DNA from: Rhizophagus irregularis
Taxonomy: Eukaryota > Glomeromycota > Glomeromycetes > Glomerales > Glomeraceae
DNA: 64,000 bases
Assembly (NCBI RefSeq): GCF_026210795.1
Contig: NC_089449.1
Span: 992,001-1,056,000, forward strand
Direction: 5' to 3'
The notes under the pieces are model-generated. The model searched no databases. It had not been told where the DNA came from and was given only the letters and a program-made list of their open reading frames with translations. The translations under genes and the position numbers were made by a program. Shown here one piece after another: positions 1 to 64,000 of the stretch (its first letter is position 1; every line of letters starts with the position of its first letter).

Positions 1-16
1 TATTTATAATTTATAG

Positions 17-3000
17 GAAGTTGTAGAGTTGCGTAAGCAATTATTAGAAAAATCTTCTCCACCATCTACATTACAAGAAATTAATAATCACAAAGATGAT
101 ATAACGAATTTAGATAAACCTTCAGAAAATGAAAATGAAAATTCTTTAGATGAAGTTGCTATAGAAGCATTGTCACCTCCTTCATCAATAGATTCACAAA
201 CATTAAAAAATGTTGAAGAGATTAATTCCATAAGATCACAGTATGAAACAAAAATAGTTTCTTTACAAAAACAATTGGATGATATTAAACCAACAAATTC
301 TTCGTTAAATTTAAAAATTGAAGAATTAAATAATGAATTAAGTAATTTTCATAAGAAAGTAGAAAATCTTGAATCATCAAATTTAGAATTAAAAAGAAAA
401 CTTGAAGATTCATCTAATAATTTAAATGAAAGTATTAAAAAATTGGATTTGTATAATCAAAAAATACAGGAATTAGAATCTGATAAGTCTCTATTAAAAG
501 AAAATGAAACAAAATTATCTAATGAAATTTCTCAATTATGTGAAAAGATTGAAACTTTAACAAATACTCAAATAAATAATGAAAAAAATTTAAGAATAGA
601 ATTTGAACAAAAAATAACTCAACTTAAAAATAATTCTTCAGCTAAAAAATCAAGTTTAGAAAAAACGATTGAAGAACTAAATAAAGAAAATGAAAATGTT
701 AGAAAAGAATTAGAACAACATCATATGGCGTTAAATACAAAAATTAAGGAATTCGAAGAAGAAAAAGATTTGATAACAAAACAATTTGATAAAAAATTAG
801 ATGATGCAAAAATTGCAAAAGAAAAGGCTCTTAATGATGCTATTGCCGAAAATGAAGCATTAGATATTGAAGCATGGGAAACAGAAAGGCATCAATTGGA
901 AGCACAGATAAAATTATTGCAACAAGAGATTGAACAATTGAAACAAGAAAATGTCCCTTCAAGTAAACCTTCCTCTCCTCCAACAGGAATTATTCAAGAA
1001 CGTGATGCTTTACAAATTCAAGTTGAAGAGATGCGTTCGGCTCTTTCCTCATTAACACAAAATAATAATGTAGATGAGAACCAACCCGATAAAGCACCTA
1101 TAGAATCAGATTCTGTGACAGAAGAGATTCATGAATTGAAAAATGAATTAAATACTGTTAGGAAACAAGTTGATGAACAGCAAACAAAAATTCAAGAATC
1201 AGAAGAACAAATCACTACGCTCAAAAATAATGTTAGCGAAAAAGATGAACAATTAAGCACAGTTCGATCACAATTGGATTCAACAAAGGAATCAATCGTA
1301 AAACTTGAACAAACGATAAATGAGTATCGTGATAAAGTCTCCGAAATTGAAAAGGCTAAAGATAATTTACAAAAAAATTTAGATTCTATAATTATAGAGC
1401 GAGATAATTTATTGAAGGAGCGGGACGAGCTCAAATTGACACACGTTGAAATAAACAAACAAAATGATTCGTTGAAATCTGATTTAACTAGCACTCGGGG
1501 AAAACTCACAGAACTAGAGAACCAAATTGGAGAATTAATGAAAGAACGTGATGATCTCAATTCATCTAAAAAAGATTTAATCAAAGATTTAGAAATTGTT
1601 CAAAAGAAAGCAAATGATTCCCGCGCCAGAATGGATGATGAAATGGAAGCGTTGAGAAATAAACTAGCAGCTACTGAAAAGAATTATGCTTTACTTGAAT
1701 CTGATGTTTCTAGACTTCATGTAGCTAAAACGGATGCTCTCGAAAAATTATCCGACGTTGAATCTAGGTTAAAATCCTTAACACAACGTGAGCGAGAACT
1801 TCAAGAATCATTCAATGAAGCGAAATCGACGGTTCAAAAACGTGATAATGAACTTGATAATTTGAAAAAGCAGCAAGCAGACGATGAAGAAAAGCGCAAA
1901 CAATCTTTAAATTTACTTAAGAAGACACAACAAAAAATCAACACTTTAGAAAAAGAGAAGAAAGACCTAAGTGAAGAGGTTGAACGTCTTCAAGATACTG
2001 CTCGAACAGCTGAACAAAGTGCTAATAAAGAATTAACTGCAAAATCAACACAAATTTCACAACTTGAAGCTCTTAACGAAAAATTAACTGCAGAAAAAGA
2101 AGGATTATTTGATCAACTACAAATGAAGGAAGCAGAATTTGAATCTTCACAGTCTTTAATGGAAAATTCACAACATCGTTCTACTGAACTTACTCATCAA
2201 TTAAAAGAAATTGAAGAGAAATCTTTAGCTTTAGAAGAAGAATTAACCTTATTAAACCGACTTTATAAAGAGAAGAGTCGTGAAAATGAAGCATTAACCA
2301 TTAGAGTTGAGGAGTTAGATAAAGGAACCACGGAAAGAGTTGACTCTTTGAGGAAGCAAGTTGAAACTCATAAGCAAGTGAAAGAAAAGGCAGAATTTGA
2401 ATTAAGAGAAGTAAAACGGACAATTGATGATCGAATACAAGAAATGGTTAATAAATTAAGTGTAAAGGATCAAGAGGTAAAAAGGCTTGAAACAAAGTTG
2501 GAGGAAAAAGACAATTCTATTAAGTTAGTTAAAGAAGAAAATCAATCGCTTAAGCAACAAATGTTAGATATTGAAGCAAAGATGAATAAGCTAAACGCTG
2601 AAGTCGCAAATGCGGACGAAAAATCTGTAAGGAAAACTTTAATTTATTTATAAACTGAACTGATTCATAAGAACAGTTATATTAAGTATTTATTTTTTTA
2701 GGCCAATTACCATGAATTAGAACATTCAAAAGAAAGAATTAAAGAAGAATACGAGAAAATGTTAGAAGAATCTCGTTTACGTGAAAGCACTTTTAGAACA
2801 ATGAATAAGGTATGTAATAAAATTACTTAAAATTAATTCTTTCTCTAATACTAAATATTACCATTTTATTTTCTATTAGACTTTACAGGAAGAAGTTCGA
2901 AAACTTCAAAAGATGGTGGATCGAAGTGCACCAAACTCACCGCAACCTATATCTCCTGGTTATTCACGAAATCCATTAACTCCAACTTCATCGATTATTA

Positions 3001-3246
3001 ATAATCCAATGGATGATGATACGAGAATACTTTATATCAGAGATGTTGTATTGAAATTTTTGGAATATAAGGATCGTAGAGTAAGTATTATTATAAGAAC
3101 TATATGTATTTTTTAATTAATGATATTATCATTATAATTAATTAAATTTATATTATTATTAGAAATTTTTACTTCCAGTTTTAACGACGGTACTTCAAAT
3201 GTCGGACAAAGAGAAAACAAAACTTGAATCAATGTATGGTAAATGA
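17..3246 (+). CDS. Golgin with C-terminal GRIP domain (3' part of gene, start outside window)
   Basis: Four exons are visible: 17-2626, 2702-2809, 2880-3080 and 3163-3246, joined by GT-AG introns, all phase 0. A splice acceptor at 15-16 precedes the first one and no ATG is nearby, so the gene begins left of the window. About 870 residues of heptad coiled coil, rich in E, K, Q, L and N, are followed by a P/S-rich linker and then, across exons 3 and 4, a GRIP-like module: ILYIRDVVLKFLEYKDRR followed by KFLLPVLTTVLQMSDKEK. GRIP domains of this kind bind the small GTPase ARL1 through a conserved tyrosine (here in LYIRDVV) and dock golgins on the trans-Golgi, so a Golgi tethering role like that of yeast Imh1 is likely. 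The frame is open throughout with no damage. The coiled-coil part alone would not identify the family; the GRIP end does. Confidence 0.88.
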
Positions 3247-4542
3247 TTTGTTAACAAATCCAAATCATAACTAATTTATTCAAATATTACTATTACATCC
3301 TTTATGTACAGTATAATAATTTCAGAGTAATTCAAATTTAAACAAAAGATTAATTCATTTAATTTTCACTTGTAATAGTGCATTTTTAATGCTAATTTAG
3401 ACAAATTAATTTAATAAACAAAATTTTATAATTGATTCATTTTAATAATAACGAAATTACTTCATAATTCACCCACCGCCAAGAGAAAGTTTTTCGATTG
3501 ATTAATAAAAAGCATCAAGCCGTATAATGTTGATAAATGAATAGATTGCACATTTGATGTGCAATAAAATCGCTTATTATGGCAGCACAAGATTTGCACG
3601 TGATCTTTAAAAATTATAGAAATTTTGTTAGGTACAGTATCTGGTACAGTAGCTTTTGGTTAATTAGAAGCTTTGAAGTCTTAGTGGGACTTCTTGGCTT
3701 TAATTTTTCCATTTAAGTGAAGTGATCTTAGGGCGACTTAGTTATCAGTTTATTTTATGTACTACTTTTGATTCTTGTATAAAGTTCCTATGTAGTCTTT
3801 GCTGATGCTGTTTTCACTTTAGTAATAAAAATAAAAATAAACTTTGGTTAATTAGAAATAATCCGCCATTATGTAGAATAGTCATTAAAGAAAGCCTTAC
3901 GTTTCGAATTTAGTAGCTAATCAAAACTTAACCATTGGCGGGCATAGCTTACATAGGTCTGAAACGTCTAATGTTTCTAGTTTCTACTATCCGTGTTAAA
4001 AAACTTTAATTGTTCAAGACGCTTTTCGACAAACTGCAGTGAAGAGAAAATCGAGCCGTCACTACCAATAAACAAAGCCATCTTTCTTATAATAGTTAGA
4101 CACCCCGCTTACGTTATTATCATGGGTAAGTGGCTTATATCTTGTGTCTTGACTAAAATTATTTTGTTATTTGATATATGTCAATATGCAAGCGATTTTC
4201 TAAACATGATGATTCAATATTTTGCAATTAGGTTCAGAGGCATAAGTTTGATATCTTCGTCTTTTTAGGCGTATATTTACGTACAGTATGTATACATTAA
4301 TCAAAATTTATATTAAATATATCAGTTTGTTTACAGTATATATAATTTATTATAGTATACAAGCGGGTATATTTCCGGGTATAATACTCGAGTACTGTAG
4401 AGCAGGTGCATTTCTTAATCAAAATTGGAAGCAACTCTCCAGTTCAGATTGGGTAGTGGTTATTTTTTTGAATCTGTTACAATTAGCTTTTCTCCGATCA
4501 CAGATGAAGTGGACTATATGAGCAAGTTAATATTTCTTGATG
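3247..4542. other. Intergenic, no recognised gene
   Basis: A+T-rich sequence downstream of the golgin gene. Two open frames (3993-4268 and 4288-4521) have no family resemblance, no splice context and atypical composition, so I do not call them genes. Confidence 0.5.
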
Positions 4543-4710
4543 TTGTACTCAGCGAGTAAAGATCTTTCTATACGATTGTGGAATCTCAAGACCATGAAGA
4601 CTGTCACCATCTTTGTCGGAATGCGAGAGAATGCGGCCATCGTGGTGAAGGTTCCGTTAATGGGCTCTTTATACTCTGATGTTAAAATAAAAGGACCAAA
4701 TCTTTTATAA
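4543..4710 (+). pseudogene. WD40-repeat gene fragment, EED/ESC-like
   Basis: A single open stretch of 55 codons ends in TAA and reads LYSASKDLSIRLWN, then LKTMKTVTIFVG. This is the SKD..IRLWN..T pattern of a WD40 blade and is close to the blade of the Polycomb protein EED that reads SKDHALRLWNIQT. An in-frame stop lies 15 bases upstream. Neither the rest of the propeller nor a splice acceptor that would join it to other blades is visible nearby, so I read it as an isolated scrap of a WD40 gene, slightly G+C-richer than its surroundings. Assignment to EED rather than another WD40 protein is tentative. Confidence 0.45.
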
Positions 4711-5269
4711 TAATTTATAGATTGGAACTAATGAAACAAATCTTTAGTCAAATAACTGGTTAGATTTCTACATATTTCAATTTCTTACGATTCATTATAT
4801 ATAAGATGCAAAAATTCAAATTTTGAAAATATAAGACAAACTAAGAGGTATTAATTTATCTTTTTATTGATTTGAAGATATTGCGTTCCTTTTCGGTAAA
4901 ATTTTTCATATTAAAATTGTTTATATTAAATATTGACTTATAATAGGAGATTATGGGCGTCAAAATACTCAAGAGTCAAGAGTCAAGAATTTACGAGATG
5001 TCTGTTATGAGCCAAAGCATTTGTCGATTTTACGACGACGATACTTCAGTAAATGTTGATTATCAGTATAAAGTATTTCTTACTTTTTAGTAGAAAATAT
5101 TTGTTCTGAATGCGAGGAGTTAAAAACAAAAGCTATAATATATAACCTGAATTATTGTTGGCTCATATAATTATTATTAGGGTAGCCTTTAACAAATTCA
5201 TGCAAAAACAATCATTTAATAAAACCATGGAAAAACTGTAGATTCTATAGTAAACTTAGATTAGTATTA

Positions 5270-5305
5270 TTAGGGTTAGGGTTAGGATCAGGATTAGGGT
5301 TAGGA
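5270..5305 (+). repeat. Interstitial telomere-like TTAGGG repeats
   Basis: TTAGGG and TTAGGA units run in a row (about six, some imperfect). TTAGGG is the usual fungal telomere unit. The tract is only about 36 bases long and lies inside ordinary sequence, so it is an interstitial trace and not a chromosome end. Confidence 0.7.
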
Positions 5306-5309
5306 TTAT

Positions 5310-6826
5310 TTTTTAATGGATTAGTTAATTAAACCCGAAGAGCATGGTGATAAATAATTATTTGCCACATGAATAGCAGAACCTATATATATATTATTTT
5401 AATAATTAAAACTTAATATCGCATGATTCAAAACTTGGTAAATCACAGGTCTTGAATATTAAGAATTCTTGTTAATTACAACGAAAAATGTATATCCCGT
5501 TGAAAAGATAACTAATTTAGTATTAAGGAAATTATATGGGAAAAATAAGGAAATTGTAGAGTCCTTGGGCATCTCCAGTAATATTAGCTGGAAAGAAGAG
5601 TGATTTTGTATCGATAAGTATGAGATATAATGATTCCTGTTTTGAAAAAAAAAATAAAATACGAACTTGAAAAGAGAACTAGTTTAATCATTGTTTAAGT
5701 CAAAATTAAATTTCTTGTGAATTTGTATGTTTTTAGTAATTAATATTAATATTTAAATAAAAATACTTTGTTGTTTTGAGTATAAAGATTTTTGAGTATA
5801 AAGATTGTATTATTGTTATTGTAAAATATATCATTCCATAATATTAACCATGTTTTAGCGCGACTAAAAATAATTTGTATATTTATTATTCCATGATGTG
5901 ATAATGGAACGGTCAAAGACTTGAATCTCTGCTAAATTACGTTAGACTTAAAAAAAAATTAAGCAAATTTAGTAGAGAGTTTAGATCCTCTAGTGATCGC
6001 ATTTTTTGATTACAAAGTTACACCTGAAAATTAGGAACAAGCTATCAGAACTGACAGATCTCTTATTACAGTATTTTCGCGAAATAAAATATTTTTACGC
6101 TTACAATATTTCCTCAACTTGAAGTTGTTGAAGAAAATACAGGTCAAAATCAAGACGCTCGAGGAACAATAACTTTATGTTAGGGTTATCACACTGCTCT
6201 ATAATTGGAGCTAAGCATATCAACAGCCTCCTTAGGAGTAATAACTTGAATTTCTCCTCAATGTCGTGATACTTTGGTTTTAAGCTCGGGAATTCTCAGC
6301 AGCAGTATCTGATCCAACTCCTAGATTCGATGCTGACTCCTGCTAAGTTTCATATTCTCAACAATCTCGGATTGCATATTAGTATAATAATTTTATACAA
6401 GAATGGAGACAATTCAAAAGTTCGACGACACAGATTGAAATTGCATTTTCTATAATAATGTCTGCAGTTTTTCGTTTGTACACATTATCTCCGATCCGGT
6501 TTCATTTATCCCACAGTTACCTTAGTAAAGCCCCGCAGAAAATTTATGCTAGTAAGGTCCTCAAAAAATCTGTACTAAAAATGGTCATTGACTGAAAAAA
6601 AATCTCTTATTTGCGTAATGAGAATGTCTTATTCGGAATCTTCGACTCTAATATTAAATATTTTCGCCAACATTTCTTCATACTATGATACTATGATATG
6701 TTAAGTGAGTCATATTATGAAAAAATCACGAGAATAGCATCAAAAATGACTAATAATATACTTAGTCACGGTATAAGTAAGTATATATAACTCTTCAGTT
6801 TCGATTTTTTATCATTAAAAAGAATC
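5310..6826. other. Intergenic with possible coding debris
   Basis: Mostly A+T-rich. On the minus strand around 6190-6390, broken frames give ITPKEAVDMLSSNYRA and a charged E/L/K-rich stretch that looks like decayed coding sequence of unknown origin. A TATATA box-like sequence near 6782 precedes the small gene that follows. Confidence 0.35.
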
Positions 6827-7221
6827 ATGCTTAGACACACACAAAGAATTTTACCCACGGTTAGACAATCGATTAGAAAATGTTCTACAATTAGTAGTAG
6901 TAAGGGATAATAGTGTTATAGTAAATTTTTATTAAGGATATAAATAACATAAATTTTTTTTAATAAAATAAAAATTAGATATAAACTCGAATGAAACATT
7001 TCGAAATTTTTTATTTATAGGTGTTGGTGTTCTTTATGGGCTCAGTACATGGCAGGCAGACTATACTTCAAACAGACCAATTCATGAGGTATAAGAAAGA
7101 ATATTTAATGATTATTTACCTAATTAAATGCAGAATTACTAAATTTAAGCATTTTCATTTAAACTAGAAACTTGAAGAACTTGATGAAAAGATCTCTAAA
7201 CTCGAAGAGAAGGTATATTAA
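6827..7221 (+). CDS. Small three-exon gene, probable mitochondrial protein (64 aa)
   Basis: The exons are 6827-6899, 7021-7088 and 7168-7221. Both introns are GT-AG (first phase 1, second phase 0) and the joined frame is open. The protein begins MLRHTQRILPTVRQSIRKCS, an Arg-rich, acid-free amphipathic start typical of a mitochondrial presequence. A short hydrophobic stretch follows (VGVLYGLSTW), then a basic/acidic helix (KLEELDEKISKLEEK) with heptad spacing. The size and layout recall small inner-membrane subunits or assembly factors of respiratory complexes or ATP synthase, but I cannot name the family. An alternative third intron (donor at 7213, acceptor near 7275) would change only the last residues. 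The start is the first ATG after a TATA-like sequence. Confidence 0.6.
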
Positions 7222-7916
7222 AAGTAGATCTCTAAATTCATCAGTTATATTAAAAGTTTTTCTTAAAAATTTCAGAAATAAACGAAAGCAGACCAGTCGA
7301 AAAAAAAAATAAGGGATAAAATTGAACGTACCTTCTAATATGCGCAAATATGCGCAAGAAACGTTAAAATTCAACAAAATTTTTTCATTTCTTAATTTGC
7401 TAAAATTATTTTAAAATTGTAGAATAAAAATAAAGCTTTATTTTTCATTAAACTTGCATATACTCTTATGTGAGTATAGTAGATTTTTGAATCCATAATC
7501 TTGATAATTTCTATTAGTTAAAATAAAACGTAAATATGAAATTTTTTTTAAAAAAAATTAGTAACGCGTTTATTTATTCAGGAATCCTTCTTCATCAAGA
7601 GAGAATCCCATAAATCTCAAAACACTTAGAAAACAGATTAAAAATAATCTGCCCTCTATAACTAAAGTATTCGCACAAAGGTTTAAAAACTACGCTACTA
7701 AACAATACAAACTGTAGAAAAGTCAAATAAATATCTTACACGAATCTTCACTCAGAAAAAAAAAACAAAAAAGAAAAACTAAACTAATACTCAAGATAAG
7801 ACCTACATTACATATCTGATATAATATGATAATATAAAGAAAATACGATCATTCCCACCAATGAGCACTTGTAATAATAATCTATATATTGAATCTAATT
7901 ATTAATATGGAAGTTT
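7222..7916. other. A+T-rich intergenic stretch
   Basis: No gene seen. The minus-strand open frame 7159-7377 runs antisense to the last exon of the small mitochondrial-type gene and has no independent support. Confidence 0.5.
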
Positions 7917-9139
7917 TCATAAAATTAATATAAAGGCCAACGTCAAAATATTAATATTTCTAACTTCTATTAATCTTCTTCTTTCTTCACCAATTTTTCT
8001 TGAAAATTTTGATTTTACATGAGCGCAGCCTTCAGAGTCCAGAATTAGAATTTGTTAAAATTAATTCATCAAAAATTCCTTGTATACCAGAACCTTGAAG
8101 TGGAAATTCATTAAAAAGATAATTTAATGTTTTCATTGATACCCAAGTATTTAAATTAAAAGTTCCATTTAATAATTTAATAGCATCATGATGATAATTT
8201 GTTATTATATGAAATGTTGTTGATTGTGCTTTATTCTCACCTACATTTATTAAAGGATAATCTGTCGCTAAATAAATATTAAATGAATCAAAATCCATTT
8301 TTAATTCATGGGCATTTTTGGTTTTGTGATTTCCATTCTCCAATGAATTGCGATAAAAGGTCTTAATTGATCTGAAGCATGATTCGTTGATGATTTGCAT
8401 AAGGTAATTTTTTTAGCACTTCCTTTTGATGGAAATAAAGGTACTGGAAGTAAATGTCTAATTAATAAAACTTCTTCTTTAACATTTAATAATTTCATTA
8501 AATTATCAATCATTAAAATATTATTAGAATATTTTCTCCAAACATCTTTTGGACCTAAATTAATTGTTGTCTTATTATTAATTATAAAATCATCATTATT
8601 ATTAAATTGATCTAAACATTCTTTTTTTTAATTCTAAATGATTGGTATTAAGTATTAAAGGATTTCCTACTTGTTTTATATATTTATGAATTGTAATTGG
8701 TTTATTATAACGTTCTTTAGTCCAATTAAGAAAATCTTGTTGTGTAATTAACATTTGGAAACATTTTTTTTTAATTTCATTAACATTATAATAAAAGATT
8801 GAAAGGAAAATTTATTTACAAGAACTTAATCTAGAATGTTGTACGTTAACCAAAATTATGGTACGATTTAATAATTTTCAGCTAATTGTATAAAATGAAT
8901 AAAAATGAAAATTTGCTGAAAGTTTCTTGTTCTGGTACATGATAAGCGAATAAGAATTTACATTCTTCATTATTAAAGCGGCCGTTAAACCTCCACTTAG
9001 ATGTATTATTATTAATTCCACAATATTTTTTGATTGATTTCATTATCAATTAATTTTAAAGATTTTGAATTTATTTCATTTATTATTATTTTTTCATTAA
9101 AATGAATTAAATAAATAGATAATATTCCATAAAAAGGTG
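7917..9139 (-). pseudogene. O-fucosyltransferase-like gene, decayed
   Basis: Pieces in correct order on the minus strand form one ancestral protein. The N-terminal part contains CKFLFAYHVPEQ; then come MLITQQDFLNWTKERYN (start near 8754), a central part with RPFIAIHWRMENGN, a part with LATDYPLIN, and a C-terminal part with EGCAHVKSKFSRKIGEERR. The fIaiHWRmE motif and the GC...S.FS.KI...R end resemble fungal GDP-fucose O-fucosyltransferase-like glycosyltransferases (GT-B fold, motif near the donor site); this family call is inference. The frame changes near 8330 and near 8037, again at a poly-A/T run at 8622-8628, and stops occur around 8870-9010. No GT-AG introns explain these switches, so the gene is dead. 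Confidence 0.6.
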
Positions 9140-10109
9140 ATTAATATGAAAAATTTTTATGAATTTTATGAATTTTATGAATTTTTTCATTCTTTTTTTT
9201 TTAAGAAAATCGAGAAAAAAATGAAAAATTATGAAAAATTATGAATCAAAGAAATCAAAAACTTTTCCTTTATTAAATAAAATAATAACATTTTAGTTTT
9301 TTGATTCATGTTTAATTATTTTATTACTTTTTTACCTAATTTACCTAGTTAATATTTAAATATTTAAATTATAATACTACGTAACAAATTTTCATTATTT
9401 CATTGAAAATTACTTATTTGGCCAAACAAAAAATTTTAAATAATTTCTATAAATGTGAATTAAAAATGAATTCAATATTTTAAATTAATTTTTAAATTTG
9501 GTTCTTTTTGACCTGTCACAGAGAATACAGTTACATAGTTTTTATATGTTATTTATATTAATTAAAAATCAAACCAGTAAATATAAAGATTTAGATAAAC
9601 AGTCGTCACACATAACGATTATGTGGCGCGTTTAAAAGTAATGTACTACAGATAACTCGGTGAAAAGTAATTCATGAAATCTTTCTTGATTTTAAATATC
9701 TTTTTAAACAAATCGAAAAGAATATGCATTTTTATTTAAAGAAATAAAATTGAAATTTATGAAATGTGCACATGAAATAATATAAAATTCCAAACAAGAA
9801 AAATAAAAAAAATAAATTCAAAATGGTTATAAAAATAATATTGAAAGTGATAATAATAGTAAATTAAAAAGAAGAATCACTTTTTATGAAAATACTATTG
9901 ATTGCAATTGATTGGTTGATTGATTAATATATTTACTAATTTACTAAAGTTATTGTTAAATAATAAAATGTTCGTTTGCACACTTTTTCACAGCTAAAAT
10001 ATACTGTATATGAGGTATATATATGAGGTTATTATATAATCTATTCAATTAATTAATTAATTATACACATATTAAAAATAATAATAAAAAAAAAACCATC
10101 ATAAATATT
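9140..10109. other. A+T-rich intergenic stretch
   Basis: Runs of A and T with ATGAATTTT-type short repeats near 9150-9180. No gene, RNA or element recognised. Confidence 0.5.
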
Positions 10110-11236
10110 TTAAACCTCAGATACATCTTTATCATGAAGGTAAATACTAGTTTTAGAAGTGTTAGCGTGATGTGTAAAACCATGTAAATTATTTGATGAA
10201 GCATTATGAGAACTAGTAGGTGAAACATTTCCACTTGCACCACCTCTAGATACATTTGTTGTAGAATTATTTTTTTGAGCCGTAAAGAATAAAGCTGGTT
10301 GACCATCTGCCAAGACACCCTTTTGCACAACATAAGTTTCAGGTTTATGTATTACGATTGGAGGCTCAACGAATTTAGTTGATTTGGCTTCAATTGGACG
10401 TTTACGCCATTTCATTATTGATACATATGAAGAAATTACATAAGTAGCTGCAACTATCCAACTTAATGACATACTTGAAATGAATAATTGACAACGTGTT
10501 GTGCGAGCGTAATAATTTATATCTTGTGGATAATCACATACTATTTTTGTTCCGGTAAATTCTGATGAAATATTTATTAATGCTGAAAAAGAAAAGGAAG
10601 AAAAAGTTAGTTTAATAAATTAATTATACATGATTTCTTTTTTTTTAAAAAAAAATTATTTTAAAGGACTTACATATAATAAACCATAAGTGCGCTAAAA
10701 ATCTATAAAATGAAAAATAATTTAAATTAAACAATTTTAGTAAAAAAAAAAATAATATAATTTATAAGAAATTTATGAAACTTTTAAGTTTTAACATACA
10801 AATCGCTATAAATTTCACTCAAGTATGGTCCGGTTATCCATCGATATGAGAAACTCGTTAAATAATATAACAACAATATATAAGTAATAAAAATTATTAG
10901 CCAATAATATGACGCGTTTCCATGTGATCTAAAAAAAAAAATGACAACCACGTGATTAACAACTTTCTTATAAAAATTAAAATATATTTACGAATTAAAA
11001 TATTAAAATACTTACGGTTCTTCATAGTACCATGGTTTAAAACCTTGTATTTGTGCAAATTCTAAAAATAAAAATTTTAACAATTTAATATAAATTATCT
11101 GTTATATAAATTGATTAATATACTATTAACTTTTCACCCTTCATTACTTACCTAAACTAAAAATTGCTGTTAGCAATAATATTTGAAATAGTCTCAAAAA
11201 CAGTGATGTTGGTTTTTTTAATATAAAACTCGTCAT
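10110..11236 (-). CDS. Four-helix membrane protein, MARVEL-like (253 aa)
   Basis: Five exons in transcription order: 11152-11236, 11016-11061, 10800-10928, 10674-10702 and 10110-10582. All introns are GT-AG with ACTTAC-type donors and the joined frame is open. The protein starts MTSFILKKPTSLFLRLFQIL and has four hydrophobic helices: residues about 12-28, 50-70, 86-97 plus continuation, and 130-152. A loop between helices 3 and 4 holds two cysteines (IVCDYP and TTRCQLF). The cytosolic tail is long and rich in S, N, T and H and ends KDVSEV. A basic residue plus Gln at the start of helix 1, four helices and a Cys-bearing second loop fit fungal MARVEL-domain proteins of the plasma membrane (eisosome or cell-cortex type). 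Helix count and splicing are seen; the family name is inference. No damage is visible. Confidence 0.8.
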
Positions 11237-11492
11237 TTTATTATTAGATACAGATTTTCTAATTTTTTGTTTAATATACGTTCTTATCTTTGTTTCGTAC
11301 GTTTACTTAAAAGATTTTTTTTTTTAAAATAATAATAAATTACGTTAACGATTAAAATATATATATTTCTTCGAATAATTTGATAAAATTGATTTAAAAC
11401 GAATAAATTTTCTTCTTTAAAAAAATCGAAATTCTGGAACTAGAAATAGCCGCAAGTAATAAGTAAACTGAATCCAGTTAAGGATAGTTTTA
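11237..11492. other. Upstream region of the MARVEL-like gene
   Basis: Holds the probable promoter of the minus-strand membrane-protein gene. No clear box is identifiable in the A+T-rich background. Confidence 0.3.
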
Positions 11493-11577
11493 TTTTTTCT
11501 TAAGAGCTTTCTTTGTAAGTTTAGGAGGGTACAATACGGCCAATATAGCTCCAAAACTTGGATCATATTTTGCTGAC
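11493..11577 (-). other. Possible terminal exon of an unidentified small protein
   Basis: After an AG on the minus strand, an open stretch reads SAKYDPSFGAILAVLYPPKL then TKKALKKK and a stop. The mix of a hydrophobic segment with a lysine-rich end looks protein-like and unlike nearby random frames. No matching upstream exon could be placed with confidence, so this may be a true last exon or a scrap. Confidence 0.3.
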
Positions 11578-14475
11578 TTGAGGTGTATTTATATTTTTTT
11601 TTATTTTTTATAAATGATTGTTTTTTGATTCGTACACAATAATGGTGCGTGTAAAATACTATACTATAAACAGTAAAAGAATATGTAACGCAATTAAAAA
11701 TTACATATTTAGTCAAAGAAGAAAATGCAATTTGAAACCCGTTAAAATTTTCGAATATATATATTATATATATATTAAAATAACAACGTCATTCATTTAA
11801 TCTAAATAAAGATAAAAGAAAATGATTTGTTAAATAATATTTTTATTTTTAATGAACAAATAAACAGATAATTTTAAAAAATATGTAAGCTCATGTTTCA
11901 GTGGAATCAATCAAACCATGTTGTTTTCCAAATCAATAATTTAGTGTATTTATTGTAAGTTTAGATAAAGAATTAACTGCGTAAAACCAACAAATAATTT
12001 TTTAAATTAAACATTGCTTCTAATTACATTGAATTTTCCGAATCACAAAGTCCGATTGCTCATTTGTATGCAAGTACAAAGTTAATTATTATCGATATTT
12101 ATTAGTCTAGATAACCTTTTTGTTGTTAGTATTACTTTTATTTATATCTTAGTTCATGCAGTTTACTCTTGTTAATTCGTACAACAAATTGTGTAACATT
12201 AAATTTGTCCCTTTTTGGTTTAATTCTTTATTTTTTTTTCTTACACAAAGAAATTTTAAAAGTGATTTTAAAACATGTTTTAGTAAAAAAGCATCTTTCA
12301 AATCTTTCAAATCCGAAAAAAATCTGGTTTTATTGTCCACACAAAGTAAAAAAAATTTTTGGTTATATATTTTTGAATGTGAGGGTTTGAGTATAAATTC
12401 CGATTAATCAGATGATGAAATAATACATGCCGTGTTACGTGGCATTTTGAATTAGCCGTCGTAAGATGTTCGGACCGATTTTATTGATACTATATTAACG
12501 ATCAAATCATATTTGATAGATTTCATATGATTTATAAAAAGTTAATAAATCGGGTTAGTATAAACAAGCCATATAAAATTTTTTTTTAAAAATTTTTTTT
12601 TAAAAAAAATTATTTTCTAGATAAAGTATTGACCTACACGGCAACTCGCGAGTAGCATGGTCAAATCGTATAATCTTTTTTTTTCTTTATTAAATCACAT
12701 GATTGATAAACTAAGTAATATATCTAAATCTAGTAATAACTATTTGCCGGACGAACAGATCAACTTTTTATAATTAACCGAGGATATTTTAATTTACCTT
12801 CAAATAAGATAAAATGACAAAGGATATATTAATTTATGCAAAAATATTATTACATCTAGATAAAGCTTAAGTTAGATATTACATCTTTGATAAAGCTTAA
12901 GTAGCTTAAGTAGTAATTTACGTCGCTTACCACTAGGACATGCAGTGTTCATCATATAGATAAAGCTTAAGTAGTAACCCTAATAAGTTATATTACACGG
13001 CGTTTATGTTACTTGTGTCACATTATGTAACCCTAAGCTCTTATAAGGCGTAGTTATATTATACTTATTATACTTTGAGAACGGAATAATTTTTTGGGGG
13101 TGGAATTACTTATCAATGAAAAAAATGAGTTTCTTTGAAAGAATTGACGTAAATGTTAAGGGGCTGAACATTCCTATCTAAATGATTTATTATTATTATT
13201 TTTTTTTTAGAGAAAAAAAAAAATTTCCAATTCTATTCTATATTCAGGCTTCTTATTGGATCTGACAATTTCTTTTATAAAATGTAAATTTGGAAGAATT
13301 CAATGATTTCTTAAAAATTATTGTAACATTACAAATGAATTTCTTATAATAAATAAATAAAAAATAAAAAATTTCTTTTTAGAATTAAATTTGTACACAA
13401 ATTTTATATTTATTTATTTATCTTTTTAATGTTTGTTGATCATAATGTACAACAATGTGGTAATTTTTTTTTATATGAATGTTTATTTTGTATGATAACT
13501 CAATTTAGTAAAAAAAAATTATGGTCAGAAATTTGTTTTTTTTAATAATAATGAAATAAATTTAGAATTTGAATGACGTAATACTAAGTTCTAACTTCTA
13601 ACCCCCCTTTTTTCTAAAATGTTTCTTTTAATGGAAGATTCATATTATGAATTTCGATAAATTATAATAAGTTTTCTTTCTTTCTTATCATAAAAGATTT
13701 TCAAGCTATTTTCATATGATTATAGTGACATTAAAAAATACTACATTGCTAATATTACTTAACGTGTACAATCAGCAGAAAACGTAGAAAACGTTGAAAA
13801 AACGCCCTTCTAACCAGCAAATAATGTCGATTTAACTTTAATCATTTTTAGTGTTGTGATTGCATTATATTATTGTAAATCCAAAAAAATTTGTATAAGT
13901 ATTATCTAATATTTTAACGTTTTTTACATAATACAAATCTGTATGGTTTGGTTTAAATCTACCGATGCAATATTTTGAACCACAGCATACAGCTTAATTA
14001 AATCAGTTCAAATTAAAAAGGTTTAATAATCCTATATTGGAACTCCACCGATAAAAAATATATCTGATATGGATGTAATTTAAAAAGGTTATATTGCTTT
14101 AAAAGTAAATTAAGGGTTAACTTGTTCCCATAAATTATTTAATCTAAGATAAAGATGCAAGAATAGAATTTTAAATTTAAAGTTCAAACTGAAAAACTTA
14201 AATCTTGATTTTAAGTGATAAGTCTAAAGTGTTACTCGTTTATTTTATATTAACGTTGACGGAAATAATTGTATTTGCATGTGATACATGTTCAAAATCA
14301 AAGGCGAATCTTCAGTCAACGCTTTAATATCATAAGCATGCATGTGAGTTAAACTATCCATACTGTATGATTAAATTTGATTGATTTTTTATACCTTTGC
14401 GCCAAATTTCTCTCATGATGCTTGGAAGATGTTTAAGATTTCCAATTTAGGGTTATGATACATTTCAATCGAGAT
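11578..14475. other. Long A+T-rich region without recognised genes
   Basis: Open frames at 12149-12407 occur on both strands and in two frames at once, which is typical of low-complexity sequence. Around 12855-12970 a GATAAAGCTTAAGTAG-like unit recurs three times with TAACCCTAA nearby. Nothing else was identified. Confidence 0.45.
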
Positions 14476-14588
14476 CCATTTCACCGAAACTCATTTCGCC
14501 GAAGCCATTTCGCCGAAGGGGTGTTTCACCGAAGGGACGTTTCATCGAGAGGACGTTTCGGTGAAACGGACTTCGGCGAAAAGTTCGG
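14476..14588. repeat. Cluster of TTCGCCGAA-type palindromes
   Basis: Within about 110 bases the near-palindrome TTTCRCCGAA or its complement TTCGGYGAAA occurs at least six times, with both orientations facing a centre near 14545, so the strand can fold into a long imperfect hairpin. The segment is far richer in G+C than its flanks. It may be a miniature foldback element or a protein-binding array; no coding content. Confidence 0.6.
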
Positions 14589-15034
14589 ATACCATGAATT
14601 TGAACTATACTTCATAAATACTTTGACAAGATGATCCTATTGTGCAGATGAGCGGGTCGAACTTTAGAATCTTTAAGAGAAAATACAATTACAATTTCAG
14701 CCAGAATTACAATGGAAAGACTGATAATATAACAGATTTTAGATAATTAGATTTTGATCCAATTGTTTTTGTAGATATCCGGACTTTTCGTTATTTAATT
14801 GCAAAATTAATGAATTTTCCTCTTAACGCTGACAAACTAATTAATTAATCATATTAATCATGTGAAGTATTTATGATCCATTAGCACATACTGTTCTTTT
14901 AGTTACTAATTTGCTTTAAGATAAAAATTATTTATTTTATACAGAATCTTAATTAATGAGAATAAAATTAAATAAAAATAAATTGAAAATTATATTTCTT
15001 ATTGTAAATAAAAATAATAAAAATACAATATTCA

Positions 15035-15514
15035 TTAGGTATTGCTAAACATCACCAGTGGTGATGGAATTTGACTGTCTGGTGACAACAAATCTTGTAC
15101 GAATTCGGTAGCTAAAGCTCGTTCGTTCGCATCATTTATAGTTGGTGGGGTGGTCTCTACGTTTGTCTCTATCTCCGGACAAAAGATGGTCGGAGTATTG
15201 GCAATGGTTTCTCTCTCATATGATGATTCCAAATTTTCGGAAAACCTGTTATCCATTGTTAGGATGTTAACAGTTTCTGATACATAAGCAGTATCGGAGA
15301 TGCTGTCCTGGTTAGCTGATTCACGCTGCTTGCCTTAATAAATAAATAAGTAATAGTTTACCATTCAACTATACGGTAACCCTTTCAACTCCAAGAAGTT
15401 GGTGTCCCTATAATAAAAGAAAATAGAAATGTTAGAAAACGTTTCTTAAAAATAAATTAAAAAAAAAATAACACTCCACTTTACCTCGACATGATAAAGT
15501 CCAAGTCCGGCGTC
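15035..15514 (-). other. 3' exons of an unidentified gene
   Basis: The main exon 15035-15325 is open and encodes an acidic, S/T/E/N-rich tail: RESANQDSISDTAYVSETVN, then MDNRFSENLESSYERETIAN and on to LLSPDSQIPSPLVMFSNT and stop. Two short candidate exons lie upstream (15381-15407, GHQLLGVER; 15485-15514, DAGLGLYHVE), which would splice in frame, though the donor at 15380 (GTTACC) is unusual. No domain is recognised. It is either the C-terminal end of a real gene whose 5' exons are not identifiable or a fragment. An ATG inside the main exon could start a 73-residue product, but the open frame continues upstream of it. Confidence 0.4.
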
Positions 15515-15759
15515 CTACAAAAAAGAAAGGTATCTAAAAAAATTTCGGTTTAAAAATCGAAAAAGAATGATAAAAGGTTTCGGTTCGGTGATTTCGGTCA
15601 TTAGGAATACTGCGGTGACCAATAGAAATTGATGCTACTAAATGAACAATATTTTTATTCCGAACAATAACATGGCTTATTTGTATAAGCATACTTAATA
15701 TATTTGAACTATTATTATATAATAACAGTATAATTAATTATAGGCTGCGCCGTAAAAAT
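15515..15759. other. A+T-rich spacer
   Basis: Includes several TTTCGGTT-like words. No gene assigned. Confidence 0.3.
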
Positions 15760-15764
15760 CATGA

Positions 15765-15902
15765 CTCATAGCAAGCTTTTTCATGAGTCATAACTTATAT
15801 TTATTCTAGAAAATTTACAATGACTCATTACACTACCACACTACCAATATAGTTCTGATTAAATATATCAATATTCATGACTCACAGCAAGCTTTTTCAA
15901 TA
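15765..15902. repeat. Duplicated CATGACTCA-AGCAAGCTTTTTCA motif
   Basis: CATGACTCA followed by AGCAAGCTTTTTCA occurs twice, about 110 bases apart. The first copy is followed by its own inverted sequence TGAGTCAT, giving a short hairpin around a HindIII-like core. Confidence 0.5.
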
Positions 15903-15917
15903 ATTGTTGTCGCGTCG

Positions 15918-16555
15918 CGTAACAATTTTTACTTTTACGCGAAAATTTTTGCACAAACTTTTACATCATAAGATCATAAGATACAAACTCAGTCACAGTT
16001 ACTAATAACAATAAGAGAAAAGTCTATATTGTTATCTTGTACAACTAAAAATATTATAAAAAGACCCATTCTTTATTAAACTTTCGCAATAATTTTTTTA
16101 TCCCTTTCGCTAATTTTTTTATCCCTTTCGCTACTTTTACCTTTTACGCGAAAATTTTTGCACAAACTTTTACATCATAAGATCATAAGATACAAACTCA
16201 GTCACAGTTACTAATAACAATAAGAGAAAAGTCTATATTGTTATCTTGTACAACTAAAAATATTATAAAAAGACCCATTCTTTTATTAAACTTTCGCAAT
16301 AATTTTTTTATCCCTTTCGCTACTTTTACCTTTTACGCGAAAATTTTTGCACAAACTTTTATATCATACATCATAAGATCATAAGATAAAATCGCAATAA
16401 TATTTTTTTATCCCTTTCGCAATAATTTTTTTATCCCTTTCGTATTTTTTTTATCCCTTTCGCAATAATTTTTTTATCCCTTTCGTATTTTTTTTATCCC
16501 TTTCGCAATAATTTTTTTATCCCTTTCGTATTTTTTATCCCTTCTCTAAACTTTC
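15918..16555 (+). repeat. Tandem repeat of about 190-209 bp followed by short-unit minisatellite
   Basis: A unit containing TTTTACGCGAAAATTTTTGC begins near 15931, 16140 and 16330, so about two and a half copies lie head to tail. From about 16400 the array narrows to short units built on TTTTTTTATCCCTTTCG with alternating GCAATAA and TATT spacers (about seven repeats), which also ends each long unit. No coding content. Confidence 0.8.
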
Positions 16556-17400
16556 ACAATAATTACCCCCGGCTACTCCCACACTCCCACTCCCACTCAA
16601 CCCACACGAAGAAAAAAGTGAGAGACGAGAAGTGAGAGGTACGTTGAACCGTTTTCGTAAAGCTAAAGAGTGGCAATGCGTTACCCTCGTTTCTGGTGAA
16701 GGTGAACAAGTGGATGCAATGATCAAGGAAGTTACGGCAACCTTGTGAGCTGGCAGGTCTAACTATGATGACTCTGTTAACTGACGGACCTGGCTGAGAT
16801 ACGAATAAGATCTTCTCAGTGTTGAGGTCTACTATTCCGCAATGAGGAATAGTTATGCATCTTCCTCAACTTTGACATCATGCAATTGATTTGTTCTCAT
16901 TGAGGACTTTTGGATTCAGAGAACTGGAAGCGCTTCGTGGCCACAGTTTTACTGTGAACGTCCTTCTCTGTTTTCAGAATTTCTGGATGATAACATATCA
17001 TCTGTGTGTCCAGGAGAGATGTCAGTGAAAGAACACAATAACCTAAAGCTGTGTTTTTGTAAGTTCTTTCAAACAGATACTCGTAGCTATACCTTTTATT
17101 GTGCAGTTTTCAGGAACGGACGGTGAAAATATCGACACTAATATATAGGAAGAAGATTCGTACTGCTTCGTTATGTTACCTGATACTTTAGAAGGATACT
17201 GCCTCACGTCACCTTACCAGATGGCAGTACGAAATTCTGAAGTAGAGTATTTAGCAAAAGCTAACTCTCTTTTACTTTTATTTCTACAGCAAATTTTTCG
17301 TGCTTCTACCACTTCTCCTGTATTTAAAGTGATAAAGGTGAAAGTAGAACAAGGTAAGAGACCTGTTCCTTACTGATAACACACGCGTCATCTCAAGATA
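16556..17400. other. G+C-richer block of unknown origin
   Basis: Base composition rises and the block contains plus-strand open stretches such as FRKAKEWQCVTLVSGEGEQV (around 16640-16710) and the 67-codon frame 17173-17376. The code-like look and different composition suggest debris of a coding element or gene from elsewhere, but no family was recognised and no continuous gene can be built. Confidence 0.35.
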
Positions 17401-17839
17401 CCAAATCATTATAATTTAATGGTTAAATTATAATGAGGGTGCCGCAAAATCTTCTCTTACTTCCGGCTCTTACCATAATTTTTGGTTGAAAATTTCGTTC
17501 TATTCTCTATTCTGCTTAGAAAAATCACCAAGTCACCAAATGTTAATCAATTTTCCAATGCTTCCTACCCAAAGAAAGATTGAAAAAGAGAAAAGTCATA
17601 AGTAATAACCAGGAAAATCCAAGTTAAAACTGCGAAGAGATGTCTGCTTGGTGTCTTTTCCCTACTCAAGCAAGAAAATGAAAATTTTACTAGTCCAAAA
17701 CTAATGACAACTAGTCAATCTTTTTTCAAAACTCAAAAATATACTTTTAGTGTTTTTCGTAAGCTTAAAAAATAAAAGGAAAGAAGCTACTTCAAATAAA
17801 GGATAAAAAATGTATGTCTTCAAGAGTATATAAGTGGAA
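17401..17839. other. Intergenic, nothing recognised
   Basis: No gene, RNA gene or repeat seen. Confidence 0.4.
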
Positions 17840-17966
17840 AGGAGACGCAGATGCTGCAGGAATATTTAAACGTGACGCAAGTGCGCCAGTTTGTGAACGT
17901 GAAGCGGATGCAGGAAGGTGGAAAAGTGACGCAGATGCAAGAAACGTAACGCGGATGCAGGTCATT
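17840..17966 (+). repeat. Degenerate GACGCAGATGCAGG minisatellite
   Basis: GTGACGCAGATGC-type units (variants GTGAAGCGGATGCAGG and GTAACGCGGATGCAGG) repeat about six times with spacings of roughly 15-30 bases. One plus frame reads as WKGDADAAGIFKRDASAP then READAGRWKSDADARN, a D/A/R repeat peptide, so the array may come from a repeat-bearing gene. Confidence 0.55.
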
Positions 17967-18454
17967 CTGTAAAAAGTTAAACGTGCGGTGATATTTTTCT
18001 TTATTATGGTAAAGTTTTCAACTGCGCAACTTAGATAATTGTTCCCTTATAAGGATGCCATAGAATTATTTGTTTTTTAGTAATTTTTAATTTTTATTTT
18101 TGTTTTTCGTTACAATTTTTAAAAATTATGGCAATTCAGTTTCTTTATCATAATTAATCATTTACATACTATTTACATTTTAATTAATTTTCATGATCCT
18201 TATTTGAAATTTGAGATATACGAAAAACGTGAAACATGTATACAAAAAAAAAGATTATTTTTCAAAAATATGTAGGCTTCGTTGAGTAATCCATGTTCTA
18301 AGAATAAGAATCAGCAATCGTATGAACTGATCCAAAACTTAGTGAAAATTTATAATAAACGCAAATATTAATAAAACAGTTATTTGTTGCACTGTGAAAT
18401 TAGCCTTTTATACATAGAGGGGCCTAAATAAATAAATAAAAAAATAAAAAAAAT
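17967..18454. other. A+T-rich spacer
   Basis: No feature recognised. Confidence 0.4.
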
Positions 18455-18580
18455 TCACAGAATTTCTAATTCCTCTAATTCATGATGCAATTTTTCAACC
18501 GTACCATAAAGTTTCACAAACTTGTCAATTGTCATATTGTTATACAACCCGTTAGCATACTTCAGAAAATAAATATTTCA
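18455..18580 (-). pseudogene. Terminal coding fragment of unknown gene
   Basis: An open minus-strand stretch ends in TGA and reads GLYNNMTIDKFVKLYGTVEK then LHHELEELEIL. The amphipathic, evolved look argues for real coding ancestry; no start or upstream exon is evident. It might belong to the C-terminal tail of the ion-channel remnant that lies upstream on the same strand, but that link is a guess. Confidence 0.35.
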
Positions 18581-18789
18581 CTCGTACATCAAGATTCATA
18601 AGAATATCAGATTTCGGTCTAAGCAGACGCATTAAAAACAAAAACAATATTTCATAGGTCTTGATGACAATAACTTGGAGATAATTAAATAATCGATAAT
18701 GATCTATAAATAGAAATAAAGAAGAGGTCAGATGTCATTTGTTAATTGATTTTAAATCAATTTTCATGTTTTCAATATCTTTAATTTTT

Positions 18790-18985
18790 TCTATTGAAGT
18801 TTTATCTTCACACATCATTACCTATATTTTTAAAATTTTCAATTCTCGCTTTAATATTATCATCATCATATTTCCAAATTGAAAATTCATCATAATTTCT
18901 TTCCCTAAAAATACGTTGCATAAATACTCAATCATCGTAAATAGCACCTTCATCTCTTTTTTTTTATTCAGATTTTTGTGAGTTT
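18790..18985 (-). pseudogene. Coding fragment of unknown gene
   Basis: The minus strand gives FMQRIFRERNYDEFSIWKYD followed by DDNIKARIENFKNI, then after a frame change EDKTSIEKIKDIENMKIDLK. It looks like decayed coding sequence between the channel remnant and the terminal fragment at 18455-18580; no domain was identified. Confidence 0.35.
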
Positions 18986-19134
18986 ATAATTTTTAATGTT
19001 ATATTCTTATCATTTTTAGAAAATAAACCTCCAAGGTTTATAGACATGACTGACAAATTTTTTTATAAAAAAAAAAAAATTTTGTCCGTTAACAACTTTT
19101 ATGTATTACATGTATTACGTATTAAAAGCGTTTT

Positions 19135-19535
19135 TTATGCTATATACCATTCTTCAAAATTTTTAGGTTGGCCAAGATGATAAATATATATTGGTTCAGC
19201 TTCAGGATTCGAAAAATGAATGTGATGTAATGCTTCACTATGAAATTTGCTCGATATTTTAATAATTCTTCATATAATCCACTAAAAAGATAAGCAATCA
19301 AGTTAAAGAGAATATTAAATACCAAATTGTCAAAACAGAAAAGCTTACCTCATATAAGCAATCAACATATTTTGTAAAACGATTACAAGGAATATACTAG
19401 CAATAACAGTATATAAATCAACAGCCCAAAAATCAAATTCATCCCTTCTGAACCCCAATTATCACTAATCCAAAAATATGTAACCATTATTGCTCTAGAA
19501 AAAGTTTTAAATGAATGTAGAATCAAAATCTGACT
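19135..19535 (-). pseudogene. TRP-like ion transport channel, C-terminal remnant
   Basis: Broken frames in order give AIMVTYFWISDNWGS, then DEFDFWAVDLYTVIASIFLV, IVLQNMLIAYM, then SGLYEELLKYRANF and SEALHHIHFSNPEAEPIYIY with HLGQPKNFEEWYIA at the end (TAA at 19135-19137). The pore-proximal pattern FW....v.ias...vivlQNM.IA.M, followed by a YRA.....L....F.NPE tail, matches the last membrane helix and cytosolic end of the large TRP-like/ion-transport channel family seen in glomeromycete fungi (family call from memory). The frame changes at least twice within about 400 bases and the upstream channel domain is not readable, so this is a dead copy. Confidence 0.5.
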
Positions 19536-19799
19536 TAAATTTAATATCGTGTTTCATTTTATCATTATTTTTAGACAAAATTCTTGAGCCTAAATAGCAT
19601 GTTCATTTAATATTTGGATATTAATGTCCAATAGTTATTTGGACCTATAATATTATCAGAATCTTGATACCATCTCATCTCATCAATCTTCCGAAAGTTT
19701 TATGCATGATTTAAACAATTGAATCTAAATATAATATTAATTGAATGTTTTCACCAAAAATGAAATTACTTAATAGAATTATGAAGTTATATTAAGTGA

Positions 19800-20720
19800 T
19801 TTATTGATTGGATCGGACAGTTTTTTAAAAAATATAACATTCCTTGAACGTCATGACTGCGTAAAAATTCAACTGTACTTAATTATAATTTATTACCTAA
19901 TGTATAATTAGTTGAAGGAGTCTTATAATAGTTACAATTGCCATAATATACTTCAAGAAACTTTTTAGATTTGATAGAAACTGTGTAAGTAGATAATTCT
20001 TAATTTTCCATAAAAAAAATTTGGATCGGGTACTGGACATAAATGCAAAAATTCGAAATTTTTTAAAATATTAATTATACGTTCATATTATTAAAAAGTT
20101 ACAATATAAAAGATTATATAGTGTTCCCGGTGGTATAACATAAATTTTCAACTGAGCTTAAAATATTTTCCTATAGAAAAATGGTTGAAGGCCACAATAG
20201 ATTCATTTGTAGTCAAATTTGATTCATTAGTTGAGTTTACATTTTTCACTATTGTATAATTCATTAGAAATGATTTACTAAGACATTTCATTTGTTCTTT
20301 TTTTTGCATTATAAAATAATCGATATAAGAAAATTGAGCAATGATGGGGATGTTCTATTAGTGATTGAACAGATTGCACAACTTAACTAATACAAATTTT
20401 GTATTTCCTTTTCCTTTAACTGTAATCACTCCCTTTCACCACTTCAATTTTTACATCCACCATAACAATGTTGCGATGTACAAGAGAGGCTTGTCGTTGG
20501 GACATTTTAAATGTAATTGTGGTATTTAAATACTCTTGAAAGAAATATGCTCTTTAAGTGCTTTGCAAAGATTTTAAAAACTATCGATTGGGAGTAAAAT
20601 ACTAATAAAGCAAAGATTCATTCCAAAGATTCATTCGTACAATCGTACTATGTTCACCACCAAAAATTTTAAGCTTCCAAGATTATCCATTAATATTTTT
20701 GAAAAATCTATTTTTTTTAT
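19800..20720 (-). pseudogene. Degraded copy of the Gag-like/MIR gene family
   Basis: Pieces matching exon 3 (19830-19880), exon 2 (19890-20040) and exon 1 (20120-20700) of the tandem family lie in the right order and orientation, with many small breaks. It lies directly downstream of copy A, in the position that fossil pieces take beside other copies. It is one of the more diverged copies, so one of the oldest. Confidence 0.75.
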
Positions 20721-21044
20721 AAAATTATGTGAAAGTTAGAAAAGAATATAAAATTGAAATTAAAAAAAAAGTACAAGAATTATCTACCATCACTGCTAAA
20801 TAACAAGTTTATTATGTCATGATAAGCGTTACATACTATTAGTCTGTTCAATAATTAACTTATTAAGTCACGGTGTTTAAAAGTTTGAGAAATAAATTAA
20901 AGATAATTATCATTTCTGATAATAATATGATATCACATAAAGTTGAAATCTTTGATCCATCCATTAATCTATTATATAATCCAGTTACCAAATTTATAAA
21001 TGAATCAATTTTCTTAACAGTTAATTGATTATAAAATAATTTAA

Positions 21045-22325
21045 TCACATATCTACAGTCCAAACATGTTGTTTAATAAGTTCAATACACCACTGGAAAA
21101 GAAAAGAAAAATTTAATAATTTAAATAATAAAGTTATATAAAATAAGTTTACTTACGTCATCATCATTTCCTAATCTTTCATTATGGCAAATAACTTCTT
21201 GAAAAGTATCATCTCCAATAGTAAATTGAACATCACGACTACGTAGGAATTCAACTAAACTACTTTGAGTAGATTTTTTAACGCTAAGATTAATAATATC
21301 ATTTGACATTAAATAACCTTGTTCTAATTTACTATGATATAATTTCCAATCCTCAAACCAATATTTATCATCCTTAGGATTATTACAACTCACTGAAATT
21401 AATAAATATAATAATTAATTATAGAATTAATAAACAAGATGAAGCAAAATATAACTTAATTTATTACCTTCTGTATGATTTGTTGAGGGAGATAAATGAT
21501 AATCATCAACATATCTACCATTATTATCATATTCATAATAATATATTCCAAGAAATTTATTGGATTTGACGTGTTGTAACTTTATAGGAGTATCAGCATA
21601 AGAGGCTAATTCTTTGTCAAATTTAATTTTCCATAATGAATTTGGATTAGGTACTGGACTTCCTGCAAAAGTCTAATAAAAGTTCTAAATAATTAATTAA
21701 AAGTATATTATTTAAAAAATTATAATATAAAAAATTATACCAATTGACTTGTGCTTCCAGTTGTATAACGTAAATCATTAATTGAACTTAAATAATTTCC
21801 TGTAGAAACATGTTTTAATGCTACAATAGATTCACTTTTAATCATTATTGATTCTTCTGCAACAATATTTTCAAATTCTCCAATTAATTCATTAGTTGAA
21901 TTTACATATTTCACTCTTTCATAAAATTCTTCTGAAAAATATTCATTCATTGGAAGTGATTTATTAAGATATTTCTTTTGTTCTTCTATATCATTAATTT
22001 CTGCATTATAACATAATTTACGAAAAGTAGAAATGAATTTTGAAGTATCGCCAGAACTACTTTCAGGTATATATTTTAATGATTGTAACTTTCTTTTATT
22101 GGTATTCTTAAATATTGTAAAAGAAATATCTTCTCTAAGTGCTTTACGTAGTTTACCAAAACTATCGATTCCTGGTGGAAGTGATATTGAAGAATCTATT
22201 AATAATATAGCAATCTCTAAATGTTCATTATATTTATTACTAATATTCTTAAGTCTCAAATATTTTTGAATATCGTTTATCCATTCATTTGGATTAACAT
22301 TTCCATCATACTTTGGAAAATCCAT
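21045..22325 (-). CDS. Gag-like/MIR family protein, copy A (357 aa)
   Basis: Exons 21741-22325, 21468-21672, 21157-21392 and 21045-21092 (phases 0, 1, 0) splice with GT-AG introns of 64-75 bases into one open frame. Residues 1-155: MDFPKYDGNVNPNEWINDIQ, then a helical part with KLQSLKYIPESSSGDTSKFI and LCYNAEINDIEEQKKYL, a pattern like Gag/capsid domains of LTR elements (W near 15, L..L........F...F..LC..A.I.D..E). Residues about 160-350: three MIR-type repeats (ESIVALKHVSTGNYLSS; PIKLQHVKSNKFLG; NDIINLSVKK...FLRSRD), i.e. a beta-trefoil like those of IP3 receptors, O-mannosyltransferases and SDF2. There is no signal peptide or membrane helix, so it is probably cytosolic. Start chosen because MDxPKY is at the same place in nearly every copy. 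Copy A is the most diverged, with the longest first loop (18 residues after FLG) and C-terminus WTVDM. Confidence 0.85.
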
Positions 22326-22979
22326 TTTTTAAGATAATGTAAAAATTAGAAAGAAAATATAAAAAGCAAACTTGGTGGTTACACGATTTATATTATTAAT
22401 TATTAAATTTATTTTTCTGATCTTCGTCATGCTTAAATCAAGACCAGATTAACCACTCATTTACGATTCGGAATTACATAATACTTAATGTAACTACCCA
22501 AAAAGGAAGGATCTACATTCTCTATTATATAAAGGATATGATAGAAATTAAACTTACTACTATAAATAGTAAAAATATGGAAAGGTGATTTGCAATTCTC
22601 TGCGCTGGTTTATACTTTGTTGATATCTCGTTGATATACTTTCGGTCAATTAGATCAATCAAGACCCGCAATAAGTTATAAGGTATAAGATATTGGAGAT
22701 ATTGGTAGCTAGTTCTTTATTAGAATTTTTTGGGTAAATAGTAAATCAGCGTAGTATGATTGTCTAAATATGATCGGCATAATTACCATACTTATCGCTA
22801 TCATACTAACGTAATATAGTGACATAATGGGTTGTGGCTTAAATATTACATACAATACTATAGACGCGTAAAATTGTATTGTATTATATAAGAGGCTGCC
22901 GGAAGAATGTGAGAATTTATTAATAAATTTTATAAAAAATAATTATTATAAAAAATTTTTTTTTTTTTGCAATTATTTT
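22326..22979. other. Spacer upstream of copy A
   Basis: A+T-rich. The paired TTCGG/CCGAA motif found before other family copies is not visible here. Confidence 0.4.
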
Positions 22980-24440
22980 AGATTCAATATTCTTTAGGAG
23001 TGGAGACCAAAGTTCAACTCAAAGTAGTCCAGATCGACCACGTAAACATTGCGAATTTGTTGAACCAAAAATATAATCTAAGCGACTAAGCCATAGTGCA
23101 GATTCTGAATACTGGAAAGAAATTTGTAATAATGAACAGGCCGAAACAGCAGAAAGTCAAAGAACTATACGTATGTATAAATTTATAATCCTTTTTTAAA
23201 AATAAATTACTTTAACTGATTTATTTGTATTTAGACTTTATCCTGTGAAGCATAGAATCTCATAGAAATGGATTCCATGTTCTGGAAAACCTAAACTGAT
23301 CATGGCTTAAGATATTCATGGCAGTGCTATAATGGTAAATTTTAATTTTTTAAATAAACAAGCTTAAAGTTTAAAGGGATAATAACCGTATTCTTCAATA
23401 TAATAGGAGAACAAAACTCATTAAAACATTGTACAATAATTGCTTCACGAAGTTCTCACTAGAAATTATGTGTAAATATGTTAATATGTTTATCGTTTGA
23501 GATTATTTACTATTTATTTCAATTATTTTATTTTAATTAATTTTTTTTAAAAATTATTATTTTTTTTTTTAGAAAAACACGTATTAAATATATAAATATA
23601 TATATATACAATGATGGTCATATTGTTCGACAAATTAGTGAAAAAATGCGGTGTACTTTTTACACCTTTAGTTCCACATTATTACAACAATAGTAATTAT
23701 TTGCAAGGGTGTGTATAACCATTCACCACCTCCTCCTGAAAGAACTGCTAATGGATCTTCAGACGCTTAATAAAAAAATGAAATTGAACAAGATAATTCT
23801 GTGCAAGCTGGATCTATTACTTCTGGTAAAAATTTTTCAAATGCATTTATTTAATTTTTAGTTCTAAAAGACAATCAAATTTAGGAAAATTATTGAAAGC
23901 CACAGAGATTTTATCAGATATTCATATGTCAGTAAACAATATTGGTCGATTACGATATCTTGTTGGAAAAATGAGAATATTTATCCACTTGGCCAAGGAA
24001 TACTTAGGTGTTATTCATTGTGTTCAAACAAACCATGATCTCAAAATTAATTCATGAACTCGAGCCAATCCAAATTGATTTATCATTCAAAAGAGTTAAA
24101 GGCAATATAAATGAATTTGAAGTCAATTCTTATAGTCCTAAGCATAAATTAAGTTCTTATTTTTTATTTTTATTTTTTTAATTACAAAATCTTATTTTTA
24201 TAGTAATATTTATAACAATTATATAGTTCTACATTATGTACGAGTATATACCAATGTTACTACAGCTACAAACTTTTTGTCAATGTTTAACAGGGCAATC
24301 AGTTAAATTTAAACACATAGATGAAGAAGGTTTAGGTGTATCATGGAGATTTAGATGCTGCACAGGCAAAAGGATTAGGGATTTTTTTGTACAGTAAATC
24401 TCAGATATGGATTGGGAAACTCATCTAACTTATATTTTTA
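22980..24440 (+). mobile_element. Decayed transposase-like element (possibly MULE type)
   Basis: Plus-strand coding debris in order: SSPDRPRKHCEFVEPKI (near 23020), SHSADSEYWKEICNNEQAET, then IHELEPIQIDLSFKRVKGNI (near 24050-24110) and HGDLDAAQAKGLGIFLYSK (near 24338-24395). The last two pieces recall the catalytic-domain region of MULE-type transposase-like proteins repeated in Rhizophagus genomes, where a D...AQ..G.G..L motif is typical; this is from memory and weak. Frames are interrupted many times and no terminal repeats were found. It is a very old remnant. Confidence 0.35.
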
Positions 24441-26872
24441 AATCATGTATTATTTATTTTAAATGACAAGATTCTAAAATTAGAAACTTCTCTCTCTCTC
24501 TCTCTCTTTTATCATTAAAAACAAGTGCTGTAAGAACTAGCTAAACCTAATAAAAAAAATTATTATTAATTAAGAAAAGATGTATTAGCTGTTAAAAAGC
24601 GTGACAAAATTTTTTTTTTGAATACATCGTGACTAATAATAAAATGGACTCCCAATTTCATTAATTTCATTCTAAAAGTATGCTTACCCATTTAAACGCA
24701 TTCTGCTACATATTAGTGAAAGCTCGAATAAACGTATGAGTAAATTTAAAAAAATCTAAAAATCTATGATGGTCATTTTTCGTTCGTGATCATCATCTAA
24801 TCCGCAAGAATTAACAAATTAAACCAGAAATACTTTAGTAGTTTCAAATAAAGAAGCTCGTGTTTATTATAAAGCATTTAAATAATATGGCTATTGAAAA
24901 TTTCTTTTCGCCATGTGTTTCTGCTTTTGTCCAGATCTCGATATAAATATTCTTTTCTTGAATATTGGACATTTGAAGAATTTTCCGTGTCAGAAACGAA
25001 TTTTTTTTTTTGCTGTTATTATTTTACGTATAGGCTTTGGCAAAACTTTTAAAACTTTGGTAGTAGCTTTGATAAGAGCTGCCATGATTTAGATGAGATC
25101 CTTTACCGCTATGATATTCTGTGTATAATATTAATTTTATTTTTTTTTTAATTAAAGAGTTTACAATTTTTCAGTACTTATAATATAATTTTTACTGGAA
25201 CTTTTTCGGCTTATAATCAATTTCTTTTTACAACAAGAATTTTATAGCCTTTTGATGAGGTTGAAAATTTTGATTATAGTATCAATTAAACAACAAATAT
25301 TTTATTTTCTGGAAGTATCTTAAAATGTGTGATACATCAACTGATTCACCAAAATATACCAAAATATACAAAAAATCACGAACTCAAATGCTAATCATGG
25401 AATTGCCCAATTTATTGAAATTCAGGAGAATTAAAATATTTTGGATGGAAGAATAATATAGATGACGATGAATTTATATATGACCTTGACGGGAAAATTT
25501 TTATTGTTATGAATCTTACTTATTATTAAAATTTTATTGTTATGAAGTAAGTTGATAATTTAAAGAGTTCTTATTTATTCAATTTATGGAAATTGTCCTT
25601 TAATTAAATATTAATTTAAACAATTTTATTTTCGTCATCAAAGGAACATTTCAATCGTTTCATTGAATATTAATACTTTGTCAAATACATCAATATATAA
25701 AAGGAGAATATGAGAAAATATTGGAAAATGGGAAATAAATATTATCTTCAACAAATTTAAGAGGATTAGATTTTTTGATACTATTAAATTTTCTTTAGAA
25801 AATTTGAAAATATTTTTTGGGTTGGCCCGCTTCTGATCTTACTTATGGGAATAATATACAAATCTTATCAATAAATATAAAAATGATGGTGTGCGTGATT
25901 TATATTTTTATAGTAATTAATTATAAATTGACAGTAAACAAAAAATTTTATTATTATAAGTTTTGTATAGCAGGATAAGTTCGATTTAATAAATTCAAAA
26001 AATTGTTAAAGATAAAAGTAAAAATATAATTCATACTTTATTTTACTGATTAAATCTTTATATTTTTCTTGATTTAATACTTTGTAGCATAATTTAAACA
26101 AAGGCCTTTAAAATATTGTGCAAAAAAATCTCATCCAGAATTTATTTTTTTTATAAAAAAAAAAAATTCTCAGATTTTAAGATTTCCAAACTTTCTTGTT
26201 AGATTAAACCCAAAAATTTAAAAATACATTAGAAGACTCGAGTACTCTAAGCAAGCTTTGTAGAAAAGACAGATTCAAGCCCCCATGCCTACTATCAACT
26301 GACATTAACGATATATCGTGAGTGATCAAACTCGTGCAGAGGTACTGTCACATTGATAATAAGACATGAGACCCACCACCAAAGGGAAGGGCCCCACATA
26401 CAGAAGTCTGCGACATAGCTTGAGAAATCATTTCTATCATTGTTCTCATTTAAGGTAACCAAACTTCTAGAAGAGGAGGATAACCGAAGCACTCTAGGTG
26501 CACAAATCCCTTATACATCCCAGCTTAGTCATTTCCACTTACCAAAATACATTTAAGTCAGTAGAAATCTTCCAAGACTTTTGCAGAAAAGATAAGAACA
26601 AAAGTCTTATATCATATGTATTAAATATAAGTTCAAAACAGTTATAATAACTATTAAAAGAAAATGATAGATGATTAAATATATCGGACAGTAGTTGTAA
26701 AATAAAAAAAACACGCGATAGGTGACAAAGTAACGCGAAAATATTTAATTACGAGAGTTATGTTGTAATAAGCGTTGGTGGAGGGCGGTTGTTTAAAGAT
26801 GCTAGAAAAATGTTGATGTTTGGATATTAAAGAAAAAGATAAATGTTAAAGATAATATTTAAAGATAATAAT
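24441..26872. other. Spacer with scattered debris
   Basis: A (TC)n run lies at 24489-24508. Further plus-strand scraps up to about 25480 may continue the decayed transposase-like element. Around 26270-26470 composition is more balanced, but no gene is recognised; the 65-codon minus frame there has no support. Confidence 0.35.
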
Positions 26873-27046
26873 AAATATTAAAAGGAGAAAAAACTTTCGA
26901 AAACTAAATATTAAAAGGAGAAATAGACTTTCGAAAACTAAATATTAAAAGGAGAAATAAGCCTTCGAGTTTCGAAAACTAAATATTAGAAGGAGAAATA
27001 AGTTTTCGAGTTTCGAAAACTGAGAAATAAACTTTCGAAAAACTAA
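26873..27046 (+). repeat. Minisatellite, AAATATTAAAAGGAGAAATA unit
   Basis: About four and a half head-to-tail units start near 26873, 26906, 26940 and 26981. The period is 33-34 bases, growing to 41 where TTCGAGT is inserted. Each unit contains CTTTCGAAAACT. Confidence 0.8.
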
Positions 27047-27829
27047 AAAGTCTGAAAAAAGCGTTTTTATAGATAATTTTACTGTGAGTCATTGTGATTA
27101 CTATGATGTAAGATTGTTTACGCGCCATATCCATTACGCGTATGTTAATGTTATTTAAGCTTATATAGTTTATATAATAATGTGTGTTACCTGAGTTTTT
27201 GGTTCCCGGTAGTTTCCTAGTTCATAATCATTCGTAAATATAATTTAGAGGACGTAAAATTGATGAATAAGCATGGAAGTTATGGATACTGAAAATATAT
27301 TTGGAGTATCTTATTCACGACATGATAATGGAGAAATGCAAAGAAATTAATCTATATATTGTTTTGTTAACACTAATCTTATTTACTATTAGGGACACTA
27401 AATGGTAAAATCAAGGAAATTTTTATTAATCTAACGAATACAAAAAATTACAAAGAAAAGCACAATCTTCTTGAAGCAAAATCTTAAAATCGAAAATAGG
27501 TATACTGAGAATTTTAACTTTGAAATGGATGAAACCAGAAAAGCTCTTGTGAAGCTGAAGCTCTTGAATTACTTACCCAAAAAGGAAGGCTATAGGATTA
27601 TTTTAAAATTAGTAAAAGATAAGGTAAATAATATTGTATATGTAATTATTATCAATAAAGTACACGCGTTCTTTGATAAGAATTTATATGATTAACGTAA
27701 AAAATGTGATCATATGTACATGCGATTTTTAGTAATGAAACGCCCGCTGCGACTCCGCCGCCGCTGATTAGTAAAAGATAATATTATTATATTCAGTATA
27801 CTGTATATATTAGTCCATATATATATATA
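27047..27829. other. Spacer
   Basis: A 74-codon open frame (27471-27695), K/N/L/I-rich, has no recognisable domain or splice context. Nothing else was identified. Confidence 0.35.
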
Positions 27830-28085
27830 AGCTAGTTGACTTACAAATTTTTCAAAACGCAATGGTATGATCATCTATATTAGTAAATTTCGAATTTGAA
27901 TTTGTTTCATCAATTGATTTATAAAGATATTTCTTTTATTCTTTATTTTATTAATTTTGGCGCTATGACATAACTTGAAAAAGTCTGAAATTAATTTTTG
28001 AAGTTATCACTGCTTTTAGGAAATTTTCTATCTTCAATTTAGTCAATTGAATGTAAACAGTATCTTATCGGCAACCTCATTATCA
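27830..28085 (-). pseudogene. Exon 1 fossil of the Gag-like/MIR family
   Basis: The plus strand at 27895-28045 aligns by eye with the complement of the central part of family exon 1 (the SLP..., EEQK, CYNAEI, TSKFI region). The other exons are missing, and the piece is strongly diverged. Confidence 0.6.
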
Positions 28086-28639
28086 CGGTGGCTTCGCCAT
28101 GATATCAATGGCATCAATGGCATTATAAATCAACAATTACACAATACGAACTGTTTTAAAATTTATAAATTTATCTATATAAGTTAATATTGTTAATATT
28201 TATTTTCTATATTTTTCTTTTTTTTATCTTCATTATTTATATCATTACTGTTTATCTTTATCAAAACTATTATTTTTATTATCCTTAACATTTGTAGAAT
28301 TATCAGTAATAGTATTACCAGTACTTTCTATAAAATAAGAAAACAATTAATACTTTCATACCTTTTTCATTATTAGTTAATTTCTGCAACATTAAGGAAA
28401 GAATTCGGAATTATTCTATTTTAAAAATAAACTTACGCGCTTTATTTGAGAATAATGCAATAATTAATTAATTATGCAAAGAAAAAATTACAGCATTACA
28501 AAAGTTTGATCTTTTTTTTTTTAGTATTTTGTAATAACGATGCTTATTATGATTTATTAATGATTATTTATATGAAAAGGTAGTATACTATCTAATGAAT
28601 GGTATATTATCTCAGCTGCAATTGTTATTGGGGTAAAAA
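28086..28639. other. Spacer with a possible short terminal exon
   Basis: On the minus strand, after an AG near 28330, SGNTITDN-like S/T/N-rich sequence runs to a stop near 28240 (ending NNSFDKDKQ). A donor-like site lies at 28438. It could be the last exon of an unidentified gene; low confidence. Confidence 0.25.
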
Positions 28640-29328
28640 CTAATCATTTTTTCCAACCCTTTTTATAGCAACATTAGTTACAGCACTTTTTGAAACACTT
28701 GTATCAGCATTTTGACCAGGTCCATCTCTTAGGAATTTACATTCTCCGTAACCTAATTCTTCAACTTCCCAAGAATTGTGGTCGGAACCCAAAAATACTA
28801 TACACGTATCACTTGTATAATCTTTATCAATAGTATAATAATAATAAGTATCTTGTCGGGCACGAAAATTAATTCGATATGGTGTAGTACTATCTAAAGT
28901 TTGCAAAGTTATAACGTCATTTTTCGGAACTACTCCTGAATCGCCATTTTGGGGCATATGACCTCCACAATAGAAATTAATATATCCATTAGGATCATTT
29001 AGACCATTAGGTATAAGGGTTATGAAATGTTGATTCAAATCTTCCATCCAAAGACTACAAATATCATAGTCTGTAAAAAAAAAAAGATCAATTAATATAC
29101 ATTTTTTTATAAATTTAATAATTAAATTTAAGACTTTCTTACTATTTCCGAAGAGTGGCAAGATTAGAACCTCGTATGCTATTATATATCAAATAAATAA
29201 ATTAAATTGTTATAATGAATCGATTTAATATATATTTAAAAAACATTACCTTCAGTGCCTGGTACAAAAGGTGTGATACCCATTAGACAAAAGATAATGG
29301 TAAGAATGAAAAAAGTTAGATGTTGCAT
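28640..29328 (-). CDS. Secreted protein of unknown function (181 aa)
   Basis: Exons 29250-29328, 29143-29178 and 28640-29070 join through GT-AG introns (phase 1 both) into an open frame. Exon 1 encodes a classic signal peptide, MQHLTFFILTIIFCLMGITP, with likely cleavage before or near the GTEAYE junction. The mature part of about 155 residues has four cysteines (YDICSL, NFYCGG, SDTCIV, GECKFL), fit for two disulfide bonds, and no membrane helix or ER-retention signal; the end is IKRVGKND. A compact beta-rich extracellular fold is plausible, but no family is recognised. Small, Cys-containing, secreted and placed in a repeat-rich tract, it has the look of a candidate effector or cell-surface protein; that role is inference. 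Start chosen as the ATG directly before the hydrophobic core. Confidence 0.8.
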
Positions 29329-29895
29329 GATGGAAATTGCTATTGATATATTAATGATGTCTTCAAGATGTAATAACAATTTATCTCAAGCCCCATTGAG
29401 AAAGGTATGTGTATATATATACAATTTTTTAGTGAAAAAGAAATCATAGATATACTTTTTTCATTTTCATACTAAATCTATTGAAAATGAAGAATTGAAA
29501 GATGCATGAATCTTTGCTTCATTCTTAGTGTGAAAATGGTATATCTCAATTAAATAACAATAACTAATAACTCCATAAAAATGAGCCTTTTCGCGGATCC
29601 ATTCACGGAAAATGTAAATAAATAATTCGATAAATTCTGTAAGGTTATTATTAATTCCGGAAGTATGAGTCTTTTACGAAAAAAAGATGGAATATAAAAA
29701 ACGGATCGACTTTTTTTACATAATGGAAGGTACATCTTACCACAAATGAAAATAAACCTATTTAGCGATAGTATGTTTTTTGAAGTGGTGATCATTCTGC
29801 ATGACCTTCCTTATTTATTCACTCTTTCGCATATTTTCTTCTTTTTGGGAATGCACCATGTGAACTTCGTAGTTTAATATTATTAATATTATTAT
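29329..29895. other. Upstream region of the secreted-protein gene
   Basis: The plus-strand frame 29255-29449 is antisense to the signal-peptide exon. No gene; no clear promoter box. Confidence 0.4.
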
Positions 29896-29897
29896 AC

Positions 29898-29954
29898 TAT
29901 AGCTATTTAGCTTTTAGCTATTGCTATAGCTATAGCTATAGCTATAGTTATAGA
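29898..29954 (+). repeat. TAGCTA microsatellite
   Basis: Imperfect TAGCTA units, about eight, self-complementary so able to form a hairpin. Confidence 0.8.
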
Positions 29955-31276
29955 TGTTGTTATTGCAATATTGCTTATTTTGATATCATTAGAATAAAAT
30001 TACAAAATATTCGTTTTTGTGCCACTTTTACTACATGTATTTAATTTTATTGATCTTTATTGAAGAAATAAAGTTTCAAATATATTTCTTTTTCGTTAAA
30101 AAATTAAAAAACGTGTAGATGATTATGCAGATCTTGTGATAATCAATTAAAAAAGTGTTAGACGAAAATTTTTTTCATAAAATTTTTTTTACATTTTTTT
30201 TTATTTGTAAGATTAAATATTTGATATTACATAATTACAAATTATATAAAAGGATTTACTCAATTTGGTTATGTGATACTAATATAGATTTATAAATTAC
30301 GTGATACAATTTTAATTTTTTTTCATAAATACTTTAGCAGAATAGCGTTTATTAAGGTACGGAGTAACCCCGCGTGTAACAAAAAAAAAAATTTGTCCGT
30401 AACGCCATGATGATCGCACCAAATTACAAAAATATAATTCAAATATTTGTTATATAGCCCAAGTAAAATAGCTTATTCGAATGGTAAATTAATTTTTTTA
30501 TAATTAAGCTTATAATAATAATTTTTTTAGATTAAAACTTTTTGTAGCTAATTAGAATTAATATGTATTTCTTTGCATAAAGTGCAATAGATAGTCAAAA
30601 AAAATTTTTTTAATTTATACTTTTCTATTGGTCTTGATAACATTTGAGAAATTTTCAATGACTTTGTATCCATTCTAAATTCACAAATTTCACTTTATAT
30701 TTTTTCTTCAAAAATCAACACTTGTAGTTAATTTTTTCAAGAAGTAAAAAAGAATTATGACCATGAAAGATGTCACAATGTAGCCCTGATATTCGAGTTT
30801 ATTTTGCATTTTAAATGATAAGAATTGGACTTATTTTGAGCGAACTACACATATTTTTGTAATTTGAATAATTTTTTTCGCTTTTTTACTATATACCGAA
30901 ATTGAAGTAACTATACCATAATATAGATCTTGGTTATAGGTTTATTATTCAATTTACGCAAAGAAAATCAGATTTATTTTGAGCGTATAATATATATGCA
31001 TTTTTATTACATGAATGATATTCAAGTTTTTTTTATTACACACTGTATGACTTAAAGAATCCATTATTTCACAATTCCTATTTTCTTGCATAAAAGGAAA
31101 ATATTTAAACTATTGTTTTCAAAGAGTTACATACTGCAATTTTATTATTTTATTTAATAAGGAATTTGTAAGCATTTTAGTTTAATAAATAAATAATGAA
31201 GAACTTATAAATACTAAACTAATAAAAAATAACTAATTGATTAATCAGTATGACCCAAATGCATTGTTCAAATTGT
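29955..31276. other. Long A+T-rich spacer
   Basis: No gene or repeat recognised in about 1.3 kb downstream of copy B. Confidence 0.45.
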
Positions 31277-32560
31277 TCAAGCACATTGTTCAATAAGTTC
31301 AATACACCACTAAAAATAATAAAAGACAGTTAATAATTATAAATGATAAGAAATAAATCAAATAAGATAAATAAAATTTATTTACTTACATCATCATTTG
31401 CTCCTAGTCTTTCATTATGGCAAACAATTTCTTGAAAATTATCATTCCCAATAGTAAATCGAACATCATGACAACGCAAAAATTCCACACTACCAATATG
31501 AGTAGTACGACCACTACGGTCAACTGATTTCTTAATGCTAAGATAAATAATATCATTTGATTTTAAATAACTTTCATGATTTTCTTCTGATTTACTATAA
31601 TTAAATTTCCATTCACTTGCATTTCCACCACAATTTACTAAAAATAATAATAAATGAAAATATTAATTATTTTGTTACTTCGTGAAGTATATTTTAATGA
31701 TTATTACCTTCCGTAGAGCCAAATGTTGGAGATTTTTGATAAGAATACGAATTTCCAGATCCATACCAACTTATTCCAAGTAACTTATTTGATTTTGTGT
31801 GTTGTAAAGTTATAGAAGTATCAGTGTAAGTAGCCAATTCTTTATTAAATTGAATTTTCCATAAAGAATTTGGTCCAGGATCCGAACCTCTTACAAAAAC
31901 CTAAAAAAAATGGTTTGTCATTAGTTCTGTAAAATATGACCAAATATTCGTATATATATAAAAAAATCATAATACCAATTGAAGTTTGCTTCCAGTTTTA
32001 TAACATAAATTTTCAACTGAACTTAAATATTTTCCTGTAGCAACATGTCTTAAAGCTACAATAGAATCATTTGTAATTAAATTTGATTCATAAACAACAA
32101 AATCTTCAAATTCTTTAATTAATTCGTTTAACGAATTTATATTTTTCATTTTCTGGTGAAATTCATTTGAAATAGAATCAAAATGGTTCATTGGAAGCGA
32201 TTTATAAAAATAAATTTTTTGTTCTTCTATATCATTAATTTCAGCGTTATAACATAATTTGAGAAAATTTGAAATAAACTTTGAAGTATCTCCACCTCTA
32301 CTTTCAGGTATATACTTTAATAATTGTAATTTTCTTTTATTTGTATTCTTAAATACCGTAAAAGAAATATTTTCTTTTAATGCATTACGAAGTTCTTCAA
32401 TATCGCTAATTTCAGTTGGAAGTTTGATAGTGGGATCTATTAAAGATATGACAATATTCAAAAATTCTTCATATTCAACTTTCCAAATGTAATGATATTT
32501 TCGAATATCATTTATCCATTCATCTGGATGTATATTTCCATCATATTTTGGAATATCCAT
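31277..32560 (-). CDS. Gag-like/MIR family protein, copy B (352 aa)
   Basis: Exons 31976-32560, 31708-31900, 31390-31637 and 31277-31309; introns of 70-80 bases. The N-domain begins MDIPKYDGNIHPDEWINDIR and carries the family's KLQLLKYIPESRGGDTSKFI segment. Variable sites: ISWYGSGNSYSYQ after the second repeat, and SVDRSGRTTHIGS in the third, among the longest there. The insert near the start of exon 3 is reduced (VNCGGNASEWKF), without the paired tryptophans of other copies. The last exon is cut short, ending IELIEQCA instead of KQH.WTID. The upstream TTCGG-type motif is present (32595-32628). Open throughout, so probably functional, although the shorter C-terminus could affect closure of the trefoil. 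Confidence 0.85.
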
Positions 32561-32594
32561 TTTTTTTTTTTATAAAAATAATGCTGTGGCTGGG

Positions 32595-32628
32595 TAGAAG
32601 CACTCCGGTAATAATTTTTCCGAAATCC
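32595..32628 (-). promoter_or_regulatory. Shared upstream motif, copy B
   Basis: GTAGAAGCACTCCGGTAATA followed by a T run and CCGAAAT (plus-strand reading) lies 35-68 bases before the ATG of copy B. The same block occurs before copies D, E and I at similar distance. Confidence 0.5.
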
Positions 32629-33060
32629 CAATATTTATTTATATTTAAACCAGCTAGCCGAAAAAGATACCGATCCTCACACAAAATTTGATCTTACCAA
32701 ATTCAGAAGTTGCATGTTCGTTTACTTAACTTATAGTGATATGATGGACGAACTGAATAAAATTAAAAAAATTTTTTTTGCAATCTTCAATAAACTGGAA
32801 AAATATAGCTGGAATTTGACCTAAAATTGATTATTCGATATATCGATATAGTACCGAATTTTTGAGCAATTACCGAATTAACGGACGAGTCCTACTCAGT
32901 CATTATTCCGTTAAATGGTTAGGCTGTCGTGAAACTTCTAAAAGAGACTAACTGCTAAATAATAATATTCGATAATAAAAGTTAATCAAAAAAATAAAAA
33001 TAAAAATAAAAATAAACAAATAAAATAAAAAAAAAGACAAAATAAAATAAACGGTTAAAT
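32629..33060. other. Spacer with repeat shared with the 61.8-kb region
   Basis: The part at 32817-32990 (ATTCGATATATCGATATA, later CGTTAAATGGTTA) is similar to 61808-61950 upstream of copy I, so the upstream flanks were duplicated along with the genes. Confidence 0.5.
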
Positions 33061-33480
33061 AACATAAATTTTAATTGAATTAAATTTTGTGGAAATATTG
33101 AATCAAATTTTCGTTTTTTATAAATTTCTTTTGATAAATAACTATTCATCTAAGGTGATGGTAACATAATTTGAAGTATCTCCCATACATAATGGTGTAG
33201 TTAGAGAAAAACGAAGCCGAATTCCTGATTGCTGATTCCGGACCCGGTTTAATCGCAAAAAGTCCCTTGGAATTCCACGACGATCTACGCCTGAGCCGGG
33301 TCCGGATCACGTTGTAGCTAATTATTTTTTCGGCCAACTACACCTAATTCCAGTTGCAAGTTTTTGGGAGCCGGAACGTAAAATTACACTCGGAATTTAA
33401 ATTTATATTCAACGGCCAAAAAACATTATCAATTTTCAACATTTCGCTTGCCAATTTTTATGCACCTGCTGCGCTTAATA
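33061..33480 (-). pseudogene. Family fossil interrupted by a miniature element
   Basis: 33095-33180 resembles a stretch of exon 1 of the Gag-like/MIR family, and 33370-33480 resembles the flank at 47230-47330. Together they correspond to the degraded copy at 46620-47210, here split by a small inverted-repeat element. Heavily diverged. Confidence 0.5.
33194..33344. mobile_element. Miniature inverted-repeat element (151 bp)
   Basis: It begins GGTGTAGTTAG and ends with the complement, CCAACTACACC, flanked on both sides by TAAT (33190-33193 and 33345-33348), a likely target duplication. The inside is G+C-richer (CGGACCCGG and GCCGGGTCCGG form an inner inverted pair) and has no coding capacity. 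Superfamily not certain. Confidence 0.65.
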
Positions 33481-33669
33481 ATTAAAAATAATTTTTAAAA
33501 GTTGAATAAGTTTATTTTATTGCAAAATAATATTGCGTGAATATATATTTTAAATGTTTAAATTTTAAATTTTAATAATTTATTACAAATTGAAGAATTT
33601 GAAAATGAGACATATTTACTAATTATAACTAAAAATATAACCAACCAATGAATTAATACTCAAAATTGT

Positions 33670-34967
33670 TTAAGACTGTAAATTATCTATGGTCCAATTA
33701 TGTTGTTTAATAAGCTCAATACACCACTAAAAGAAAAAGAAAGGATTAATTATTTATTGTGTATTAAACGAAAGAAACAAAGACTATATAAAACCAATTT
33801 ACTTACTTCATCGTTTTCTTCTAAACTTTCATTATGACAAATAACTTCTTGAAAGGTATCATTCCCAACAGTAAATGGAATATCATGACTACGTAAAAAT
33901 TCAACTTTGTTATTATCATAACGTTTCTCAATACTAAGATTAATAATATCATTTGATTTTAAATATCCTTGATGATCTTCTAATTCACTATCATTAAATT
34001 TCCAACTGTCATCCCAACAATTATCGCTAGAATAATCGCAACAACCCACTAAAAAATGAAAATTAATATTATTTTAATTAAAGATTTAATAAAATAAAGT
34101 AATATATATTTTTAATTATTACCTTCTGTAAGATTAGTTGAAGGAGATTTATAATAATCAAGTAAGATATAACGATCATAATGTATTCCAAGAAATTTAT
34201 TACCAGATTTGATGTGCTGAAACTTTATTGAAGTATTGTTGTAAGTAGCTAATTCTTTATCAAATACAATTTTCCATAAAGAATTTGGTCCAGGTACTTG
34301 ACTTCCTACAAAAATCTAAGAAACAATATATTATATGTTAGTTCTATTAAAATATAATTTAGATATTCGTAAAAAAAAATCATAATACCAATTGATTATA
34401 ACTCCCAGTTGTATACATTAAATTTTCAGCCGAAATTAAATATTTTCCTGTAGCAACATGTTTTATTGCTACAATAGATCCATTTTTAATTAAATTTGAT
34501 TCTTCAACAACAATCTTTTCAAATTCTTTAATTAATTCATTTTTTGAATTCACATCTTTCATTTTTTTATAAAATTCGGTTGAAAAATAATAACTCATTG
34601 GAAGTGATTTACAAAGATATTTTTTTTGTTCTTCTACATCATCAATTTCTGCATTATAACATAATTTGAAAAATTTTGAAATAAATTTTGAAGTATCACC
34701 ACCTCTACTTTCAGGAATATATTTTAATAATTGCAATTTTCTTTTATTTGTATTCCTAAACACCGCAAAAGAAATGTTTCCTTTTAATGCATTACGAAGT
34801 TCTTCAATATTACTAATTTTTGCTGGGAGTTTGATAGTGGGGTCTATTAATAATATAGCAGTTTTTAATATATTAAAATCATTCAAATTATGAATATGTC
34901 GAAATTTTTGAATGTCGTTTATCCATTCGTCTGGATGTATATTTCCATCATATTTTGGGAAATACAT
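33670..34967 (-). CDS. Gag-like/MIR family protein, copy C (356 aa)
   Basis: Exons 34389-34967, 34123-34315, 33807-34048 and 33670-33726; introns of 73-80 bases. Starts MYFPKYDGNIHPDEWINDIQ; position 2 is Y where other copies have D. The first variable loop is IHYDRYILLDYY; exon 3 opens VGCCDYSSDNCWDDSW, with three Cys in its first ten or so residues; the third-repeat loop is short (RYDNNK). The C-terminus is extended to WTIDNLQS. The upstream region differs from B, D, E and I and instead matches a second stretch at 36490-36780 that has no gene behind it. Confidence 0.85.
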
Positions 34968-35399
34968 TTTTTTTTATCCGAAAGTACAAAAAGTGAGAAA
35001 CTCTTTGGTAATGAAAATCGCGAATTTAAAGAAAAAATAACGATTTTCAAACAAGTTTAATGTGATACGAAACATTTTAAATTTTGTGGAAGGATACTAA
35101 GCTAAAAAAAACTAATTCGTGAATAATTAATAAACAAATGAAATAACGTTATACCAAAATTTTCTATCCACCGAGGGCGTGAGCCGTTTAAAAGGATAAA
35201 CTTTTTAAAAAATAAATTGTATTTTATTAGATTTTTGACTATTTTTCAACAATTCCATTTCAGGCAAAGTGATCGCTAATACAAATATATCATACGTAAT
35301 ACAAACTTTTTTGATTAAATTCGTTATGTACCCAATAGATTCTTTTAACTTTTAATTATCATTAAAAAGTAAACAGTTCATTTTAACATTTTCCAGGGA
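34968..35399. repeat. Upstream segment of copy C, duplicated at 36490-36780
   Basis: 34976-35240 and 36490-36780 share long similar stretches, including CAAGTTTAATGTGATACGAA/CAAGATTTTAATGTGATACG and GAGGGCGTGAGCCGTTTAAA. The direct repeat is spaced by about 1.5 kb. Confidence 0.65.
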
Positions 35400-35560
35400 A
35401 GATTCACATGAATTATTAGTAATATTTAATAAACAAAATATCATGTGGTATAAAATTATATTTTTCAGTAATTTATTAAATATAAAGAATTTGAATAAGA
35501 TATAATTAAATATCAACACGGTTAAGTAATTAGTATATAAATTCAATACACCACGCATCA
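35400..35560 (-). pseudogene. Exon 4 fossil of the Gag-like/MIR family
   Basis: AATTCAATACACCAC at 35541-35555 is the family's last-exon start on the minus strand. Neighbouring bases agree only loosely. Confidence 0.4.
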
Positions 35561-36489
35561 TTTGTTACGCATATAAAATACATCTATCTAAAAAATTTTT
35601 TCGATTTATTTGTAAAAACTATCTATTATATATATTATATATATTTCCAAGGTATCGCCTTCTCTTTCTTTTTATTCTTTCTATTTTTTCCCCCTTAAAA
35701 TCTTCCTCCATATCACGCTTTTTATCTTCATTTCAACCTTTTGTAGTTTGGATAAGCGTGATGCACAGAATCCCGAAACCATTATTATTTTTTTCCAGAG
35801 GATACCTTGTTTCCATAACTGATGAATCGGATACGAAACCGTAAGTTCTTCGGACGTTACTTTTTTGGTATTTGTGTAATGACATGGGGGTATATTAAAT
35901 TACACATCAATATAATTTAGGGGCTCGTATTATGTGAAGCCCCTCTAGTAGATCTGTCACGTAAATCACATGATAATGTTTAAATCATGTGATGTTTTGG
36001 TTTACATCGTTATGAAAGTATTACGTATAATAATTTATAAATATAATTTTTTATTATCTTGTTTATTAAAGAATATATTTAAAAATTAATTGGACTTTAT
36101 TAAAAACTTTTAAATCTCATTGTACACACTTTTTATTATTCTCAATAAAATGTATTTCTAGTCTTATCCTTTCATTGTCCTGGTGGTGTTCATATTCTTC
36201 TATTTAACAGACCATTTTTCTCAATAAAATTAGCCGTAATATTTTCTAGCCATTTTTTCTTTGAGACAAATTAGCAGGATTGTCTAAATAATAATGAGCC
36301 TAAGACAAAGAAAATTATTTATTATACAGTAATATTTTAGTTAATCAGTTAAAAACAAATCTTTTACTTCGTCTACTTATAAGTTGCTTATCAGAACGAA
36401 CTGTTTTTTCCGTATTCAAATTAATATCCATTTTTATGTACATCGTTCGTTTTGATAATTTTGTACGCTTTCCACTTGCATTTCTCCTT
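35561..36489. other. Spacer, unidentified
   Basis: More balanced composition around 35640-35900, but no recognisable gene. 36425-36489 is repeated at 41540-41611 (CATTTTTATGTACATCGTT and GTACGCTTTCCACTTGCATT). Confidence 0.4.
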
Positions 36490-36780
36490 TATCGAAAGTG
36501 CAAAAAAGAAAAAACTCTTCGGCAAAATCACGAATAAAATAAGAAAACGGTTTCAAACAAGATTTTAATGTGATACGAACCTTTTAAAATTTTTTGGACG
36601 GATACTATGCTAAAAAAAATTAATTTGTGAATAATTATTAATAAACAAATGAAATAAGATATCGAAATAGTGGAGTTAACGGATGATTTCTGTCTATCGA
36701 GGGCGTGAGCCGTTTAAAAGGAAAAATAAATTGATTTTATTTCGGTAAACAAATTCATTGCGGACAAACCTTAAAAAAGT
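36490..36780 (-). promoter_or_regulatory. Orphan copy of the copy-C upstream region
   Basis: Similar to 34976-35240, starting at ATCGAAAGTGCAAAAAAG and keeping CTCTTCGGCAAAATCACG. No family exon lies at its downstream (left) side, so either the gene was lost or only the flank was duplicated. Confidence 0.5.
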
Positions 36781-37514
36781 GGTCGCTAAAAAACTTTTTT
36801 TTTTTTATCTTTTTTTAATAAGGTTAATGCATTATTAAACTAGGATGTTAAAGAGGTAAAACATCAATGCCCACAAGTAGACGCAATTGTATGATAATAC
36901 GAATGTACTCTTTTGAAGATTTATGAAACTCATATCTAACTACTTAATAGGCGGATAGGTATCAATATATTGCCCCCAAGGTTTTATGTCATTTTCAGTA
37001 AAACACCTTCAAGCTCACCTTTCAGCAAATATTAACTCAGAAAATTCAGATCTTGTCAACATCTATTTCCTACATCTGAGATGTGCAATTTTTTGACATT
37101 AACAATAATTGTATCTACATAACGTTTATGTTTAATTAATTATTGTTCGGTTTACCTCAGATAAAATAATAGAGGTTCCTCCATTTCAAAGATATTTCTG
37201 TAAAGCGTAATTTGATTATTTTGCATATTTAGCTTTTAAATCAGAATTTTCAAAAGATTTTTTTTTAAGCTTTTTTTTTTGTTAAATTCTTTCATTTATT
37301 CTATTTAAAAATTTATTAATTTCTTTTTTTAGTGTTATCTACATTTCAAAATCTTTACAAAAAATTGTTTATCTTGTAAACTAAAATATATGTCTATTCT
37401 ATTAGATATATTAGAAGAGTCAAAATATAGAACTGTGATTTTCATACTATTTTATACAATTGATTCTTTTTTTTTAATAATAATGTTGCAAATACAATAT
37501 TCCTCTTTTACCTC
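36781..37514. other. Spacer, unidentified
   Basis: No gene recognised. Confidence 0.4.
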
Positions 37515-37860
37515 AAATTCAACCAGCATTATGAAAATTTACCAAACTATAATCCTAATACTAATACATTCCATTATCATAATAGTTAACAAAATCAACT
37601 ACATGATCCCGAACCCGATTTAAAACCCTCTTTAAATAATTACAACTATCATACCTATTATATGTACACCAAATTAATTGACCTATGACATTGATGGATC
37701 AACTTAACAGAATCATGCACATGGCCACATGAACAACCAAAATTATTATCATCACAGTAATGGATCAATCCCTAGAGGCACGGCCACAATCGGATACGTA
37801 ACAATTTAAACGCCTAGACCAGTCAAGGTATCCGTACCAACATCCCTTCAGAGTAAGTAT
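37515..37860 (+). pseudogene. Low-complexity N/Y/H/P-rich protein gene, broken
   Basis: The plus strand encodes FNQHYENLPNYNPNTNTFHY, then QNQLHDPEPDLKPSLNNYNY, and, after a frame change, GHMNNQNYYHHSNGSIPRGT, ATIGYVTI and TPRPVKVSVPTSLQS before a donor-like GTAAGT near 37854. Such N/Y/H-rich text is typical of disordered parts of fungal transcription factors, but the family is unknown. In-frame stops (TAA near 37586 and 37807) and the frame change show that it is no longer functional. The tandem array begins directly after it, so the array may have grown from an intron or flank of this gene. Confidence 0.5.
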
Positions 37861-37865
37861 AAGCA

Positions 37866-40190
37866 AACTTCATAACCTACAAATAGATTTTATCAAAAGT
37901 TAGTGAAAAATGTCATTGCTGTATCGGTTGTTGAGTGCCTATGCTGGTCCTAAAGGTGGCGGCTACCTATGTACCAAAAAGCTAAGTAGGCATGTCATCA
38001 TCATAAGCACAAACCAGGGATCAACTGGAAACTCAAATCGATACACCACTTGAATGCACCTACTAGACACTTCTTACATCATAAAGGAATACCTACCAAT
38101 ACTAGATCCTCTAACATGATTGATATAATATCCAAAAAGTAGGGTAAATAAAATAGAAAAGAATAAATAAATAATAGAGAAAAGAAAGAAAAAGAAAAAG
38201 AAAAATCAAAAAGAGAAAAATAAAATAAGGAAATAAATACCAGTGAAATGATGTTATTACAGGACACTTGAGTTTGTGAAATATCAGCATAATCAGACAT
38301 TATTATGAAAACAGTTGATTGTTGACTTCATAACCTACAAAATAGATTTTATCAAAAGTTAGTGAAAAATGCCATTACTGTATCGGTTGTTGAGTGCCTA
38401 TGCTGGTCCTAAAGGTGGCGGCTACCTATGTACCAAAAAGCTAAGTAGGCATGTCATCATCATAAGCACAAACCAGGGATCAACTGGAAACTCAAATCGA
38501 TACACCACTTGAATGCACCTACTAGACACTTCTTACATCATAAAGGAATACCTACCAATACTAGATCCTCTAACATGATTGATATAATATCCAAAAAGTA
38601 GGGTAAATAAAATAGAAAAGAATAAATAAGTAATAGAGAAAAGAAAGAAAAAGAAAAATCAAAAAGAGAAAAATAAAATAAAGAAATAAATACCAGTGAA
38701 ATGATGTTATTACAGGACACTTGAGTTTGTGAAATATCAGAATAATCAGACATTATTATGAAAACAGTCGATTGTTGACTTCATAACCTACAAAATAGAT
38801 TTTATCAAAAGTTAGTGAAAAATGTCATTACTGTATCGGTTGTTGAGTGCCTATGCTGGTCCTAAAAGGTGGCGGCTACCTATGTACCAAAAAGCTAAGT
38901 AGGCATGTCATCATCATAAGCACAAACCAGGGATCAACTGGAAACTCAAATCGATACACCACTTGAATGCACCTACTAGACACTTCTTACATCATAAAGG
39001 AATACCTACCAATACTAGATCCTCTAACATGATTGATATGATATCCAAAAAGTAGGGTAAATAAAATAGAAAAGAATAAATAAGTAATAGAGAAAAGAAA
39101 GAAAAAGAAAAATCAAAAAGAGAAAAATAAAATAAAGAAATAAATACCAGTGAAATGATGTTATTACAGGACACTTGAGTTTGTGAAATATCAGAATAAT
39201 CAGACATTATTATGAAAACAGTCGATTGTTGACTTCATAACCTACAAAATAGATTTTATCAAAAGTTAGTGAAAAATGTCATTACTGTATCGGTTGTTGA
39301 GTGCCTATGCTGGTCCTAAAAGGTGGCGGCTACCTATGTACCAAAAAGCTAAGTAGGCATGTCATCATCATAAGCACAAACCAGGGATCAACTGGAAACT
39401 CAAATCGATACACCACTTGAATGCACCTACTAGACACTTCTTACATCATAAAGGAATACCTACCAATACTAGATCCTCTAACATGATTGATATAATATCC
39501 AAAAAGTAGGGTAAATAAAATAGAAAAGAATAAATAAGTAATAGAGAAAAGAAAGAAAAAGAAAAATCAAAAAGAGAAAAATAAAATAAAGAAATAAATA
39601 CCAGTGAAATGATGTTATTACAGAACACTTGAATCCACCTAAGCCGTCGTACTATTTTCAATTATGGTACGAATGAATTATATTTTTTCGGTTATGTTTG
39701 TAAGGTTAATGATGTTCGTTTATTTCTGACATTTTAACAGACTTCATAACCTACAAAATAGATTTTATCAAAAGTTAGTGAAAAATGTCATTACTGTATC
39801 GGTTGTTGAGTGCCTATGCTGGTCCTGAAAGGTGGCGGCTACCTATGTACCAAAAAGCTAAGTAGGCATGTCATCATTATAAGCACAAACCAGGGATCAA
39901 CTGGAAACTCAAATCGATACACCACTTGAATGCACCTACTAGACACTTCTTACATCATAAAGGAATACCTACCAGCACTAGATCCTCTAATATGGTTGAC
40001 GTAATATCCAAAAAGTAGGAAAAAAAAATAAATATAAAAAAATGAGTAAATAAAATAAAAAAGAATAAATTAGTAATGGAGAAAAGAAAGAAAAGAAAAA
40101 GCAAAAAGAGAAAACTAAAATAAAGAAATAAATACCAGTGAAATGATATTATTTCGCAACAGTTGAATTTGGGAGATATCAGACGTTATT
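37866..40190. repeat. Five-unit tandem array, period about 454 bp
   Basis: Units begin near 37871, 38329, 38782, 39236 and 39745 (CATAACCTACAAAATAGATT). Units 2-4 are almost identical; unit 1 has a longer A/G-rich tract; unit 5 is the most diverged. Each unit carries a purine-rich tract (GAAAAGAAAGAAAAAGAAAA) and on the minus strand repeats a reading frame MSDYSDISQTQVSCNNIISL, directly followed by GTATTT. At the unit 4/5 joint (39630-39740) the usual spacer is replaced by unrelated sequence of about 100 bases. High identity indicates recent amplification. Confidence 0.9.
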
Positions 40191-41739
40191 ACAGAAACGG
40201 TTTTGAGATATTTGATAATACCTGGATATTTATATTTGCATGAAAAAAAAAGTATTTATTAGTATTTGCATGATATGAAAAAATAAGTATTATTTGCGCG
40301 TGAAAAAAAAGTATATAGGTGAGTTACCTTTTTCCCGAAGGATGGAGGAATAGGAATGATGGAGGAGAGATGTATATTAAAAAAAAAATTTTTTTTTTGT
40401 ACAATCTTTGTACTGTATATGAATCATAAAAAGTATAAATTTGTAATGATTGTTCAACAATATTAAAGCAAAAAAGACATACAATACGCACGGTTAATAC
40501 AATTTCAACATAAGAATGACTCATGATTATATTGGATGAATTGGATGAGTCATGTTTGTCTTCATTTACTAACACAAGCCACCGATTTTATTGAGTATAT
40601 CATAATCATTATTACTGTATATACATAAATTAAATACACTAGTAATACAGTGTATGATTACTACGTCCAATTAATCGGCTATGTAAATAAGATTTGATAG
40701 AAAAAAATGATGTTTTTGTTAAAAGCAAGATTCGGGTTCCGGCAAATGGCACGAGATTTGTGATGTATTGAATTTATATCCTAATTACTTAACCATGTTG
40801 CCAACAAGAATGGTGTCTACTACGAAGTACGAAGACGGTAGTCAACTATAACTACTGAAACAAAATCTCTTTTTTCCACAATTAAAAAAAAAAGAATAAA
40901 AGTTTTTTTCAACACGCTTTAAAAACAACTCTCTTGCAAATTTTGCATCGTATCGTGCAATGATTAGTACATTAACATTTAACAGACCCAAAGAATAATA
41001 TGGATTCATTATTCACTAGTATTTGCTCCTCAGCGCGCAGCGAAATCGTTGTACGGTAAAAAAGCAAATATTTATAAATACCAGTTTTACCAATTTCTAC
41101 TGATCATCAATTTTCCCGTATTCATTCTCTAATTCAGCTTCATATACTCACCCATTCTTCTTTACTACTTTGGATAGAGTCATTGAAGTCAATACTCAGT
41201 CGTTCTGGTGATCTCTCGTCCAGCAAATTCTATCTGAATCTGTCAATAGTATCTATGACTACATCTTCTGGGGATAACATTCAGTTAAAATCGGTTCTGT
41301 CTTCTCTTCCTTTTCCGCTTTACTATTATTCATATCAGCTGTCTTATCATTCGTGGAAGTTTGATCTTGCAACTTCGTTCCATCTTTTAAACGATTTGTA
41401 ACATGTGTATGTAAAATCCCTTTCCAGTATGAACAATCCAGCTGTTTTCCTGTCCTTCTGGTATCTTTATAGACCTCTCTACATTTTCTTAATTACTCTT
41501 CATCCTTTAAAGCTCGCCAAAAATACAAGTTGCTTAACTCAAATTGATATCCATTTTTATGTACATCGTTTTGATAATTTTGTACGCTTTCCACTTGCAT
41601 TTCTCCTTTATTCCTTTAAGATTTAACTCACCATCAAATCTTAAAATTATCATCATGAAAACTCAGTAAATTAATATCCACTCTTATTATAGTTTGATAT
41701 TTTTGTTGCTTCTTAATTCGAATTCGTTTATATAAATGA
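40191..41739. other. Spacer, unidentified
   Basis: Open frames at 41183-41401 and 41405-41626 show no recognisable domain; the second is partly antisense to the repeat shared with 36425-36489. A single ACTTGTAATG-type microrepeat region near 40600 is not distinctive. Confidence 0.35.
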
Positions 41740-42115
41740 CATAAAGTATCGTTTTTGAATATCACGACTACGTAAAAATCTAACCTAACCTACTAAAGAT
41801 ATAGACCATTTAAATTATTAACGCTAAGATTAATTTGATGATTTTCTAATTTACTACGATTAATTTCCCAGCTTCCAACATAAAAATTTTGCAAATACAA
41901 ATCACTATAAAAAAATAAACCAATAATTTCATTTTAAGGTAATAAAAAGGTTAATATCATAGTAAATGTTTAGTTACCTTCTATATTACTTGATGATGGA
42001 GATAAATTATAACTAGGTGCGAAATCTCTTGTATAAGAAATCTTAAGTGGTTTACCAGTACGTGTAATAGCAAATTTCGGTGTAAGAAGCTAATTCCTTT
42101 ATTTAGATTAAAAAT
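41740..42115 (-). pseudogene. Exon 3 and exon 2 fossils of the Gag-like/MIR family
   Basis: 41750-41895 matches exon 3 (AATATCACGACTACGTAAAA, then TTGATGATTTTCTAATTTAC) and 41975-42110 matches exon 2, with the intron between them still visible. Exon 1 is missing. Clearly degraded. Confidence 0.65.
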
Positions 42116-43029
42116 CTAATGATCCACAAAAACTTAAATTGTTATTCTTTTAAAGTTTACAATAAAAGATGTACTATACTACAATGCGGGTTTGGTTTTA
42201 CCGACAACCATAATATCGACAGTCTACAATTCCAACACCAAAATCCCGATAAACCCAACCGATAGACACAAATCCTGACAGTTAAAATTCTTGACGGCCA
42301 AAATCCCAAAGTTTTTTTTTAAAAAAAAAATTATATAAATTTTATAAATTTTAATAATTTTAAAATACGGCAGCGCAGTATCAGGTCTTAATTTATCCAA
42401 TATAAGTTAATGCAAATTAACTAACGTTACTATATTATAATGTATTGTACTTATGGCTTTAATTTTCCCGGAACACCGCTTAATTCGGCAAGTGGATTTA
42501 CCACAACCCGTCTCCCGTTGTGAAGCAACGGGCAATTATTATATATGGCAAATTGGCACTATTACATAAATTAATATTTGATGAAAGAATATCGTACTAT
42601 TTAATATATAGAATCTAAACGTGACAGTGAATCGATTTTATAAATAATCAGCAAAGCAATATGAAAAGATGAAAAACTAATTTTCATATATTAAGTCCAA
42701 GCGACATGCAAACCTCCCCCTAAATTCTAAGAAACTACTAACAGAATAGATAAAACGTTAAAAGGAAATCTTTCATATAAAATTCTTGAATTTTCTGCGC
42801 TACCAATAGTAATAATAAATGTTAAAATGTTAGATTTTTCTATTTAATTAATAACAAAACTTTACACATTTTCAATCAATTAAAAGGTAAAAAGTTTGTT
42901 CTTTTTTTATTGAATGATTCAAAAAAAATATGTAATTGATTCTTAAACAAAAATATACGCTATTGTATTAGTAATTTAACAATAATATAAATATATAAAT
43001 AACAACTGATGAAAAACCAATTAATTAGT
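42116..43029. other. Spacer with short hairpins
   Basis: 42225-42310 contains repeated AAATCCCGA/AAATCCTGAC/AAAATCCC words around GACGGCC. 42513-42531 is a perfect 7-bp stem, CCCGTTG-TGAAG-CAACGGG. No gene recognised. Confidence 0.4.
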
Positions 43030-44337
43030 TTAATCATCTATGGTCCAAATGTATTGTTTTATAAGCTCAATACACCACTAAAAGATCAAAAGACAATATT
43101 ATTTATAAAATTCTAAATGATGAGAAATTAAATCAAATAAAATTTATTTACTTACTTCATCATTTCCTCCTAAACTTTCATTATGACAAAAAACTTCTTG
43201 AAAATTATCATCACCAATAGTAAATCGAACATCATGACTATATAAGAATTCAACTTGACTGTGTTGAGTATAATGACCCCTATCATTGGTTGTTTTTTTA
43301 ATGCTAAGATGAATAATATCATTTGACTTTAAATAACCTTGATGATTTTCAAATTTATTGTGATTAAATTTCCAATTCTCGACCCAATGAACACGAGTGC
43401 TATCGTAACTGATATTATTACAACTCACTAAAATAATAAATATAAATATATTACATATATTACTGCGATTTAAGAAGCAACATAAAATAAATTTTAATTT
43501 ATTACCTTCTGTATGATTACTTGACGGAGATTTGTATCCAGAATATGTTCCAAGAAATTTATTTTTTGATTTGACGTGTTGTAATTTTATAGAAGTACTG
43601 GCGTAAGTAGCTAATTCTTTATCAAATTTAATTTTCCATAAAGAATTTAAACCAGGTTCTAGACTTCCTACAAAAACCTAAAAAAAAAAATATATTAATA
43701 CTATTAGTAAAATATCAGAAATTCAGAATACACAAAATTATAATACCGTTTGGTGTCCGCTTCCAGTCCTATAATGTAAATCTTCAACTGAATTTAAATA
43801 TTTTCCTGTAGCAACATGTTTTAAAGCTACAATAGAATCGTTTGTAATTAAATTTGATTCATAAACAACAAAATCTTCGAATTCTTTAACTAATTCGTTA
43901 AGTGAAGTTACATTTTTCATTTTCTCATAAAATTCATTTGAAATAGAATCGAAATGTTTCATTGGAAGTGATTTATAAAGATAATTTTTTTGTTCTTCTA
44001 TATCATTAATTTCAGCGTTATAACATAATTTGAGAAAATCTGAAATAAATTTAGAAGTATCACCGCCTCTACTTTCAGGAATATATTTTAATGATTGTAA
44101 TTTTCTTTTATTGGTATTTTTAAAAATCGTAAAAAAAATATCTTCTCTAAGTGCATTACGAAGTTTCTCAAGATTATCAATACCAGTTGGAAGTGATATA
44201 GTAGTGCTTACTAATGATATAGCAATTTCCAAATGATCATCGCTCGTATAATCTTTATTTATAAGTCTCAAATATTTTTGAATATCGTTAATCCATTCGT
44301 CTGGATGAATATTTCCATTATATTTCGGAAAATCCAT
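43030..44337 (-). CDS. Gag-like/MIR family protein, copy D (360 aa)
   Basis: Exons 43747-44337, 43506-43677, 43156-43427 and 43030-43077; introns of 69-78 bases. Exon 1 is the longest of the family (197 codons), with extra residues in the helix region after IQKYLRL (INKDYTSDDHLEIA). The first variable loop is the shortest type (FLGTYSGYKSP), while the third-repeat loop is among the longest (TTNDRGHYTQHSQ). Ends IWTIDD. An in-frame ATG 17 codons upstream of the chosen start reads through an A/T homopolymer, and I reject it as start because nearly all other copies begin at MDxPKY. Confidence 0.85.
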
Positions 44338-44374
44338 TTTTTTTTTAAAAAAAAAAAAAAAAAAGTGGTACAAA

Positions 44375-44412
44375 GTAGATAGAAACACTTTGGGTAATGA
44401 TTTTCCGAAATA
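44375..44412 (-). promoter_or_regulatory. Shared upstream motif, copy D
   Basis: GTAGATAGAAACACTTTGGG, then TAATGATTTTCCGAAAT, 38-75 bases before the ATG. The left arm is TTTGG where E and I have TTCGG. Confidence 0.45.
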
Positions 44413-44957
44413 CGATATTTTTTATATTTTTTGAAATAGCTAGCCAAAAAAATACCGATTCTCACACAAAGATTTTCATCTCGCATCTATCATGTGATAC
44501 GAAAGAACTTTAGATAAAAAAAATTATTCGTGGTAATAAATAATAGAAATTTTTTTTTTTCCCGATTAAGATAGTAGAATTCACTAATAATATTACATCC
44601 AACAAAGAAAATACAATTTCGCATAAATTTGTAATATTTTCGTAGATCACTTATCTTGTGAATATTCTAATCGTATTTTATTTTATCAAATTTTTGAAGA
44701 TTCAAAATTTTATGCTTTCTTGCAAAACAACTACGCCATTTTCGTATCTGGTTAATAACTTATAAAAATTATTTCACGTACCGAAGAAATTCAATATTGT
44801 GAGATTATTTTCGCAATTTTATTATAACATAAATAACATTGAACAAATATAATATTTAAACAAATTAAAGGTTAAAAGCTTATTTTAATTGAATAAATGA
44901 TACTATACAAGTTACAACTAACAAACAACCAACCAAATAAATTGATAATCAAATTAT
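44413..44957. other. Spacer between copies E and D
   Basis: Upstream flank of D and downstream flank of E; no other gene. Confidence 0.4.
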
Positions 44958-46270
44958 TCAATCAGTTAAAACATCTATGGTCCAAACATATTGTTTTATA
45001 AGCTCAATACACCACTAAAAAAAAGAAATAAAAGTTAAAATATTATAAATTTTAATAAAAATAAAGTAAAAATAAAATTTACTTACTTCATCATTTCCTC
45101 CCAATCTTTCATTATGACAAACAACTTCTTGAAAAGTATCGTTTCCAATAGTAAATTGAATATCATGACTACGTAAAAATTCGACTGGTCCATTTGGAGT
45201 ATAATTACCTCCATTATCGTACAATTTCTTAACGCTAATATTAATAATATCATTTGATTTTAAATATCCTTGATGATTTTCTAATTTACAATGATTAAAT
45301 TTCCAATTATCACTACAATATCCATGGTTAAGATTGTTACAACTCACTAAAATAATAAGTATAAATATTACTTTAGGTTTAATAAACAAAATGGGTAAAC
45401 ATATTTTAATTTGTTACCTTCTGTGTGGTTAGTTGAAGGAGATTTACAATAACAACAACGGTTATAACCGTCATAGTATATTCCAAGAAATTTATTACTA
45501 GATTTGACGTGTTGTAACTTTATCGAAGTATTGTTGTAAGCAGCTAATTCTTTACCAAATTTAATTTTCCATAAAGAATTTGAATCAGGTACTGGACTTC
45601 CTGCAAAAACCTAAGAAATAAAATATTATATATATGTTAGTTCTATAAATTATAACTAAATATTCGCATATACAAAAAACTATTATAATACCAATTGAGT
45701 ACAACTTCCAGTTGTATAATTTAAATTTTCAGCTGAACTTAAATATTTTCCTGTAGCAATATGCTTTAAAGCTACAATAGATTCATCTTTAATCAAATTC
45801 GATTCTTCAACAACAATATCTTCAAATTCTTTAATTAATTCATTAATTGAATTCACATTTTTCATTTTTTTATAAAATTCGTTTGAAAAAAAACTCCTCA
45901 TTGGAAGTGATTCGCAAAGATAATTCTTTTGTTGTTCTATATCATTAATTTCAGCATTATAACATAATTTGAGAAAATTTGAAATAAATTTTGAAGTATC
46001 ACCACCTCTACTTTCAGGGATATATTTTAATAATTGCAATTTTCTTTTATTTGTATTCTTAAACACCGCAAAAGAAATATTATCTTTTAATGCATTGCGA
46101 AGTTCTTCAATATTACTAATTTCAGCTGGGAGTTTGATAGTGGGATCAACTAATGATATAGCAATTTTTAAAAATTCTTTATAATCAAGTTTCCAAATGT
46201 AGCGAAATTTTTGAATATCATTTATCCATTCATCTGGATGTATATTTCCATTATATTTTGGAATATCCAT
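44958..46270 (-). CDS. Gag-like/MIR family protein, copy E (362 aa)
   Basis: Exons 45692-46270, 45418-45610, 45087-45346 and 44958-45014; introns of 71-81 bases. Starts MDIPKYNGNIHPDEWINDIQ. The variable loop after FLGIYYDGYN is Cys-rich (RCCYC), adding three cysteines not present in D or H. The third-repeat loop reads LYDNGGNYTPNGP, nearly identical to copy I. C-terminus extended to WTIDVLTD. The upstream motif is the clearest in the family. Confidence 0.87.
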
Positions 46271-46300
46271 TTTTTTTTTTTATAAAATGGCAGTTTGTGG

Positions 46301-46332
46301 GTAGAAGCACTTCGGTAATAATTTTCCCGAAA
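46301..46332 (-). promoter_or_regulatory. Shared upstream motif, copy E (TTCGG-N10-CCGAA)
   Basis: Plus-strand GTAGAAGCACTTCGGTAATA then ATTTTCCCGAAA contains the inverted arms TTCGG and CCGAA, 31-62 bases before the ATG. An inverted pair at fixed distance from the start in several copies suggests a dimeric regulator site or a conserved 5' leader hairpin. Confidence 0.5.
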
Positions 46333-46619
46333 TTCAATATTTATATTTTAAACCAGCTAGCCAAAAAAATACCGATTCACCAAACAAGATTTTGATCTTG
46401 ACAAATTCAGAAGTTGCATGCGTTTATCACATTTTTTAACATTATAAGCTTATTGTGTTACGAACCGTTTAAAAATTGATGGACGAAACTAACTATTAAA
46501 ACTTTAATTCGTGAATAATTATAAATTAAAAAAAAATTTCTTTGCTCCAATTAAGTGATCTTTAAAAATAAAATAAAATAAAAATAATGGGTATTTTTTA
46601 AACTTTTTAGCAAAATTTA

Positions 46620-47210
46620 TTTGTCTTTACTTTTTAATATGGCAATTTATAAATTCAGCTCGTTTACTTCAATGTATGTAAAAAAAAATATTTACCAAAA
46701 ATATTTTCTAAGAAATCATCGGATTTGATTATTATAAAGTTTCACCGTAAGTGGGAAGTAATTTTTTACCAATTTAATTTTCGTAAAAAATTTGGAACTA
46801 ATACTGGACTTCCTACAAAGCCTAAATTATTTAAAAAAATTTTTTTTTTATATTGTTATATCTACTTCCAGTTATATAACATAAATTTTAACTGAACCGA
46901 ATATTTGTAATTCTCATTTTTTATTTTTTATAAATTTCATTTAATACATAACCATTCATCGGAAGTGCTTTACAATCCCAGGATTGTAACATAATTTGAA
47001 GTAACACTATTACTTTCGTGAATATATTTATATTTTAATGATTCGGTATTTTTTAAATATCGTAAATAAAAATATCTAGTTTCTCAAACTATTATTAATT
47101 TCGGTTGGAACTGAAATAAATAGTAGAATCCACTAAAAATATTATATCCTCCAAAGCCGCATTAGCTTCGTACTGTAAATCTTCTTTCTTTATATATCAA
47201 GAATGAAATT
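46620..47210 (-). pseudogene. Degraded copy of the Gag-like/MIR family
   Basis: Pieces of exon 2 (46745-46820) and exon 1 (46860-47160) remain in order; exons 3 and 4 are not visible. Many small changes; old. A related flank follows at 47215-47340. Confidence 0.65.
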
Positions 47211-47545
47211 TTATAGTATAAAAATTTTAAAGAGAACATAAAATTACACTCGGGTTTAATTTCGAATTTATATTGAGCAGCATAAAAAATAATACGGTTT
47301 TCAACCTTTCGCTTGCCAATTTTTGCCGCGCCTAGCAATTAGAAATATATTAAGTTAAATATGTTTCATTAAAAGTGATCGTATAAGTTTGTTTGATCGC
47401 TTCTGCGAAATAACTTTGCGTAAATACAAATTTTAACGAAGATCTCCATAATTTATTACAAGCTGAAGAATTCGAAGATAAAACATATTCTAATATAACT
47501 AAAAATATACCCAACCAATGAATTACGGTAATAATCAAAATTTAT
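47211..47545. other. Downstream flank of copy F
   Basis: Holds the block ATAAAATTACACTCGG and TTTCGCTTGCCAATTTTT, shared with 33374-33460 and, more weakly, with the flanks of G, H and I. It marks the edge of a duplicated unit. Confidence 0.5.
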
Positions 47546-48830
47546 TTAATAATGTAAAGTATCTATGGTCCAAATATGTTGTTTAATAAGTTCAATACGC
47601 CACTAAAAAAAAGGATTAATTATTAAATCTTAAATGATAAGAAATGAGGTTAAATAACAATCAATTTACTTACTTCATCATTTCCTCCTAATCTTTCATT
47701 ATGACAAACAACTTCTTGAAAGGTATCATTTCCAATAGTAAATTGAATATCATGACTACGTAGAAATTCAACTCTATTATTAACATGCGATTTCTCAATA
47801 CTAAGGTTAATAATATCATTTGATTTTAAATATCCTTGGTGATTTTCTAATTTACTATAATTAAATTTCCAATTTTCATACCAATAGCAACTAATACTAA
47901 AATTACTGATATTATTACAACTAACTGAAATAATAAATATAAATATTACTTTAGGGTTAATGAAAAAAATAAACTCAAATATTTTATTTTTTACCTTCTG
48001 TATGATTATTTGATGGAGATTTTCTCCAACAATTATAATCATAATTTGTTCCGAGAAATTTATTACTAGATTTGATGTGTTGTAATTTTATCGAAGTATT
48101 GTTGGTAGCTAATTCTTCACCAAATTTAATTTTCCATAAAGAATTTGAACCAGGTACTGGACTTCCTGCAAAAACCTAAGAAACAAAATATTATATATGT
48201 TAGTTCTGTAAATTATAACTAAATATTCGCATATACAAAAAACTATAATACCAATTGAGTACGACTTCCAGTTGTGTAACATAAAGTTTCAGCTGAATTT
48301 AAATATTTTCCTGTAGCAACATGTTTTAAAGCTACAACAGAATCATTTTTAATTAAATTTGATTCTTCAGCAATAATATCTTCAAATTCTTTAATTAATT
48401 CATTAATTGAATTTACATTTTTCATTTTTTTATAAAATTCGATTGCAAAATAATTACTCGTTGGAAGCGATTTATAAAGATAATTCTTTTGTTCTTCTAT
48501 GTCATTAATTTCAGCGTTATAACATAATTTAAGAAAATTTGAAATAAATTTTGAAGTGTCACCGCCTCTACTTTCAGGAATATATTTTAATGATTGTAAT
48601 TTTCTTTTGTTTGTATTCTTAAATACTGTAAAAGAAATATTTTCTTTTAATGCATTACGAAGTTCTTCAATATCACGAATTTCAGTTGGGAGTTTAATAG
48701 TGGGATCAACTAATGATATAGCAGTATTTAAAAACCCTCCATAATTTTTTTCCCACATGTAACTATATTTCTGAATATCAAGTATCCATTCATCCGGATG
48801 AATATTTCCATTATATTTTGAAATATCCAT
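47546..48830 (-). CDS. Gag-like/MIR family protein, copy F (355 aa)
   Basis: Exons 48252-48830, 47995-48175, 47674-47924 and 47546-47602; introns of 70-76 bases. Starts MDISKYNGNIHPDEWILDIQ; S replaces P at residue 4 and L replaces N in WINDIQ. The first loop is TNYDYNCWR, the third SHVNNR. The last exon begins WRIEL instead of the usual WCIEL, so a Cys conserved in the other copies is lost. The open frame runs about 80 codons further upstream of the ATG, through sequence that in copies G and H is the conserved leader; I keep the family start. Confidence 0.85.
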
Positions 48831-49000
48831 ATTTTTTTTACAATAGCGTGAAAGTGGAGAGAGTCTACCGGCTTTAATTTCCCCGAAGTTCAAGTTATAT
48901 GTTTTGGCATCGCCACTTACCAAATTCAGAAAATGTATTATCACAATTACATAACATCCAATCTCTACTAGACCAAAATTGATTTTGATCGCCATAAAGT
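48831..49000 (-). promoter_or_regulatory. Second type of shared upstream region (F, G, H)
   Basis: The region just before copy F contains CTACCGGCTTTAATTTCCCC then GAAGTT, GGCATCGCCACTTACCAAAT and GACCAAAATTGATTTTGATC. It is almost identical before G (51975-52135) and H (55150-55300) and distantly related to the TTCGG/CCGAA motif of B, D, E and I. Confidence 0.55.
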
Positions 49001-49129
49001 AAATTTTGATATGATAGCAATAAACGCACACTTCATGAAACATAAAGTGTATTTTCGTAATAATTAACAATTAACCAACGAATTGGATCTGACGTCAAAA
49101 AACAGAATCACTAATCTTAATTTTTAAGC

Positions 49130-49370
49130 GATAAGAAATGAGATCAAATAAATTTAATTTCTCCTATTATTTCATTATGACAAATAATTTTTTGAAAAGT
49201 ATTATTTCCAGCAGAAATAAAATTAATTTGACTATTTGAAGATAAACCTTATTACAGTTTTTTTTTAATGCTAAGATAATTTGACTTTAAATATCCTTGA
49301 TGATTTCTAATTTACATACTTTCATTTCATTAAGAACGATTTCTAACATATGCAACTAAAATAATAAAAA
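49130..49370 (-). pseudogene. Exon 3 fossil of the Gag-like/MIR family (block G)
   Basis: Plus-strand TATTTCATTATGACAAATAA, then TAATGCTAAGATAATTTGAC and TATCCTTGATGATTTCTAAT, follows exon 3 in complement. No exon 1, 2 or 4 remains. Homologous fossils lie at the same relative place at 52340-52570 and 58560-58830. Confidence 0.7.
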
Positions 49371-50684
49371 CAATTATTGGATGGGAAGGTAACATATCAG
49401 TCACTCCCGATATTTTTACAACCCTAATATATTATTACCTTAGATTAATAATCAAAATAAATTTTAATTTACTATTTTCTAATGATAGTAAATAGATATA
49501 TCGACGATTTGTGCCATATTTTTAAAGTGATGTTCACAATACTATGAACCTGAATGGTTTGAATTTTTTGGATTATAAAAATTAACAAATGTAGTGTATA
49601 AATTTATATTGAACAGCTAAAAAAAAATAATACCGATTTTCAATTTTACGCTTATTAAATTCAGCATTTTTTTTGAACTGTTGCGTCATAATCGTATTTC
49701 TGAAGTTGGCATAATTAAAATAATTCAAGTTCATTATTTCTCTAACCCATACCCTGTAAAAAAGTCGATCTGTTTTTTATATTCCGTCTTTTTTTCCGTA
49801 AAAGGCTTACTATATCTACGGAATTAATAACCTTATATCACGGAATTTATCGAATCATTTACATTTTCCGTGAATGTTTACAGAAATAACGGATAAAATT
49901 TTTTATAGGGATGCTATAATCATAAAAATAAATTTCCATCAAATTTTTTCCATTAGGCGACACAATGTTAAAAAATTGGTTCTCGTTTCATGGATTTAAA
50001 ATTTTGAAGTCGGCGGTCGGTATTTTTATTTAAAAATTTTGTATATTTGTAAGGTAAAAATGGTAGTCCCAAATTTTAAAAAAATTTTTAACTTTTTTTT
50101 TTTCTTTAAATAACCTGCTAATTATTAATATTAACAAAATTTTTTCTGTAAACTGAATTTTCTTAAAACTAGGTCAGCGGTTATGAGAGTCAATTTTTTA
50201 ATGTTGTATCGCCTTATCAAAATCTAAACTCTTTTACCATGATTCTGTTGCAATTCCAAGGCACACTATTAAATATATTTCAGAATATCTTTTCACGGGT
50301 ATTTTGATATAGATGTTTGATGAGGTACTATGTCTGATAACTATTAACCATCATTTTCGTTTACACTAATAATTCTCAAGACCAGGACTCTACGCAGGCT
50401 AACGAAGTCACTATTCAACAATTTTATGGGTCATAGTGAGCTTTTTGGTAAGTGGTTTTATAATTCTGTAAAATATAAGCGTGAAATTGTTTTATTGTGA
50501 TTATAAACTCAAATCATATGTTAGTATTTACCTCGCATTAAATAATCTTTGTATGAATATAACTTGATTTATTTTTAATTCAAATTACTATCCAACCAAT
50601 TGAGTAAATTTTAAGTTTAGCATAATTTATTGAAGTTGAAGAACTTGAATATGAAACTAACAAATGATTAATAATCAAAATTAT
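49371..50684. repeat. Spacer block of copy G, duplicated before H and I
   Basis: About 1.2 kb (49471-50684) is nearly identical to 52680-53866 and partly to 58960-60098. This defines a duplicated unit of about 3.2 kb made of exon 3 fossil, spacer and gene. Includes GGCGACACAATGTTAAA and TTCGTTTACACTAATAATTC. No gene inside. Confidence 0.8.
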
Positions 50685-51965
50685 TTAATCGTCTATAGTC
50701 CAAATATGTTGTTTAATAAGCTCAATACACCACTAAAAAAAAAATGAGGATTAATTGATAAATCTTAGTAAATGATAAAAAATGAGGTTAAATAACATAA
50801 ATCTACTCACTTCATCATTTCCTCCTAATCTTTCATTATGACAAACAATTTCTTGAAAAGTATCGTTTCCAATAGTAAATTGAATATCATGACTACGTAA
50901 AAATTCAACTTTGTTATTATAAAAACTGTTCTCAATACTAAGATTAATAATATCATTTGATTTTAAATATCCTTGATGATTTTCTAATTTACTATTATTA
51001 AATTTCCAATTTTCATCCCAATAGTTACTAATATAGCCAACATTAATGATATTACTAGTACTATTACAACTCACTAAATAATAAATTAAATATATTACTG
51101 CGATTTAAGAAGCAATATAAAACAAATTTTAATTTATTACCTTCTGTGTGATAAGTTGATGGAGATTTGCAGCAGCCATAAATTCCAAGAAATTTATTAT
51201 TTGATTTGATGTGTTGTAACTTTATCGAAGTATTGTTGTAAGTAGCTAATTTTTTACCAAATTTAATTTTCCATAAAGAATTTGGATCAGGTACTAGGCT
51301 TCCTGCAAAAACCTAAGGAACAATATATCATATGTTAGTTCTGTAAAATATAACTAAATATTCGTATATACGAAAAATCATAATACCAATTGAAATTTGT
51401 TTCCAGTTGTATAACATAAATTTTCAGCTGAACTTAAATATTTTCCTGTGGCAATATGTTTTAAAGCTACAATAGATTCATCTTTAATCAAATTCGATTC
51501 TTTAACAATAATATCTTCGAATTCTTTAATTAATTCATTAACTGAATTTACATCTTTCATTTTTTTATAAAATTCGCTCGAAAAATAATTATTCATTGGA
51601 AGTGATTTATAAAGATAATTTTTTTGTTCTTCTATATCATTAATTTCAGCGTTATAACATAATTTGAGAAAATTTGAAATAAATTTTGAAGTATCACCGC
51701 CTCTACTTTCAGGAATATACTTTAATGACTGTAATTTTCTTTTATTTGTATTTTTAAAAACTGTAAAAGAAATATTTTCTTTTAATGCATTACAAAGTTC
51801 TTCAATATCACGAATTTCAGTTGAGAGTTTGATAGTGGGATCTACTAATGATATAGCAGTATTTAAAAACCCTCCATAATTTTTTCCCCACATGTAATTA
51901 TATTTCTGAATATCATGTATCCATTCATCTGGATGAATATTTCCATTATATTTTGGAATATCCAT
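50685..51965 (-). CDS. Gag-like/MIR family protein, copy G (353 aa)
   Basis: Exons 51387-51965, 51141-51312, 50811-51073 and 50685-50732; introns of 67-78 bases. Starts MDIPKYNGNIHPDEWIHDIQ. The first loop is very short and Cys-containing (FLGIYGCCKSP); exon 3 opens with VSCNSTSNIINVGYISNYWD, the longest such insert next to copy D; the third-repeat loop is SFYNNK. The exon 3 donor is GTGAGT, as in H and I, whereas A-F use GTAAGT, which supports G, H and I as one young subgroup. An in-frame extension upstream of the ATG is rejected for the reason given under copy F. Confidence 0.87.
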
Positions 51966-51974
51966 ATTTTTTTT

Positions 51975-52200
51975 TACAATAGCGTGAAAGTGGAGAGAGT
52001 CTACCGGCTTTAATTTTCCCCGAAGTTCAAGTTTTATTATTTGGCATCGCCACTTACCAAATTCAGAAAATGTATTATCACAATTACATAACATCCAATC
52101 TCTACTAGACCAAAATTGATTTTGATCGCCATAAAGTAACTTTGATAGCAATAAAGAAAAATTTTTTAATTAAAGTGTTAAGTTTTCGCCGTCTCTTTAC
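51975..52200 (-). promoter_or_regulatory. Upstream region of copy G
   Basis: ACCGGCTTTAATTTTCCCCG, then the GACCAAAATTGATTTTGATC block and TTTTCGCCGTCTCTTTACAC. It is the reference for the uninterrupted state of the region into which elements inserted upstream of copy H. Confidence 0.5.
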
Positions 52201-52339
52201 ACACATCATGAAGAAAAAAAGTGTATTATTGTAATCTGAAAAATAATAATTAATAAACAACCAACTAATTAGTTGCCTTATAAAGTATACAGTCAAAAAA
52301 AAGAATTATTAATTTTAATTCTTAAGTGATAAGAGATGA

Positions 52340-52570
52340 GAACCTGTTACTTCATTTATGACAAACAATTTCTTGAAATGTATTATTTCCATTAGTAAAA
52401 TTAATTTGACTACTTGGAGATAAACCTTTATATTAGGAAATGGCCAGAAATGACGTCATTTCTGGCCATTCCCTTTTCAATGCTAATATAATTCGACTTT
52501 GATGATTTCTAATTTATTATTATGATTAAATTACTTTCATACGATGTCTAGCATATTGCAACTAAAATAA
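52340..52570 (-). pseudogene. Exon 3 fossil of the Gag-like/MIR family (block H)
   Basis: Counterpart of 49130-49370, here carrying a palindromic insertion of about 36 bases in its middle. Confidence 0.65.
52436..52473. repeat. Perfect 32-bp palindrome (52439-52470)
   Basis: AATGGCCAGAAATGAC is followed directly by its exact reverse complement GTCATTTCTGGCCATT. It is absent from the two paralogous fossils at 49240-49262 and 58700-58730, so it was added after duplication, or lost in them. It looks like two terminal inverted repeats fused without an interior. Confidence 0.85.
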
Positions 52571-53866
52571 TAAAAACAATTATCGGATGGGAGTAATATA
52601 TCAGTCACTCCGTAGAGGTGGTGACCGATATTTTTACCTCATCCAATAGTATATTATTACCTTAGATTTAATAATCAGAATAAATTTTTAATTTATTATT
52701 TTCTAATGATAGTAAATAGATATATCGACGATTTGCGTCAGATGTCAATCGTACTATTTTTTAAAGTTATGTTCACAATACTATGAATCTGAATGGTTTG
52801 AATTTTTTGGAATATAAAAATTAACAAATGTAGTGTATAAATTTATATTGAACAGCTAAAAAAAAAATAATACCGATTTTCAATTTTACGCTTATTAAAT
52901 TCAGCAAATTTTTTTTGAACTGTTGCGTCATAATCGTATTTCTGAATTTCTGAAGTTGGCATAATTAAAATAATTCAAGTTCATTATTTCTCTAACCCAT
53001 ACCCTGTAAAAAAAGTCGATCTGTTTTTTATATTCCGTCTTTTTTTCCGTAAAAGGCTTACTATATCTACGGAATTAATAACCTTATATCACGGAATTTA
53101 TCGAATCATTTACATTTTCCGTGAATGTTTACAGAAATAACGGATAAAATTTTTTATAGGGATGCTATAATCATAAAAATAAATTTCCATCAAATTTTTT
53201 TCATTAGGCGACACAATGTTAAACAATTGGTTCTCGTTTCATGGATTTAAAATTTTGAAGTCGGCGGTTATTTTTATTTAAAAATTTTGTATATTTGTAA
53301 GGTAAAAATGGTAGTCCCAAATTTTAAAAAAATTTTTAACTTTTTTTTTTCTTTAAATAACCTGCTAATTATTAATATTAACAAATTTTTTCTAGGTCGG
53401 CGATTATGAGAGTCAATTTTTTAATGCTGTGTCGCCTTATACAAAATCTAAACTCTTTTACCATGATTCTGTTGCAATTCTAAGGCACACTATTAAATAT
53501 ATTTCAGAATATCTTTTCATGGATATTTTGATATAGATGTTTGATGAGGTACTATGTCTGATAACTATTAACCATCATTTTCGTTTACACTAATAATTCT
53601 CAAGACCAGCTTTTTGGTAAGTGGTTTTATAATTCTGTAAAATATAAGCGTGAAATTGTTTTATTGTGATTATAAACTCAAATCATATGTTAGTATTTAC
53701 CTCACATTAAATAATCTTTGTATGAATATAACTTGATTTATTTTTAAATACAAATTACTATCCAACCAATTGAATAAATTTTAAGTTTAGCATAATTTAT
53801 AGGAGTTGAAGAACTTGAATATGAAACTAACAAATAACTAATAAATGAATTAATAATCAAAATTAT
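52571..53866. repeat. Spacer block of copy H
   Basis: Near-identical partner of the block-G spacer, with small deletions (for example near 53390 and 53608). No gene. Confidence 0.8.
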
Positions 53867-55143
53867 TTAATCGTCTATAGTCCAAACATGTTGTTTAATA
53901 AGCTCAATGCACCACTAAAAAAAAGATGAGGATTAATTGATAAATCTCAGTAAATGATAAAAAATGAGGTTAAATAAAATAAATCTACTCACTTCATCAT
54001 TTCCTCCTAATCTTTCATTATGACAAACAACTTCTTGAAAGGTATCATTCCCAATAGTAAATTGAATATCATGACTACGTAAAAATTCAACTTTATTATT
54101 ATTATAGTATTTCTCAATACTAAGGTTAATAATATCATTTGATTCTAAATATCCTTGATGATTTTCCAATTTACCATGATTAAATTTCCAATTCTCGACC
54201 CAATAATTACGGTTACTAACATAATTTATATCATTACAACTCACTAAAAAAATAAGTATAAACATTACTTTAGGTTTAATAAACAAAATGAGCAAACGTA
54301 TTTTAATTTGTTACCTTCAGTATGGTTATTTGATGGAGATCTAAAATAATCATAATAATATATTCCAAGAAATTTATTACTAGATTTGACGTGTTGTAAC
54401 TTTATAAAAGTATTGTTGTAAGTAGCTAATTCTTTACCAAATTCAATTTTCCATAAAGAATTTGGATCAGGTACTGGGCTTCCTGCAAAAATCTAAGGAA
54501 CATTATATGATATTAGTTCCGTAAAATATAACTAAATATTCGGATATATAAAAAATCATAATACCAATTGAAATTTGCTTCCAGTTGTATAATGTAAATT
54601 TTCAGTTGAACTTAAATATTTTCCTGTAGCAATATGCTTTAAAGCTATAATAGATTCATCTTTAATCAAATTCGATTCTGTAACAGTAATCTCTTCAAAT
54701 TCTTTAATTAATTCATTAACTGAATTTACATTTTTCGTTTTTTTATAAAATTCGCTCGAAAAGTAATTATTCATCGGAAGTGATTTGTAAAGATAATTCT
54801 TTTGTTCTTCTATATCATTAATTTCAGCATTATAACATAATTTGAGAAAATTTGAAATAAATTTTGAAGTATCACCACCTCTATTTTCAGGAATATATTT
54901 CAATGATTGTAATTTTTTTTTGTTTGTATTCTTAAATACTGTAAAAGTAATATTTTCTTTTAATAAACTACGAAGTTCTTCAATATCACAAATATCATCA
55001 GGGAGTTTGATAATGGGATCTACTAATGATATAGCAGTTTCTAAAAACCCTCCACAATTTTTGTACCACATGTAATTATATTTCTGAATATCGTGTATCC
55101 ATTCATCTGGATGAATATTTCCATCATATTTAGGAAAATCCAT
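53867..55143 (-). CDS. Gag-like/MIR family protein, copy H (351 aa)
   Basis: Exons 54565-55143, 54315-54492, 53993-54243 and 53867-53914; introns of 71-78 bases. Starts MDFPKYDGNIHPDEWIHDIQ. The shortest intact member. First loop IYYYDYFR, third YYNNNK. Exon 1 differs from G in the stretch VDPIIKLPDDICDIEELRSL and in KKTKNVNSVNELIKEFEEIT, so G and H have diverged mostly by amino-acid changes in the N-domain while their spacers stay nearly identical. Ends VWTIDD. Confidence 0.87.
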
Positions 55144-55360
55144 ATTTTTTTTACAACAGTGTGAAAGTGGAGAGTCTACCGGCTTTAATTTTCCCCGAAG
55201 TTCAAGTTATATCGTTTTGGCATCGCCACTTACCAAATTCAGAAAATGTACATCACAATTACGTAACATCTACTAGACCAAAATTGATTTTGATCTCCAT
55301 ATCTCCATAAAGTCCATGGCAAATGACCCTGAATGACGTTCGAATAATGTCAGGTTTGAG

Positions 55361-57829
55361 TAGGGATGGGCAAAATGCGGAAATTTCATTTTATCACGCG
55401 CATGATGCGCATGATGCGCATCATGCGCATCATGCACATGATACACATAGTACTGTTATACAGAAAAAAAAAATACGATTTCTTTACAAAAAAATAAAAT
55501 TTTTTATTATTTATTTTACTGAATTATTAACAAGATACATCAGAGTCATCAGCTTCATTATCATTAAAACTCTCTTCGTTTTCACTACTACTATTTACAT
55601 CATCATAATCACTTTCTTCATTTTCGCCTGAACTTTGAATTTCGTCATCTACAACTCCCCCGTCTAACGAAGTATTTTTATCAAACCCGTTTGTAAACCC
55701 TTTCCATTCTGGCGTTTCTCGTGGCATTTGTAATCTATAATTGCTATAAATATACACTAATTTAAAGACACGATCAGCTCTCAACCGGTTTCGTTTTTTA
55801 TCATGAATGTATGCAAATGCTGACCAATTTCTTTCAGACGCAGCAGATGATGTTGGAATAGATAAAACCTTTTTTGCTACTTGAGTAAGTTCAGGTGCAG
55901 AATCACTAAAATTTCCACTCCACCAAGTTATAGGATCAACATTATCAGAAGTTTCCCAAGCAAGTTTATTCGCAAAAACTCCAGTTTTTCTCCTATAATT
56001 CAAGATTTGTGTCCAAATAATTACTGCATTATCCGAATAATATTTTTGGATAAACTGCGAAATTCTATCCATTGAATTAGAAGTAAGATGGCAACCATGG
56101 AATGATGGATCAAGCAGATGCGCAACTTCCATAACAGGGTGGTAAATACTTTCCCACCTTTTTTTGATAATATTTTTAATACTCGTATTATTTCCGTTTA
56201 TATCAAAAACATAAACTTGAGAAATTAAATTTGATTAGTAATAATTTAGATTATATTTACCAAAGAAAAAAATGATATTTTACCTGATGATTCTAATTGA
56301 TTGTAATACCAATCTAATACTTTAGATAAAAAAGGTGTATCCGATTCAAACATAGAAATTCCAATAACAAGTTCGTTGAGAACTTTGAGTAAATTATCAA
56401 CATCTTTCCAAAACCCATCATTTAATACAATACTTCTCATATCATCATCAATTCTAACAGTTTGATTACGTGATAATTCTGTTACCGTTAATTCAATAGC
56501 AAGCTGATTTACTTGAAGTGAATTAAGGCAAATAGCTGATGATCCCCAACGTGTTTTTACAGGTAATTTAAGTGAAATTTGCTTATCATAACTGGATCTT
56601 TGATATCGTTTCAGAACTGCAGCTGGAATTTGATGTGATTTGAAATATTTAACGATTTTCTTTCCATTTTTTATAGTACTATCCGCCCAAGGGAGTTTCA
56701 TAATATCACCAATTAGAAGATTTAAGGAATGAGCTACACAGCCAAGGAAAACTATGTTTGGATATTTAATAGCCAAAAGTTTCCATGCTTTCTTCATTGA
56801 AGATGCGTTATCAGTAATAATTGCTGAAAGTTTGGAATGATCAATCTGTGATATAACTTTATCAATGTCGGCTGCAATATTTTCTCCTGTTTGTTTGATT
56901 TCACCAGTTTGATGAGCAGAGAAAAATACTGGTCTTGGCGTGGTAATTAAATAATTTGTCCAATGTTCTTGCAACATATTTGACCTAAAAATATTTATAC
57001 AAGATATTTATAATGAATATATAAATAATAGTTAAAAAAAATATATCACCTACCATCCATCAGAAATCAAACAAATATAATCAGTTGATTTAATCAAATT
57101 ATTTATTTCATCTTTTGTATCCTCATATACCGTGTCAAGTAATGTTGTTGATAAAGCTTTTCGTGAGGGCAATTTAAAACAAGGACGAAGTTTTTGAAAA
57201 AGAATTTTAATTGGTTCTAGTTCAGATAATGATAAGAATAATCCACATCGGTAAACTGCTTGTGCAAATAATAGTTCAGCTTCATTTTGTTCTGCTGAAG
57301 TTATTTTGTCAACAAAATTATTTATTGATTTTTGCGGTTGTTTCTTAATAGTAACAATATTATTTTGCTCTGTTGGTAAATGGGAATTAATACGTTGTTT
57401 TGCACTAAGTTTAAAATCTGGCCCAAAAAATCCTTGGAGAACTGTTATACTTGCACTTGAACAGGTTTTTAAATGTGCAATACATTTGTTAGCAGCAGCA
57501 TTTAGTTCATGATTACAGTATTTGCATTGTGCACGGGCTTGCCGAAAACCAGCCACATGTCCAAGTTTATTAAAGTGAGCCCAAATAGGGCTAGTTGGAG
57601 GCATTTTTGAACTGATTGAACGAAGAAAAAAATTTTTTTTTGTGAAAGATCTAATGTAATACAAATTTATTATAAATTCCATTTTTGTTAATTTATAATT
57701 TTGGCCGGAGTTAGGGTGTAAAGTTTACCAGAATTACAACTTATAATTTATTACAAAATTTATCATGCGCATAATGCGCATTATGCGCAATGCATAATAG
57801 CAACACATAATGCGCATGGCACATCTCTA
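55361..57829 (-). mobile_element. hAT DNA transposon, apparently complete (2469 bp)
   Basis: Both ends are flanked by the identical 8-bp duplication GGTTTGAG (55353-55360 and 57830-57837), the hallmark size of hAT. The termini form short inverted repeats: TAGGGATGGGC at the left, complement of TAGAGATGTGC at the right. Subterminal GCGCAT/ATGCGC repeats cluster at 55396-55450 and 57763-57817, probable transposase-binding sites. One transposase gene fills the interior. Perfect target duplication and an open gene point to recent insertion. Confidence 0.93.
55527..57604 (-). CDS. hAT transposase (646 aa)
   Basis: Exons 57054-57604, 56284-56984 and 55527-56215 join by two GT-AG introns (phases 2 and 1) into an open frame. 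Domains in order: BED zinc finger at residues about 8-48 (W8, C27-x2-C30, H44-x3-C48) for DNA binding; the RNase H-like catalytic core, with the first Asp in LISDGW at the first splice junction and the second in AIITDNASSMKKAW; the conserved FLGCVAHSLNLLIGDI that follows; and the C-terminal dimerisation region with LSIPTSSAASERNWS and RLRADRVFKLVYIYSN. It is followed by an acidic S/E/D tail. Length is normal for hAT. Start at MPPTSPIW; a longer in-frame start at 57682 is possible. No break seen, so likely active or very recently so. Confidence 0.92.
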
Positions 57830-57976
57830 GGTTTGAGTCATTTAAAATTAATTCAGGCCAAATTTATGATGCCGGCCGGAATTACAATTTTATTGAAACA
57901 TCATGATGTAATTTTTAAATGAGTCATTTGTCAGAAATGAAAATAACACGTGACCAGTCGTTTGAGCTCCGGCCAT

Positions 57977-58067
57977 CTAGCAATAAAGAAAAATTTTTAA
58001 TTAGAATGTTGAGTTTTTCGCCGTCTCTTTACACTTCATGAAGACAAAAAGGTATTTCCGCAAATAT
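57977..58067. other. Original flank upstream of copy H
   Basis: TAGCAATAAAGAAAAATTTT and TTTCGCCGTCTCTTTACAC match 52146-52200 before copy G. Confidence 0.6.
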
Positions 58068-58082
58068 TGTAATCTGAAAAAT

Positions 58083-58403
58083 TTTATTTTATTTTTATTT
58101 TTATTATATAGACGAGTACTGAGGAGATACAAAACAAGCAGACGCTATACTAATTAAAAGATAGACTATACTACATCTAGAAGTAACTACCTAACCCGTT
58201 AGCGTTACAAAGTAACGAGTCGTCCCGCCTTTTATTCCTCAAGGGACCATTAGGCGTAACCGGCCCGTCATGACGAACCAACAACAGCAAGAGACCGTAA
58301 CCCTAAATTTAAAAAGGAAGATATTTTAAATGGACATAAAATTGTTCAAAATTATCAATACTAGATATACTGTATGTGGGATATATAAATGACCATAATG
58401 GGA
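58083..58403 (-). mobile_element. LINE or SINE 3' fragment with poly(A) and target duplication
   Basis: An insertion of about 320 bases absent from the paralogous block of copy G. On the minus strand it ends in an A-rich tail (ATAAAAATAAAAATAAAATA) and is bordered by a 15-base duplication with one mismatch (TGTAATCTGAAAAAT at 58068-58082, TGTAATCCGAAAAAT at 58404-58418), as expected for target-primed insertion. The inside is G+C-richer (GGACGACTCGTTACTTTGTA and GGGCCGGTTACGCC). No coding frame, so it is a truncated LINE end or a SINE. Confidence 0.65.
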
Positions 58404-58509
58404 TGTAATCCGAAAAATAATACAAATAACCAACCCTATAAAAAATTTTGATCACGTGTCTGAGTTTCTTCGGAATAAACTAGAAAAATGATAGAGCAAC
58501 GAATTAGTT

Positions 58510-58830
58510 GATTTAAAGTATCTATGGTAAAAAAAAAAAGAATTACTAATCTTAATTCTTAAGCGATAAGAAATGAGGTCAAATAAATTTAATTTCTCCT
58601 ATTATTTCATTATAACAAACAATTTCTTGAAAAGTATTTTTCCATTAAATAAATTTAACGTCATGACTAAATAAAATTGATTTGACTATTTGAAGATAAA
58701 CCTTATTAACAATTTTTTTATTAATGCTAAGATAATTTGACTTTAAATATTCTTGATGATTTCTAATTTATTGTTATGATTAAATTACTTTCATTCCGAT
58801 AAGAACGATTTCTAGCATATTGCAACTAAA
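58510..58830 (-). pseudogene. Exon 3 fossil of the Gag-like/MIR family (block I)
   Basis: Third partner of the fossils at 49130 and 52340, without the palindrome. The piece just left of it (TAAAGTATCTATGGT, near 58515-58529) is a scrap of exon 4. Confidence 0.65.
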
Positions 58831-60098
58831 ATAATAAAAACAATCATTGAATGGAGGGGTAACATACCAGTCACCCCTAAGGTGTGACTGATATTTTTAC
58901 CTCATCCAATAACCATAGTATATTATTACCTTAGATTTAAAATTTAATTTACTATTTCTGATGATAGTAGGTGACGATTTGTACTGTATTTTTAAAGTGA
59001 TAGTGATGTTCACAATACTATGATTCTATGAACCTGAATGTTTTGAATTTTTAGAATTATAGATTACTAACGCGAATATGTCACATGATCTATTATATAA
59101 ATATAACTATTATCCATTAATAATTCTCAGTTAGTTCAGTGGTTATCCTATCAACGGTAATACAAATTATACAATATACACGATTTTTAAATAAAATCCT
59201 ATTTATTATTATTTAAGTAAAATAATCATTTAAAAGAAAACTCTTAAAATTCTTAAATTTGGATTTTGAAATATTTAATTAACGATAAATAGGGTTCATC
59301 TCGTAATACAAAATGTATTGCGAACCAACTTGTTCTTATGGATAATAAATAATTAAAGGTGATTCAAACGTTTTATAGCAGATTTATTCTTTAAAATTCT
59401 GAATTCATATTTTTTTTTTGTTAATATTTGCTTCTTCTAAAGATCTTATACAGGTTCGACAAAATTCATGTCAAGTAAAGTAATTTAAACTCTGAATGTT
59501 TAACAGCTAAAAAAAATAATACCGATTTTCAATTTTCGCTTGTTGAATTCAGCAAATTTTTTTTTGAACTGTTGCGCCATAATCGGATTCCTGAAATAGG
59601 CATAATTAAAATATTTCATAATCTAATCACAAAAATAAATTTCCTTCAAATTTTTTGTTATACAAAATCTAAATTCTTTTTCCATTCTGCTGCAATTCTA
59701 AGAATTCTAAGGCACATAAATAATATTTCGGATGAATATCTTTTCATGGGTATTTTGATATAGAAGTTGATAAGGTATGTCTGATATGTCAGGTCCCTTC
59801 GCAGGGTACGAAGTCAAACACTTTTATGGGTTTTAGTGAGCCTTTTGGTAAGTGGTTTTTATAATTCTATAAGATATATTATTGTGATTATAGACCTCAA
59901 AGAATATGTTGTTCACGGCACATGAGATAATCTTTGTATGAATATAACTTAATTTATTTTATTTATAAATATAAATTACAATCCAAACAATTGAATAAAT
60001 TTTAATTCTTTTCAAAGTTAAGCATAATTTATTAAAGTTGACTGAAGAACTTGAATACGAAACTAACAAATAACTAACAAATGAGTTAATAATCAAAA
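58831..60098. repeat. Spacer block of copy I
   Basis: Related to the spacers of G and H but shorter in its middle and with about 350 bases (59080-59460) not found in them. No gene; the 63-codon frame 59572-59763 is inside the repeated part and is not conserved. Confidence 0.6.
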
Positions 60099-61421
60099 TT
60101 ATTTAGTATCTATGGTCCAAATATGTTGTTTAATAAGCTCAATACACCACTAAGAAGAGATGAGGATTAATTTTTAAATCTTAAATGACAAAAGATGAAG
60201 TTAAATAAATATTTCTACTCACTTCATCATTTCCTCCTAATCTTTCATTATGACAAACAACTTCTTGAAAAGTATCGTTTCCAATAGTAAATTTAATATC
60301 ATGACTACGTAAAAATTCGACTGGTCCATTTGGAGTATAATCACCTCTATCATCGTACAATTTCTTAACGCTAATATTAATAATATCATTTGATTTTAAA
60401 TATCCTTGGCGACTTTCTAATTTACTATCATTAAATTTCCAATTATCATTCCAATATTTACTAGAATTACTGATATGATTAGTACTATTACAACTCACTA
60501 AATAATAAATATAAATATATTACTGCGATTTAAAAAGTAACATAAAATAAAATTTAATTTATTACCTTCTGTGTAGTTATTTGAAGGAGATTTATAGTAA
60601 CCATAATAACCTTTATAACCGCCATAGTATATTCCAAGAAATTTATTACTAGATTTGATGTGTTGTAACTTTATCGAAGTATTGTTGTAAGTAGCTAATT
60701 CTTTACCAAATTTAATTTTCCATAAAGAATTTGGATCAGGTACTGCTGGACTTCCTGCAAAAATCTAAGGAACATTATATGATGTTAATTCTGTAAAATA
60801 TAACTAAATATTCATATATATAATAAATCATAATACCAATTGAAATTTGCTTCCAGTCCTATAATGTAAATTTTCAAATGAACTTAAATATTTTCCTGTA
60901 GCAATATGCTTTAAAGCTACAATAGATTCATCTTTAATCAAATTCGATTCTTTAACAATAATATCTTCAAATTCTTTAATTAATTCATTAACTGAATTTA
61001 CATCTTTCATTTTTTTATAAAATTCGCTCGAAAAATAATTATTCATTGGAAGTGACTTATACAAATAATTCCTTTGTTCTTCTATATCATTAATTTCAGC
61101 GTTATAACATAATTTGAGAAAATTTGAAATAAATTTTGAAGTATCACCACCTTTACTTTCAGGAATATATTTTAATAATTGTAATTTTCTTTTATTTGTA
61201 CTCTTAAAAACTGTAAAAGAAATATCTTCTTTAAGTGCATTGCGAAGTTTCTCAATAGTATCGATTTCGGTTGGAAGTGATATATTAGTATCTACTAATG
61301 TTTTAGCAATTTCCAAATAATCGTTAATCGAATAATTATTATTTTTAAGTTTCAAATATTTTTGAATATCGTTAACCCATTCATCTGGATGAATATTTCC
61401 ATTATATTTTGGCAGGTCCAT
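60099..61421 (-). CDS. Gag-like/MIR family protein, copy I (369 aa)
   Basis: Exons 60837-61421, 60566-60764, 60223-60497 and 60099-60149; introns of 68-73 bases. The longest intact member. Starts MDLPKYNGNIHPDEWVNDIQ. The first loop is IYYGGYKGYYGYYK, almost only Y, G and K; exon 2 carries an extra Ala (SPAVPDP). The third-repeat loop LYDDRGDYTPNGP matches copy E, whereas the exon 3 donor GTGAGT and the spacer group it with G and H. Such mosaic similarity suggests gene conversion or unequal exchange between copies. Ends IWTIDTK. Confidence 0.87.
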
Positions 61422-61460
61422 TTCTTTTTTTTTTATAAAATGGTGCAGAAGTGCAGGTCT

Positions 61461-61496
61461 ATAGATAGAAGCACTTCGGTAATAATTTTCCGAATT
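61461..61496 (-). promoter_or_regulatory. Shared upstream motif, copy I
   Basis: ATAGATAGAAGCACTTCGGT then AATAATTTTCCGAAT, 40-75 bases before the ATG, with the same inverted arms as copy E. Copy I thus pairs a B/D/E-type leader with a G/H-type 3' flank. Confidence 0.5.
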
Positions 61497-61955
61497 TCAG
61501 AATTTATATTAAGGCAGCTACTAGCCAAAAAAATACCGATCCTCAAACAAGATTATAATCTTACCAAATTCAGAAGTTGCATGCATCCATCTATTCCATC
61601 TATGAGGGACAGTTTTTTTTACTAGCCTGATCTCTATTTGTCACTACTGCATTATATGTCACCTGTACTACCACGTTTAAAGTACTATTTATATTGTGAC
61701 AGGGTAGTGTGGTAAGATTCCCCAACTTATAGTGACACGAACCATAAAAATTAATGAACGAAGCTAACTTAAAAAAGTTAATTCGTGAATATTAAATTTT
61801 TTGGGCGATATTGACCTAGAATTGGTTATTCGATATATCGATATACCGAAGTACTATTCATTGAGTTCAGTCGTTAAATGGTTAAGGCGCTAGGCTACGT
61901 GAACCGTTAAAAGGGCAAACCTCTAATAATATTCGATATTAATAACATTACTTAC
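61497..61955. other. Upstream flank of copy I
   Basis: 61808-61950 is shared with 32817-32990. TGGTTAAGGCGCTAGGCT (61877-61894) resembles the A-box part of a tRNA gene, but no B box or cloverleaf follows. Confidence 0.45.
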
Positions 61956-62704
61956 CGTATAGCACTGACTAGAAGTCACCCTCTCAGCGTAACTTTTTTT
62001 TTTTGATTAAAACCCGGGTACAATTCAATTTTTTAAATAAAGATAAATTGATATAGACCGGGAATTTTATCATTAGTAATCATTTTTGGTTAACCGATAT
62101 TTTATGGATATTGTACGAATGTATGGTGCTGTATTTACTGGTTACCAATGTAATAAATTTTATCATACACAATACATATCTATACTAGGGAACGGTAACC
62201 GTTGGGAATCCGGAGCGAAAAGCGAAATTATTAACCTTAATTAAACTTAATTAAACACAGGTAATTCGAATAAAAATAATATAGACCAGTCCTCATACCG
62301 GTCTGCATATGATAAATGATTTTTATATTAAATTTAAAGCTAAAAAAATTTTTTTATTTGCAAAAAAAAAAGAAAAAAGACAGATCATATATAAAAAAAA
62401 AATATCAAATAAACAATTTTTGTTCTATTTTTATCACATGATGTAACCGAAAGAACCAATACGAATGGATGGCCATCGACTCATACAGTGAGCGGGCGGA
62501 CAACGGGATATTTGTGAAACCGACACAAATAGTATATAGTCCTTCGCTTCGCTCCGGACTAATTATCTCTTAAAATATAACCTCAATATAATATCCCCTC
62601 TCACCTAATATACTCAGCATTTTATAAAATACTCACGAGTATTATTTAATTTTTTAAATCGGTTAAATTGATTTAGACCCGGGTATTTTAGGCAGTGCTA
62701 TACG
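61956..62704. mobile_element. Putative inverted-repeat element (about 750 bp)
   Basis: CGTATAGCACTG (61956-61967) and its exact complement CAGTGCTATACG (62693-62704) bound the segment. Inside each end lies a further inverted pair with ACCCGGGT and AATTTTTTAAAT words (62015-62055 and 62645-62685). No coding frame. Target duplication not clear. Confidence 0.45.
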
Positions 62705-63149
62705 ATATACGACATTAAAATTTTTGGTAAAATTTTATTTATAATTCTCATCATGAAATTATAAAATTCAGCCTTATATTATAAGTTAAATGTTAGTGAT
62801 GCCGATTTAATTTTGGCAGAATTATAATTAAAGCAAAAAACGAAATAGGTTTAACTTGTTAAATCACTAAGATCTGAGTAATGTATTTTAATAAAATGTA
62901 AGGAATCTAATGTAGCTGTAGAAATTCGATGGCAAATAAATCACTTACTAATTTGATATGGTTAAATATATTACTCATATCAGTCATATGAATAATTACT
63001 TATGCAAAAAATATTACTCTTGACATGTAACACATATAATCTTAATGTGGTTTTGTTGTGAGTATATAACATAAATAATATAAGTATTTCCCCAATACCT
63101 TAGCTTATAGGTCTGCCTCTCTTCTCTTTTCTTTTTTTTAGGTCTTCTT
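62705..63149. other. A+T-rich spacer
   Basis: No feature recognised. Confidence 0.4.
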
Positions 63150-63255
63150 TTATTTTTCGATCAAATAATCTTGAACATGGTTAAATAATTCTTTGATAAG
63201 TAACTCATCAGATGAAATTAATAAACTAAAGATATCTTCACTTATTCTTACTCCT
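63150..63255 (-). pseudogene. BTB/POZ protein gene fragment
   Basis: The minus strand reads GVRISEDIFSLLISSDELLI, KELFNHVQDYLIEK and a stop. The DIF.LL.aSDELLL.ELF..VQDYLIE pattern is the C-terminal end of the BTB domain in the large BTB/Kelch/TLD family of Rhizophagus (from memory). The N-terminal half of the domain and the BACK region are missing, so this is an isolated scrap. Confidence 0.55.
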
Positions 63256-63824
63256 TTCCTCTTTCCCTTTCAGTTCCCTTCTCCTCCTGATTAATGTTGC
63301 TGCACCTCAACGTTGGTGATTAGACGACAACAAATCTTTAAAAGACTTGACTAAGTCGACAACAAATATTAACGATTTGTTCACTTTATAACTATAAATT
63401 AAAAATTAATTTTTATTTAATTTCTCATCTATAATTATTATTTTAATTATTCAATTTTTAATTTTCGCAAATGTATTAATTTCTACAGATAGTATTAATA
63501 ATGTCAAAATTAAATAGTGATAGTTTTTATGTAATTACTTAAATTAAAAGGTAATGTTGTGTTTTTGCTACTTGGAAATCATACATAAATAATTTATTAC
63601 AAGAAATTTCTTATTTAAAAATTTTTGTATTTAACATTATTCTATAATAAAAACAAAGTCGGCATCACAATAAAAATCATATTTACAAAAAGAAATTTAC
63701 TGAATTTAATATGTTGTTAAGAAATTTCACTGTAAAGCGCTAGATAAACTTAATTTCCGTAAAGAGTTGTATCAAATACTCATTAAATTATTTAAAGAAA
63801 TTATTTTAATTGTAATAACGATAC
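63256..63824. other. A+T-rich spacer
   Basis: No feature recognised. Confidence 0.4.
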
Positions 63825-64000
63825 GAAAAATATGCCAATTGACAATTTTCAATGAACTTAAAGATATTTATTTACTTTATAGCTAGTACTATAGATTCAT
63901 TTTTATCAAATTCGATTCATTAGTAAACAATATCTTCAAATTATTTAATTAATTGAATCCACATTTTCATTTTGTATAAATTCCATTTGATAAATAATTA
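63825..64000 (-). pseudogene. Exon 1 fossil of the Gag-like/MIR family, runs off the window
   Basis: CAATTTTCAATGAACTTAAA, then ATAGATTCATTTTTATCAAA and AACAATATCTTCAAATTATT, follow the 3' part of exon 1 in complement with several gaps. It shows that the array continues to the right. Confidence 0.65.

What the first reader, a model, noticed from the sequence alone, without database searches (positions are those of the whole stretch)
21045..61421. Tandem family of genes that seem to fuse a Gag/capsid-like domain to a MIR beta-trefoil
Nine intact four-exon genes, all on one strand, encode 351-369 aa proteins. Seen directly: identical exon-intron plan, conserved MDxPKYxGNIHPDEW start, a helical region with LKYIPE..GGDTSKFI..F.KLCYNAEI.D.EEQK, and MIR-like repeats (VALKHVATGKYLSS, IKLQHVKS.NKFLG). 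The first region follows the usual layout of Gag capsid domains (W near the start, then L..L........F...F..LC..A). If this is right, a capsid-derived module was taken over by the host and joined to a ligand-binding trefoil, and then amplified. I know of no described system with this pairing.
Basis: partly seen in the sequence, partly recalled or inferred. Interest (0 to 1): 0.88.

Follow-up and report, generated by a model that had tools for sequence, protein, structure and literature searches.

The report
Fungal capsid-like MIR fusion gene family
A fungus, probably a mycorrhizal one, carries a large clustered family of genes whose proteins seem to join a virus-capsid-like helical domain to a MIR trefoil domain with very variable loops, a pairing for which I found no description and which may serve as a self-assembling recognition protein.

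Summary
All nine genes (A-I, 21045-61421, minus strand) have open four-exon models, phases 0/1/0, 351-369 residues. They are a fragment of a family: 122 matches to exon 1 in this 146.7-Mb genome, 78 of them open and spanning both domains, 68 of these on one contig. The junction of the two halves lies inside exon 1. The C-terminal half is MIR: below Pfam's cut-off in window copies, well above it in two paralogues on contig C12 (51 and 43 bits; SDF2-like structure at 9e-15). The N-terminal half is probably a two-lobe retroelement capsid (CA) fold: two AlphaFold models put Arc, PNMA2, Copia, PEG10 and HIV capsids first, and basal paralogues weakly match three capsid/Gag-type Pfam models. No such match is significant alone, and the sequence register is ambiguous. 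The framework is under purifying selection; four short segments are hypervariable. Best reading: an intracellular, self-associating capsid-like scaffold with a diversified MIR recognition module. Function is inferred, not shown. A new variant of the domesticated-capsid kind.

The parts
21045..22325 (-). gene A: exons 22325-21741, 21672-21468, 21392-21157, 21092-21045; 357 aa
31277..32560 (-). gene B: exons 32560-31976, 31900-31708, 31637-31390, 31309-31277; 352 aa, short tail
   Evidence: the model was wrong for exons 2 and 4
33670..34967 (-). gene C: exons 34967-34389, 34315-34123, 34048-33807, 33726-33670; 356 aa
43030..44337 (-). gene D: exons 44337-43747, 43677-43506, 43427-43156, 43077-43030; 360 aa
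44958..46270 (-). gene E: exons 46270-45692, 45610-45418, 45346-45087, 45014-44958; 362 aa
47546..48830 (-). gene F: exons 48830-48252, 48175-47995, 47924-47674, 47602-47546; 355 aa
50685..51965 (-). gene G: exons 51965-51387, 51312-51141, 51073-50811, 50732-50685; 353 aa
53867..55143 (-). gene H: exons 55143-54565, 54492-54315, 54243-53993, 53914-53867; 351 aa
60099..61421 (-). gene I: exons 61421-60837, 60764-60566, 60497-60223, 60149-60099; 369 aa
60957..61421 (-). N-terminal capsid-like domain of gene I (residues 1-155), lead sequence of AlphaFold model 1
51507..51965 (-). N-terminal capsid-like domain of gene G (residues 1-153), lead sequence of AlphaFold model 2
49162..49317 (-). degenerate relic of exon 3 (3 TAA), no exon-1 match upstream
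58597..58770 (-). degenerate relic of exon 3 (2 TAA), no exon-1 match upstream

Best explanation
The genes encode soluble intracellular proteins in which a two-lobe, all-helical domain of the retroelement capsid (CA) type is joined to a MIR beta-trefoil. Shown here: the gene structure, the fusion, the MIR identity (through paralogues), the amplification, purifying selection on the framework, and short hypervariable segments. Supported but not proven: the capsid fold. Inferred: the N domain keeps the self-association of CA folds and acts as a multimerising scaffold that presents many MIR trefoils, whose variable loops bind ligands. Tandem duplication and exchange between copies diversify the loops, so that the array works as a repertoire of recognition or restriction proteins against something variable, such as non-self hyphae, viruses, retroelements or endobacteria.
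For: Nine of nine open models. 78 of 122 exon-1 matches are open and span both domains in one exon; 78 of 85 exon-3 matches have an exon-1 match 0.3-1.4 kb upstream on the same strand. MIR: two C12 paralogues 51.3 bits (E 1.7e-13) and 43.0 bits against a cut-off of 25.6; one of them matches SDF2-like chain 3mal at E 9.3e-15 and PMT1 at 7.5e-10. CA: models with pLDDT 81 and 78, eight helices each; ranks 1-8 of model 1 and ranks 1-3 of model 2 in the PDB are retroelement or retroviral capsids; 7 of the top 10 viral matches are proteins of caulimovirids (that these viruses are Caulimoviridae is recalled); DUF7041 4 of 6, Caulimovirus coat 3 of 6, Retrotrans_gag 3 of 6 basal members, no other family more than 1 of 6; the basal profile's best segment lies in CA in 15 of 15 Gag ORFs, which are near copies of only two families, at 0.5-6.0 bits. 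Pooled omega in 40 core copies: N 0.43, MIR 0.50; among 377 near pairs, windows near 1 at residues 25-40, 201-216 and 233-248. Hypervariable segments 24-35, 240-246, 262-269, 305-310 against 77 near-invariant positions. Zinc knuckle in 0 of 61; no strong N-terminal hydrophobicity.
Against: No structural match reaches E 0.001; whole-domain TM-scores of the top capsid hits are only 0.32-0.44 (query-normalised) with rmsd up to 12.5. No Gag-type Pfam match reaches its cut-off. Register is ambiguous: the same paralogue aligns to Retrotrans_gag at residues 56-115 but at 109-162, and DUF7041 aligns at 13-48 in one paralogue and 104-143 in another. With the 52-row profile A1 the best hmmsearch segment lay outside CA in 4 of the 14 ORFs with any match, and in 8 of the 10 inside CA the register differs from that of the basal profile. 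Profile-profile comparison is not significant (best E 0.055). In the 52-row scan two unrelated families matched more members than any Gag family (CCDC93_CC 6, GeBP-like 5). The AlphaFold alignment held nine close sequences; three of five models and two of five have mean pLDDT under 60. Omega near 1 in gapped loops may be relaxed constraint or misalignment, and the hypervariable segment 262-269 lies in windows with omega 0.45-0.60. No data on expression, assembly, ligand or location.
Confidence: 0.37

Rival explanations
1. A restriction factor of the Fv1 or Drt2 type: the capsid-like domain co-assembles with Gag particles of retrotransposons or viruses and poisons them, and the MIR domain adds targeting.
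For: Capsid-like fold; many resident Retrotrans_gag elements (all 150 of the 306 candidates that were scored matched); large tandem family with variable loops. Capsid-derived restriction is known in yeast (PMC10951436, abstract).
Against: The N domain is only remotely like the two resident Gag families tested, whereas known capsid-derived restriction factors are, as I recall, close relatives of their targets; residues 97-120, in the putative second lobe, are the most conserved part (omega 0.19-0.20).
Confidence: 0.15
2. An Arc-like domesticated capsid that packs RNA and carries it between nuclei or hyphae, with MIR as a membrane or glycan contact.
For: The best structural matches include Arc, PNMA2 and PEG10.
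Against: CCHC knuckle in 0 of 61 proteins; a family of dozens of diversified tandem copies is not what one expects of a carrier (inference).
Confidence: 0.1
3. The N domain is an unrelated helical protein-protein domain that looks like CA by convergence; the family is an expansion of MIR-domain proteins with a lineage-specific helical part.
For: All CA matches are individually weak; PDB sequence-profile searches found no capsid; alignments to Gag disagree on register.
Against: Different methods point to capsids: both models' best structural matches, three capsid/Gag-type Pfam families as the only ones matching several basal members, and the basal profile falling on CA in both resident Gag families in one register, the register also found by the best profile-profile match.
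Confidence: 0.23
4. Secreted or ER-resident MIR proteins of SDF2/PMT type that act in glycoprotein quality control or as symbiosis effectors.
For: MIR closest in the PDB to SDF2-like and PMT proteins.
Against: Proteins start directly with the N domain; the N-terminal hydropathy maximum has median -0.13 (largest 1.35) in 61 models, and 3 of 61 have a 19-residue stretch over 1.6. No dedicated signal-peptide predictor was run.
Confidence: 0.1

Closest known systems
Domesticated metaviral capsid genes (Arc, PNMA, SIRH/RTL/PEG10)
   Same: CA domain in a host gene, other domains attached, some families with rapid evolution (PMC11011659, abstract); best structural matches here.
   Different: Fungal, MIR trefoil as partner, dozens of clustered copies, and sequence similarity too low for any Gag-type Pfam cut-off.
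MIR-domain proteins (SDF2, PMT1/2/4, IP3 and ryanodine receptors)
   Same: MIR by sequence in paralogues.
   Different: Capsid-like N domain; no other Pfam domain over cut-off in the six paralogues scanned except Ins145_P3_rec in one; variable loops; no obvious signal peptide.
Drt2 / Ty1 capsid-derived restriction factors
   Same: Fungal host gene with a capsid domain (PMC10951436, abstract).
   Different: Drt2 derives from the element it restricts; this family is amplified, fused to MIR and only remotely like the resident Gags tested.

Membership tests
MIR domain (PF02815) | Score over the curated cut-off of 25.6 bits | tested here: met
   Met by two C12 paralogues (51.3 and 43.0 bits); not met by window copies E and I (19.2 and 18.4 bits) nor by four other paralogues (20.9-23.7 bits). 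So met for the family through its basal members only.
MIR domain (PF02815) | Beta-trefoil fold | not tested
Retroelement CA / Gag | Pfam Retrotrans_gag (PF03732) over cut-off | tested here: not met
   Best E 0.046, 3 of 6 basal members; 4 of 52, best 0.084. I therefore call the domain capsid-like and do not file it as a member.
Retroelement CA / Gag | Two-lobe all-helical CA fold | tested here: inconclusive
   Eight helices, first PDB matches all capsids (ranks 1-8 and 1-3), but E 0.36 or worse and low TM-scores
Retroelement CA / Gag | Collinear with CA of resident Gag proteins | tested here: inconclusive
   Basal profile: in CA in 15 of 15 ORFs of two families, 0.5-6.0 bits. 52-row profile: in CA in 10 of the 14 ORFs with any match, only 2 of them in the same register
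Retroelement Gag | Nucleocapsid CCHC knuckle | tested here: not met
   0 of 61 proteins
Retroelement CA / Gag | Self-assembly into capsids | not testable with these tools
   needs purified protein
SDF2/PMT proteins | Signal peptide or membrane domain | tested here: not met
   hydropathy only; 3 of 61 have a 19-residue stretch over 1.6; no dedicated predictor was run

The most novel reading that the evidence does not exclude
A fungal repertoire of capsid-scaffolded recognition proteins: a domesticated capsid multimerises variable MIR trefoils into multivalent receptors for allorecognition or antiviral/anti-transposon defence, diversified by a clustered array of dozens of copies.
Probability: 0.2. 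Interest if true: 0.88.

Novelty: new variant of a known kind. Interest (0 to 1): 0.67.

Why it matters
Domesticated capsids are, as I recall, best known from animals and yeast, as single genes or modest families. A fungal family with 78 open first exons that fuses a capsid-like fold to a MIR trefoil would be a new domain pairing and possibly a new class of multivalent recognition protein in mycorrhizal-type fungi, whose self/non-self and antiviral systems are little known (general knowledge, not searched here).

Tried and rejected
Chance or a gene-finder artefact: rejected, since nine motif copies against none in shuffles, constant splice phases and pooled omega 0.43-0.50 in 40 core copies.

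PDB sequence-profile search with the N domain: nothing relevant (Hfq, ribosomal proteins and others at E 0.16 or worse). NCBIfam: no match for two proteins. PHROGs: weak matches to families of unknown function only. Profile-profile comparison with resident Gags: not significant. DUF7041 and the Caulimovirus coat model searched over the whole genome: one weak match and four weak matches; two of the four coat matches are members of this family on C12 (E 0.068 and 0.22). Relatives elsewhere: the one peptide pattern used found nothing in bacterial and archaeal genomes, and none of 337 pattern matches in IMG/VR was confirmed; these are limited searches and do not exclude distant relatives. Other glomeromycete genomes are not held here. 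The 1.5-Mb endogenous asfarvirus region of one Rhizophagus irregularis strain (PMC10640383; abstract and passages seen) was considered as a source: it lies on chromosome 8 of strain 4401 at 36.6% GC, whereas this window is 20.7-34.8% GC in 2-kb steps; not pursued.

An N-domain match without MIR on C1 was fetched to see whether it sits in a retrotransposon: it is a degenerate relic that ends at the N domain, with no MIR match in the 2.1 kb read.

Dropped rows: of 83 stretches (9 window, 74 paralogues) 64 gave models with the right phases and 19 did not; the 19 include pseudogenes and also divergent copies on which my script may have failed. L046, L054 and L059 were then dropped for doubtful 3' ends, leaving 61 for the omega, entropy and tree work. 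L016 was kept although its last residues are off frame in my model. In one search, 103 of the 122 exon-1 matches were entered; by position none of the 19 left out lies upstream of the seven unpaired exon-3 matches.

Full report
What is there. Nine genes lie on the minus strand between 21045 and 61421. Each has four exons with intron phases 0, 1 and 0 and encodes 351-369 residues (checked on the sequence; two earlier script passes, misplaced some 3' exons). In the 61 models used for statistics the introns have medians of 74, 71 and 73 bases. The start motif occurs nine times within 3 mismatches and never in 100 shuffles. B ends earlier than the others but is open.

How large the family is. The window is bases 992001-1056000 of contig C21 in a genome of 146,748,485 bases in 32 contigs. 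Size and contig number fit Rhizophagus irregularis, whose assemblies in one paper are 146.8-161.9 Mb in 33 scaffolds (PMC10640383, passages); the species is an inference. Exon 1 of gene I has 122 matches there (the tool calls such counts lower bounds). Of these 78 are open and reach from residue 6 or before to 181 or beyond: 68 on C21, 5 on C12, 2 on C20 and 1 each on C25, C10 and C13. Of the 68, 67 lie between 400 and 1445 kb and 47 between 690 and 1075 kb. Their strands form 12 runs, against a mean of 34 and a minimum of 20 in 10,000 shuffles, as expected of blocks of tandem duplication. Of 83 stretches examined, 64 gave complete four-exon models.

The two halves are one gene. The N domain (about residues 1-155) and the first MIR motif (ALKHxATGKYLSS) share exon 1. 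This holds for the 78 matches just named, which were chosen by that span; the other 44 are partial, broken, or end early, for instance a relic on C1 that stops where MIR should begin. Of 85 matches to exon 3, 78 have an exon-1 match 0.3-1.4 kb upstream on the same strand; the seven others include two degenerate relics in this window.

The C-terminal half is MIR. Window copies E and I score 19.2 and 18.4 bits for PF02815, below the cut-off of 25.6, and E finds an SDF2-like structure at E 0.018. Two paralogues on C12 score 51.3 (E 1.7e-13) and 43.0 bits, four others 20.9-23.7; one C12 copy matches the SDF2-like structure at 9.3e-15 and PMT1 at 7.5e-10 over the MIR part. With three other MIR-bearing loci of the same genome (found by PF02815; that they are PMT/SDF2-like is my label) as outgroup, four C12 copies branch apart from the other 57 (SH-aLRT 84 and 92; long branches, so tentative). 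The window copies thus look like fast-evolving relatives of a canonical MIR protein.

The N-terminal half looks like a retroelement capsid. AlphaFold on the nine window sequences gave eight helices (pLDDT 81, pTM 0.70; with another lead sequence 78 and 0.68). Query-normalised TM-scores of these eleven hits are 0.32-0.44. Among viral models 7 of the top 10 are caulimovirid proteins, at E 0.15-1.4. No match passes 0.001. By sequence, six basal N domains (C12, C13) match DUF7041 (4 of 6, best 2.2e-4), Caulimovirus coat (3 of 6, best 9.6e-4) and Retrotrans_gag (3 of 6, best 0.046), all below cut-off; no other family matches more than one. In the set of 52, which shares four of those six rows, the three match 4, 3 and 4 members, while two unrelated families match 6 and 5. 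That DUF7041 is Gag-associated is recalled.

Control and contrary results. The basal profile, run along 15 resident Gag ORFs, had its best segment in CA in 15 of 15 and in one register, but these ORFs are near copies of two families and the scores are 0.5-6.0 bits. The 52-row profile did less well: of the 14 ORFs with any match, 10 had the best segment in CA, of which 2 in the register of the basal profile, and 4 had it elsewhere. One paralogue aligns to Retrotrans_gag at 56-115 when the N domain is scanned alone and at 109-162 as a whole protein. Profile-profile comparison was not significant (E 0.055), though its best match lies in the basal register. I conclude capsid-like fold at about 0.7; descent from a retroelement somewhat less.

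Selection and variability. In 40 core copies pooled omega is 0.43 for the N domain and 0.50 for MIR; in the nine window copies 0.37 and 0.52. Among 377 near pairs, windows near or above 1 are residues 25-40 (1.09), 201-216 (1.17) and 233-248 (0.96); the most constrained are 97-120 (0.19-0.20) and the last MIR strands (0.22-0.27). Column entropy marks four hypervariable segments, 24-35, 240-246, 262-269 and 305-310, against 77 near-invariant positions; the two measures agree only in part, since 262-269 lies in windows of omega 0.45-0.60. Genes G and I are 72% alike in DNA over residues 1-40 but 99% over 121-160, and the N-domain and MIR trees place I differently, which suggests exchange between copies; no formal recombination test was run.

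How it may work. CCHC knuckle in 0 of 61 and little N-terminal hydrophobicity suggest a soluble intracellular protein. The likely reading is that the capsid-like domain multimerises the protein and the MIR trefoil binds ligands through variable loops. Rivals are a restriction factor, an RNA-carrying capsid, a convergent helical domain, and an ER or secreted MIR protein; see the rival list.

Is it known. Full-text searches of the held library found no description of this pairing. Searches gave no paper, one and four, none on this by title and abstract start; one search found 203 papers, of which I saw 15 listed. Most subscription papers are not held, so this is not proof. Domesticated capsids with other partners are known in mammals (PMC11011659, abstract) and a capsid-derived restriction factor in yeast (PMC10951436, abstract).

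Noticed in passing
window 55527-57724, minus strand: Three adjacent ORFs of a hAT-like transposon between genes H and I: hAT dimerisation domain (E 6.1e-17), DUF659 (4.9e-19) and a BED finger match below its cut-off.
   Followed up: partly
window 17-2653, plus strand: Long open frame of 878 aa with only weak matches, mostly coiled-coil types, all below cut-off.
   Followed up: no
window 28640-29188, minus strand: Open frame of 182 aa between genes A and B without any Pfam match.
   Followed up: no
window 1-2000 and 38001-40000: Stretches with high AT skew, 0.279 and 0.255.
   Followed up: no
L105 (C1:923500-925600): Degenerate copy of the N domain that ends where MIR should begin; best match L062 from C20, 42%.
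   Followed up: partly
C12:2228642-2256408: Small array of four family members; the two scanned have MIR over the Pfam cut-off, possibly closest to the ancestral form.
   Followed up: partly
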